Source of the DNA: a virus
Virus record (IMG/VR): IMGVR_UViG_3300046507_000337
Location: 1 to 33,472 of that record
Reading direction: 5' to 3' (one strand)
DNA: 33,472 bases
Shown here: piece by piece, positions 1-33,472 of the stretch
Position numbering within the stretch: position 1 is the stretch's first letter
Layout: every line of letters begins with the position of its first letter
Translations under genes and position numbers: made by a program
The notes under the pieces: generated by a model
What the model was told of the DNA's origin: nothing
Databases searched by the model: none
What the model saw: the letters and a program-made list of their open reading frames with translations, nothing else

Positions 1-226
1 TCAGCGGCGTGATGTGGTCGCCGGTTAGGTCATCGGTCCGACCGCACCACGAACAGTAAGGCTGACGCTCGATGGCCTCAGCCCTTGCCTTACGCCATGC
101 CCAGTCATACCGGCCAGCGGTACGCGTGCTCTTGCTGGCATACCGCCGGGCACCCGGTGCACCCGCTACACAGAGGGGGCACCCTTCCGTACCGAGGGGG
201 TATAGCCGCTTGTGTCTAGGACACAT
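1..226 (-). CDS. HNH endonuclease, N-terminal part (cut by window edge)
   Basis: The - strand frame opens with ATG at 224-226 and runs off the window after 75 codons. It shows a CPLC pair near residues 16-19, a Trp/Arg-rich helix (YDWAWRKARAEA), then CSWCG and the start of the HNH core GDHITPL at the window edge. This is the usual layout of small actinophage HNH nucleases that sit near the terminase and cos end. No clear ribosome binding site precedes the ATG. It is divergent from the endonuclease VII-like gene, with only 47 bp between the start codons. The family call is firm; a role in packaging is inferred from what is known of phage HNH proteins beside terminases, and the terminase itself is not in view. 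Confidence 0.8.
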   Translation of the reverse strand, partial: MCPRHKRLYPLGTEGCPLCVAGAPGARRYASKSTRTAGRYDWAWRKARAEAIERQPYCSWCGRTDDLTGDHITPL

Positions 227-259
227 ATTGAAAGGCACGGGTACCCCCCTTGACAGTGG

Positions 260-265
260 TACAAT
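260..265 (+). promoter_or_regulatory. Extended -10 box of an apparently leaderless gene
   Basis: TGGTACAAT carries an extended -10 motif (TGn then TACAAT). Transcription would start about 272, two bases before the ATG at 274, so the mRNA would be leaderless. No Shine-Dalgarno sequence precedes that ATG, which agrees. The TTGACA at 250-255 is only 4 bp from the -10 and cannot be its -35. Confidence 0.5.
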
Positions 266-273
266 GCCCGGTT

Positions 274-651
274 ATGGAAACCAAGGAATGTCCGGTATGC
301 GGTAAGGGCAAGCCACTCAGTGATTTCAGCGGACGGCATCGAACATGCCGGGCTTGCCGGACCGCAGAGAAACGGGATGCCGACGCTAAGCGCACCGCCG
401 AGGATCCGCATTGGCGACGTGACCAGAAGATTGCAGCGCACGCCCGGAAGCTAGGCGTCACGGTCGATGAGTTCCTAGCGCTGCGACAACAGCCGTGCGG
501 AGTATGCGGCAAGGAAGGGGAGGTGTTGAGCCCGTATACCGGGAACGGGGAAACGCTCCTCGGCTGGATTTGCAAGAGCTGCAACCGTGGGCTAGGAATC
601 CTCGGCCACGATCCGGCGCGCCTCAAGCGAGCGTTGCACATGTGGAACTGA
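274..651 (+). CDS. Endonuclease VII-like protein lacking the catalytic His/Asp motif
   Basis: A 125-residue protein and the only + strand gene supported here. It has a CPVC...CRAC zinc pair at the N-terminus and a C-terminal half that follows the recombination endonuclease VII pattern: a helix (DEFLALRQQP), CGVCGKEG, then WICKSCNRGLGILGHDPARLKRAL. In the family the segment between the two zinc knuckles carries a DHDH-type metal-binding motif; here it reads LSPYTGNGET, with no His or Asp, so catalysis is doubtful. The ATG at 274 is chosen because it follows a strong -10 by the spacing of a leaderless transcript; an upstream TTG at 250 is possible but lies in the promoter. A palindrome copy overlaps the stop codon and separates this gene from the convergent tRNA cluster. 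Confidence 0.8.
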   Translation: METKECPVCGKGKPLSDFSGRHRTCRACRTAEKRDADAKRTAEDPHWRRDQKIAAHARKLGVTVDEFLALRQQPCGVCGKEGEVLSPYTGNGETLLGWICKSCNRGLGILGHDPARLKRALHMWN

Positions 652-670
652 CCTCCCAAATTTGGGAGGT
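651..670. repeat. Palindrome copy 1 (20-bp core)
   Basis: A perfect inverted repeat ACCTCCCAAA/TTTGGGAGGT that begins on the last base of the + strand gene and lies 6 bp past the 3' end of the - strand tRNA cluster. Here it is between convergent units, where a bidirectional terminator would be expected. There is no U-tract on either side. Confidence 0.95.
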
Positions 671-676
671 GCTAAG

Positions 677-750
677 TAGTCACTGAGGGATTCGAACCCA
701 TCACTGAACGGTGCCTAAGACCGTTGCCTCTACCGTTGGGCTAAGTGACC
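677..750 (-). tRNA. tRNA, probable anticodon UAG (Leu-like), imperfect T arm
   Basis: The - strand folds into a 7-bp acceptor (GGTCACT with AGTGACT, first pair G-U), a 3-bp D stem, a 5-bp anticodon stem ACGGT/ACCGT with loop CTTAGGC, and a T arm with TTCGAAT whose stem needs a bulged T. The anticodon reads UAG, but the long variable arm expected of tRNA-Leu is absent. CCA is not encoded. It is the last member of a - strand cluster ending at the palindrome. Existence as a tRNA is likely; identity and function are uncertain. Confidence 0.7.
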
Positions 751-752
751 AG

Positions 753-820
753 GAGCCCCGTATGGAGTCGAACCATCCTCCCCCGCTCTACGGGGTTGCT
801 CGCCATCGAGCTTGGGGGCC
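753..820 (-). tRNA. Degenerate tRNA-like gene
   Basis: The strand can be folded with acceptor GGCCCCC/CGGGGCT, D arm GCTC-GATGGC-GAGC, anticodon arm ACCCC-GTAGAGC-GGGGG (anticodon AGA) and T arm ATGG-TTCGACT-CCAT. Three stem-end pairs (7:66, 27:43 and 49:65) are mismatched and the variable loop is very short. It sits 2 bp from the next tRNA, as in a processed polycistronic precursor. It could be a decayed tRNA; a covariance-model search would decide. Confidence 0.4.
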
Positions 821-824
821 ACGG

Positions 825-897
825 TGGGGACCGACGGAGTTGAACCGCCAACCTTCCGGATTTCACCCGGACGCTCTACCGATTGAGCTAGGTACCC
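825..897 (-). tRNA. tRNA-Phe (GAA)
   Basis: Acceptor GGGTACC/GGTCCCC (one mismatch), D arm GCTC-AATCGGTA-GAGC, anticodon arm TCCGG-GTGAAAT-CCGGA giving anticodon GAA, and T arm GGCGG-TTCAACT-CCGTC with discriminator A. This is the best-formed tRNA of the left cluster. CCA is not fully encoded. A 12-bp-stem hairpin lies 4 nt upstream in the same transcript. Confidence 0.85.
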
Positions 898-901
898 TTG
901 T

Positions 902-956
902 CCCGCATCGCTCAGAACCATGGGCCGGAGAGATAGCCGCTTGGGAGCGATGCGGG
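902..956 (-). ncRNA. Long stem-loop just upstream of tRNA-Phe
   Basis: CCCGCATCGCTC at 902-913 and GAGCGATGCGGG at 945-956 form a perfect 12-bp stem with a 31-nt loop. In the - strand transcript the hairpin ends 4 nt before the mature 5' end of tRNA-Phe. It may be a processing or stability element or an independent small RNA. Only the fold is seen; function is unknown. Confidence 0.5.
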
Positions 957-1020
957 GTGAGGGAAGGGGCCTCAGACCGCCGCTTATGTTTGCGCGGGAT
1001 TCCCGCCCCTCACTGACCAT

Positions 1021-1037
1021 TAGAGAGGGAGGCTCTA
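1021..1037 (-). repeat. GAGA leader hairpin, divergent copy
   Basis: On the - strand it reads TAGAGCCTCCCTCTCTA, matching the family consensus TAGAGANNCCCTCTCA at most positions and keeping the AGAG/CTCT stem with a 5-nt loop. It lies 23 bp downstream of the 91-bp element at 1061-1151, the same order as at 20.4 kb. Confidence 0.5.
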
Positions 1038-1060
1038 TCCCTCGGCCAGCGGGGCGCATG

Positions 1061-1151
1061 ATGGTATTCCGAAACGGACCTCGTTTTCTGTTTCCCTTAA
1101 GACTCTCTATAGGGAATGTGAAAACACATCTAGAATCGTCATTCCATCATC
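1061..1151 (-). promoter_or_regulatory. 91-bp intergenic element, copy A (possible promoter region)
   Basis: Aligned without gaps to 20437-20527, about 56 of 91 bases match. Conserved islands include GGTAT, CTTAAG, a TCTAT...GGGA block and CGTCATNCC. Both copies lie in gene-free intervals upstream of a - strand unit and are followed by a GAGA hairpin. A promoter or regulator-binding region for the tRNA transcript is the simplest reading; an origin or attachment-related role is not excluded. Confidence 0.5.
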
Positions 1152-1221
1152 AATCGCAGGTCAGACGCACCGCGCTGAACGCCACGGAGCGGCCCTCGTC
1201 ATGCCGAATGTAACGGAAACG

Positions 1222-1260
1222 CAAAAACCCCCGGCCGGATTGCTCCGATCGGGGGTCTTT
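1222..1260 (-). terminator. Terminator of the integrase gene
   Basis: ACCCCCG (1227-1233) pairs with CGGGGGT (1250-1256), and on the - strand the stem is followed by TTTTT. It lies 58 bp beyond the integrase stop codon. Confidence 0.85.
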
Positions 1261-1317
1261 ATGTGGTACAGGTCACATCAGATGCTCAGTAGCGTTGTGT
1301 AATCACTTGGTTACTGG

Positions 1318-3000
1318 CTAGACGCGCTCGCCCGTGGTCACCCAGTCATAGTCAACGCGCTGCTCAATGGGTGTCCGATCACCTCGACCTTTGGCGGGTG
1401 CCACGTACACAGCCTTGAGCGCACTCCGCAGCAACATGCGCCGATCGCTCAGGGACGTGTGCTCGCCGCTGAACGCCTCCCGTAGTAGCTCGCCGTCCAT
1501 GAGGGCCCCCAGGTTGCCACCCTCGCTCAGCGCCTCAATCTTGGCGTTCATCGTGTCGATGGTGGCGCGCTGCCGTTCGCTGAGTTCCTCGTATCGCTCC
1601 TCGGTCATCTTCCCGTGGATGTAGTAGTCATCCTCCAACTTCTGTACGCGTTCCTGAGCTGCTTTCAGCGCCGCACGGGCATGTTCCCGCTCGACCTGCG
1701 TTTCAGGGTCCGCGTAGGCCAGCCAGCGGCGTGCGATGTCGTGTAGGACGACGTCGTCGGGCTCTAGCGCCGTGACGTGTCGCACCCACGCTTCGCAGAC
1801 GGCGAACTCAAGCCGGGGGCCGAGGGTAGTGGTCCCCTTGCAAAACGCCGGTCCCTTGCTGGCCCATGTGGCGCACCGGTAGTAGCCGCGATGGTGGCGC
1901 ATCCACCCGTTGCAGAGACGGCATTTCACAATGCTGGTGAGCAGGTATTCAGCCGCGCGCCGTCCGCGCATTGATCCGCTGTGGGCGTCGCCCTCGGAGG
2001 TGCGTTCGGCGAAACCTGCTTTGATCGCGTACCACTCCCCGGGGGTGACTACTCCCTCTCCGCACTGGACTGCGTTGCCTTTTGCGTCGAGCAGAGGCTC
2101 ATGGGTGGACTTCCATTTACCTGTTGGGTTCCCATGTTCGTCCTGAACTCTTTCGGTCAACGGCACCATTCCGCCCCATAGAGGGCTCTGCACAATTCGG
2201 CTTACCGAGGATGCGGTGAATAGCGCGCCGGTGCGCAGTCGGTGTCCCTCGGCGTTCATCTGCTTTGCGGCGGAATTCCCCGAGAGTTTCTCGCCCGGCT
2301 TGCCTTCCTCGTTGACCCATTTGCCAAGCAGCAAATCGGCGAGTCGGCGGGCACTCTGGTATTCGGTGGGATGGTGGGCGACCAGTCCGCTTGCCTTTCC
2401 GTCGGCGAGCCTAGGGCTTGCCAGCCCGAACGGCGGCAGTCCAGTCCCGCGCCGTCCCTCATGCCGGTGTGCGGCTAGGCCGGTGTTCACGCGGAGGGCG
2501 ATGTCTTTGGCTTCCTCGCGCGCCCGTTCGCTGAGGATGGCAAAGACGATTCGGGCGCCTTGTTGCCGACTGTCGAGCCCCTCAGTGACGCTCACGAGGC
2601 CAGCGCGCCGACGGTCGAACTCGTCGAGCATGCGGCCCACCGCACCCATGCCTCGCCGGTCGAACCGGTCGGTCTTCCAGAACGCGAGGGTCTTGGACTT
2701 GCCATCGAAAACGGCTTGGGTGGCTTTCTCGAACTCTGGGCGCCGGACGTAGAGCTTGGACGCCGACAGTTGCTCAAACCAGACGTGTCGGATCTGGTAG
2801 CCGTCCGGCCAGCGATGGCGGCAGATGTCGCGGAGGTGCTGCCGCATGGTGGCAAGATCCTCGCGCTTCTTGCTGCGGCGCAAGTACGCTTCTACCAGCC
2901 GTTCGGGTGGCGCCGTAGCCACCGCGAGCAGGCCGAGCGCGGCTAGCTCCTCATCCTCGAAGCCAAGTGCCTTGAGCCCCTGGTAGTCGGCGCGTTGCAT
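1318..3000 (-). CDS. int: Large serine recombinase (integrase)
   Basis: A 560-residue site-specific recombinase that would integrate the phage genome at attB. The resolvase domain has the catalytic serine in YLRRS (Ser43) and a DRFDRR motif (111-116). It is followed by a recombinase domain (PPFGL near 189), a zinc ribbon (CRLC...C...C in about 355-385) and a C-terminal coiled coil (about 440-500), the usual order for 450-620-residue phage integrases. The ATG at 2998-3000 is chosen for its GGGGAGGAACC binding site; the frame stays open upstream to 3165 but crosses a terminator. Even so Ser43 is about 30 residues later than in phiC31 integrase, so the N-terminus is extended. It has its own terminator; a dyad upstream may be attP. 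The directionality factor candidate lies 15 kb away. Confidence 0.95.
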   Translation of the reverse strand: MQRADYQGLKALGFEDEELAALGLLAVATAPPERLVEAYLRRSKKREDLATMRQHLRDICRHRWPDGYQIRHVWFEQLSASKLYVRRPEFEKATQAVFDGKSKTLAFWKTDRFDRRGMGAVGRMLDEFDRRRAGLVSVTEGLDSRQQGARIVFAILSERAREEAKDIALRVNTGLAAHRHEGRRGTGLPPFGLASPRLADGKASGLVAHHPTEYQSARRLADLLLGKWVNEEGKPGEKLSGNSAAKQMNAEGHRLRTGALFTASSVSRIVQSPLWGGMVPLTERVQDEHGNPTGKWKSTHEPLLDAKGNAVQCGEGVVTPGEWYAIKAGFAERTSEGDAHSGSMRGRRAAEYLLTSIVKCRLCNGWMRHHRGYYRCATWASKGPAFCKGTTTLGPRLEFAVCEAWVRHVTALEPDDVVLHDIARRWLAYADPETQVEREHARAALKAAQERVQKLEDDYYIHGKMTEERYEELSERQRATIDTMNAKIEALSEGGNLGALMDGELLREAFSGEHTSLSDRRMLLRSALKAVYVAPAKGRGDRTPIEQRVDYDWVTTGERV

Positions 3001-3033
3001 GGTTCCTCCCCTGGTCAGACGTGCTGTAGGGAG

Positions 3034-3085
3034 ACTACCCGTTTTCTTCACGGATTTCGAAGAAACCATGATGCAAGGGGGTAGT
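3034..3085. other. Candidate attP or operator dyad upstream of the integrase
   Basis: Nested inverted repeats lie between the upstream terminators and the integrase start: ACTACCC (3034-3040) with GGGTAGT (3079-3085), and TTTCTTC (3043-3049) with GAAGAAA (3059-3065). The two pairs do not share a centre. The size of about 50 bp, imperfect dyad and place just upstream of int fit a serine-integrase attP, as in phiC31. An integrase promoter operator is the alternative. Confidence 0.35.
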
Positions 3086-3102
3086 TGTCGGCGGGCAGCA
3101 GA

Positions 3103-3136
3103 AAGCCCCGACGGGCGGGGATCCCGATCGGGGCTT
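3103..3136 (-). terminator. Terminator with 9-bp stem
   Basis: AAGCCCCGA (3103-3111) pairs with TCGGGGCTT (3128-3136), followed on the - strand by TTTCT. It is the second of two hairpins that isolate the integrase from the upstream small-gene operon. Confidence 0.8.
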
Positions 3137-3150
3137 ACGGTGTGCTGCAA

Positions 3151-3180
3151 GCCCCGGGGTGTCATGGGGCACCCCGGGGC
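3151..3180 (-). terminator. Strong GC hairpin after the small-gene operon
   Basis: GCCCCGGGGTG and CACCCCGGGGC form an 11-bp stem with an 8-nt loop, 11 bp past the stop codon of the upstream gene. With the next hairpin it makes a tandem terminator. Confidence 0.75.
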
Positions 3181-3190
3181 TCCCTTCTGT

Positions 3191-3397
3191 TCAGCCTGCC
3201 GCTATGGGCTTGCCGATCCTCGCGAGCCGGTAGGCGCCATAGAGCCCTCGGCCCAGACTGCAACCCTCATTAGGCCCGGCGGCGCGGACGCAGATGTGAC
3301 ACGGCGCGGCACCCTCTTGCAAGGGCTTGACGTGCTCGATGTACGCCGCCCATGCCGCTGTGTAACCCTCGTTCGGCATGGTGGGTCCGGCGTTCAC
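3191..3397 (-). CDS. Small Cys-containing protein of unknown function
   Basis: 68 residues starting at a GTG that overlaps the stop of the gene before it (GTGA), a sign of coupled translation; an ATG six codons later is an alternative. The sequence has a CHIC pair followed by a third Cys (PCHICVRAAGPNEGC), which could hold a metal, and a basic C-terminus (YRLARIGKPIAAG). I do not recognise the family. It is the last gene of a three-gene coupled operon (3698 to 3191) that ends in two terminators. Confidence 0.65.
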   Translation of the reverse strand: MNAGPTMPNEGYTAAWAAYIEHVKPLQEGAAPCHICVRAAGPNEGCSLGRGLYGAYRLARIGKPIAAG

Positions 3398-3576
3398 GCT
3401 GCCTCCCCGACCGGGATGATCTGCCCGGGGAGCGCCGACCATTCTTGGCCACCGCCATCGGGGCGGAGCATGGCTTGCCCGCACCACTCCCCCATGAACC
3501 GGCCGGTCTTTCCGGTCGCTGTGTCGAGCACTAGGGCGCCGACATCGGGGAGTTTGATGACCAGGAATTCGCTCAT
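3394..3576 (-). CDS. Small protein of unknown function (60 aa)
   Basis: Begins MSEFLVIKLPDVGALVLD and contains GKTGRFMGEWCGQAMLRPDGGG. The ATG at 3574-3576 overlaps the stop of the upstream 41-codon gene (ATGA) and the GTG of the next gene overlaps its own stop, so all three are translationally coupled. Short beta-rich segments around a Gly/Trp-rich centre suggest a small folded domain. I do not recognise it and infer no function. Confidence 0.7.
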   Translation of the reverse strand: MSEFLVIKLPDVGALVLDTATGKTGRFMGEWCGQAMLRPDGGGQEWSALPGQIIPVGEAA

Positions 3577-3698
3577 GCGGCACCTGCCCCGAGCACGCAA
3601 AAAGCCCACCGACCTTGATCAAATGTCACTTGCTCCGGGCCGGTGAGCTCGGATGCAGCGACATTCTCAGCGCTTTCACGCTGTCCGCTGACTGGCAT
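3573..3698 (-). CDS. Tiny first gene of a coupled operon (41 aa)
   Basis: An ATG at 3696-3698 opens a 41-codon frame, MPVSGQRESAENVAASELTG and onward to ...FCVLGAGAA, that ends in ATGA overlap with the next start. A weak AGGA lies 8 bases before the ATG. The exact coupling to its neighbour is the main support; the length alone would not be convincing. Function unknown; it could serve as a translated leader for the two genes that follow. Confidence 0.5.
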   Translation of the reverse strand: MPVSGQRESAENVAASELTGPEQVTFDQGRWAFCVLGAGAA

Positions 3699-3756
3699 TT
3701 TCGGTTGTCCTAACTCGACGTCAGGTCCGGTCCGTTACCGGACTAGTTGAATCAGG

Positions 3757-3975
3757 CTACTCCCCCAACACGTAGGTTGTACGCCCTACAACCACGGTTG
3801 ATGCGCCGTCCCTGATCTCTCGGGCGGCGCGTTCGAATTCCTCGGCGCGTTCCTTGTTCTCCCGCGCTACGCGCTCCCACATCGCCGCCCGGCCCTCCAA
3901 TTTGGCCAGCAACTCCGCCGTGTCGCTGAAAGTCTTGATCTTGGGCGGGCTGATTACGTCCATCTCGTCATCCAT
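3757..3975 (-). CDS. Small coiled-coil protein (72 aa)
   Basis: From the ATG at 3973-3975 the protein reads MDDEMDVISPPKIKTFSDTA, then a long charged helix (residues about 22-56, LAKLEGRAAMWERVARENKERAEEF...) that should form a coiled coil, and a short strand-rich tail (STVVVGRTTYVLGE). No strong ribosome binding site marks the start; a GTG at 3996 and an ATG at 3963 are alternatives. It stands alone between gene-free stretches of about 130 and 60 bp. Function unknown. Confidence 0.65.
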   Translation of the reverse strand: MDDEMDVISPPKIKTFSDTAELLAKLEGRAAMWERVARENKERAEEFERAAREIRDGASTVVVGRTTYVLGE

Positions 3976-4025
3976 ACCAGGGAGCCTACCGGGCACCCAA
4001 CGGGCTATGTGCGCCTCTCTGTGGC

Positions 4026-4045
4026 CCCGTAGCGGCCTCTACGGG
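4026..4045 (-). terminator. Hairpin in a gene-free stretch
   Basis: CCCGTAG and CTACGGG form a 7-bp stem with a 6-nt loop in the 130 bp between two - strand genes. Further GC-rich inverted segments (about 4066-4100) follow the stop at 4106. A terminator for the gene ending at 4106 is likely, though there is no U-tract. Confidence 0.5.
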
Positions 4046-4105
4046 TTCCACTCCCCAACACCTCTCACGGAGCCCCTGAGGGCCCCCGTAGCCCCTCGAT
4101 GGGGC

Positions 4106-4711
4106 CTATGCCGCCTCGCCCGACGGGAGGCCGTACAGATCAGGCAACGCGTCCTCGTGCGGCACATCCTCCTTGTCTCGGACGTGCGGTATCTGCTCCG
4201 GAATCGCGTCCAGCGGGCGGACGGTGCTCCGCAGCTCGATACCCAAGCGTGGGAGTCCCTGTGTCTGCTCGCCTAGGACGGCGCGCGCGTACCGGCTGAG
4301 GCCGCTCAGCGTGTAGCCCGGGAACGTGGGCGCTGATGGGTTGGTACTCGATGACTTACTCCAGACGATCCAGGGTTCGGGCTCGGCCTCGTACTGGCCG
4401 TGCAAGGGGTTCCATGTCCATGCGTACTGCCCGAGCAGGCGACCCGTGAACAGACCACGGGCCATGATGCGAAACCGGGGGGACGAGGACGCGCGTACGA
4501 GCATCGTTGCGACCCACGGGCCGTACGACAGCAGGACACGTTCTAGCTCGTGGCGGGTGTGGACCACCTCGACGGCATGCGGCGCACACCCATCGAGAGG
4601 CATCCAGTGCCAGTTGTTGGTGACTGTCATCGGCGACGAAACTTGCACGTGGAGGCCGATGGTTGGCACGTATGCCGGAACGCGAATTCCGGCTTTCAGC
4701 AGAGTGCGCAT
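4106..4711 (-). CDS. Protein of unknown function (201 aa)
   Basis: Starts MRTLLKAGIRVPAYVPTIGL at the ATG 4709-4711, preceded by AAGGTAGGGG. The centre is Trp/Tyr-rich (NNWHWMPLDGCAPHAVEVVHTRHELERVL, then YAWTWNPLHGQYEAEPEPWIVW), the C-terminus is proline- and acid-rich. No membrane segment, zinc motif or nucleotide-binding loop is evident. The frame is open further upstream (to 4795) but without a binding site. It is monocistronic, behind a 270-bp intergenic stretch that carries a palindrome copy. I do not recognise it. Confidence 0.75.
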   Translation of the reverse strand: MRTLLKAGIRVPAYVPTIGLHVQVSSPMTVTNNWHWMPLDGCAPHAVEVVHTRHELERVLLSYGPWVATMLVRASSSPRFRIMARGLFTGRLLGQYAWTWNPLHGQYEAEPEPWIVWSKSSSTNPSAPTFPGYTLSGLSRYARAVLGEQTQGLPRLGIELRSTVRPLDAIPEQIPHVRDKEDVPHEDALPDLYGLPSGEAA

Positions 4712-4950
4712 GGGGACGCCCCTACCTTTCAGATCAAACCCACGGTGGGTAAAGCAACAGTAAGCGGAGTACATGAGTCCGTTACCGACGTTCACACAGC
4801 CTTCACACAGGTGCGAGCGGGCGTATGTGCAGGTCAGAGCATTAGCAACGCCGTTTATAAAGTTTTCAGCAAAGTTCCTGTCGGCTGATCGACATTCGGC
4901 ATTGCCGAACCGTGTTTGTTACTGAGCGGTAGCTTAAATGCAAAAAAGAG

Positions 4951-4972
4951 CACCTCCCAAATTTGGGAGGTG
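4951..4972. repeat. Palindrome copy 2
   Basis: A perfect 22-bp inverted repeat, 13 bp past the stop at 4986 and 239 bp before the next start. On the - strand it is followed by CTCTTTTTTGCATTTAAG; a possible promoter (TTGCAT, 16 bp, TAACAA) starts 8 bp downstream, looser than in the tight modules. The 240 bp to 4712 hold no supportable gene. Confidence 0.95.
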
Positions 4973-4985
4973 CCCCTCGTGACCC

Positions 4986-5483
4986 CTAGGCCACCCGTAC
5001 GAACCTGAACTTCCCGGTGCCTACCGCCTGCACTCCGGTCGGCGTCCATCCGGCCCTCGTCCACTTGCACAGGTTCGAGACTCGCCGAACCATGTTCCGC
5101 TTGCCCGGCACCTGCTCCTCACCGGCCCACAGCCAGTAGAACGAGGCGACCGGCTCGCCGTCCTCAAGGACGGTCACGGGCTCGTTGTAGGACGTCTGCT
5201 GTACAGCCTTCCAAGCATCCTCCTTCGTGGCGTACTCCGTTACGACAAGCTTTCCGTTGGTCGAGCGACCGATGGCCCGGCGACCTCCCGCAGCGTCGAT
5301 AGGGTCGTACGCGATCGTGTAGGTGGGCATCTTCGTGGCCTCTCCGTGGAATGCAACCCAGCACCGCGCGGCGCTGGTTGCCATCTCCGCAGTGTAGTAA
5401 GCGGGAGTGACGAACAGCACGGCGTCACCGGCGCTCACCCGCGCGGAGTGCTTGCCGTTTGTCTCGGTTGCCGTGATGTTCAT
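4986..5483 (-). CDS. Protein of unknown function (165 aa)
   Basis: The ATG at 5481-5483 has an excellent AAGGGGAG binding site. The protein reads MNITATETNGKHSARVSAGD, then a Tyr- and Gly-rich section (TPAYYTAEMATSAARCWVAF; YTIAYDPIDAAGGRRAIGRS) and a C-terminal half with EDGEPVASFYWLWAGEEQ and a basic end. It looks like a small beta-rich soluble protein. It is transcribed from its own palindrome-linked promoter (5522-5574) and followed by another palindrome. Function unknown. Confidence 0.8.
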   Translation of the reverse strand: MNITATETNGKHSARVSAGDAVLFVTPAYYTAEMATSAARCWVAFHGEATKMPTYTIAYDPIDAAGGRRAIGRSTNGKLVVTEYATKEDAWKAVQQTSYNEPVTVLEDGEPVASFYWLWAGEEQVPGKRNMVRRVSNLCKWTRAGWTPTGVQAVGTGKFRFVRVA

Positions 5484-5521
5484 TGCCGCTCCCCTTGCTG
5501 CGTTCCTTGCTGACAAGGAAG

Positions 5522-5550
5522 ACGTTAGGGCATGGCGTAGCCACACGCAA
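5522..5550 (-). promoter_or_regulatory. Promoter next to palindrome copy 3
   Basis: On the - strand TTGCGT (5545-5550), 17 bp, TAACGT (5522-5527). The -35 starts 2 bp after the palindrome, and the predicted start lies about 30 bp before the ATG at 5483. Confidence 0.65.
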
Positions 5551-5552
5551 GC

Positions 5553-5574
5553 CACCTCCCAAATTTGGTAGGTG
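5553..5574. repeat. Palindrome copy 3 (one mismatch)
   Basis: The + strand right arm reads TTTGGTAGGTG, a single G-to-T change at one position. The same variant appears at 14621, 25828 and, in the other arm, 28347. The copy abuts the -35 of the promoter at 5522-5550 and follows the stop at 5593. Confidence 0.95.
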
Positions 5575-5592
5575 AATCCCGTGTGGCCTAGC

Positions 5593-5757
5593 TCACTCCC
5601 CCTCGATCACCTCAAGGTGGTGCTCATCCGCCTCGACCGGCACCCCTCGATCGGTCTCAACAAGCCAGCGCCCGGGGCCGATCTTGCGCACGGGCTTGCC
5701 GTTGTAGTCGTACTCCCAGTTGTGCACGCGGACACCGGGTCTGAGTTCCTCGTTCAA
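5593..5757 (-). CDS. Small protein of unknown function (54 aa)
   Basis: A TTG start (5755-5757) is chosen because AAGGAGAGG lies 4-5 bases before it; it gives MNEELRPGVRVHNWEYDYNG, then KPVRKIGPGRWLVETDRGVP and an acidic end. The Tyr/Trp-rich beta pattern with a Gly-Lys/Arg turn resembles small phage DUFs of SH3-like fold, but that is an impression only. It lies between a terminator and palindrome copy 3. Confidence 0.7.
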   Translation of the reverse strand: MNEELRPGVRVHNWEYDYNGKPVRKIGPGRWLVETDRGVPVEADEHHLEVIEGE

Positions 5758-5793
5758 AAGCCTCTCCTTGCCGTTCTGAGCGCCAAACGGGCC

Positions 5794-5818
5794 CGGGGTG
5801 GACCGTGTACCCACCCCG
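5794..5818 (-). terminator. Terminator hairpin
   Basis: CGGGGTGG (5794-5801) and CCACCCCG (5811-5818) form an 8-bp stem, 15 bp past the stop codon at 5833. No long U-tract follows, as is common in high-GC actinobacterial terminators. Confidence 0.65.
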
Positions 5819-5832
5819 ACCCTGCAAGGCTC

Positions 5833-6093
5833 TCAGAGGGCCGCAGTCTTCCACTTCTCTATCTGTGCGTCGAACAGCGCGTCAGCCTCAGCGCGCGGGA
5901 GGTCACGGAACTCAGTCGCCGTGACGGTTACCTTGGCCGAGCGGAACTCAGAGAGGGTGATACGGACACGGACGGCGCCCGACTTGAGCGATCGGCGGGT
6001 GATCTGCGCGCTGAGGTCCCGGACGGTAAAGGCACCCCGGTTGGCAGAGACAACGGCGGTCGCGGTGACGTAGGTGACGGTCGCGGCGTTCAT
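5833..6093 (-). CDS. Small protein of unknown function (86 aa)
   Basis: Starts MNAATVTYVTATAVVSANRG with AAGGGAG in front of the ATG. The N-terminal 60 residues are strongly beta (alternating Thr/Val), as in single-domain sandwich or immunity-like proteins; the C-terminus is an amphipathic helix (PRAEADALFDAQIEKWKTAAL). It is the sole gene behind the promoter at 6137-6166. No family recognised. Confidence 0.75.
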   Translation of the reverse strand: MNAATVTYVTATAVVSANRGAFTVRDLSAQITRRSLKSGAVRVRITLSEFRSAKVTVTATEFRDLPRAEADALFDAQIEKWKTAAL

Positions 6094-6136
6094 GGTGACT
6101 CCCTTGGTGAGGGCCGGTGTTCCGGCCGATGTGCAG

Positions 6137-6166
6137 ATCTAAGCACGCTGCCACTCCCCCGCGCAA
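6137..6166 (-). promoter_or_regulatory. Promoter next to palindrome copy 4
   Basis: TTGCGC (6161-6166), 18 bp, TTAGAT (6137-6142) on the - strand, 2 bp from the palindrome. Its leader is about 35 nt before the ATG at 6093. Confidence 0.65.
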
Positions 6167-6168
6167 CC

Positions 6169-6190
6169 CACCTCCCAAATTTGGGAGGTG
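6169..6190. repeat. Palindrome copy 4
   Basis: A perfect 22-bp inverted repeat between the terminator at 6202-6228 and the promoter at 6137-6166. Being past the terminator, it belongs to the downstream promoter rather than to the upstream gene's end. Confidence 0.95.
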
Positions 6191-6201
6191 CTCCAGGCAG
6201 C

Positions 6202-6228
6202 AAAAAACCCCCGGTTTCCCGGGGGTTC
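6202..6228 (-). terminator. Classical terminator
   Basis: AACCCCCGG and CCGGGGGTT form a stem with a short loop, followed on the - strand by a run of six T. It ends the gene whose stop is at 6233. Confidence 0.9.
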
Positions 6229-6232
6229 TCTG

Positions 6233-6418
6233 TCAGTCCTCGTAGTGCATCTTCACTCGCGCGTTGGGCCGGAGTTCCACGCCCCCGTACCCGAGAGGGA
6301 TCCAGACTGTTTCCTCGTCTGCGCTCGGCCTCCCCGCGAGGTAGGCGAGCCCGCCGAACTCCAGCCACTCCCCCGCCTTGATGTTCTTCGCTGCCTTGGT
6401 CTTGGGCCGTGCGTTCAC
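6233..6418 (-). CDS. Small protein of unknown function (61 aa)
   Basis: The GTG at 6416-6418 follows GGAG by 7 bases. The product starts MNARPKTKAAKNIKAGEWLE and continues with FGGLAYLAGRPSADEETVWI and PLGYGGVELRPNARVKMHYED. A lysine-rich start followed by beta strands recalls small phage proteins of about 60-70 residues with a single barrel; no function is inferred. It has its own palindrome-linked promoter and a strong terminator, so it is a one-gene transcription unit. Confidence 0.75.
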   Translation of the reverse strand: MNARPKTKAAKNIKAGEWLEFGGLAYLAGRPSADEETVWIPLGYGGVELRPNARVKMHYED

Positions 6419-6448
6419 TGTCTTGCTCCGTTCGTTTGGTGTGCCACC

Positions 6449-6478
6449 AGTAAAGCACGGTGCCGCGCCCCCATACAA
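6449..6478 (-). promoter_or_regulatory. Promoter next to palindrome copy 5
   Basis: TTGTAT (6473-6478), 18 bp, TTTACT (6449-6454) on the - strand. The -35 is 2 bp from the palindrome, and the predicted start is about 24 nt before the GTG at 6418. Confidence 0.65.
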
Positions 6479-6480
6479 CC

Positions 6481-6502
6481 CACCTCCCAAATTTGGGAGG
6501 TG
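6481..6502. repeat. Palindrome copy 5
   Basis: A perfect 22-bp inverted repeat placed between the upstream terminator (6512-6537) and the promoter at 6449-6478. Confidence 0.95.
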
Positions 6503-6511
6503 ACACGCAAG

Positions 6512-6537
6512 AAACCCCCCGCCGTAGCGAGGGGTTC
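6512..6537 (-). terminator. Terminator hairpin
   Basis: ACCCC and GGGGT arms around an 11-12-nt loop, followed by TTTC on the - strand, start 5 bp after the stop at 6543. Confidence 0.7.
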
Positions 6538-6542
6538 CCTGG

Positions 6543-6788
6543 TTACTTGCTGGCGTCCTTCCCGATCAGTTGGCTCAACATCGCGATGATCTGAGCTTGA
6601 CCGGTCTTAAGTTCCTTTACGTCCGTCCTCAGATCAGTGAGCTGAGCATGTACGGCCGTCCGGAACGAATCGAGTGAGGTGAGAACCTGTGCTGTGTTCA
6701 TCGCGTTTACCGCCTCTATGTGGCCAACCTTACGGTCGACCGCATCCACGCGCTGAGTCAGTGCCGCAAGTTCGTCGTGCTCGCTCAT
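6543..6788 (-). CDS. Small coiled-coil protein (81 aa)
   Basis: The ATG at 6786-6788 follows AGAGAGG. The whole product looks like a heptad-patterned helix (MSEHDELAALTQRVDAVDRK; LTDLRTDVKELKTGQAQIIA; MLSQLIGKDASK), so a parallel coiled-coil oligomer is likely. There is no membrane segment, which separates it from holin-associated proteins of similar length. It is alone between a 47-bp spacer and its terminator. Function unknown. Confidence 0.75.
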   Translation of the reverse strand: MSEHDELAALTQRVDAVDRKVGHIEAVNAMNTAQVLTSLDSFRTAVHAQLTDLRTDVKELKTGQAQIIAMLSQLIGKDASK

Positions 6789-6835
6789 TTGGCGCCTCTC
6801 TGGAGTTGTTGTTACGAGAGAACCATATCACAAGA

Positions 6836-7093
6836 TCAAGACGAGATGGCCTTGCGTGCCTCGATCTTGCGCTGCATGCACGCCTTGAAACTCGCGTCCC
6901 GCTCCTCTTGCGGGATTTCCTGCACGCTACCGGCGATGAGGGAGAACAGTTGGACGACGTCGGTGTGACGGAACTTGAGAGTCTTGCCGATCCCGCCCAT
7001 GGTGGTGATGTCGATCTCAAACGTGTACGTGTCGCCGTCCTTGACGGCCCGGACGTCGTCGGCCCACTTGACGTTTTCCTGATGACGGATCAT
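6836..7093 (-). CDS. Small protein of unknown function (85 aa)
   Basis: GGGAGGGG precedes the ATG at 7091-7093. It opens MIRHQENVKWADDVRAVKDG, with a beta section (DTYTFEIDITTMGGIGKTLKFRHTD) and two helices (VVQLFSLIAGSVQEI; ERDASFKACMQRKIEAR). A mixed alpha/beta domain; I do not recognise it. Palindrome copy 6 lies 46 bp upstream of the start. Confidence 0.75.
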   Translation of the reverse strand: MIRHQENVKWADDVRAVKDGDTYTFEIDITTMGGIGKTLKFRHTDVVQLFSLIAGSVQEIPQEERDASFKACMQRKIEARKAISS

Positions 7094-7138
7094 TTCCGCC
7101 CCTCCCTTGTTCAAAAACGATGGGGCCACCATACACAC

Positions 7139-7160
7139 CACCTCCCAAATTTGGGAGGTC
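7139..7160. repeat. Palindrome copy 6
   Basis: Inverted repeat with 20 perfectly symmetric bases; the outermost pair is broken (C at 7160). On the - strand GTGTAT lies at the -35 position 2 bp away, but no good -10 is at the expected distance, so the promoter is weak or atypical. Confidence 0.9.
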
Positions 7161-7240
7161 CTCAGTGTGGTGCGCGTCACATTACAGAGCGTTGCCGCCG
7201 GCATTTCGGAGAGTGATAATCGCAGGTCAGAGGGCATAAA

Positions 7241-7268
7241 AACACCCCCGGCGGGTACCGGGGGTGTT
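7241..7268 (-). terminator. Terminator of the deaminase gene
   Basis: AACACCCCCGG and CCGGGGGTGTT form a perfect 11-bp stem with a 6-nt loop, 2 bp past the stop at 7271, followed by TTT on the - strand. Confidence 0.9.
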
Positions 7269-7270
7269 CC

Positions 7271-7741
7271 TCATGGACGCTCGTACTCTGTGATGGGTGT
7301 CACAACCCGCTGAATGCCGCACGCCCGAATCAGCGTCCAGCACCCCGGGCACGGCTCGCGCGTCACGTACAGGGTTGCGCCGACTAGCTCACCCGGCGGA
7401 GTGTGCCGAATGGCATTGCGCTCCGCATGGTCGGCCACGCAGTTCGCATAGTCGCTGTCCGGCTCGACCGCATCCGGGCATGGCCACCCCTTACCGCATA
7501 GGCAGTTATGCAGCCCCACCAGGTTAGGCAACGGCATGCGCGTGTGCTTTCCGCGCGGGCACGCACCCGCTGAGGCACAACCGGGCACCCCGGGCGGAGC
7601 ACCGTTGTAACCGGTCCCCCGTACCTCGTTGGCAGCGTTCACGAGGACGGCACCGACTTGAGACCGGGTGCAGTCGGCGCGAGTCGCTGCCCATGCCGCA
7701 CCGGCGAGAAAGTACGCGTCCCAGGTTGGGCGGTCGGTCAA
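7271..7741 (-). CDS. Deoxycytidylate (dCMP) deaminase
   Basis: 156 residues of the cytidine/deoxycytidylate deaminase family, which turns dCMP into dUMP for thymidylate synthesis. The zinc site is visible: His105-Ala-Glu107 (DHAERNA) and PCPGC (Cys131, Cys134). An insertion with several Cys (GCASAGACPRG, NCLCGKGWPCPD; residues 55-90) is typical of phage dCMP deaminases with an extra zinc. A TTG start at 7741 is taken because AGGGGA precedes it and it lies 6 bp after the stop of the gene before. Together with ThyX 530 bp upstream it forms a dCMP to dUMP to dTMP route. It ends in a strong terminator. Confidence 0.92.
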   Translation of the reverse strand: MTDRPTWDAYFLAGAAWAATRADCTRSQVGAVLVNAANEVRGTGYNGAPPGVPGCASAGACPRGKHTRMPLPNLVGLHNCLCGKGWPCPDAVEPDSDYANCVADHAERNAIRHTPPGELVGATLYVTREPCPGCWTLIRACGIQRVVTPITEYERP

Positions 7742-7749
7742 CGGGTCCC

Positions 7750-7950
7750 CTAGAAGTAAGTGATCCGGCGCTTACGGGCCTCAGCGTCGACGAGGGCCGC
7801 TAGCGCATAGAACGCGTCGAGTTGCTCAGCGTCATAGCCTCGTTCGTGCTCAAGTTCCGCGTGCCGGTCTTTGTCGCGCCATTCGGCGACCATATCGACG
7901 AGGACGGAAACCTGATCGCGCGTCAAGGGCTTAAAGGGATTTACGCTCAC
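7750..7950 (-). CDS. Small protein of unknown function (66 aa)
   Basis: Starts at one of two close GTG codons (7950 or 7956) inside the end of the upstream gene; the AAAGG at 7961-7966 fits 7950 better. The protein reads MSVNPFKPLTRDQVSVLVDM, then a helical EWRDKDRHAELEHERGYDAE and a Tyr/Leu-rich second helix ending in a basic RKRRITYF. It overlaps the gene before it and is followed 8 bp later by the deaminase, so it is part of the ThyX-deaminase operon. No function inferred. Confidence 0.65.
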   Translation of the reverse strand: MSVNPFKPLTRDQVSVLVDMVAEWRDKDRHAELEHERGYDAEQLDAFYALAALVDAEARKRRITYF

Positions 7951-8266
7951 GCTCACGCACCTTTCGGATGAGTCGCTCAACGGCGTCTCGATCATTCGCG
8001 CCCGGCTTGTACTGCTCACGCAACCACTTGCGTGCCTCAGCGGCGAATGCCGCAGCGTCGGTTATCGGATTCAGACCCTCAACGCTGTACACGTCCTCAA
8101 ACGGCGACGGGCAGGAACACCCGCTATCGGTCTGCCAGAAAAGGGCCCCGTCCTCGTCACGCTGCCATACGGCCAACATGTAGAACGCATACGAGCCTGC
8201 CGTGTCGACGTCACCAATGATCGTGAGGCCGAACTTTTCTGGGGTGTAGTAGACGTCATCGAGCAT
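7931..8266 (-). CDS. Conserved phage protein with SGCSCPSPFED signature (111 aa)
   Basis: The ATG at 8264-8266 uses GGAGG located inside the ThyX stop region, 3 bp after the ThyX gene. The sequence MLDDVYYTPEKFGLTIIGDV, VWQRDEDGALFWQTDSG and GCSCPSPFEDVYS is a pattern I recall from a widespread actinophage family of unknown function (a DUF7574-type domain; the number is from memory). Asp/Ser/Cys clusters hint at metal binding. The C-terminal 40 residues form a charged helix. Position between thyX and the deaminase suggests a link to nucleotide metabolism, but that is inference. Confidence 0.8.
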   Translation of the reverse strand: MLDDVYYTPEKFGLTIIGDVDTAGSYAFYMLAVWQRDEDGALFWQTDSGCSCPSPFEDVYSVEGLNPITDAAAFAAEARKWLREQYKPGANDRDAVERLIRKVRERERKSL

Positions 8267-8269
8267 AGG

Positions 8270-8968
8270 TCAGCCTCCGTAAGGTTCGGTCGGAATGTCT
8301 TGCACGCTTCCCGGGGCGAGTCGCCTCAGGTTGCCGAGGATGAGCCCGGCGAACTCTCGGATCTCAGCGTCAGCCGCTACGTGCCAACGCTTGCCGAGCA
8401 CATCGCGCCATGCACGCAGGTTGCCGGTAACGATCATGTCGACCGGGGCAGCGTTCGGCAGCACTGCGCGCGCCGCTTCCCTCGCAGCCTTACGGCTTAG
8501 CCCTCTCCCCCGCAGCGTCTCGACGTAGTCCTCATACGCCTTGACGGCACGGTCATACTCGCGCTCAAGGTGCTCAGCCATCCCGGGCACCTCGACGACG
8601 GCGGGAGGTATCACGGGCCGCGTAGCGCTGTAGTCGACGTATCGCTGAGACACGACCGAGAAACTCAAGTGCCGATGCCTCGTCAACTCCGTTAGGAGCG
8701 CCCGACTTACGCCCCGGACAAGGAACGTCGCAGACGCATGTTCCATGACGCTGAAATGCCCTTGAGCGATGATGTTCGCGAGGTAGTCAGGGTTAGCGGC
8801 CGTCGCCGCATTCTTCCGGCCGAAGGACTTGTAACAGATGCGCCCCGCAGCCTCCCCGAGCGCGTCAAGGTCGGTCGCTTGCTCCTCGCCCTCGAACACC
8901 TCGTACCCGTAGGCCCTACGCATCACGTACTCATTGACGAGCGTTGCAGCTAGCACATCGACGTGCAA
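8270..8968 (-). CDS. thyX: Flavin-dependent thymidylate synthase
   Basis: 232 residues. It makes dTMP from dUMP with methylene-tetrahydrofolate, FAD and NADPH. The family signature is clear: [14 protein letters not shown] at residues 97-110 (RHRxxSxxxxSxRY), preceded by a His/Glu stretch ([10 protein letters not shown]) that contacts FAD. Length is normal for ThyX. The start is TTG at 8966-8968, preceded by AGGGGAGAG; no ATG fits better. Palindrome copy 7 lies 22 bp upstream, too close to the start for the usual downstream promoter. The three genes after it (to 7271) are packed head to tail and read as one operon. Confidence 0.95.
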
Positions 8969-8990
8969 AGTCTCTCCCCTACCAAGGAAG

Positions 8991-9012
8991 CACCTCCCAA
9001 ATTTGGGAGGTG
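8991..9012. repeat. Palindrome copy 7, extended dyad
   Basis: A perfect 22-bp palindrome, with flanking GGAAG/CTTCC extending the symmetry to 32 bp (8986-9017). It lies between the stop at 9024 and the thyX TTG, in a 55-bp gap with no room for a promoter downstream of it. Confidence 0.95.
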
Positions 9013-9023
9013 CTTCCCGTTGA

Positions 9024-9590
9024 TCAGTACCAGTGCGGCGAGCGCGAAAGCCAGGCAGCGTAAGCCTTGGCAGGTGACCCGTAGTTCCGGGCTATGTAGT
9101 CGAGCATCCAAGTGAGTTGCCCGCCGATCGGCGTACCGACCCCGTTCGGCAACTTGCTACAGGGCAGCGCTTGAGGTAGCCCGCACGCCCCGGACGAGGG
9201 GTTGACGGCGCGGGAGTTCCATCCCGCCTCCCCCATTTCCAGCGCGTTGAACGCCGACCACTGTCCGCCCCATCCACGCTGCGCAAGCATTGCCTTGGCT
9301 AGCGCCTTGGCTGCAATGGGCCGCACGTCCAGCGGTCGGGAGGTGCTCCTCGTCGCGCGTGGCGTTGCCCGCTTGGCAGGCTTCGGCGTGACCGTCGGTC
9401 GGGCCTTGCGGTGGACCCTAGGGCGAGCCTTGGGAGTTGCCGTGACGGTAGCCGTAACGGTCACTGTGGGGGTCGGTACGGGCTTAGGATCATCGGCCGC
9501 AGCACTCACCCCGATGCCGACTCCCGCGACCGCTGTAAGGGCGACGAGGCCCGTTGTCAGTCCGATGGGGACGAGGTTCCATGTCCTCAC
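9024..9590 (-). CDS. Secreted lytic transglycosylase-like protein
   Basis: 188 residues: a signal peptide or N-terminal anchor ([26 protein letters not shown]), a Thr/Pro/Lys-rich linker of about 60 residues, then a C-terminal domain of about 90 residues ([58 protein letters not shown]) matching the lysozyme-like fold of soluble transglycosylases, with the conserved Glu after ALE/GEAGW. It should cleave or bind cell-wall glycan outside the membrane. The GTG overlaps the stop of the gene before (GTGA). It is not in the lysis cassette but between replication genes and thyX, so a role in lysogeny, exclusion or host-wall modification should be considered. Confidence 0.8.
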
Positions 9591-9934
9591 AGCCCATCAC
9601 CCGCAAGGAAGCGCGCGAGGATGACTATGTCCTCGGCCTCGTGCTCCGCGCCGGTCAACAGTCCGCGAGCGACCCGCCAAATGTCGGCGCGATCGGCGAT
9701 GTACTCCGTATCGCTGCGCTCGGCGGCAGGCTCACTCAGTTCGGTAACGGTGCCGTTACCTGTGATGTCGTCCGCCTCATCCGCAAGGGTGATCAAGATA
9801 CGTGCTAGATCACGCGCGGAGGATGCGTCGAGGAACGCTGTTTCCATGCCGAAGATGAGCCGTAGCTCGCCGTCGTTGTCGAGGATGACGGAGAGGCGCC
9901 CGAGAGGACGCTCAAGATCTGTTCGCTTAGACAC
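9587..9934 (-). CDS. Protein of unknown function (115 aa)
   Basis: The GTG at 9932-9934 follows AGGGG by 8 bases. The N-terminal half (LGRLSVILDNDGELRLIFGM, DASSARDLARILITLADEAD) reads as a strand-helix domain; the C-terminal half is acidic and helical (AERSDTEYIADRADIWRVAR). There is no signal peptide or zinc motif. It overlaps the transglycosylase-like gene by GTGA and follows the previous gene by 10 bp, so all are cotranscribed. I do not recognise it. Confidence 0.75.
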   Translation of the reverse strand: MSKRTDLERPLGRLSVILDNDGELRLIFGMETAFLDASSARDLARILITLADEADDITGNGTVTELSEPAAERSDTEYIADRADIWRVARGLLTGAEHEAEDIVILARFLAGDGL

Positions 9935-9944
9935 TCAGCGGCCC

Positions 9945-10226
9945 CTATCGGAGAAAAGACGGGGACGACCCGTAAGCGGCGCGGACGGCGCCCGAGGGCG
10001 AGGCGTGATGCGTAATGGGGTACTGCGCGGTGTTCACCGCATCCGCATTGCGAATCAGCCACTCACCGAGCGCCTTGGCTTCGGTCGGGGTCATCTTGGC
10101 CCGGTCGCCCACAACGGCGAGGGAGACATGTCCCGGCTCGCGGTCGTTGTGCCAGGCAAGCACCCGCCCACCCTTTTCGGCCGTGAGTTCAGCCTTGACC
10201 TCTCGCGTTTCCTTGAGGTTCGTCAT
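9945..10226 (-). CDS. Protein of unknown function (93 aa)
   Basis: The ATG at 10224-10226 is 4 bp after the TAG of the upstream 54-codon gene, whose end supplies GGGATTAGGAAG as binding site, so coupling decides the start. The protein reads MTNLKETREVKAELTAEKGG, VLAWHNDREPGHVSLAVVGD and TPTEAKALGEWLIRNADAVN. It looks like a small alpha/beta domain and I recall similar sequences in Streptomyces phages without a function. Confidence 0.75.
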   Translation of the reverse strand: MTNLKETREVKAELTAEKGGRVLAWHNDREPGHVSLAVVGDRAKMTPTEAKALGEWLIRNADAVNTAQYPITHHASPSGAVRAAYGSSPSFLR

Positions 10227-10230
10227 CTTC

Positions 10231-10395
10231 CTAATCCCACCCATGTTCGTTCGCCTCGTCGTCGTGTTCGTCGAGCAAGCGGGAGAGGCTGAGGCTTTCC
10301 AGCGCCTCAAGCCTCTCCGCTGATTCCCTCACTCCGAGCGTCGGGTGCGCACCGGAGTCAATCTCGTCAAGCGCGGGCATAAATCGCTTGCCCAT
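10231..10395 (-). CDS. Small acidic protein (54 aa)
   Basis: A short frame, MGKRFMPALDEIDSGAHPTL, then a helical GVRESAERLEALESLSLSRL and an acidic LLDEHDDEANEHGWD. The ATG at 10393-10395 has no strong binding site and starts 31 bp after the previous stop. Support comes from its position: it fills the gap between two well-marked genes on the same strand and its TAG is coupled to the next ATG. Function unknown. Confidence 0.6.
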   Translation of the reverse strand: MGKRFMPALDEIDSGAHPTLGVRESAERLEALESLSLSRLLDEHDDEANEHGWD

Positions 10396-10426
10396 GTCAG
10401 GCTCGCTTTCCGGTCCCGCCGCTGGT

Positions 10427-10603
10427 TTACGAAAGCGCGGTCTCAGCCACCACGAGAGCGGCGATCAGTGGACCGGCCTCCGCGAGGCTCTTACGAACCG
10501 TGGCGGTGACCTCGTCGTTGCGGTTGTAGTGGATGAACTCAACGGTGTCCGCGTCGGTGCGGATGTACTGGATACGGCCACCGCCGGGAAGGGTGTAAGT
10601 CAT
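10427..10603 (-). CDS. Small protein of unknown function (58 aa)
   Basis: AGGAGA lies 8 bases before the ATG at 10601-10603. The product MTYTLPGGGRIQYIRTDADT, VEFIHYNRNDEVTATVRKSL, AEAGPLIAALVVAETALS has a beta hairpin and a helix with an Ala-rich end; the C-terminus might associate with a membrane but is short. It is downstream of the tRNA at 10636-10710 in the same direction, so the tRNA and this gene may share a transcript. Confidence 0.7.
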   Translation of the reverse strand: MTYTLPGGGRIQYIRTDADTVEFIHYNRNDEVTATVRKSLAEAGPLIAALVVAETALS

Positions 10604-10635
10604 TTCTGTTTCTCCTCTGATTTGGTGGTGCGGAG

Positions 10636-10710
10636 CGCCCCGGGCGGGATTCGAACCCGCAGCCTCCCCCTTGAATGGCGGGGGTGTTCTGCCGCTTGAA
10701 CTACCGGGGC
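10636..10710 (-). tRNA. tRNA with a 9-nt anticodon loop
   Basis: Acceptor GCCCCGG/CCGGGGC (perfect), D arm GTTC-AAGCGGCA-GAAC, anticodon stem CCCCC/GGGGG, and T arm GCGGG-TTCGAAT-CCCGC (perfect). The anticodon loop is GCCATTCAA, nine bases rather than seven, so the anticodon cannot be read off with confidence (TTC, CAT and ATT are all possible). CCA is not encoded. All other arms are intact, so decay is unlikely and the large loop could be functional. Confidence 0.8.
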
Positions 10711-10722
10711 GGTACTTAGGTG

Positions 10723-10740
10723 TGAGAGGGCGTCTCTAGC
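10723..10740 (-). repeat. GAGA hairpin, copy at 10.7 kb
   Basis: On the - strand exactly GCTAGAGACGCCCTCTCA. Its TAG is the stop codon of the gene ending at 10736, and it leads into the tRNA at 10710. Confidence 0.85.
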
Positions 10741-11077
10741 GCGCCTCGTAGCCCGCTATCCGGCCGTCGGCGTAGTGCACGAACACTTCCGGCGTGTCCT
10801 TGCCCAGCGAGAGCCGGTATTCCTCGTCCACGGGCTCGCCGTAGATGATCGGTGTGTCGGTGCCCGAGTGCGCCCACGCCCGGTACCAGCGGTCGCCGCA
10901 GCAACTGCAATCCGGTCCGTAGTCGTCGGCGCCGTCGAAGTAGAGGCCGATCCGTCCGGCACGGTCGTTGGCCTCGTCCTCGTTGCGCGCCTCAACGATC
11001 ACGTGCCGCCCGATACCGCGCGACGCGTCATAGTCGAAACCGCCGCCGCTGTTGTTTTGGTTGAACTCGAAGAACAC
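10736..11077 (-). CDS. Conserved phage protein, MFFEFNQNNSGG family (113 aa)
   Basis: The start is GTG at 11075-11077, after AGGAGA. The N-terminus MFFEFNQNNSGGGFDYDASR, the repeating EANDRAGRIGLYFDGADDYG and the knuckle DCSCCGDRWYRAW form a family I recall as common in phages of actinobacteria and other hosts, of unknown function. The two adjacent Cys pairs could bind zinc. The gene's own stop codon is inside the GAGA hairpin. Role in the cell unknown. Confidence 0.85.
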   Translation of the reverse strand: MFFEFNQNNSGGGFDYDASRGIGRHVIVEARNEDEANDRAGRIGLYFDGADDYGPDCSCCGDRWYRAWAHSGTDTPIIYGEPVDEEYRLSLGKDTPEVFVHYADGRIAGYEAR

Positions 11078-11114
11078 TGAATTTCTCCTCTGTGCGGGTG
11101 TCTCTGATTTGGTC

Positions 11115-11132
11115 TGAGAGGGCGTCTCTAGC
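11115..11132 (-). repeat. GAGA hairpin, copy at 11.1 kb
   Basis: GCTAGAGACGCCCTCTCA on the - strand, 2 bp after the stop of the 35-residue gene and 38 bp before the GTG at 11077. Here the TAG is not in the frame of the previous gene. Confidence 0.85.
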
Positions 11133-11134
11133 CC

Positions 11135-11242
11135 CTAGCGGGAGTAAATGCCGAGGGACTGAAACAGGAGTGTCAACACGAACACGACCGTGCCTAGGCC
11201 CGTGAACCACACCCAATGGGCCACCCACCACGGGTCACGCAT
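11135..11242 (-). CDS. Small membrane protein (35 aa)
   Basis: The ATG at 11240-11242 overlaps the end of the sigma factor gene by 8 bp. The protein MRDPWWVAHWVWFTGLGTVV FVLTLLFQSLGIYSR has one long hydrophobic segment (about residues 10-31) with an N-terminal Trp-rich interface and Arg at the C-terminus. It is shorter than usual annotation cut-offs. A membrane-anchored partner or toxin-like peptide is possible; no function is inferred. Confidence 0.65.
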   Translation of the reverse strand: MRDPWWVAHWVWFTGLGTVVFVLTLLFQSLGIYSR

Positions 11243-12038
11243 TGAGGAGCGCCTCACCCTTGTTGCGGAGCGTCTCCAGCGCTTGCGCCCGGGTGTTGCC
11301 GACCGTGCTCCGCGTGATCCCCAGGTACGCGGCAATCTCGTTGTCGTCCTCAAAGAACGGCACGGGGTCAATGCCGTACGTGGCCTTGAGAATGAACCTG
11401 CGCCGCTCAGAGGTGAGCGCGAGGAGCGCGTGAGCGAGATCCTTGTTCCTCTGACGCTGCCCGGCGGCGATGTCGGAAGCCTCGACGAGGTCCTCAGGCA
11501 CCCCGTAGCCGTACGGGTCGGCGATGAGGTCCCCCAGGGTCGCCGCTCCCCCGTCGGTGTCCTCAGCGGGCATATCGAGGCTCGCAGCGCCCTCCCAAGC
11601 GAGGCGGGTAGCGCGGGCAAGCTCCGGGCTCAAACGGCGCTTCTCGCCGGACACAGTGCACAGACGCTCAGCGGCTCGCACGTCGCCCTCAGCGATGCTC
11701 AGGCAGCGCGTGAACGTCTTCATTGCCTCGTGCCCGACCCCGGGGCGAGTGACTCGGCGCATCTCGTCGTCCAGCGCGCCGGATATCGAGCGGTAGAGGT
11801 AGGTGGTGAAGACGGCACCGTTGCGGCCCTCATAGTCCCGTACGGCCTCCCACACGGTCAGCCGGGCGTGCTGCTCCATGTCCTCGACGAGGTCAAGGCG
11901 GGAAGCCTTGCGGCAAGCGTCGTACGAGAGTTTCTTAACCATGCCCTCGGTGCCGTCGATGATCGTGCGGCAAGCCGTCGCGTCGTTGTTCTTCGCGTTG
12001 ATGACGTCGTCGGCGGTGATCGTGGGGTAGCTCGACAT
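11235..12038 (-). CDS. Phage-encoded sigma factor, sigma-70-like
   Basis: 267 residues. A region 2-like helix bundle (residues about 40-96: SRLDLVEDMEQHARLTVWEA, VFTTYLYRSISGALDDEMRR) and a C-terminal region 4 helix-turn-helix (about 205-260: LLALTSERRRFILKATYGID, NEIAAYLGITRSTVGNTRAQ) are plain. The 100-residue middle is poorly conserved. AAGGA precedes the ATG at 12036-12038. It would direct host RNA polymerase to phage promoters, perhaps those of the late or palindrome-linked units. Its 5' leader contains a GAGA hairpin and a 370-bp gene-free stretch with long inverted repeats, so its own expression is probably controlled. Confidence 0.85.
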   Translation of the reverse strand: MSSYPTITADDVINAKNNDATACRTIIDGTEGMVKKLSYDACRKASRLDLVEDMEQHARLTVWEAVRDYEGRNGAVFTTYLYRSISGALDDEMRRVTRPGVGHEAMKTFTRCLSIAEGDVRAAERLCTVSGEKRRLSPELARATRLAWEGAASLDMPAEDTDGGAATLGDLIADPYGYGVPEDLVEASDIAAGQRQRNKDLAHALLALTSERRRFILKATYGIDPVPFFEDDNEIAAYLGITRSTVGNTRAQALETLRNKGEALLNA

Positions 12039-12076
12039 GTGCTCTGTTCCTTCCGGGGGACCTCGTTACTGAGGTC

Positions 12077-12094
12077 TGAGAGGGCGTCTCTAGC
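12077..12094 (-). repeat. GAGA hairpin in the sigma factor leader
   Basis: GCTAGAGACGCCCTCTCA, 39 bp before the sigma factor ATG and with no gene ending here. This shows the element belongs to leaders and is not merely a gene-end signal. Confidence 0.85.
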
Positions 12095-12435
12095 CCGGAA
12101 GGGGGCGCAAGTGGTGACGTGCGTCACACGAGGATTTGACCGAGGGCGTGACGGATCACGCGCCTAGGTTCCTTCCGGGTGGTGCACGGCGATTCCGCTT
12201 GCGCATCGGCATGTCGTCGTGTTCAGCACTACACACCCAGTTCGGTAGGTGGTGCTAGTGCGGTTGTTAGGTGCTGTGGAGACCGAGTTGAGGTCGTAAA
12301 GGATGTGTGAGATGCACGTACCGATACGTGACTCATCCCCTGGCATGACGTCAGGTGTCGTGAGTGACTCGACAGTTACGCGGCGGTAGCCAGAACCGAA
12401 AAAGGTGAGCGATTCTCATGTTTTTGCTCAACTCG
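12094..12435. other. Gene-free stretch rich in inverted repeats upstream of the sigma factor
   Basis: About 340 bp without a supportable gene. It holds CCCGGAAGG (12094-12102) and CCTTCCGGG (12171-12179), enclosing two smaller dyads: GTGACGTGCGTCAC (12114-12127) and GCGTGAcggaTCACGC (12146-12161). A - strand frame at 12164-12346 has no binding site and I do not accept it. The stretch looks like a long structured 5' leader and promoter of the sigma factor, or an origin region. Confidence 0.5.
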
Positions 12436-12723
12436 CTACGCGGAGGCCCATCGAATGTGACCCACATCACCTCCCAAATTTGGGAGGTGCCCCCTCAGCC
12501 ACTCCATAGGGTCACGGTCTGACTTGCTTTGGTTACACGCCGTGCAACTTGGCCAGCAATTGCCGAGGGTGTCCTCTCCCCCACGGGCCAGCGGCACGAA
12601 ATGATCAACCTGCGTCCATGGCGCCCCGCAGTAGATGCACGCCCATGCGTCCGCATCTGCCCACATTGCGTACAGTTCGGGACGTGAGGGGGTCACGCGC
12701 TCGCGCGGTCGCCGGTAGAACAC
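12436..12723 (-). CDS. HNH endonuclease whose frame runs through a palindrome copy
   Basis: 95 residues from GTG at 12721-12723, preceded by GAGGGGGTCAC. The HNH core is intact: CIYCG (zinc), VDHFVPLARGGED, then NCWPSCTACNQSKSDRDP. The start lies 18 bp after the DNA polymerase stop. The frame stays open across the whole palindrome at 12468-12489, which it translates as HLPNLGGD, and stops at 12436; the normal HNH end would be just before it (EWL). Either the palindrome was inserted into the gene's end or the gene recruited it. Its role could be DNA nicking or homing. Confidence 0.8.
   Translation of the reverse strand: MFYRRPRERVTPSRPELYAMWADADAWACIYCGAPWTQVDHFVPLARGGEDTLGNCWPSCTACNQSKSDRDPMEWLRGHLPNLGGDVGHIRWASA
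12455..12467. promoter_or_regulatory. Small palindrome ATGTG-n3-CACAT beside palindrome copy 8
   Basis: A perfect 5-bp dyad separated by three bases touches the edge of palindrome copy 8. It may be a binding site for a dimeric regulator, or coincidence. Confidence 0.3.
12468..12489. repeat. Palindrome copy 8 (within the HNH coding end)
   Basis: A perfect 22-bp inverted repeat and the only copy that lies wholly inside a coding frame. It is followed by the gene-free leader region of the sigma factor. Confidence 0.95.
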
Positions 12724-12740
12724 GTGACCCCCTCGGCTGC

Positions 12741-14588
12741 TCAGTAGTCGGCCCCGTACAGGGATCCCCAAGAACGGCCGCCGATCTCCGCCTCAGCGTC
12801 GATGGGCACTCCCCCGAGATGCATGCGCATGCAGCGCTCAATCTCGCGCGCATACTCGCTCGCCTCGTTGCGCGGCACACTCGCAAGCAACTCGTCGTGA
12901 ATCGGCAAGCGGAGGTAGGGAGTTAGCCCGGCCTCGTCGCAGTTAATGAGTGCTTGTCCGAGCACATCACGCGCCGCAGACTGCACCTGATAGTTGGTCA
13001 CGGCGTATGCCCGGTCCCGGTCCAGCGGGAGGTGTCGACCCGTCACGGTCACGGTGACCATGCCGTTGGCTCGCGCTTCCCGCTGGTGACGATTGGCGAA
13101 CCGCTTAATCTCCGGGTACGCCCGGTCATACGCGGCTAGGGCCCGTACAACCTCGTCATACGGCGCACCGGTCTGACGGGAGATCGTCTGCGCCCCACCG
13201 CCGTACACCTTGCCGAACGCAATTCCCTTGGAGATCTTGCGGTGTTGCTTGGTAAACCCGGGGCCGAACACGAGGCCAGCGGTGAAGTCGTGCAAGTCAC
13301 GTCCGGCGCGAATCGCTTCCTTCATACGTGTGACATCTGCGAGCGCTGCCAACACACGTAGCTCGACGGCCGCAAAGTCAGTCGACACCATGACGTGACC
13401 CTCGTCGGCGAGTAGCGCACGGCGGATCACATGGTCAGACGAGGGCAGCGTTTGCAGCGCGAGCCCGGAGATAGACATGCGTCCCGTGCGCGCTTGCATG
13501 GTATTGATCATGGGATGCACACGGCCGTTGGCGTCGACAGTCTCAAGGAACGTGTCGGCGTACGCGGAACGCCACTTGCCCGCACGCTTGGCCCTAACTA
13601 CCGCCTCAGCCAACGGGTTTGGAGCACGTAGACCCGTCCGCTCCCACTGCATCGACATGTCCGCAAGCGACAGCAAGACAGCCTTGTCAACCTTGACGTT
13701 GCCCGACGCTGTCCGCTCAGTGAGGGTCTCCCCCATGGCGGCGAGCGCCTCAGCCACTTGGGCCGTGCTGTTGACGTTGGCTACGCCGTAGGTCGCCGCC
13801 ACATGCTCGAAATGCGCTGCCTCGTCGCACAGATGGCCACGCAACCCGCGTGTGTACTCCTCGTCGAGGACGAGGCCCGTACGCATCATGAGAGAGCAGA
13901 TACGGGCTAGCTCATGCTCGTACTGGACTAGCTCGGGTCGCACACCTCGGCGCTCAAGTTCAGCGCTCAGGGCCACGTCGATGCGCGAGCCGAGGATGAC
14001 GTCAAGTCCCGCATAGAGGTTGTAAGTTGGGTGGTCCAGCGGGATACCCGCCCACCCCGTGGCCTTAGTGAGGCCGAGGGACCGGAACACCGCCGTGAGG
14101 TCGCCCTGAGTGTCCGGCGACGAGGGGTCAATGTAGTAAGCGCTGAGGGGCTTGAGGCCCGTTCCGATGCCACCCTCTTGCGGTTGCCGGGGGTCGACGA
14201 GGGACGCTTTCAGCTTTGTGTCTGTCGTACGAGGCGCGAGCGACTCAAGGGGAATCTCGGCGTGTTCGTCCAATACGAGCCAGTCAAACGGCGCGTTGTG
14301 AATGAGCACGTGATCGAGGATGCGTAGTGCCCAACGGGCGGCATTGACGAACGCTCCCCCGCGCTCCCAATGGATGACCCATGCGGTGTCCCGGTCGCCA
14401 AACTGCACGGTGCGCAAGCGGTAGCCGGGACTGTAGATGTTGAGCCCGGTTGTCTCGGTGTCGACCGCTACCGGTCCGCGCTCGTTGGCCTCAGCCAGCC
14501 ACTCCCTGAACGCGTACAAGTCGTCGAGCGTCTCGGGAACGTAGACGTTGACCACGTCACCGGCGACGGCATGTCTGTAAACCCTCAT
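12741..14588 (-). CDS. polA: DNA polymerase I-like (family A) replicative polymerase
   Basis: 615 residues, the short phage form without a 5' nuclease domain. The 3'-5' exonuclease shows all three motifs: DTE (43-45), N98...D102 (HNAPFDW) and Tyr192...Asp196 (YAGLD). The polymerase has motif A with Asp404 (STDFAAVELR), motif B (about 450-462, RKISKGIAFGKVYGG) and motif C His564-Asp-Glu (PIHDELL). It would copy the phage genome with the primase-helicase encoded just upstream. AAGGGGAG precedes the ATG at 14586-14588. Palindrome copy 9 separates it from the primase gene. All catalytic residues look intact. Confidence 0.97.
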   Translation of the reverse strand: MRVYRHAVAGDVVNVYVPETLDDLYAFREWLAEANERGPVAVDTETTGLNIYSPGYRLRTVQFGDRDTAWVIHWERGGAFVNAARWALRILDHVLIHNAPFDWLVLDEHAEIPLESLAPRTTDTKLKASLVDPRQPQEGGIGTGLKPLSAYYIDPSSPDTQGDLTAVFRSLGLTKATGWAGIPLDHPTYNLYAGLDVILGSRIDVALSAELERRGVRPELVQYEHELARICSLMMRTGLVLDEEYTRGLRGHLCDEAAHFEHVAATYGVANVNSTAQVAEALAAMGETLTERTASGNVKVDKAVLLSLADMSMQWERTGLRAPNPLAEAVVRAKRAGKWRSAYADTFLETVDANGRVHPMINTMQARTGRMSISGLALQTLPSSDHVIRRALLADEGHVMVSTDFAAVELRVLAALADVTRMKEAIRAGRDLHDFTAGLVFGPGFTKQHRKISKGIAFGKVYGGGAQTISRQTGAPYDEVVRALAAYDRAYPEIKRFANRHQREARANGMVTVTVTGRHLPLDRDRAYAVTNYQVQSAARDVLGQALINCDEAGLTPYLRLPIHDELLASVPRNEASEYAREIERCMRMHLGGVPIDAEAEIGGRSWGSLYGADY

Positions 14589-14620
14589 GTGTCTCCCCTT
14601 GCTACGCAAGCCAAAGGGAG

Positions 14621-14642
14621 CACCTCCCAAATTTGGTAGGTG
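14621..14642. repeat. Palindrome copy 9 (one mismatch, extended dyad)
   Basis: The right arm carries the GGTAGG variant. Flanking GGGAG/CTCCC extends the stem to 32 bp (14616-14647). It lies 19 bp after the primase stop and 32 bp before the polymerase ATG, so no promoter fits behind it; here it may act as an RNA hairpin between cotranscribed genes. Confidence 0.95.
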
Positions 14643-14661
14643 CTCCCCAACGGGCCGATGA

Positions 14662-17103
14662 CTACTTACCGAGGATCCCGGGGCCACTTACCGGGGTCGG
14701 CGCGTTGGCGATGCGCACCCCGACGAGGGCGATACCTTTCATGGTCTTTTTGCGGAACGCGCCGCGCTCTTCCATGGCGGCATAGAACGTGCGACGGGTC
14801 CACACCTCGCGCTGTTGCAGCCCCTCGGCCTCACACCAGTCCCGGTAAGCGTTGTACGCCTCGTCACCGTTCAGCGTCGCCTCAGGAACCCGCTCAAGGG
14901 TTCCCGGGAAGAATCCGGCGAGAGCATCGCTGGTTTCCTTGTATTCCTGCACGGCGCTCTTGATTACGTCCGGATCCTGTAGCCCGTCGGCAAACCACTC
15001 GACCGCACCTCGTACGGCCCATGCGGCGATGCCCTCAGACTCAGCCAGTAGCTTTGCGTCAAGGGCATGGTCCCGCTCATGGGGCGCAAACCAGCGCTTG
15101 AACGGGATCATCTTGACGCGTCGCCACAGACCCTCGTCTTGACCCCGGAAACGAGGCTTGTGGTTGGTCGCGAGCATGAGGAGAAAGGACGGCTTGAACT
15201 CAAAGAACTCTTGCCGAAGGAACCGAGCGCTGATCATGTCCTTACCGGTGACCCGCTTGAGGATTGCCTCGCTCATCGGCTTGCCGCTTTCACCCTCGGA
15301 AGCCATGACGAGGCGAGCACCTCGCAGCGCCGCAATGTCGTTGGGGATACCGCCCGACGACTTTTCCTCGAACGTGGCAAAGCCCGTGGTCTTACTGATC
15401 GTGCGGAACACAGCGGTGAGGGTGTCAGTGAGGACACTCTTGCCGTTGGCACCCTTCCCCCACAGGACACAGAAAGCTTGTTCCGTGACGTGGCCGGTGA
15501 TGCCGTAGCCGACGAGTCGGCGCATGTAGTCGGTGAGTTCGGGATTCTCGGGGAAGATCTCAGACAGGAACGATTCCCAACGGGCGCACGTCGCATCCGC
15601 GCGGTAGTCGATGTCTAGGGCGTACGTGAGCATGTCTTCCTTGGCGTGTGGCGCGAGCGCGCCCGTGCGTAGGTCGACCGTTCCATTGCGGAAACTCAGC
15701 AGGTCGGGGCGAGCGTCGAACGCCGACGCGTCGACATGCACCGTGGGCACCGAGCGCAGCTCAGTCATGAGGGCATCAATGCGAGTCGTCATGGTGAACC
15801 CGCGTGCCTTTTGCGTCTCCCCCGCGAGCACGAGGGCAGCGCCCATGCGATGTATTTCCTGCCTGATCTTGACCTCAGACCGCTCCCATGTCCGGCCGTT
15901 CCACACGTAGTAGCCCAGCCCGGGGGCGTACTTGATACGGCCGTCCGACCATGCGACGAGGGCGTGAGCGTTCATCGCGTCAGACTCGCCGTATCGGTTG
16001 ATGAGACCAGCGAGAATGCGAGCCGCTTCCGTACCCTGGTCCCGGCTCACTACGTCCGCGCCGGTCAAGTCAGTGAGTTCAGCGGATACCGCCTCTGCCG
16101 CAGCTTCGGCCGAATCCTGCACGGGTCCCGCCGACTTGACGGCACGGTGCAGCGCGAGAGGGAAGGAATGAGGGTCTCGCTCACGCCACTTAGTGAGGTC
16201 ATCCTTGGGGGTCGGAATCGGCAACGAGTAGACCTTTAGGCCATGCTCGGCGAGACCCTTGGCAAGCATGCGGTTGAATCGCTGCCCGGCCTCGTCGTTG
16301 TCGCCGCACGCGATTACCTGCGAGCCCTTGAGCCCCTCGGCAAGCTCGGCGATGAGTTCCGGGCTACTGGCGAGACTGGCACCTCGCACGGCAACGGCGT
16401 TGTACCCCACAGAAACGGCTGTGAGGCCATCTCCGGGCCCCTCAGACACGAGGGTGACTCCATACCCACCCTCACCCTTGAAAACGCCGTACGGGGCCCA
16501 CCGATGCCCGTCAGGGTTGCGGAGCGACACCCACCGTCCCGGGCAGTCGCCGGAAAGGTCGCGCCCCTGTAGTCCGCGTATGACTCCGTCGAAACCGACG
16601 AGGGGGACCGTGAGACGCGGGTACGAGGTGAACGCACGCGACCGGTACGGGAACCGATGCTTACCGGCGGAGTACTCCCCAGGGTCCACCCCTAGGAACA
16701 GTTCGCATGCCGTGTCGGCGTCCAGCCCGAACCGGTCGTCGACGTACGCCCGTGCCTTTGCCGACCATGTGTTGTCGTAGTCGAGGAGCGCATGCGACGT
16801 TTCCTCAACGTACATGCGCAGTGCGGCAGTTGGACCGGGGCCGACGAGGACCGGCTTTTCCTTGGCCACCGTGAGCCCCTCCCCCGTCACGTCAAACATG
16901 TCCGGCCACGTCAGGTTCGCAGCCTTGACCACGTCATCGGACTTACAGCCCGAACGGCAGGTGAGGCGCACCTTGTTGTCATCGCCGCGCCATATGCGGA
17001 GCGACGGCCGAGAATCAGCGTGCGCCGGACACTGCGCGAGATACCCGCCGTCCGCTTCCTCCGATACCTGAGTGAAGCGTGCGAGCACATCAGAGAACTG
17101 CAT
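14662..17103 (-). CDS. Primase-helicase (D5/P4 type)
   Basis: 813 residues. The N-terminus has a zinc site (C25, H28, C49, C53) as in CHC2-type primases, then a TOPRIM-like domain (LVSEGPGDGL, 218-226; ACGDNDEAG, 265-273). The C-terminal half is a superfamily 3 helicase with a Walker A loop GKGANGKS (549-556), in the D5 N-terminal context. It would synthesise primers and unwind DNA for the polymerase encoded next. The ATG at 17101-17103 follows GGAAAGG. The GAGA hairpin is in its leader. The order Cas4-like nuclease, RNA ligase, directionality factor, primase, polymerase forms one operon. Confidence 0.95.
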   Translation of the reverse strand: MQFSDVLARFTQVSEEADGGYLAQCPAHADSRPSLRIWRGDDNKVRLTCRSGCKSDDVVKAANLTWPDMFDVTGEGLTVAKEKPVLVGPGPTAALRMYVEETSHALLDYDNTWSAKARAYVDDRFGLDADTACELFLGVDPGEYSAGKHRFPYRSRAFTSYPRLTVPLVGFDGVIRGLQGRDLSGDCPGRWVSLRNPDGHRWAPYGVFKGEGGYGVTLVSEGPGDGLTAVSVGYNAVAVRGASLASSPELIAELAEGLKGSQVIACGDNDEAGQRFNRMLAKGLAEHGLKVYSLPIPTPKDDLTKWRERDPHSFPLALHRAVKSAGPVQDSAEAAAEAVSAELTDLTGADVVSRDQGTEAARILAGLINRYGESDAMNAHALVAWSDGRIKYAPGLGYYVWNGRTWERSEVKIRQEIHRMGAALVLAGETQKARGFTMTTRIDALMTELRSVPTVHVDASAFDARPDLLSFRNGTVDLRTGALAPHAKEDMLTYALDIDYRADATCARWESFLSEIFPENPELTDYMRRLVGYGITGHVTEQAFCVLWGKGANGKSVLTDTLTAVFRTISKTTGFATFEEKSSGGIPNDIAALRGARLVMASEGESGKPMSEAILKRVTGKDMISARFLRQEFFEFKPSFLLMLATNHKPRFRGQDEGLWRRVKMIPFKRWFAPHERDHALDAKLLAESEGIAAWAVRGAVEWFADGLQDPDVIKSAVQEYKETSDALAGFFPGTLERVPEATLNGDEAYNAYRDWCEAEGLQQREVWTRRTFYAAMEERGAFRKKTMKGIALVGVRIANAPTPVSGPGILGK

Positions 17104-17135
17104 CTGTGTTGACCTTTCCTCTCTTCACTCAGGTA

Positions 17136-17152
17136 TGAGAGGGCGTCTCTAG
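17136..17152 (-). repeat. GAGA hairpin in the primase leader
   Basis: CTAGAGACGCCCTCTCA on the - strand, 33 bp before the primase ATG. Its TAG is the stop codon of the HNH gene ending at 17149. Confidence 0.85.
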
Positions 17153-17571
17153 AACGGCGGAACGTACCCGAACGTCTCAGACCACTCAGCTAGCGTCTTG
17201 GCGCCCTTGCTGAGGTTGCACGGAGCGCATGCCGGAACGATGTTCGCCTCAACGTCCGCACCACCCTTGGCAATTGGCTGCACGTGGTCAAGGTGAGTGG
17301 CGAACGCGTCGCAGTAGGCACACATGTGCTTCCAACGGGCGAGGATGGCCGTACGGGAGTAAGGGACATGCTCGACACCAGCAGCCTCAGCACGGCGCTT
17401 GTGGGTTAGCTCATGCCTCTTGTCCGGCGGCAACGAGGCGTAGTAGCTGCGGCGATGCTGCGCCTGTAGCTTCCGGCGACATGTGGCACATGTGCTTGAG
17501 GGTCGCTTGGCCTTACCGGCGAGGAACTGATCGGCGGGCTTTCCCCGCCCGCATAGCCGACACACCTTCAC
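17149..17571 (-). CDS. HNH endonuclease with N-terminal zinc knuckle
   Basis: 140 residues. The N-terminus CRLCGRGKPADQF with a second CATC pair is a zinc knuckle also seen in the endonuclease VII-like protein; the C-terminus is a standard HNH nuclease (MCAYCDAFATHLDHVQPIAK, GGADVEANIVPACAPCNLSK). Asp-His and the second Cys pair are intact, so it should be active. The GTG at 17569-17571 overlaps the stop of the 24-codon gene before it. It sits within the replication operon just before the primase. Confidence 0.92.
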   Translation of the reverse strand: MKVCRLCGRGKPADQFLAGKAKRPSSTCATCRRKLQAQHRRSYYASLPPDKRHELTHKRRAEAAGVEHVPYSRTAILARWKHMCAYCDAFATHLDHVQPIAKGGADVEANIVPACAPCNLSKGAKTLAEWSETFGYVPPF

Positions 17572-17642
17572 CGCTTGAGCCCTCCCCTCGTCACGTAATA
17601 CAGCGTCAACCCACAGAACATGCCAGCGAAGAATGCTGTCAC
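17568..17642 (-). CDS. Very small membrane peptide coupled on both sides (24 aa)
   Basis: GTG at 17640-17642 overlaps the stop of the gene before (AGTGA), and the stop at 17568-17570 overlaps the GTG of the HNH gene. The product MTAFFAGMFCGLTLYYVTRG GLKR is a single hydrophobic helix with a basic end. Double GTGA coupling is the main support. It may be a real membrane peptide or just the translated linker that lets ribosomes reach the HNH gene. Confidence 0.5.
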   Translation of the reverse strand: MTAFFAGMFCGLTLYYVTRGGLKR

Positions 17643-17815
17643 TGAAGCCACCTCACCTCTGCGCCACGGCTCACCGCATGCGCTATCGCGTCCACGTAAC
17701 GGGCCCAATCCGGCCTCTTACGTGCCTCGTTCAGCAACCGCACCGTGTCCCCAGCACCGAGGGCGCGAACGTCTCCCAATGCCGGTCCGTAGTAGCGGCT
17801 GATATGCAGGGTCAC
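17639..17815 (-). CDS. Small protein of unknown function (58 aa)
   Basis: The GTG at 17813-17815 is chosen because GGAGG lies 4 bases upstream. It reads MTLHISRYYGPALGDVRALG, AGDTVRLLNEARKRPDWARY, VDAIAHAVSRGAEVRWLQ: three short helices, basic in the middle. Part of a coupled chain (58-aa gene, 24-aa peptide, HNH). It follows a terminator hairpin (17836-17867). Not recognised. Confidence 0.7.
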   Translation of the reverse strand: MTLHISRYYGPALGDVRALGAGDTVRLLNEARKRPDWARYVDAIAHAVSRGAEVRWLQ

Positions 17816-17835
17816 CAAACCTCCGAAACACAAAT

Positions 17836-17867
17836 GCCCGGCAAGCACCGAGAGGCACTTGCCGGGC
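17836..17867 (-). terminator. Terminator hairpin between two small genes
   Basis: GCCCGGCAAG and CTTGCCGGGC form a perfect 10-bp stem with a 12-nt loop, 21 bp after the stop at 17889 and 20 bp before the next GTG. With no U-run it may reduce rather than stop transcription. Confidence 0.7.
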
Positions 17868-17888
17868 AAGATTGATGGGCGCTAGCCC

Positions 17889-18167
17889 CTAGTCGACGAA
17901 CTCAGCGCCCGGCGAGACGAGGCGCACATGTTCAGCGGCGATCCAAACACCGCGCTGAGTACGCCTCTTGACGAAACCCGACTCGTTGCCGGTTGGCTTC
18001 ACATACAGCATCGGTCGCAGCCTGCCAGCCTCAACACGGGCCGTGACCCGCTCGACGAGGGCGTCAGACATGCGCACACGGTTGCCGTTGCGGGTTGCGT
18101 AGCTGACGAGGTCACCCCGGTACAGCTCATCCCCCGCATAGTCAGTGACAGTTCCTCGCTTGCCCAT
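17889..18167 (-). CDS. Small basic protein of unknown function (92 aa)
   Basis: The ATG at 18165-18167 follows GAGGAGC and lies 2 bp after the stop of the gp3-like gene. It has the strand-rich pattern of an SH3-like fold: MGKRGTVTDYAGDELYRGDL, VSYATRNGNRVRMSDALVER, MLYVKPTGNESGFVKRRTQR. Many Arg/Lys residues suggest nucleic-acid binding. As it follows the directionality factor without a gap, a partner role is possible but not shown. Confidence 0.75.
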   Translation of the reverse strand: MGKRGTVTDYAGDELYRGDLVSYATRNGNRVRMSDALVERVTARVEAGRLRPMLYVKPTGNESGFVKRRTQRGVWIAAEHVRLVSPGAEFVD

Positions 18168-18169
18168 GC

Positions 18170-18868
18170 TCAGCGCTCCTCGGCAATCGCGTCATCCCAG
18201 GACTTGAGAACCTTGATTACCGGCTTGCGGTACTCAACGTTCTTACCGGCCGAGGTGGTGAACTGGACTAGTTCGAGACTCAGCGTGCAGAGCGCCTCTC
18301 CCCCGATGCGCTCAAGCTCATCCTCTATCTCGTGCAGCACAGAGACGAGGTCCCACGAGGTCGAGGTGAACTTGCCGATGCCGAGCTCGTAATCCTCGGC
18401 GAGACGGAAAGAGACAGTCGTATTGGGCTGCGGACCACGACCCGCGCGAGCAGCCGCCTTACGGTCGGCGAGGAGCGGCGGGCAACCGCACGGCGTACCA
18501 CGGTCCTCGTCCGGCGAGAGGAACTCAACGCCGTCACACTCGTGGATCGGGCCGGAACGTCCCCAGAGGATCATCCGCGCATTGATGGCCTTAGTGCCGT
18601 CAATGACCACCTGCACGGTGTTGGTATCGGTGAGCACCTCAAGGAAGTCTTCCTTAGAGGTTTCCCACTCGTCGACCGTGCCGCCCATAAGGAGCGCGAT
18701 TGCCTTGGCTACCTCGGGGTCACCGGACGTGACGCGCCAATCCGCAAGCGACTGAGGCCGATTGTTGGCCATGCGACCCGAACGGAACTGAAACGCAACG
18801 TCGTTGGCGAACTGCCGACGAGGCTTGGGCTTAGCGTCGGGGTCGGTTTCGAAAATGCGGACGCCCAT
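18170..18868 (-). CDS. Probable recombination directionality factor (phiC31 gp3-like)
   Basis: 232 residues. The opening MGVRIFETDPDAKPKPRRQF, the run FQFRSGRMANNRPQSLADWR and the later VSFRLAEDYELGIGKFTSTS match my memory of the gp3 family of Streptomyces phages, which binds the serine integrase and switches it from integration to excision. Length fits (phiC31 gp3 is about 244 residues). A Cys-rich loop (CGCPPLLADRKAAARAG) may bind zinc. The ATG at 18866-18868 is chosen as the first with a nearby GAGG. The integrase here is unlike phiC31's in length, so the pairing is inferred. It is expressed from the replication operon, as expected for an early excision factor. Confidence 0.65.
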   Translation of the reverse strand: MGVRIFETDPDAKPKPRRQFANDVAFQFRSGRMANNRPQSLADWRVTSGDPEVAKAIALLMGGTVDEWETSKEDFLEVLTDTNTVQVVIDGTKAINARMILWGRSGPIHECDGVEFLSPDEDRGTPCGCPPLLADRKAAARAGRGPQPNTTVSFRLAEDYELGIGKFTSTSWDLVSVLHEIEDELERIGGEALCTLSLELVQFTTSAGKNVEYRKPVIKVLKSWDDAIAEER

Positions 18869-18922
18869 ACTGTGTGACCTCACTCTGAATGTCTGTGATT
18901 GGTGGGAGCGAGCAAGGGGGTG

Positions 18923-18942
18923 ACCTCCCAAATTTGGGAGGT
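18923..18942. repeat. Palindrome copy 10 (20-bp core)
   Basis: A perfect 20-bp inverted repeat; the outermost pair is not conserved on the left (TGACC). It lies 54 bp before the gp3-like ATG and 35 bp after the GAGA hairpin. TTGCTC follows at 7 bp on the - strand but the -10 is poor. Confidence 0.95.
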
Positions 18943-18976
18943 GCTTACCGGCCCTTGCTCGCCCCGTATTTACATC

Positions 18977-18994
18977 TGAGAGGGGGTCTCTAGC
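18977..18994 (-). repeat. GAGA hairpin before the gp3-like gene
   Basis: GCTAGAGACCCCCTCTCA on the - strand. Its TAG is the stop codon of the RNA ligase gene. Confidence 0.85.
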
Positions 18995-19538
18995 GCGCTT
19001 CCCACTTGCCCGCATCGTTCGCGTCAAGGGTCACCTTGAACACGTTGCGAGTCTGCGTATGAAAGATGCACACACCCTCAGCGTTCGGGAATCCCGGGGC
19101 GGCGACGGAGCCATGACTCAGCGCCTCAAGCCACTCCCGAATTTCCCGCTCACTGAACACGCCCTGATACAGCACCGGCACGGGGCGCACGAGGATGCCG
19201 CCCACGGTCGCGTCGAGGCTGGCATGGGTCGCAGTATTGAAGAGCGAGAAACGGCGCTCAGAGAGGCCGTAGTTTCGCTGGATACCCCTCCCCCACCATT
19301 CGCCGAAGTGGACCCCGGGGCCGAGCAGCATCCCAAGCTCCGCCGCATGCTCGTACACCCAACGGGCAAACCCGTAGTTGTCAGCCTCAGGAGTGATGAG
19401 CCGGTTTCTGGACTGCGCGGCAACGGCATAGCCCGCCTCGTCCACGTGGATGGCAGCGTTAGTGCCGTCGATCTTTTCCGTGATGACGATCTCTCGAAAG
19501 AGGCGCTTAGTCTTGGGCCACGGAACGAACTCAGGCAC
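18990..19538 (-). CDS. RNA ligase (Rnl2-like nucleotidyltransferase)
   Basis: 182 residues of the covalent nucleotidyltransferase superfamily. Motif I EKIDGT gives the AMP-accepting Lys22; motif III-like HFGEWWGRGIQRNYG (77-91), motif IV AEGV (153-156) and motif V with Lys168 (NVFKVT) follow in order. There is no OB domain, so it is a minimal ligase. It would reseal broken RNA such as tRNA cleaved by host anti-phage nucleases; the phage tRNAs give context. No partner kinase-phosphatase is visible. The GTG at 19536-19538 follows GGGGGAA and directly abuts the stop of the nuclease gene (TAAGTG). Confidence 0.85.
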   Translation of the reverse strand: MPEFVPWPKTKRLFREIVITEKIDGTNAAIHVDEAGYAVAAQSRNRLITPEADNYGFARWVYEHAAELGMLLGPGVHFGEWWGRGIQRNYGLSERRFSLFNTATHASLDATVGGILVRPVPVLYQGVFSEREIREWLEALSHGSVAAPGFPNAEGVCIFHTQTRNVFKVTLDANDAGKWEAR

Positions 19539-20378
19539 TTACTTCCCCCGCCGCTGAGTGCCAGTCACGAACGACGTCCCGCCCGCAGCAAGCGGCTTTC
19601 CGATGACGGTCTTACTCGTCTCCCGGTCCCAATCGAACGTTGCCCGCAGGTGGAGGAACTGCGCGAACACCTCGTCATTGACGAGGACGGGCTTGAATGC
19701 CCACTGGTCGGCAGTGATGTGCAGCACCGCAGCGCCGTCAAACTCCGGCATCGGCTCACTCGACCCGTCCGGCGCAACGATGCGGTCGGCGTAGGCGTAT
19801 GCCGCCATCTGTAGGGCCACATCCGGGTAGGTGGCCTTAGAGGTCTTCCAGTCGGCCATAAGGAGCGCGGGAGTGCCCGAACGGTCCGGGGTCGGTTTGT
19901 TGTCCTCGTCGAGCCACACGCGGAGGATGGCGTCAAAGGATCCGGCGTACTTGTGAGTGTCGGACCATGCCACATCCTCAGCGCGGACTAGCTCGGGGTT
20001 GACGACCTCAAGGAACTCGGCGAAATGCCGGACGTACGGCGCGAGGTCGGGGTGAACGCGCCCGATGAGTTCGCCACGGATCATCCGCTCAAACAGATCG
20101 TGAGCGGCCGAGCCAACATCAGCGCGCAGCTTGGTATATCGGCGGGCTGCATTCTTGAGCCAGTCGACGGCCCCCTGTCGGTCGCGCTCCGCCATCTGCC
20201 CGACGAACGGCAGCGAGTCAACGGCGAGTTCGGCGACCATCTTGGCATTCCAGAAAGCCAGGAACGGCTTAGGGAGCATGCCGATTACCGAGGTGACCCC
20301 GGGGACCTTCTCGGCCGTTTCGTGGTCGACGTAAAAGCGGGACCCTCCCCGCATGATGGTTCGGACTGTACCGGCCAT
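19539..20378 (-). CDS. Cas4/RecB-like PD-(D/E)XK exonuclease
   Basis: 279 residues with the RecB-family set: GSAAHDLFER (His93), AGSFDAIL (Asp149), LMADWKTSK (Asp176, Lys178) and QMAAYAYA (Gln190, Tyr194). The four Cys residues that hold the iron-sulfur cluster in true Cas4 are not present, so it is a phage single-domain nuclease, probably working on DNA ends in replication or recombination. The ATG at 20376-20378 follows AAGGGG. It is the first gene of the long replication operon, behind the 91-bp element B, a GAGA hairpin and a tandem operator. Confidence 0.9.
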   Translation of the reverse strand: MAGTVRTIMRGGSRFYVDHETAEKVPGVTSVIGMLPKPFLAFWNAKMVAELAVDSLPFVGQMAERDRQGAVDWLKNAARRYTKLRADVGSAAHDLFERMIRGELIGRVHPDLAPYVRHFAEFLEVVNPELVRAEDVAWSDTHKYAGSFDAILRVWLDEDNKPTPDRSGTPALLMADWKTSKATYPDVALQMAAYAYADRIVAPDGSSEPMPEFDGAAVLHITADQWAFKPVLVNDEVFAQFLHLRATFDWDRETSKTVIGKPLAAGGTSFVTGTQRRGK

Positions 20379-20416
20379 GGAAACCCCTTTGGGTCGTGGT
20401 TGCTTACACGACCACT

Positions 20417-20434
20417 TGAGAGGGGTTCTCTAGC
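20417..20434 (-). repeat. GAGA hairpin in the replication operon leader
   Basis: GCTAGAGAACCCCTCTCA on the - strand, 2 bp downstream of the 91-bp element B and 38 bp before the first start codon. No gene ends here. Confidence 0.85.
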
Positions 20435-20436
20435 TG

Positions 20437-20527
20437 ACGGTATGGCGAATCGAGGGGCTGTTTCGGTTTCTCTTAAGGACTTCTATTGGGATACCTAGAT
20501 CAGTATCTAAAACGTCATACCGTCATC
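20437..20527 (-). promoter_or_regulatory. 91-bp intergenic element, copy B (probable promoter region)
   Basis: Homologous to 1061-1151 (about 56 of 91 ungapped matches). It lies between the tandem palindromes (20543-20576) and the leader hairpin, exactly where the promoter of the replication operon should be. I could not assign a -10/-35 pair with certainty; it may be read by the phage sigma factor or need an activator. Confidence 0.55.
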
Positions 20528-20542
20528 CTCTCCCGCTGAGTC

Positions 20543-20576
20543 GCTCATATGAGCGCCGCCGGCTGCTCATTTGAGC
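20543..20576. promoter_or_regulatory. Tandem 12-bp palindromes, probable operator pair
   Basis: GCTCATATGAGC (20543-20554) and GCTCATTTGAGC (20565-20576), with centres 22 bp apart, two helical turns. A dimeric regulator could bind both on the same face. It lies just upstream of element B. Copy A has no such pair. Confidence 0.6.
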
Positions 20577-20610
20577 AAAAGCCGTGTGCGGCCGTCTGAG
20601 GGCATGAGAA

Positions 20611-20643
20611 AGCCCCGCCGGGCCGAGGGGGCCTAGCGGGGCT
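20611..20643 (-). terminator. Terminator of the 342-aa gene
   Basis: AGCCCCGC (20611-20618) and GCGGGGCT (20636-20643), with TTTCTC following on the - strand. It separates the replication operon from the upstream genes. Confidence 0.8.
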
Positions 20644-20671
20644 GTAAGGCTGCGAGAGGGGCTGTTACGCC

Positions 20672-21700
20672 TCAGTCGGTGCCGATGTGGCCGTGACAGT
20701 CGGGGCACCAAATCCCCAGGAATGTCGGGCCGTTCAGCACGGCCTTAGGGGTCTTGCCGCACAGCGTGACCCGAGCGCCGTCGAGCCACCCATGGGCCCA
20801 GAGGTCACCCTCAGCGGCAACCTCCTGAAACGTGTCTGCCTCCCACTGGAACCCCGGACCCTGGGGGTTGCGTCCACGGGCAACCGCCTCGTCAATCTCC
20901 GCCGATGTTTGGTCCCGACCCTGAAACGCCTTTACTTGCTCCCACACCTCCGGGGATGCGTCGGGCAGCGTGAGGGGGTTTCGCTTGGCTTCGGCCTCAG
21001 CCTCGACGTCACGGTTGTCTCGGAACTGCGGTAGCTCTGAGATCTCACCGAGGCGCGCGAGGAACTCTTCCGGGGTCCCCTTCCAGCCGGGCGGCACCTC
21101 CCCACGATCGGGCGTGAGCGAGGCTTCCAGCCGTGCCGCGCGTTCAGCGTCGGCGTGTTCCAGAACGGCATCCCCGTGCCGGTGCTCCTCCTCCGTGTAG
21201 TGAGTCAGGGACTCCCCCGGCTTACAGCACTCGGCGCAATGCATGCGGAACGTCGGGGAACACACGAGGTGGCCGCCGATCACTGTCATGGTCCATCGGG
21301 GGCGCGTCCGGCCACACCCAACGGTGGTGCACACGGTTGGGGTCTCGTCGCGCTCCTCGTCCTCACGCGTCTCGGTCCAGCGGAGCCGGTAGGTCTGATC
21401 GTCCATCTTCTCTTTGAAGTCCCGGAAGTCCTCACAAGCGCGAGCCGCTTCCCACACCCGCTCCCATGCCTCGTGCTGCACGTCCCACCGGTCTTGCGGA
21501 TGCTTGTCCCCCACCCGGGCCGTACCGTCGTACGCCTCTTGAATCTTGAGCCGTCCGGTCTTGCGGTTGGCCTCGTGCTCGCCACCGACCCAACCGGCGA
21601 ACACATACCCCGCCGCCTCGTCCGCAGTGAGCACTACCGGCACTCCCCCAACCGGGCCGGTCACCTCGTACGTGGCTGTTTCGGTCTGCTTCTCGGTCAT
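20672..21700 (-). CDS. Cys-containing protein of unknown function (342 aa)
   Basis: The ATG at 21698-21700 follows AGGAGGGG. The N-terminus (MTEKQTETATYEVTGPVGGV, VLTADEAAGYVFAGWVGGEH) is beta-rich, the middle holds two probable zinc pairs (CTTVGCGR; MHCAECCKPGESL) and the C-terminal 170 residues are acidic, with a final CPDCHGHIGTD pair. A multi-zinc scaffold or inhibitor of host proteins is conceivable, but no family is recognised. It stands alone between two terminators. Confidence 0.8.
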   Translation of the reverse strand: MTEKQTETATYEVTGPVGGVPVVLTADEAAGYVFAGWVGGEHEANRKTGRLKIQEAYDGTARVGDKHPQDRWDVQHEAWERVWEAARACEDFRDFKEKMDDQTYRLRWTETREDEERDETPTVCTTVGCGRTRPRWTMTVIGGHLVCSPTFRMHCAECCKPGESLTHYTEEEHRHGDAVLEHADAERAARLEASLTPDRGEVPPGWKGTPEEFLARLGEISELPQFRDNRDVEAEAEAKRNPLTLPDASPEVWEQVKAFQGRDQTSAEIDEAVARGRNPQGPGFQWEADTFQEVAAEGDLWAHGWLDGARVTLCGKTPKAVLNGPTFLGIWCPDCHGHIGTD

Positions 21701-21721
21701 GGTGTCCCCTCCTAACGGGAA

Positions 21722-21754
21722 GGGGCCCCCGGGCGATGTGTACCCAGGGGCCCC
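21722..21754 (-). terminator. Terminator of the 409-aa gene
   Basis: GGGGCCCC and GGGGCCCC arms with an outer GGG/CCC pair (one mismatch) form an 11-bp stem, starting 15 bp past the stop codon at 21769. There is no U-run. Confidence 0.65.
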
Positions 21755-21768
21755 GGTCTGACGGTCGG

Positions 21769-22998
21769 TTAGATCAGAGCCTTGCGGAGTTCCTTGAGCT
21801 TGTCCTCAAGGTCCTTGATCTCCCCCTCAAGCTTGCTCTTCTCGTCCTCGTCCTCAATGGTTTCGAGGTAGGAAACATCGAACTTGTTGATGAGCTTAGC
21901 GAGCCCCGCGACGAAAACCTCAGCCTTCTTTTCCGGCGCCGCATCCTCGACCTGCTGACCCGTGGTGCGGATGGCCTCACCGTTCCCACCCTCAGGCTCG
22001 GCGACCGCTCCGCCTCCCGCCTCAATGGCGAGCTTGGCCTCAGCGGCGAGCTTGCCCTTTTCCTGCTGACGCTCCTTCTCGCGCTCAAGGGCAGACTTGG
22101 GCGACAGCTTGTAGAACTCAAACACCGCGTCGGACGGCTTAGCGTCGGGGTGCGCTTCCTTGACCTTGCCGAAGTGCTCGGCGTACTCCTCAGGGCTCGC
22201 GTCCAGCGCCCGGACGTAGCTCACGAGGACGTCAGACATCTGGTACTGCGTGGCCTTGACCATGGCGGCGACGGCCGCACGTACCTCGTCGTCGGTGCCG
22301 TCGAGCTTGCTGCCCGCAGCCTTGTACATGTCGCTAGCGGCGAGCTTGGCAGCCTGCGTCTGCGCCTTGAGGTCGGGCAACCCGCTCTTGTTCTTGAGCC
22401 TCAGCCTCATGTCGAGGATGACCTCAGCGACGCTACGCGCAGTCTGGCTTGCCTTCGTGTGCGCGGCGACACCCTCACGGATGCGCTCCGCGCCCATGTC
22501 AACAAGCTCAGTGAGACCCTCGGCCGTCTTGTAGTCGACCGTTTCGAGGTTGACGACCTCAGCCTTGGGGGCGGGCTCAGCCTCAGCCTTGGGGGCGGGT
22601 TCGCCCTTGAGGGCCCCGGTGAGGTTGGCTCGCAGCGCGTTGCGCTCCCCCGCCGGAAGCGAGGCAATCACGGTGTCTGCTTCCTTGCGGAGCGCCTCAG
22701 CGCCCTCAGCGTCCTCCCCCGCCTCAGCAAGCGCCCGGACAGCCTCAGTCAGCTTGGCGACGATCTCACGCTTCTCAGCGGTCGTCGGCTTAGCAGTCTT
22801 CTCGGCGGTCACAGTCTCAGTCACAGTCACAGTCTCCTCGTTCTTGGTACGGACAGCCTCGCACGCCTTGCAAACTGCGGCGGGCTCACCCTCGATGGCC
22901 TTACCCTTGCTCGCGTCCTTGCCGCACAGAGTCTTGGACATGTCCTCGGCCAGAAGGTGTCCGGTCTTGCCAGCGCCGATCTGAACGTAGGTGCTCAT
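21769..22998 (-). CDS. Acidic, Ala/Glu/Lys-rich coiled-coil protein (409 aa)
   Basis: Starts MSTYVQIGAGKTGHLLAEDM, with two Cys positions (TLCGKD; VCKACE) near residues 25-45 that may bind zinc, then a Thr/Val-rich linker and several long Ala/Glu/Lys helices (about 70-240), and a C-terminal coiled coil (DEDEKSKLEGEIKDLEDKLK). The composition is that of a scaffold-like or abundant filament-like protein, but the capsid genes are outside the window. GCAAGGGGAGG precedes the ATG at 22996-22998. Two palindrome-linked promoters in tandem suggest high, tightly controlled expression. No family is recognised. Confidence 0.85.
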   Translation of the reverse strand: MSTYVQIGAGKTGHLLAEDMSKTLCGKDASKGKAIEGEPAAVCKACEAVRTKNEETVTVTETVTAEKTAKPTTAEKREIVAKLTEAVRALAEAGEDAEGAEALRKEADTVIASLPAGERNALRANLTGALKGEPAPKAEAEPAPKAEVVNLETVDYKTAEGLTELVDMGAERIREGVAAHTKASQTARSVAEVILDMRLRLKNKSGLPDLKAQTQAAKLAASDMYKAAGSKLDGTDDEVRAAVAAMVKATQYQMSDVLVSYVRALDASPEEYAEHFGKVKEAHPDAKPSDAVFEFYKLSPKSALEREKERQQEKGKLAAEAKLAIEAGGGAVAEPEGGNGEAIRTTGQQVEDAAPEKKAEVFVAGLAKLINKFDVSYLETIEDEDEKSKLEGEIKDLEDKLKELRKALI

Positions 22999-23044
22999 GT
23001 TGTGTGCCTCCCCTTGCTGCCCGCCGTTCGGGCTTGCGTTGCCA

Positions 23045-23073
23045 ACTGTAGTGGTTGCGCCGTTGGTGTGCAA
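23045..23073 (-). promoter_or_regulatory. Proximal promoter of the 409-aa gene
   Basis: TTGCAC (23068-23073), 17 bp, TACAGT (23045-23050) on the - strand, 2 bp from palindrome copy 11. The start lies about 40 nt before the ATG. Confidence 0.7.
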
Positions 23074-23075
23074 CT

Positions 23076-23097
23076 CACCTCCCAAATTTGGGAGGTC
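23076..23097. repeat. Palindrome copy 11
   Basis: A 22-bp inverted repeat with a C at the last position. It touches the proximal promoter and lies 83 bp from copy 12. Confidence 0.95.
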
Positions 23098-23127
23098 CCC
23101 ACCCTCGTCGTCGTCACTGGAGAGGCC

Positions 23128-23157
23128 AGACTAGCGGACCGGGCGAGAGGCTCGCAA
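23128..23157 (-). promoter_or_regulatory. Distal promoter of the 409-aa gene
   Basis: TTGCGA (23152-23157), 18 bp, TAGTCT (23128-23133) on the - strand, 1 bp from palindrome copy 12. Confidence 0.6.
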
Positions 23158-23158
23158 C

Positions 23159-23180
23159 CACCTCCCAAATTTGGGAGGTC
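23159..23180. repeat. Palindrome copy 12
   Basis: A 22-bp inverted repeat with the outermost pair broken (C at the end). Together with copy 11 it makes a tandem operator/promoter array between the kinase terminator and the 409-aa gene. Confidence 0.95.
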
Positions 23181-23211
23181 AGATTCACTCGAACGGGTGA
23201 CGGGAACGCAA

Positions 23212-23240
23212 AAACCCCCCATCCCGAAGGATGAGGGGTC
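23212..23240 (-). terminator. Terminator of the kinase gene
   Basis: CATCC-cgaa-GGATG extended by ACCCC/GGGGT makes a strong hairpin, followed by TTTTTG on the - strand and starting 8 bp past the stop. Confidence 0.85.
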
Positions 23241-23247
23241 AGTACGG

Positions 23248-23805
23248 TCACGCACGGGTGACGAGGGCGTCAGCCTTGAGCCGTAGCTCATTGATCATGC
23301 TGTCGTTGTAGACGATCTGATGAGGCACCCACGTGTTCAGCGCCGTTTCACTCTCGTGCGCCATTTGGGCTATGCCGGGCCGTACGACCCGCACCGTTTG
23401 GAAACCGACGCCGTCCAGCGTGAGGGCCTCGTCGAGATATCGGCAGTCGGTCACGACTACCGGCTTTCCGGCGGTTTCCCAACGGGCAATCTTGCCCATG
23501 GCGACGCTAAGCCAGAATCCCGGAATCTCGTCCCGTACGGTCTGTCCCACGTTTTGAAGAACCCGGCGCACTTCCGGATAGCGGTCCTTTGCGTATTCCC
23601 ATCCGGTGTCCGCGACGAGGCGGGAAAGCCGTACAGGCGGCATATCCGGGAATGTGGCTATCAGCGGGTCAATGCGGAGTGCCATTTCCTTGAGCGGATC
23701 GGCGAATGCGACGCGCACGTACCCGTGACGCTCGACGAGGCGTGACGCAATGGTGTCTTTCCCACTACGCGCACGCCCCATGAGTGCGATGTTCGGCAAA
23801 ACCAT
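23248..23805 (-). CDS. Deoxynucleoside monophosphate kinase
   Basis: 185 residues with a P-loop, GRARSGKDT (10-18), and the phage dNMP kinase pattern (FADPLKEMALRI; VVVTDCRYLDEA, the DxRY element). It would raise dNMPs to diphosphates for phage DNA synthesis, completing the set with ThyX and dCMP deaminase. The ATG at 23803-23805 follows GGAGG by 8 bases. It is preceded by a GAGA-like hairpin after the small membrane protein gene and ends in a strong terminator. Confidence 0.88.
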   Translation of the reverse strand: MVLPNIALMGRARSGKDTIASRLVERHGYVRVAFADPLKEMALRIDPLIATFPDMPPVRLSRLVADTGWEYAKDRYPEVRRVLQNVGQTVRDEIPGFWLSVAMGKIARWETAGKPVVVTDCRYLDEALTLDGVGFQTVRVVRPGIAQMAHESETALNTWVPHQIVYNDSMINELRLKADALVTRA

Positions 23806-23839
23806 GTCGGCAACCTCCGAGGTTGGGTGTCCCCCAACG

Positions 23840-23857
23840 TCAGAGATGGCCTCTCTA
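23840..23857 (-). repeat. GAGA hairpin, divergent copy at 23.8 kb
   Basis: On the - strand TAGAGAGGCCATCTCTGA. The 5-bp stem AGAGA/TCTCT is kept while the loop changed to GGCCA. Its TAG is the stop codon of the holin-like gene. It precedes the kinase gene by 35 bp. Confidence 0.7.
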
Positions 23858-24058
23858 CTCGCCGTAAGCGTCGGTCCAGTAGGCATCAGCCGTCTTAGTG
23901 TTCTCGACCCGCTGTACGGCCTCACCGGTACCGAGGATCGCCGCAGCAACGGCGAGTACGGCCTCAGTCGGCACGTCGGGCAGGAAGTGTGCGACCACGG
24001 GCAGTAGGGCCACGATCAGGCCATAGATGCGCGCGGGATGCGACTTTAGGAAGTTCAT
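23855..24058 (-). CDS. Holin-like small membrane protein (67 aa)
   Basis: MNFLKSHPARIYGLIVALLP, then VVAHFLPDVPTEAVLAVAAA and ILGTGEAVQRVENTKTADAY: a short cationic N-terminus, two hydrophobic segments separated by a Pro/Asp turn and a hydrophilic tail, as in small holins next to actinophage amidases. GAGGAAAAC precedes the ATG at 24056-24058. It lies after the endolysin and the coiled-coil membrane protein, forming the lysis cassette. Which of the two membrane proteins makes the lesion cannot be told from sequence. Confidence 0.8.
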   Translation of the reverse strand: MNFLKSHPARIYGLIVALLPVVAHFLPDVPTEAVLAVAAAILGTGEAVQRVENTKTADAYWTDAYGE

Positions 24059-24151
24059 GTTTTCCTCACTCTGCGTGAAATTTTGACCCCGGAGCCGGCA
24101 TAGGGCATAGCCGTACGTAATCGGACATCCGGGGGCATACGGTGGTTACGC

Positions 24152-24379
24152 TCAGCGAATCAGGGTCACGGCCGCTGAGGCTAGCCCGGCAACGGTCGCG
24201 ACAGGCAGCGCGTAACGCCACGCCTCAAGCTTGCGCAACCGCTGTTCGTGGTCATCGAGTTGCTGCGCCACACCCTCACTCGCTTGAGTCAAGCTCCGGA
24301 CGTCCTCACGTAGCCCAACAATCTCGTCGTAGATCTCCCGAGCAGAGATCGTCACCCCTAGGGGGTCTCTCTCGTCCAT
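24152..24379 (-). CDS. Coiled-coil protein with C-terminal membrane segment (75 aa)
   Basis: MDERDPLGVTISAREIYDEI is followed by a long helix (VGLREDVRSLTQASEGVAQQ, LDDHEQRLRKLEAWRY) and a C-terminal transmembrane segment (ALPVATVAGLASAAVTLIR). This layout is common beside endolysins, as in XhlA-type hemolysin or accessory holins. The ATG at 24377-24379 overlaps the lysin's end region (AGGGCTAGGTC as binding site). It may be a second holin, antiholin or pinholin partner. Confidence 0.8.
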   Translation of the reverse strand: MDERDPLGVTISAREIYDEIVGLREDVRSLTQASEGVAQQLDDHEQRLRKLEAWRYALPVATVAGLASAAVTLIR

Positions 24380-24382
24380 GAC

Positions 24383-25270
24383 CTAGCCCTTGACTATGAA
24401 TCCGTGCTTTGCGCCGAGCTTGCCGAGGGAGACCTTGCCGGGGATTCCGTCGGCGGCAGTACCTCGGTAGCCGAGACGCTTTTGCCATTCTCTGTAGGCA
24501 CCCTGGGTGCGCTTGCCGAACGAGCCATCGACGTACTTGCCATCGAGGAGCCCCTCAGCCTTGAGCGCCCTCTCTACGACGAGGACGTCAGCCTTGTACG
24601 TGGTCCCGCCGTCCGGTAGCCCGGGGTCACGCTTGGACGCAGCGATGACGCGCCGCAGTGACACGGACGGCTTAGCCGGGACGGTCGGAGGCTTCGCAAC
24701 CACCCTCGGCGCAGCCTTGAAAAATGCGGCCTTATCGACCGCCCCCGGGTCCCAATGGTCATTGCCGGGAATGTTGCTGTGCCCGTAGTGGCCACCCTTG
24801 GACAGCCACACGTCACGAGGACGGTTTCCATCCCCGTAGTGGTCGGCGAGATGACCGGCGGGCCACACGTCCGGCACGCCCCAACTGCGGATTGCAGCCA
24901 TGAGCTTGCGGAAGTTGGGACCGGGCTTCCAATAGCCCGTAAAGGGCGTCCCAGCGCGCGCGAGCACCTCGATCTGAATGCACACCGCGCCGACACGGTT
25001 GGTACGCGTCGCGCCATCATTCTTGAGCGCTCGCGCCGACTCGTTCAGCGGGCCGAACTGTCCAATGCGGTCAGTCGTCGGGTCGTACAGGATGTGCGGC
25101 TCATCCGCGCCGCTGATAAGCACCCGCGCGACAGCATCGAACGCACCGTTACCCGCGCCGCTCTCGGTCGTGTGCCACACCGCACGAGGCGGCTTCCCCG
25201 GGTAGTCCATGGCCCCACCGATGGAGCCCTTACCTAGGCGCTCAGCGCCCTCAATCCAAACGGTACTCAA
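24383..25270 (-). CDS. Endolysin: N-acetylmuramoyl-L-alanine amidase with peptidoglycan-binding domain
   Basis: 295 residues. The amidase domain (about 25-190) carries the zinc His in AVWHTTESG (His33) and the C-terminal zinc/active-site part HSNIPGNDHWDPGAVD. A Pro/Val-rich linker (KPPTVPAKPSVSLRR) leads to a C-terminal peptidoglycan-binding repeat (about 205-290, VLVVERALKAEGLLDGKYVD, FGKRTQGAYREWQKRLGYRG). It cuts the stem peptide from the wall at lysis. The start is TTG at 25268-25270 after AGGGAGAG. It is 9 bp downstream of the short tail gene and leads directly into the holin-type genes. Confidence 0.93.
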   Translation of the reverse strand: MSTVWIEGAERLGKGSIGGAMDYPGKPPRAVWHTTESGAGNGAFDAVARVLISGADEPHILYDPTTDRIGQFGPLNESARALKNDGATRTNRVGAVCIQIEVLARAGTPFTGYWKPGPNFRKLMAAIRSWGVPDVWPAGHLADHYGDGNRPRDVWLSKGGHYGHSNIPGNDHWDPGAVDKAAFFKAAPRVVAKPPTVPAKPSVSLRRVIAASKRDPGLPDGGTTYKADVLVVERALKAEGLLDGKYVDGSFGKRTQGAYREWQKRLGYRGTAADGIPGKVSLGKLGAKHGFIVKG

Positions 25271-25279
25271 GAACTCTCC

Positions 25280-25807
25280 CTATGCGTTGATGAAACGGGC
25301 TCGCAGGTACGTGTAATGGGATACGGCGGTATGCAGAGAGATTGAACCGGCAAAGTCGTGCAGCCCACTCAGTTGGAAATAGTCACCCGCTACGCACTGT
25401 CGCCACCCCTTGAGGTAGACCTGTGTCGAGTTGTTAGGCGCGATCGGGTTGTACTGCGTGTCAATGTCCGCAGAGGCGTTCATCTGAATGCGAGCCGCGC
25501 GATAGGTACCGCTTGAAACGTTGGCATACCGCACCTGACCCTCGATGAAATACAGGCCCGGGGTCACGATCGTTATCCGGCCCGGGGTGCCGGTCGTGTA
25601 CATCCCGTCGTTGTCGTAATTCTCAGTGTCTAGCGCAACTACCTGCCACGTTGCGGCGGTCGTAATCGCGGCAGCGGCCGTCATGTACGCGTACGCCGCT
25701 GGAACGGCCTTATAGAAGTTGCCAGGGTCGCGCATATTGGCGTTCAGCGTCGCCGCTGTAACCGTCTCTCCGGCGTTCCACGTCTTGAGTGTGGGGATGG
25801 TTGCCAA
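25280..25807 (-). CDS. Minor tail protein, C1q-like beta domain (175 aa)
   Basis: MATIPTLKTWNAGETVTAAT with LNANMRDPGNFYKAV is the hallmark start of actinophage minor tail proteins (WNAGE..TAA.LN.N.RD). The rest (YDNDGMYTTGTPGRITIVTP, GLYFIEGQVRYANVSSGTYR) fits a TNF/C1q-type jelly roll. It probably forms a trimeric tip for receptor binding. The TTG at 25805-25807 has GGAGG 7 bases upstream. It follows palindrome copy 13. Confidence 0.85.
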   Translation of the reverse strand: MATIPTLKTWNAGETVTAATLNANMRDPGNFYKAVPAAYAYMTAAAAITTAATWQVVALDTENYDNDGMYTTGTPGRITIVTPGLYFIEGQVRYANVSSGTYRAARIQMNASADIDTQYNPIAPNNSTQVYLKGWRQCVAGDYFQLSGLHDFAGSISLHTAVSHYTYLRARFINA

Positions 25808-25827
25808 GGGTCGTCCTCCGAGGGGAG

Positions 25828-25849
25828 CACCTCCCAAATTTGGTAGGTG
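25828..25849. repeat. Palindrome copy 13 (one mismatch, extended dyad)
   Basis: GGTAGG variant, with GGGAG/CTCCC extending the stem to 32 bp (25823-25854). It begins 9 bp after the stop of the large minor tail gene, inside the late operon. Confidence 0.95.
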
Positions 25850-25858
25850 CTCCCATGG

Positions 25859-28315
25859 CTAGTAGGCGAGAATCGTGGTTGCGTCGAGGATCCCGTTAGT
25901 GACGTCCTCAACGACCCACACATCAGAGGCGGTTGCGGGCGACAGGGACAGGGCCGTGACCCACTGCGAGGTGCCGCCATTGACTGAAACAGTCGTGTCG
26001 ATAGCCTCGACGTAGAACTCATAGGTCGGTGCAGGCGCGCCTACAGGGAGGTCGGTGAGCTTGACCCGGTCGCCAATCTCGACACCGAGCACAACGGGAA
26101 ACAGCGCGTTCGTGGCCGATGCGTTGAGGCTCACCTGATCGCACCTGACGATAGGTTCCGCGTAGACGTTAAGCAGTGAGTACGCCGCGTCAGCCACGGC
26201 CGAATCGCCGGTGATGCTTAGCTCAAGGCTCTTGCTCTTGCGCCCGAACGCAGCGATAGACGTACTGTCGCGAACCGTGGCCGAAACGCCGCCCGTTCGC
26301 GTGTAGTTGACCTCGTTGATGACCTTGTCATCATCCATTTGGAACGAGAGGCCCGGCTCGTACGGTAGGCCGTTGCTCTCCCCCAGGGTGTACCTGATCG
26401 GGGCCGACTGTCGGCGCGCCCGGTTGTGATAGGTCAACCGGCCGTCGCCGTCGATAAACGTGTATCCGGACGCATCCTCGGCCGCCGACTGGATCACCTC
26501 AAGGGCAGTAGTCGCAGCCTCCCACGTGGGGGCCAACAACGTGCTGAGGGAAGGGTCGAGGGACAAGTCACCCTGGAAACCAGCGTACGAGGCGAGCCGG
26601 GACAGCCGGTCGGCCTCCCCCTCGGGATAGTCCGCTCCGCCGTTGCTGCCGAGCTTCCAAAGGTCGGTTATCTCAGTCGTGCTGAGATGCCGGTCCCATA
26701 TGCCCAGGTGCCCGTAACGGCCGTTCGCGTACTCGGTGTAAATGCCGCCCGCCTGCTGTCCCGCGAGCGAACTCCACTTCATATCGCGGAGATCAGTCGA
26801 CCCCCCGGCCGAGTCTGAGTCCATGGACGCGCCGTTTACGAACAGCGTGAAGCTACCGCTTGAGACCGTGGCGCAGATGAACGAGGGAACGGACGTCGAC
26901 AAGAACACGCCTCCAGCGGACGAGGCAACAACCGCTGATGTGCCGTCCGCCCACCCGACCTCACACTCAAGGTCGCCGATGGAAGTCAGCCGGAATGAGA
27001 CGAGACGACGCGCCGCATCATCCCAAGCCTGAAACAGCGTCACGTAACCGGAGCTAGGCCGAACCGCGAGCGCCCAAAACGCGACGCTCAACTCTTCCGC
27101 GAGAGGGTATGTGCGCCTGCCACTATCGTTGAAGTCAACGACCGTTCCCTTGTTGCTCGCGATGTTGCCTAGGCTGTAAGCCGTGTCCGCTTCCTTGGCA
27201 AGTACGGATGTCGCACCGAACGCGGGAGTGCCTCCCCCGTACTTGGAAGCGACGAGGGCGCCGGGCATCGAGTCGTCATAGGTGTTTGCAACCTTGGTAG
27301 TCCCGGCGGTGTCCGTGAGGGACCAGTACCCGACAGGGAAACTCGCCAACACCGCTTGCTGGTACGGCGTATGCAGCTCGGTCGTGCCGAGCACAGAGAA
27401 CCCGTCCGTGGCCGATACCTCGCACGTCGGTACGAGGGTGTCCAGTTGCACGGACCATTTCTCGATGTAGCCGAAGAAAACGGATCCGCCGGGGGTCCAC
27501 GCCGATGCCGACGCGCCCGCCTCTAGCTGCACCTCGTCCACAAAGAGACTCGCGTTATTGTCGCCGCCGGACGTGCCTATTTCGATACCGGCCCATGCAA
27601 CACCCGCCGGGCATACACCCGTCACGCTGAACGCGACATACGACCCGTTAACTAGGGTGATCTGCCCAGTGCTACCGCTGGAGTTGTTGAAAGATCCGTC
27701 AGCCTTGTACCAGCGGATACGCGCGCGAATCTTGGTAGCAGGCGAGCCCGTGGCCAGCATCACTTGACCGGACGCAGTGTAGGAAGTGCCGGGCACAACC
27801 TTGGCTAGGCCCGTGGGCACGTTGACAACCTTGTACCACCAAGACCACCCGGTCGTGTAGGTCTTGGACCTACCGCACCAAAGTGAACTAGCCCAATCCG
27901 CCGTGCCGTTGTTGCCCATGTTGGCCCGGATAGCACCCGCACCACTCTTGGCATTCGCCGTCCCCCAAGCGACGGATCCACCAGCCTGCGACACGGTAAA
28001 CGCGTCTGTCGAGCGGGTCACGTCGCCGCCGGTAGCCGTGTCCTTCGGCAGTAGGTTTGCCGTGCGGACACGCACGCGCCGACGAGGCACGATGTTGGGG
28101 AAAAACGGGGATGTGCTCTTGCCGGGGGTGAACCGGCCGTCGTAGTTGTCGAGGGTCAGAGCCAGGGTCCCAGCCTCGATGCGGTTCAACTCGTCATTTC
28201 GTCCGCGCCGAACCTTGAGATCTGTGACTCGGTCCGTGATGTCTGTCCACGTGTACGAGGTGGAAAACGGTCCCCCGTCAAAGGCCACCTCGACCGTAGC
28301 CGCTGGAATTGCCAA
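25859..28315 (-). CDS. Minor tail protein with LamG-like domain (about 817 aa)
   Basis: The TTG at 28313-28315 has AGGAGG 7 bases upstream. The N-terminal 80 residues (VEVAFDGGPFSTSYTWTDIT, DRVTDLKVRRGRNDELNRIE) are typical of Siphoviridae tail proteins after the tape measure. In the middle (about 330-550) a concanavalin/LamG-type domain is suggested by EELSVAFWALAVRPSSGYVT and FLSTSVPSFICATVSSGSFT LFVNGASMD. The C-terminus returns to tail-hub-like sequence. It should bind a sugar on the host surface or join hub and receptor protein. Length and order fit the usual tape measure, distal tail, receptor protein sequence. Confidence 0.85.
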   Translation of the reverse strand: MAIPAATVEVAFDGGPFSTSYTWTDITDRVTDLKVRRGRNDELNRIEAGTLALTLDNYDGRFTPGKSTSPFFPNIVPRRRVRVRTANLLPKDTATGGDVTRSTDAFTVSQAGGSVAWGTANAKSGAGAIRANMGNNGTADWASSLWCGRSKTYTTGWSWWYKVVNVPTGLAKVVPGTSYTASGQVMLATGSPATKIRARIRWYKADGSFNNSSGSTGQITLVNGSYVAFSVTGVCPAGVAWAGIEIGTSGGDNNASLFVDEVQLEAGASASAWTPGGSVFFGYIEKWSVQLDTLVPTCEVSATDGFSVLGTTELHTPYQQAVLASFPVGYWSLTDTAGTTKVANTYDDSMPGALVASKYGGGTPAFGATSVLAKEADTAYSLGNIASNKGTVVDFNDSGRRTYPLAEELSVAFWALAVRPSSGYVTLFQAWDDAARRLVSFRLTSIGDLECEVGWADGTSAVVASSAGGVFLSTSVPSFICATVSSGSFTLFVNGASMDSDSAGGSTDLRDMKWSSLAGQQAGGIYTEYANGRYGHLGIWDRHLSTTEITDLWKLGSNGGADYPEGEADRLSRLASYAGFQGDLSLDPSLSTLLAPTWEAATTALEVIQSAAEDASGYTFIDGDGRLTYHNRARRQSAPIRYTLGESNGLPYEPGLSFQMDDDKVINEVNYTRTGGVSATVRDSTSIAAFGRKSKSLELSITGDSAVADAAYSLLNVYAEPIVRCDQVSLNASATNALFPVVLGVEIGDRVKLTDLPVGAPAPTYEFYVEAIDTTVSVNGGTSQWVTALSLSPATASDVWVVEDVTNGILDATTILAY

Positions 28316-28346
28316 CGTAGTACCTCCTGGAACATTAGAGAGGGAG

Positions 28347-28368
28347 CACCTACCAAATTTGGGAGGTG
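28347..28368. repeat. Palindrome copy 14 (mismatch in other arm, extended dyad)
   Basis: The left arm reads CACCTACCAAA, the same variant as other copies but flipped. AGAGGGAG/CTCCCTCT flanks extend the dyad to about 38 bp (28339-28376). It lies between the tape measure stop and the next start. Confidence 0.95.
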
Positions 28369-28378
28369 CTCCCTCTTA

Positions 28379-31300
28379 CTAGAGGCCCGTACGTCCGCCG
28401 TTCCGCTTGCCCGTACGGACAATCTCGTCACGGACGGCACCCGCGATTGCCTTGGCTAGGTTCTGCTCCGCAGTGACGTTGCCAGCCACGTGCACGTGCA
28501 CGATCGGCTGAGACGCTGCACGGCCGCCTGAGACGCTCGCAGCCTCGACGGCACTCCTAGCTAGCCGGTTAGCCGGACGGGTCGCAGCGAGCCGATTGAC
28601 GGCCGCCTGTACGTCCTCGGCGGTGTCGTCGACGCCGAGCGCAAGACCCCTACCGACCCATACACCCTGAGTGCGGAATACGCGGCTAGGCGAGTGAATG
28701 CCTAGCTCCTTCTTGAGGGTCTTAACCATCTTCTTGGCTAGGTTCTCAATAGCCTTGGTTAGCGCCGATTCCTTGGACTTGAGCCCGTTGACGAGACCCT
28801 GAGCGGCATGGATTCCGGAGTTGTAGTAGTCCCCCGCAACCTTGGCACCGAGCGCGTCAGACTGCTTACCAATCTGCGCGTACACGGAGTTGATGGCCTT
28901 GACGTCCGCGCCGCTGGAGTTCAACAGTGCAGCAGCCATCGGCCCACCCTGCTCGGGACCGGCCTGCGCAATCTCGTTGATGATGCCGTTACCGAAACCG
29001 CGCTTGTGCAGCGTGGCAAGGTTCTGACGGAACTTGACGATTGCGTTGAGCCTGCCGCGCAACCGGGACAGAATCGCGCTAGGCGAGTTGTCCGCGCCGT
29101 CATCGGTAGAGAATGCGTTGGTGAACGCGCCGAACTCACGGGCCTTGCTCGACACGGACGAGGCCATATCGGATTTAGCCTTTTGGAGGTCAGCTAGCTT
29201 GGTCTGTGCGCTCTTGAGCTTGGCCGCCACCTTCTCCCGGTCCTTCGCGAGCGTCATCAGCTTGCGGTTTTCCTTGCTGATGTACTTTTGCAGCGACGAG
29301 GCGCGAGCCTTGGAAATGCCGCCCGCCCGGAACGCCTTAGTGACTAGGTCGTGCAGCTTGTTACTCGTCTTCTCGACGCTCTTGGAACCGCCGAGCATAC
29401 CGACGACGAGGCCCCGGACAATCCACTTACCGATATCCGCCATGACGCGCGACGGCGACTTAATGCCCATCGCATGCCGGATCGGCCCCGGGATGTGGTC
29501 AACGATTGACTTTGCGGCACCGAGCACAGTTCCGAGACTGTTCTTGATGCCTCGCACTAGACCGGCAATGATGTCCTTACCGATCTGCACAAGCTTGCCG
29601 GGCAGCGAGCGGAAAGCCGTCGTGATCTTCCCGGGAATGCTTCGCGCGACCGTAGCGATACGAGAGGTCATAGAGGAAACGGTCGTCCGCAGCCCGGACC
29701 ACCCTCGTGACCAGAGTCCGCGAATGAGCGACATGCCACGGCCGATGATCCCGGAGATTGCGCTAGACCATGTCGACACACCACCTCGGATGAACGAGAT
29801 AATGCCGGTGAACACAGACCGGATACCGGACCAGCCCGCACGCCAAAACGTCGCGATTCGCAGCACGCCACCACGAACGGCACTTAGGAGACTGCCGTAA
29901 ATCCACACCTTGATAGCGCCGACAATGAAATTCCAGACACCAACGAGTATCTGCTTCACGCCGAGCCAGGCTTTGGACCAATTGCCGGTGAAGATGCCGA
30001 TAAACACGTTCGCGATACCCTGGATAATGGTCAGCGTGCCGCTGATCACACCAATGATGCCGGACCAGAGACCCTTAAGGGTGTCGATGACGATTGGGCC
30101 GAGGAACTTCCAGAGGATCGCGAGGATCGGCCCAAGGAAGTTGATCGCAGCGCCGATAGCCTGAGCGACCGTCGCAAAGACTTGCCCGAACTGCGTAATG
30201 ACCGGCTGCGCCTGCTTGAATGCCCAGACAAGCAGCGGCGCGACGGTCCCCTTAATGAATCCGGCGAACCGCGATATCTGAGGCATGATCGTGGATATGA
30301 GGCTGATGACAGCCGGGATGATCACACCCTGAATGACCGCAACGATCTGCTTGAACACCGGAATGACGGCCCGACCCACCATCATGAGCGCCGGTAGGAC
30401 GTCCGCACGGAAGATGCCGACCAGTCGCATGATGACAGGCATCAACTGCGCGATGTTTTCCCGCATTTTCGGCATGAGGGTGCCGCTGACATAGTCAGAG
30501 ACGCGCCGCATCACTGGCATAACCGTGCCGCCGAATACGCCCCGGATCTTATCCGCTAGCGGACCGATCACCGACCCAGCGTGCTGGAATGCCGGAACCA
30601 TGACGCTCGCGAGCCCTTGCACACCGGTTGTGATCTTCGGCAACACCTGCTTAATCAGCGGGAAGAACGCAGTCATCATCTTGCCTAGGGCAATCTGCGC
30701 CGTGTCCTTGAGCGTCGACCACATGCCGGAAACGCTGTTGGCCTGCTCTTTCATCATGCCGCCGAAATCCTTATGCATGCCCTTGCGTAGGGCCTTCATA
30801 GCGGTATCGGCGCTGATGAGTCCCTTCTCGCCGAGCTTCATGGTCTCGGGCACGGACTTGTGCAGGTAGTCAGCGAGGTACTGCCAGCCACGCACACCGT
30901 TCTCGGTGAGCTGGAGCATTTCCTGTCCCATGACTCGACCCTTGGCTTTGATCTGGCCGAGGGCGAGTAGGACGCGCTGAAGCCTTTCAGGCTCGCCACC
31001 AAGAGCGGCGACAGCATCGCCTGCATCCTGCAATGTTGGGATGACTTCCTTGGCCTTGAATCCCATTGCCATCATGCTTTGCGAGTACTTAATGACGTCC
31101 TGCGACGAGAACGGGGTGACAATGGCGAATTGCTGGAGCTTTTGCAGAAAGTCGGTTGCTTTCTTGGCCGAGCCAAGCATGGTGGTGAAACCGACCTGAG
31201 CATTTTCCATCTGAACGGCCGTCTTGGTACCCCAAATGACAGCCGCACCGGCGGCGACACCGAACCCTAGGGCAGCAGTCTTGCCAAACTGCATGAGGCG

Positions 31301-31450
31301 CCCACCGAGCGCACCCATCCCCCCACCTAGACGACTGGACCGGCGCTCTAGGTTCTCGGCATCCCCGGCAACAGCCCTCAGCGCCCGTTGGGCACTAGCG
31401 GCGTTACCGACAATGACGACCCGCAGCGTCCGGGATCCACCCTCAGCCAT
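28379..31450 (-). CDS. Tape measure protein (1023 aa)
   Basis: MAEGGSRTLRVVIVGNAASA opens a very long helical protein. An early domain (MENAQVGFTTMLGSAKKATD, LQLTENGVRGWQYLADYLHK) is the standard TP901-type tape measure start; the middle contains hydrophobic repeats (AINFLGPILAILWKFLGPIV) and several Trp-rich segments that enter the host membrane. The late portion includes HIPGPIRHAMGIKSPSRVMA and LGIHSPSRVFRTQG, which repeat the GIKSPS motif. By the family's usual 1.5 A per residue the tail would be about 150 nm. The ATG at 31448-31450 overlaps the frameshift product's stop (ATGGCTGA). Confidence 0.97.
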   Translation of the reverse strand: MAEGGSRTLRVVIVGNAASAQRALRAVAGDAENLERRSSRLGGGMGALGGRLMQFGKTAALGFGVAAGAAVIWGTKTAVQMENAQVGFTTMLGSAKKATDFLQKLQQFAIVTPFSSQDVIKYSQSMMAMGFKAKEVIPTLQDAGDAVAALGGEPERLQRVLLALGQIKAKGRVMGQEMLQLTENGVRGWQYLADYLHKSVPETMKLGEKGLISADTAMKALRKGMHKDFGGMMKEQANSVSGMWSTLKDTAQIALGKMMTAFFPLIKQVLPKITTGVQGLASVMVPAFQHAGSVIGPLADKIRGVFGGTVMPVMRRVSDYVSGTLMPKMRENIAQLMPVIMRLVGIFRADVLPALMMVGRAVIPVFKQIVAVIQGVIIPAVISLISTIMPQISRFAGFIKGTVAPLLVWAFKQAQPVITQFGQVFATVAQAIGAAINFLGPILAILWKFLGPIVIDTLKGLWSGIIGVISGTLTIIQGIANVFIGIFTGNWSKAWLGVKQILVGVWNFIVGAIKVWIYGSLLSAVRGGVLRIATFWRAGWSGIRSVFTGIISFIRGGVSTWSSAISGIIGRGMSLIRGLWSRGWSGLRTTVSSMTSRIATVARSIPGKITTAFRSLPGKLVQIGKDIIAGLVRGIKNSLGTVLGAAKSIVDHIPGPIRHAMGIKSPSRVMADIGKWIVRGLVVGMLGGSKSVEKTSNKLHDLVTKAFRAGGISKARASSLQKYISKENRKLMTLAKDREKVAAKLKSAQTKLADLQKAKSDMASSVSSKAREFGAFTNAFSTDDGADNSPSAILSRLRGRLNAIVKFRQNLATLHKRGFGNGIINEIAQAGPEQGGPMAAALLNSSGADVKAINSVYAQIGKQSDALGAKVAGDYYNSGIHAAQGLVNGLKSKESALTKAIENLAKKMVKTLKKELGIHSPSRVFRTQGVWVGRGLALGVDDTAEDVQAAVNRLAATRPANRLARSAVEAASVSGGRAASQPIVHVHVAGNVTAEQNLAKAIAGAVRDEIVRTGKRNGGRTGL

Positions 31451-31909
31451 ACTGTGACTCCCTAGCCGATAGTTCCTCGCTCATGTACGAGGCGAATGCG
31501 CGATACTCAGCGGCCGTGAGTCGCCGCACCTCGTCGGGAGTCATGCGGTAGAAACGGCAGAATGCGGCTCGCTCCCTTAGCCGTTCTGCCCGTCGTCGTT
31601 TCCCGACTCATCATCGACCCCCACTAGCTCAAGCTCGGACACTCGAACGCGCCGAGCGTCATCGAGGGTGAACTCAGGCTTTTCGATGCGCTGCGTGATC
31701 CAGATAAGCGCCTTAAGCGCCTTAGTGGTGATCTGCGTCTGCATCTCCGGACGGCCCTTTTCGTCAAGGACCTTCTTGCCGTCGGGGCCGATAACAGGCT
31801 TGGGCTGTAGCGCGTCATACAGCGCCACGCCGACAGTGTCCTCAAAGTCCTCAAGGTCGCCGATAGTCAGAACATCGGGGTCAATGCGAAGTGCAACGGT
31901 CTCAGCCAT
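31443..31909 (-). CDS. Tail assembly chaperone frameshift fusion (G-T, about 155 aa)
   Basis: Slippery heptamer GGGAAAC (31598-31604) lies in frame as G GGA AAC, six codons before the stop of the upstream chaperone. A -1 shift joins residues 1-104 of the first chaperone to a second frame reading RRRAERLRERAAFCRFYRMT PDEVRRLTAAEYRAFASYMS and ending at 31443. This is the conserved G/GT arrangement, made in small amounts to load the tape measure. The second frame has no start of its own. The rest of the slippery context (pseudoknot) was not modelled. Confidence 0.85.
31577..31909 (-). CDS. Tail assembly chaperone (short form, G-like)
   Basis: 110 residues starting MAETVALRIDPDVLTIGDLE, with an acidic C-terminus (GVDDESGNDDGQNG). 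The length, position between tail tube and tape measure, and the slippery site near its end identify it. The ATG at 31907-31909 overlaps the upstream stop by the 8-bp ATGGCTGA. GAGG lies 9 bases upstream. Confidence 0.92.
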   Translation of the reverse strand: MAETVALRIDPDVLTIGDLEDFEDTVGVALYDALQPKPVIGPDGKKVLDEKGRPEMQTQITTKALKALIWITQRIEKPEFTLDDARRVRVSELELVGVDDESGNDDGQNG

Positions 31910-32369
31910 TTGGAAATGCCTCTCCTGCGATGCGGTCAATAGCCCGCATGTATTCGTTGATTAGCTCCGGCCCCTTCTCACGAATGGAAGGGTGGAGGAA
32001 ATAGCCGGGTCCGCCGTCCCAGCTCATGAACTGATTGCCGCGCCATGCGCGGAAGCCTCGCGCGATCTTCCCCGTGTGGGTGCGCTTGCGTGCGCCGAAC
32101 TCAGCGCCGAGCGCATAAGGGGCTCGCGCGGATCCGAGACGGACAGCGGCGTAATTCGCTGTCTTTGTAGCTCTCAGGCTTCGCGCTGCCGCAGCTTGCT
32201 GCCGAGACATGCCCATAGCCTTGGACTTGGCAGCATCGGTGAGCTTGTCGGCAACGTCGTAGTTGGCCTGCTTGACCTCGTCGCGTAGACGTCCATCACC
32301 TATCGCGGCGAGTGTGCGGGAGAACTGCGCCAGACCCTCAATGTTGGCTCCATAGCCCTGCACAGGCAT
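31902..32369 (-). CDS. HK97 gp10-like head-tail/tail completion protein (155 aa)
   Basis: MPVQGYGANIEGLAQFSRTL, then a helical section with KAMGMSRQQAAAARSLR and a C-terminus GYFLHPSIREKGPELINEYM resembling the gp10-like family (minor capsid/tail completion). Such genes usually lie before the tail tube; here it lies after it. GGAGG precedes the ATG at 32367-32369. A tail-terminator role is possible. It is linked to the chaperone by overlap. Confidence 0.7.
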   Translation of the reverse strand: MPVQGYGANIEGLAQFSRTLAAIGDGRLRDEVKQANYDVADKLTDAAKSKAMGMSRQQAAAARSLRATKTANYAAVRLGSARAPYALGAEFGARKRTHTGKIARGFRAWRGNQFMSWDGGPGYFLHPSIREKGPELINEYMRAIDRIAGEAFPNG

Positions 32370-32389
32370 GACGCAGTCCTCCCCCTAAG

Positions 32390-32411
32390 CACCTCCCAAA
32401 TTTGGGAGGTG
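32390..32411. repeat. Palindrome copy 15 (slightly extended dyad)
   Basis: A perfect 22-bp palindrome with AG/CT flanks, starting 4 bp after the tail tube stop codon. It lies in the late operon, 20 bp before the next ATG. Confidence 0.95.
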
Positions 32412-32415
32412 CTCA

Positions 32416-33387
32416 TTACGTAAGCGACTTGTACGTGATGGTGACCGGCGACGCAGTGCCGTCAGTCATGCAAACTCCGCCAAGCTCAAGGTCGTTGACC
32501 TCTCGCCCACCGCTCGAAACCGGACCGGTGTCGAAACGGCCGAACGGGATGTCAATCTTGAGCTGCGAGCCGTCCGGCCCGTCCCAAGTGACGGAGATAA
32601 CGGCCGTAGCACCCGCCGCAGTAGCCGCAGCAACGCGGTTAATCTGCACGAGGTCGACGAACTCACCCTTGAGGGTGAACTCAAACTTCCGGAGCGCTTC
32701 CTCAAGCGGCTCGGACTTGACGCCACCAGTCTTTAGGAAGTACCGGTCAGTCTTGAGGCCGTTGTCGCACTTGAGGCTAAAGTCGGAGATGTTGAACTGC
32801 GACCCACCAACGGTGACCGTGCCACCGTTGAACGCCATAACCTTGGTACCTACCGGGTAGGTCGGGGTCGACAGCGCGAGAGGACCCGCACCCGCACCGA
32901 TCGACTCGGTCGCAAAGTCAAACGTCATGCCGAGCTGTAGTAGCTCGTCAACGGCGTTGGATATCTCCCAATCCTTGACCTTGCCACCCGCATAGGTGAA
33001 CGGGTGAATGGTGCCGCTGGAAGCAACTCGACCAACCTGCATGGTAAAGCTCTTGCCGTTGAGGTCGCCAACGGTCGCCGTGTGAACGGTGAAACCGCCT
33101 CCGGGGGTGCCGTCGGCAACTAGGCCGAGCATGTGCTTTAGCCAGAAGTTGTAACCGTCGGACAGCCACTCAAGCTTGACGTCACCCTCGGCGCCCTTAG
33201 CGTTGACGGCGAACCTGTCAGATCGCAGCGCTCGACCACCGCCCGCGCGGATAGCCTCGCTATCGATGCGCTCGTACTTGCCTTCAATTCCCTCGGACCG
33301 GTACTCGTAGAACTTGGTCACTGCTACGGCCGTACCGTAGGTCACCTCGTCGACCGCACCAACGTACTGATCGTGAACTGTCGCCAC
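32416..33387 (-). CDS. Major tail tube protein (323 aa)
   Basis: MATVHDQYVGAVDEVTYGTA opens a beta-sandwich tail tube protein with a middle section (FTMQVGRVASSGTIHPFTYA GGKVKDWEIS) typical of long Siphoviridae tail tubes and a C-terminal Ig-like part (PVTITYKSLT end). The GTG at 33385-33387 overlaps the TAG of the upstream gene (TAGTG), after GAGG. Position directly before the chaperones fits the canonical order. Confidence 0.9.
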   Translation of the reverse strand: MATVHDQYVGAVDEVTYGTAVAVTKFYEYRSEGIEGKYERIDSEAIRAGGGRALRSDRFAVNAKGAEGDVKLEWLSDGYNFWLKHMLGLVADGTPGGGFTVHTATVGDLNGKSFTMQVGRVASSGTIHPFTYAGGKVKDWEISNAVDELLQLGMTFDFATESIGAGAGPLALSTPTYPVGTKVMAFNGGTVTVGGSQFNISDFSLKCDNGLKTDRYFLKTGGVKSEPLEEALRKFEFTLKGEFVDLVQINRVAAATAAGATAVISVTWDGPDGSQLKIDIPFGRFDTGPVSSGGREVNDLELGGVCMTDGTASPVTITYKSLT

Positions 33388-33472
33388 TACTTGGCCTCAC
33401 CCTTCTTTAGCGTGACCTCACGCCACCCCTGACGAATCAGGTTCTCGGCCGTGACGTCGTCCATTTCGATCG
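33387..33472 (-). CDS. Unknown protein, C-terminal end (cut by window edge)
   Basis: The last 27 codons are IEMDDVTAENLIRQGWREVT LKKGEAK, ending in TAG at 33387-33389. The stop overlaps the tail tube GTG, so translation is coupled. In such phages this place belongs to head-tail connector or tail-terminator genes, but 27 residues are too few for a call. Confidence 0.7.
   Translation of the reverse strand, partial: IEMDDVTAENLIRQGWREVTLKKGEAK

Follow-up and report, generated by a model that had tools for sequence, protein, structure and literature searches.

A recurrent 22-bp palindrome and a c-type repressor gene in a fragment of a phiC31-like Streptomyces phage

Which protein reads a 22-bp palindrome that recurs from one end of a phage genome fragment to the other, and what would binding achieve? 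The question is raised by a window of 33,472 nt (the whole stretch of viral DNA analysed here), which is part of the genome of a Streptomyces phage resembling phiC31 and holds 15 copies of CACCTCCCAAATTTGGGAGGTG. Six copies are perfect (4951, 6169, 6481, 8991, 12468, and 32390) and nine have one change, which is an outermost C/G swap at five sites and falls on half position 6 at four. No stretch of the window matches the 22-bp word at two to six mismatches, and the next-best match has seven. The half-site is made up of the outer bases CACCTCC and the inner tetramer CAAA, and the centre of the palindrome reads AAATTT.

The original prediction had listed 15 copies within one or two changes of one sequence, and both statements hold. 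Thirteen of its coordinates are right, and the copies that it placed at 651 and 18923 start one base earlier (650 and 18922). Its description of a half-site and an exact inverse is true of the six perfect copies and not of the other nine. Its placement of 14 of the 15 copies outside genes or in one-base overlap needs amendment, as 13 are outside genes, one overlaps a gene end by two bases, and one is intragenic. The gene calls used for this placement are our own and incomplete, leaving ~19% of the window outside called genes. Chance recurrence had been excluded correctly: with up to four mismatches allowed in the 18-bp core, about 0.1 copies are expected versus 15 found (Poisson ~1e-27), and no near-palindrome recurred more than seven times in five block shuffles of the window. 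The prediction had also staked itself on copies being present elsewhere, and 17 are carried by a contig of 41,410 bases whose compared pieces are 96-98% identical to the window. The copies in the window are as follows.

Copy 1, 650..671, GACC...GGTG with one change; 4 nt after tRNA-Leu (676-750, minus strand) and overlapping the final 2 bases of the HNH gene 250-651 (plus strand)
Copy 2, 4951..4972, exact; the stop of 4986-5483 (minus strand) is 13 nt before, and on the minus strand TCTTTTTT follows, giving a terminator-like hairpin with a T-run
Copy 3, 5553..5574, one change; adjoins -35-like TTGCGT (5545-5550, minus strand), with -10-like TAACGT (5522-5527, minus strand)
Copy 4, 6169..6190, exact; adjoins TTGCGC (6161-6166, minus strand), N18, TTAGAT (6137-6142, minus strand), boxes read by eye; a terminator-like hairpin lies immediately before
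Copy 5, 6481..6502, exact; adjoins TTGTAT (6473-6478, minus strand), N18, TTTACT (6449-6454, minus strand), boxes read by eye
Copy 6, 7139..7160, one change; gene 6836-7092 (minus strand) is 46 nt downstream
Copy 7, 8991..9012, exact; dyad longer by 5 bp on each side; junction of 9024-9590 (minus strand) and ThyX 8270-8968 (minus strand)
Copy 8, 12468..12489, exact; the sole intragenic copy, near the end of the small HNH gene 12436-12740 (minus strand), between DNA polymerase and sigma factor
Copy 9, 14621..14642, one change; dyad longer by 5 bp on each side; primase/DNA polymerase junction
Copy 10, 18922..18943, one change; junction of an RNA ligase-like gene and the recombination directionality factor
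Copy 11, 23076..23097, one change; 77 nt 5' of the repressor gene c; TTGCAC (23068-23073, minus strand), N17, TACAGT (23045-23050, minus strand)
Copy 12, 23159..23180, one change; 160 nt 5' of c; TTGCGA (23152-23157, minus strand), N18, TAGTCT (23128-23133, minus strand)
Copy 13, 25828..25849, one change; dyad longer by 5 bp on each side; junction of two late genes, stop codon 9 nt before
Copy 14, 28347..28368, one change; dyad longer by 8 bp on each side; tape measure stop codon 10 nt before
Copy 15, 32390..32411, exact; the stop of the minor tail gene 32416-33387 (minus strand) is 4 nt before

The window itself encodes a candidate for the protein that binds these sites, within a recognizable gene neighbourhood.

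21769..22998, minus strand, phiC31 c-type immunity repressor, 409 aa with PF25746 at residues 70-402, the proposed binder
23248..23805, minus strand, dNMP kinase, marking the phiC31-type position of c
19539..20378, minus strand, exonuclease resembling gp1 of phiC31/phiBT1, the other flank of the c region

The c homologue matches PF25746 with an E value of 1.4e-57 (196 bits, cut-off 27) and is 30% identical to phiC31 c over 201 aa (BLASTP E 9e-20 in a single comparison). Its gene lies between the dNMP kinase and the exonuclease as in phiC31 and phiBT1, 3' of the virion and lysis genes and in the same direction. Copies 11 and 12 are directly 5' of c and both adjoin their -35-like boxes.

The palindromes are very probably operators for the c repressor that the phage itself encodes, which would block promoters and, probably, elongation. 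We infer binding, dimerisation, repression, and roadblocking from the sequence. A c dimer would bind each 22-bp site, dimeric binding being proposed because the site has two-fold symmetry. Where a site lies at an early promoter, as at the two tandem ones 5' of c, it adjoins the putative -35 box, so bound repressor would block RNA polymerase and c would control itself as well. At sites just after stop codons within operons, often in longer hairpins, the repressor would probably halt elongating polymerase in the manner of a stoperator; with elongation stopped at dispersed sites, the prophage may be kept silent along its full length. Within the half-site, the outer bases would act as a shared frame and the inner four (CAAA here) as the phage-specific part.

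The association of c with such sets was examined in 64 viral loci, each covering no less than 7.3 kb of sequence 5' of primase (80 of the 175 in the primase scan had been kept), a set being called positive when its Poisson score was below 1e-7. This score was used because simple counting of palindromes gave noisy results when genomes were rich in GC (Dubu, phiSASD1, Nesbitt, AbbeyMikolon). A palindrome set is present in 52 of the 56 loci with c versus none of the 8 without (Fisher 1e-7). At least three of the positives are doubtful: the motif of L092 is low in information, that of L118 apparently belongs to another repeat family, and the consensus of L089 is poor. If three doubtful sets are scored as negative, the figures become 49/56 versus 0/8 (p 1.5e-6), and with loci of at least 95% identical primase additionally collapsed they become 43/50 versus 0/8 (p 3e-6). 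The 64 loci are not independent: the eight without c have primases 75-88% identical to each other and so may be one lineage, and PF25746 was not found in these eight contigs without a set, which may be fragments. Four of the 56 c-bearing loci have no set in the stretch scanned, and wider stretches around c hold six copies in L193 and three weakly scored copies in L172. A site falls within -700 to +900 of the start of the c frame in 46 of the 50 c-bearing loci passing 1e-8. Additionally, seven c-bearing prophage regions in Streptomyces genomes were scanned; only three pass 1e-7, another three show TCAC-type copies, 4-5 each and weakly scored, and the last shows none.

Across the family the half-sites have a loose outer frame, with the consensus CACCTAC, and inner four bases that are phage-specific. 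One spelling is used within each phage and different spellings between phages, as expected for one cognate DNA-binding protein. These results support the two functional readings in the original prediction: a repressor operator or stoperator set is indicated by the c homologue, the two sites upstream of it, and the co-occurrence of c and sets in relatives, and control by one dimeric protein by the spelling pattern together with the symmetry of the site. The spellings also bear on whether the sites are bound by a regulator from the host, which would link the phage to host physiology. Four Streptomyces genomes do contain the word once each (one exact copy, three with two mismatches), but the scan of 84,980 species genomes gave only 15 matching stretches with one site each, most of them outside Actinomycetota by title. 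The three Streptomyces copies that were inspected lie within longer plain hairpins, and related phages have other spellings, each in many copies. We rejected a host regulon, which is very improbable given scarce single host copies in plain hairpins and phages that differ in spelling.

If the palindromes are operators of c, some should adjoin promoters. Promoter-like and hairpin contexts were analysed in 54 loci (L118 and L089 were left out). At +10 to +14 from the operator centres, 31 of 57 TTG triplets have TAnnnT spaced 17-19 away (15-20 allowed) versus 12 of 305 control TTGs, and these operator/promoter-like pairs occur in 17 of the 54 loci. Only three window sites pass the strict rule, and two more were read by eye. 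A role of the repeats in DNA replication, packaging, or recombination, in the manner of iterons and apart from transcription, would accord with one palindrome in many copies per phage genome. It is extremely improbable, however, as the copies are spread across early and late genes at gene junctions, many family sites adjoin promoter-like boxes, two window sites precede the repressor gene, and the eight loci that have primase without c show no set.

The position of many sites at gene ends suggests another function, in which the palindromes are primarily RNA hairpins for termination or mRNA-end protection and no protein binds the DNA. Seven window sites lie within 20 nt after a stop codon, and a T-run follows site 4951. 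Six stretches of the window fold well, five unmatched by any shuffle and the sixth matched by 4 of 200. In the family the arms are extended by at least 5 bp at 57 of 501 sites versus 1.9% with swapped flanks, and a T-run follows 9 of these 57 versus 15 of the other 444. The T-run is nevertheless missing at 48 of the 57, and the AAATTT loop and the exact letters of the stem are conserved although a hairpin does not need them. Departures from the phage consensus affect one arm in 767 cases and both arms matchingly in 59 (9 and 0 in the window), and none of the 31 sites directly 5' of promoter-like boxes has extended arms. A purely RNA-based function is very unlikely, and it was demoted to a secondary role because the core changes are mostly one-armed and no set was found in the eight loci without c.

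If c reads the palindromes, operator spelling should follow the repressor. It does so (Mantel rho 0.25, p below 1/5000; with primase distance taken into account 0.155, p 0.001), and primase distance tracks spelling about equally (partial 0.169, p 0.0014). For this comparison 13 loci were excluded because their stretch lacked c or their motif was poor (L062, L084, L087, L092, L101, L113, L124, L127, L134, L136, L150, L155, and L156) and a further 12 redundant rows were removed (68 to 56), with the doubtful L118 and L089 still inside. A consensus was withheld from loci whose best motif scored above -6, and the Poisson score still yields low-information motifs for L062, L087, L092, and L156.

A single repressor residue gives a lead on how the inner bases may be read. 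In 67 of 69 pairs, base 8 of the half-site is predicted by residue 252 (window numbering), which lies in the modelled helix 236-267; T8 occurs with Asn, and the association is not significant after allowing for descent. Three columns exceed the permutation limit of 0.75, namely residue 252 (1.35), residue 245 (0.93), and a gappy column without a window residue (0.79). T8 changes just 4-6 times on the trees, which comprise 53 loci (L059 was also left out). Independent pairs number 3-4 with and 0 against the association on the primase tree (p 0.125-0.25, not significant), 0-1 with and 0 against on the c-domain tree (not significant), and 1 with, 0 against, and 2 without difference on an enlarged c-domain tree. 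The exceptions are L131 and L141 (L211 is the same contig as L141). Once the column had been identified, 16 further rows were added and all of them fit (10 with both T and Asn, 6 with neither), these rows having been picked by eye as clear and non-redundant from 48 rows and 7 prophages and including L162 and L163, which score just -5.9 and -6.7.

Structure comparison of the full-length c model with Foldseek and VIA-align gave no clear match, the hits being mostly helical-bundle look-alikes. The c domain alone (pLDDT 96) reached at best E 1.2 and Z 4.1 against the PDB, and no PDB sequence matched the c-family profile at E up to 0.1. Against the c proteins predicted for three Streptomyces phages, the domain reached TM 0.82-0.86. 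The missing structural match among these models does not show that the c fold is new. It is possible, and we propose it tentatively, that c represents a distinct DNA-binding class in which an all-helical domain without a clear solved match follows a readable code, with CACCTAC as the frame and the inner tetramer partly read by residue 252 in the long helix; many soil Streptomyces phages may have rewritten all of their operators in concert while keeping many of the junctions.

The analysis places a Streptomyces phage recognized from sequence among phages with phiC31-type immunity and yields 54 non-redundant repressor/operator pairs, the 56 of the first set less two doubtful ones. It makes testable how a whole dispersed operator set is rewritten when immunity specificity changes, as well as how DNA is recognized by c, the domain of which is modelled with confidence and lacks a clear relative among solved structures. 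It could also allow homoimmunity among phiC31-like phages to be predicted from sequence.

The dispersed operators of phiC31 are called conserved inverted repeats (CIRs), and the system described here is of this known phiC31 c/dispersed-operator kind; what is new is the differently spelled member in the window. Both phages have a PF25746 repressor encoded at the corresponding place, a set of 15-17 palindromes that are almost identical and nearly all intergenic, and sites before c. The phiC31 sites occupy junctions also used in the window: tape measure/next gene, kinase/c, primase/polymerase, polymerase/gp12, and after dCMP deaminase. The counterpart of phiC31 gp12 is a sigma factor in phiBT1. 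The recurrent palindrome of phiC31 is ACCTACTCACGTGAGTAGGT (16 copies) and that of the window ACCTCCCAAATTTGGGAGGT; the outer bases ACCT..AGGT are common to both, whereas the centre is CAAATTTG in the window and TCACGTGA in phiC31, and half position 6 is C in the window and A in phiC31. A second phiC31 repeat, GGTTGCCGACTCCCTT, with a Poisson score of -22, was regarded as belonging to a separate family and left out. The repressor is 409 aa long in the window versus 683 in phiC31, and phiC31 has a site within c (19772) where the window c has none. A portion of PMC4557955 describes 18-30 dispersed repressor binding sites in the phiC31 and L5 genomes and three in-frame isoforms of the phiC31 repressor. 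No paper on the window motif or the phiC31 operator sequence was among the matches listed, and the word "repressor" is absent from PMC5311408 and PMC3836970.

Among other named Streptomyces phages, Rowa, TG1, Heather, AbbeyMikolon, and Shaeky each have a c homologue and one dominant palindrome in 10-23 copies, with spellings that differ from that of the window. The Rowa half-site, CACCTCCGAAA, is the nearest among the named phages, and TG1 also has a site before ThyX, as in the window. Dubu has c and no clear palindrome set; in phiSASD1 PF25746 was not found and the set is also absent. Dispersed intergenic repressor sites are also reported for the Streptomyces phage R4 (PMC10276819, in part), a feature shared with the window by description rather than by comparison of sequences.

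The Cluster A phages (L5, Bxb1) have many dispersed repressor sites, up to 30, with a motif that varies by immunity group, according to a section of PMC6550527, and the system in the window would work in a similar way. The Cluster A site, however, is asymmetric and is recognized by a monomeric repressor that has two DNA-binding domains, as outlined in PMC9283540, whereas the site in the window is a 22-bp palindrome and its repressor belongs to the phiC31 c family. The sites after stop codons inside operons would fit an elongation roadblock of the Cluster A type.

The window (33,472 bases) has 15 copies of the 22-bp palindrome CACCTCCCAAATTTGGGAGGTG, 6 of them exact and 9 carrying one change, and the nearest matches beyond these differ at seven positions. 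The original prediction of 15 near-identical palindromes recurring more often than chance allows was borne out, as only ~0.1 copies of the 18-bp core with up to 4 mismatches are expected in the window, and the most that any near-palindrome recurred in five block shuffles was 7 times. Thirteen of the predicted coordinates were right and two were shifted by one base. By our own gene calls, which are incomplete, 13 copies are intergenic, one lies over the end of an HNH gene and one (12468) falls within a small HNH gene; the earlier count of 14 copies outside genes or overlapping by one base thus stands for 13, with the overlap being two bases. Copies were also expected in relatives, and a 41,410-base contig with 96-98% identity to the window in the pieces compared has 17. 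Two features are needed for what follows:

21769-22998, minus strand, c-type repressor gene (409 aa; Pfam PF25746, Streptomyces phage repressor protein c, E 1.4e-57)
12436-12740, small HNH gene between the DNA polymerase and sigma factor genes, with operator 12468 inside its 3' end

Among named phages, the window is closest to phiC31-like ones of Streptomyces. Its primase (14662-17103, minus strand) has 65-70% identity to those of Rowa, Heather, AbbeyMikolon, TG1, phiBT1 and phiC31, and the gene order (integrase, early genes, sigma factor, DNA polymerase, primase, recombination directionality factor, exonuclease, repressor, dNMP kinase, endolysin, tail) is the phiC31/phiBT1 order in reverse. 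The repressor gene is flanked by those for the dNMP kinase and exonuclease, like c in phiC31 and phiBT1, and its product shares 30% identity with phiC31 c across 201 residues. A tblastn search with the window repressor returned 28 phage records, every one a Streptomyces phage or Lomovskayavirus. The window therefore very probably holds a new member of the phiC31 c repressor/dispersed operator system, with the palindromes as its proposed operators. The type of reading first put forward, repressor operators or stoperators, is judged right, with the c homologue as the putative binder.

AlphaFold2 (69 sequences) gave a confident, nearly all-helical model of repressor residues 150-325 with a mean pLDDT of 96.2. 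This domain matches the predicted c proteins of Vash, Nesbitt and Shawty with TM scores of 0.82-0.86. The best PDB matches reached only E 1.2 (Foldseek) and Z 4.1 (VIA-align), and a c-family profile found no match among PDB sequences; such weak matches do not prove that the modelled fold is new. In the poorly modelled N-terminus, His14, Cys25, Cys43 and Cys46 form a possible zinc-binding pattern, and several other c proteins have similar Cys-x-x-Cys pairs.

Sixteen reference phages were scanned de novo for recurrent palindromes, and 14 of them gave a clear leading set. In phiC31, whose operators are named CIR, the set was ACCTACTCACGTGAGTAGGT with 16 copies; this phage also carries a second, unlike repeat family. 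The scan gave no set in phiSASD1, which is without c, and no clear set in Dubu, which has c. Viral loci around the primase were then considered (the best 80 of 175), of which 64 show at least 7.3 kb upstream of the primase. A set, defined by a score below 1e-7, was present in 52 of the 56 loci with c versus 0 of the 8 without (Fisher 1e-7). Of the positive loci at least three are doubtful (L092, L118, L089), and some of the loci are nearly copies of one another; scoring the three as negative gives 49/56 versus 0/8 (p 1.5e-6), and collapsing primases at least 95% identical as well gives 43/50 versus 0/8 (p 3e-6). The loci without a detected c (L099, L119, L122, L126, L130, L133, L135, L145) have primases that share 75-88% identity with each other and so may be one lineage. 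Neither their contigs, which may be fragments, nor phiSASD1 gave a match to PF25746. Viewing contigs around c gave copies for two of the four set-less c loci (6 in L193; 3, weakly scored, in L172). PF25746 matches occur in 7 of 392 Streptomyces genomes. Sets below 1e-7 are present in three of these prophage regions, 4-5 TCAC-type copies with weak scores in another three, and no copies in the last.

The outer half-site is a loose shared frame and the inner four bases vary between phages. Among 56 non-redundant half-sites, 17 start exactly CACCTAC; CCTAC occupies positions 3-7 in 29, TAC positions 5-7 in 39 and C position 7 in 50. The inner bases are TCAC (20), GAAA (9), CAAA (5), TCTT (4), GGAT (4), TCAA (2), CGAA (2) and singles, with TGAA and GGAA added by later loci. 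The window core CAAA is common to L079 (primase 85%), L120, L128 and L139, and in the last three the outer half-site is CACCTAC or CACGTAC. The smaller number of relatives after collapsing, the passing of only three of the seven prophage regions and the looseness of the outer frame slightly temper the reading of the palindromes as operators of the phage's own c, which stays very probable. They also temper the more novel reading, a distinct class of DNA-binding protein with a partly readable immunity code, which is given somewhat less than even odds. Operator spelling follows repressor distance (Mantel rho 0.25, p < 1/5000; 0.155, p 0.001 given primase) and primase distance about equally well (partial 0.169, p 0.0014); descent thus accounts for some of the correlation with the repressor.

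An association between residue 252 and half-site base 8 is a lead to specificity. Among 69 repressor/operator pairs, Asn occupies the residue-252 column in 40 of 40 repressors whose operators have T at position 8 (T8) and in only 2 of 29 others (L131, L141). This column predicts T8 with 97% accuracy, versus 84% for the next-best. In the column scan the second-highest score went to residue 245, seven residues before 252 and likewise in helix 236-267. The window has Tyr252 and C8. All sixteen rows that were added once the column was known agree with it, but they were hand-chosen. The trees show only 4-6 changes of T8, so the association is not significant once descent is allowed for.

Operators occupy the same junctions in the window and phiC31: tape measure/next gene, kinase/c, primase/polymerase, polymerase/gp12 (the counterpart of which in phiBT1 is a sigma factor) and after dCMP deaminase. 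TG1 has one before ThyX too, as in the window. The central bases at shared junctions are unlike the window's. Across 500 sites in 54 loci, a TTG starts +10 to +14 from the operator centre in 57, and TAnnnT follows at a spacing of 17-19 in 31 of these 57 versus 12 of 305 control TTGs. Those 31 sites, from 17 of the 54 loci, lie directly next to the -35 box of a predicted sigma-70-type promoter. The strict pattern is found at window sites 5553, 23076 and 23159 and a looser one, by eye, at 6169 and 6481. Two palindromes lie 77 and 160 nt upstream of the c start, and the two predicted promoters with operators before c suggest that c autoregulates.

Seven window operators lie within 20 nt after an upstream stop codon. 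The palindrome is extended by at least 5 bp in 57 of 501 family sites versus 1.9% with swapped flanks, and in none of the 31 promoter sites; a T-run lies downstream of 9 of the 57 extended sites versus 15 of 444 others. At 34781 in phiC31, where a T-run follows, and at 25758 and 32643 in TG1, a longer hairpin has the operator at its apex, so one stretch may serve as both DNA operator and RNA terminator. Core departures hit one arm in 767 cases and both arms matchingly in 59 across the family (9 and 0 in the window), which argues for selection on the DNA site and not on RNA pairing. One site would likely have two uses, occluding promoters and, between genes, acting as a roadblock or terminator partner.

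A host regulon for the word is not indicated. Across 84,980 species genomes scanned, the word turned up as 15 single sites, four of them in Streptomyces (one exact, three with two mismatches), and the three Streptomyces copies inspected lie in longer plain hairpins (L034 3348-3369, L035 3209-3230, L036 7362-7383). The S. albus copy (L036) directly follows a stretch that by eye resembles a tRNA 3' end, in which ARAGORN called no tRNA; window operator 650 likewise follows a tRNA-Leu at a distance of 4 nt.

A second intergenic repeat, CTAGAGACGCCCTCTCA-like, occurs on the window minus strand near 20432, 18992, 17151, 12092, 11130 and 10738. All 6 copies coincide with stop codons or lie close to them; four come a short way ahead of the exonuclease, recombination directionality factor, primase and sigma genes, and the repeat is absent from the + strand of five reference phages searched. 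The 14-copy repeat GGTTGCCGACTCCCTT of phiC31 precedes gp1, gp3, primase and gp12, junctions matching those of the CTAGAGACGCCCTCTCA-like repeat. Two similar promoter-like blocks on the window minus strand (~20525-20440, upstream of the exonuclease, and ~1145-1050, between integrase and tRNAs) have in common ATGACG, TAGAT, ATAGA, AGTC and TTAAG.GAAAC; a + strand search of nine reference phages did not find the last of these. The phage sigma factor (11235-12038) may recognise the two blocks.

Dispersed repressor binding sites number 18-30 in the phiC31 and L5 genomes, and phiC31 produces three repressor isoforms, according to PMC4557955. A repressor-stoperator system is described for R4 (PMC10276819). 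In Cluster A mycobacteriophages, stoperator motifs vary by immunity group (PMC6550527) and an asymmetric site is bound by a monomer (PMC9283540). The window system would act like those of phiC31, L5/Cluster A and R4; the homology of its repressor, the position of the repressor gene and the palindromic form of its sites group it with phiC31.
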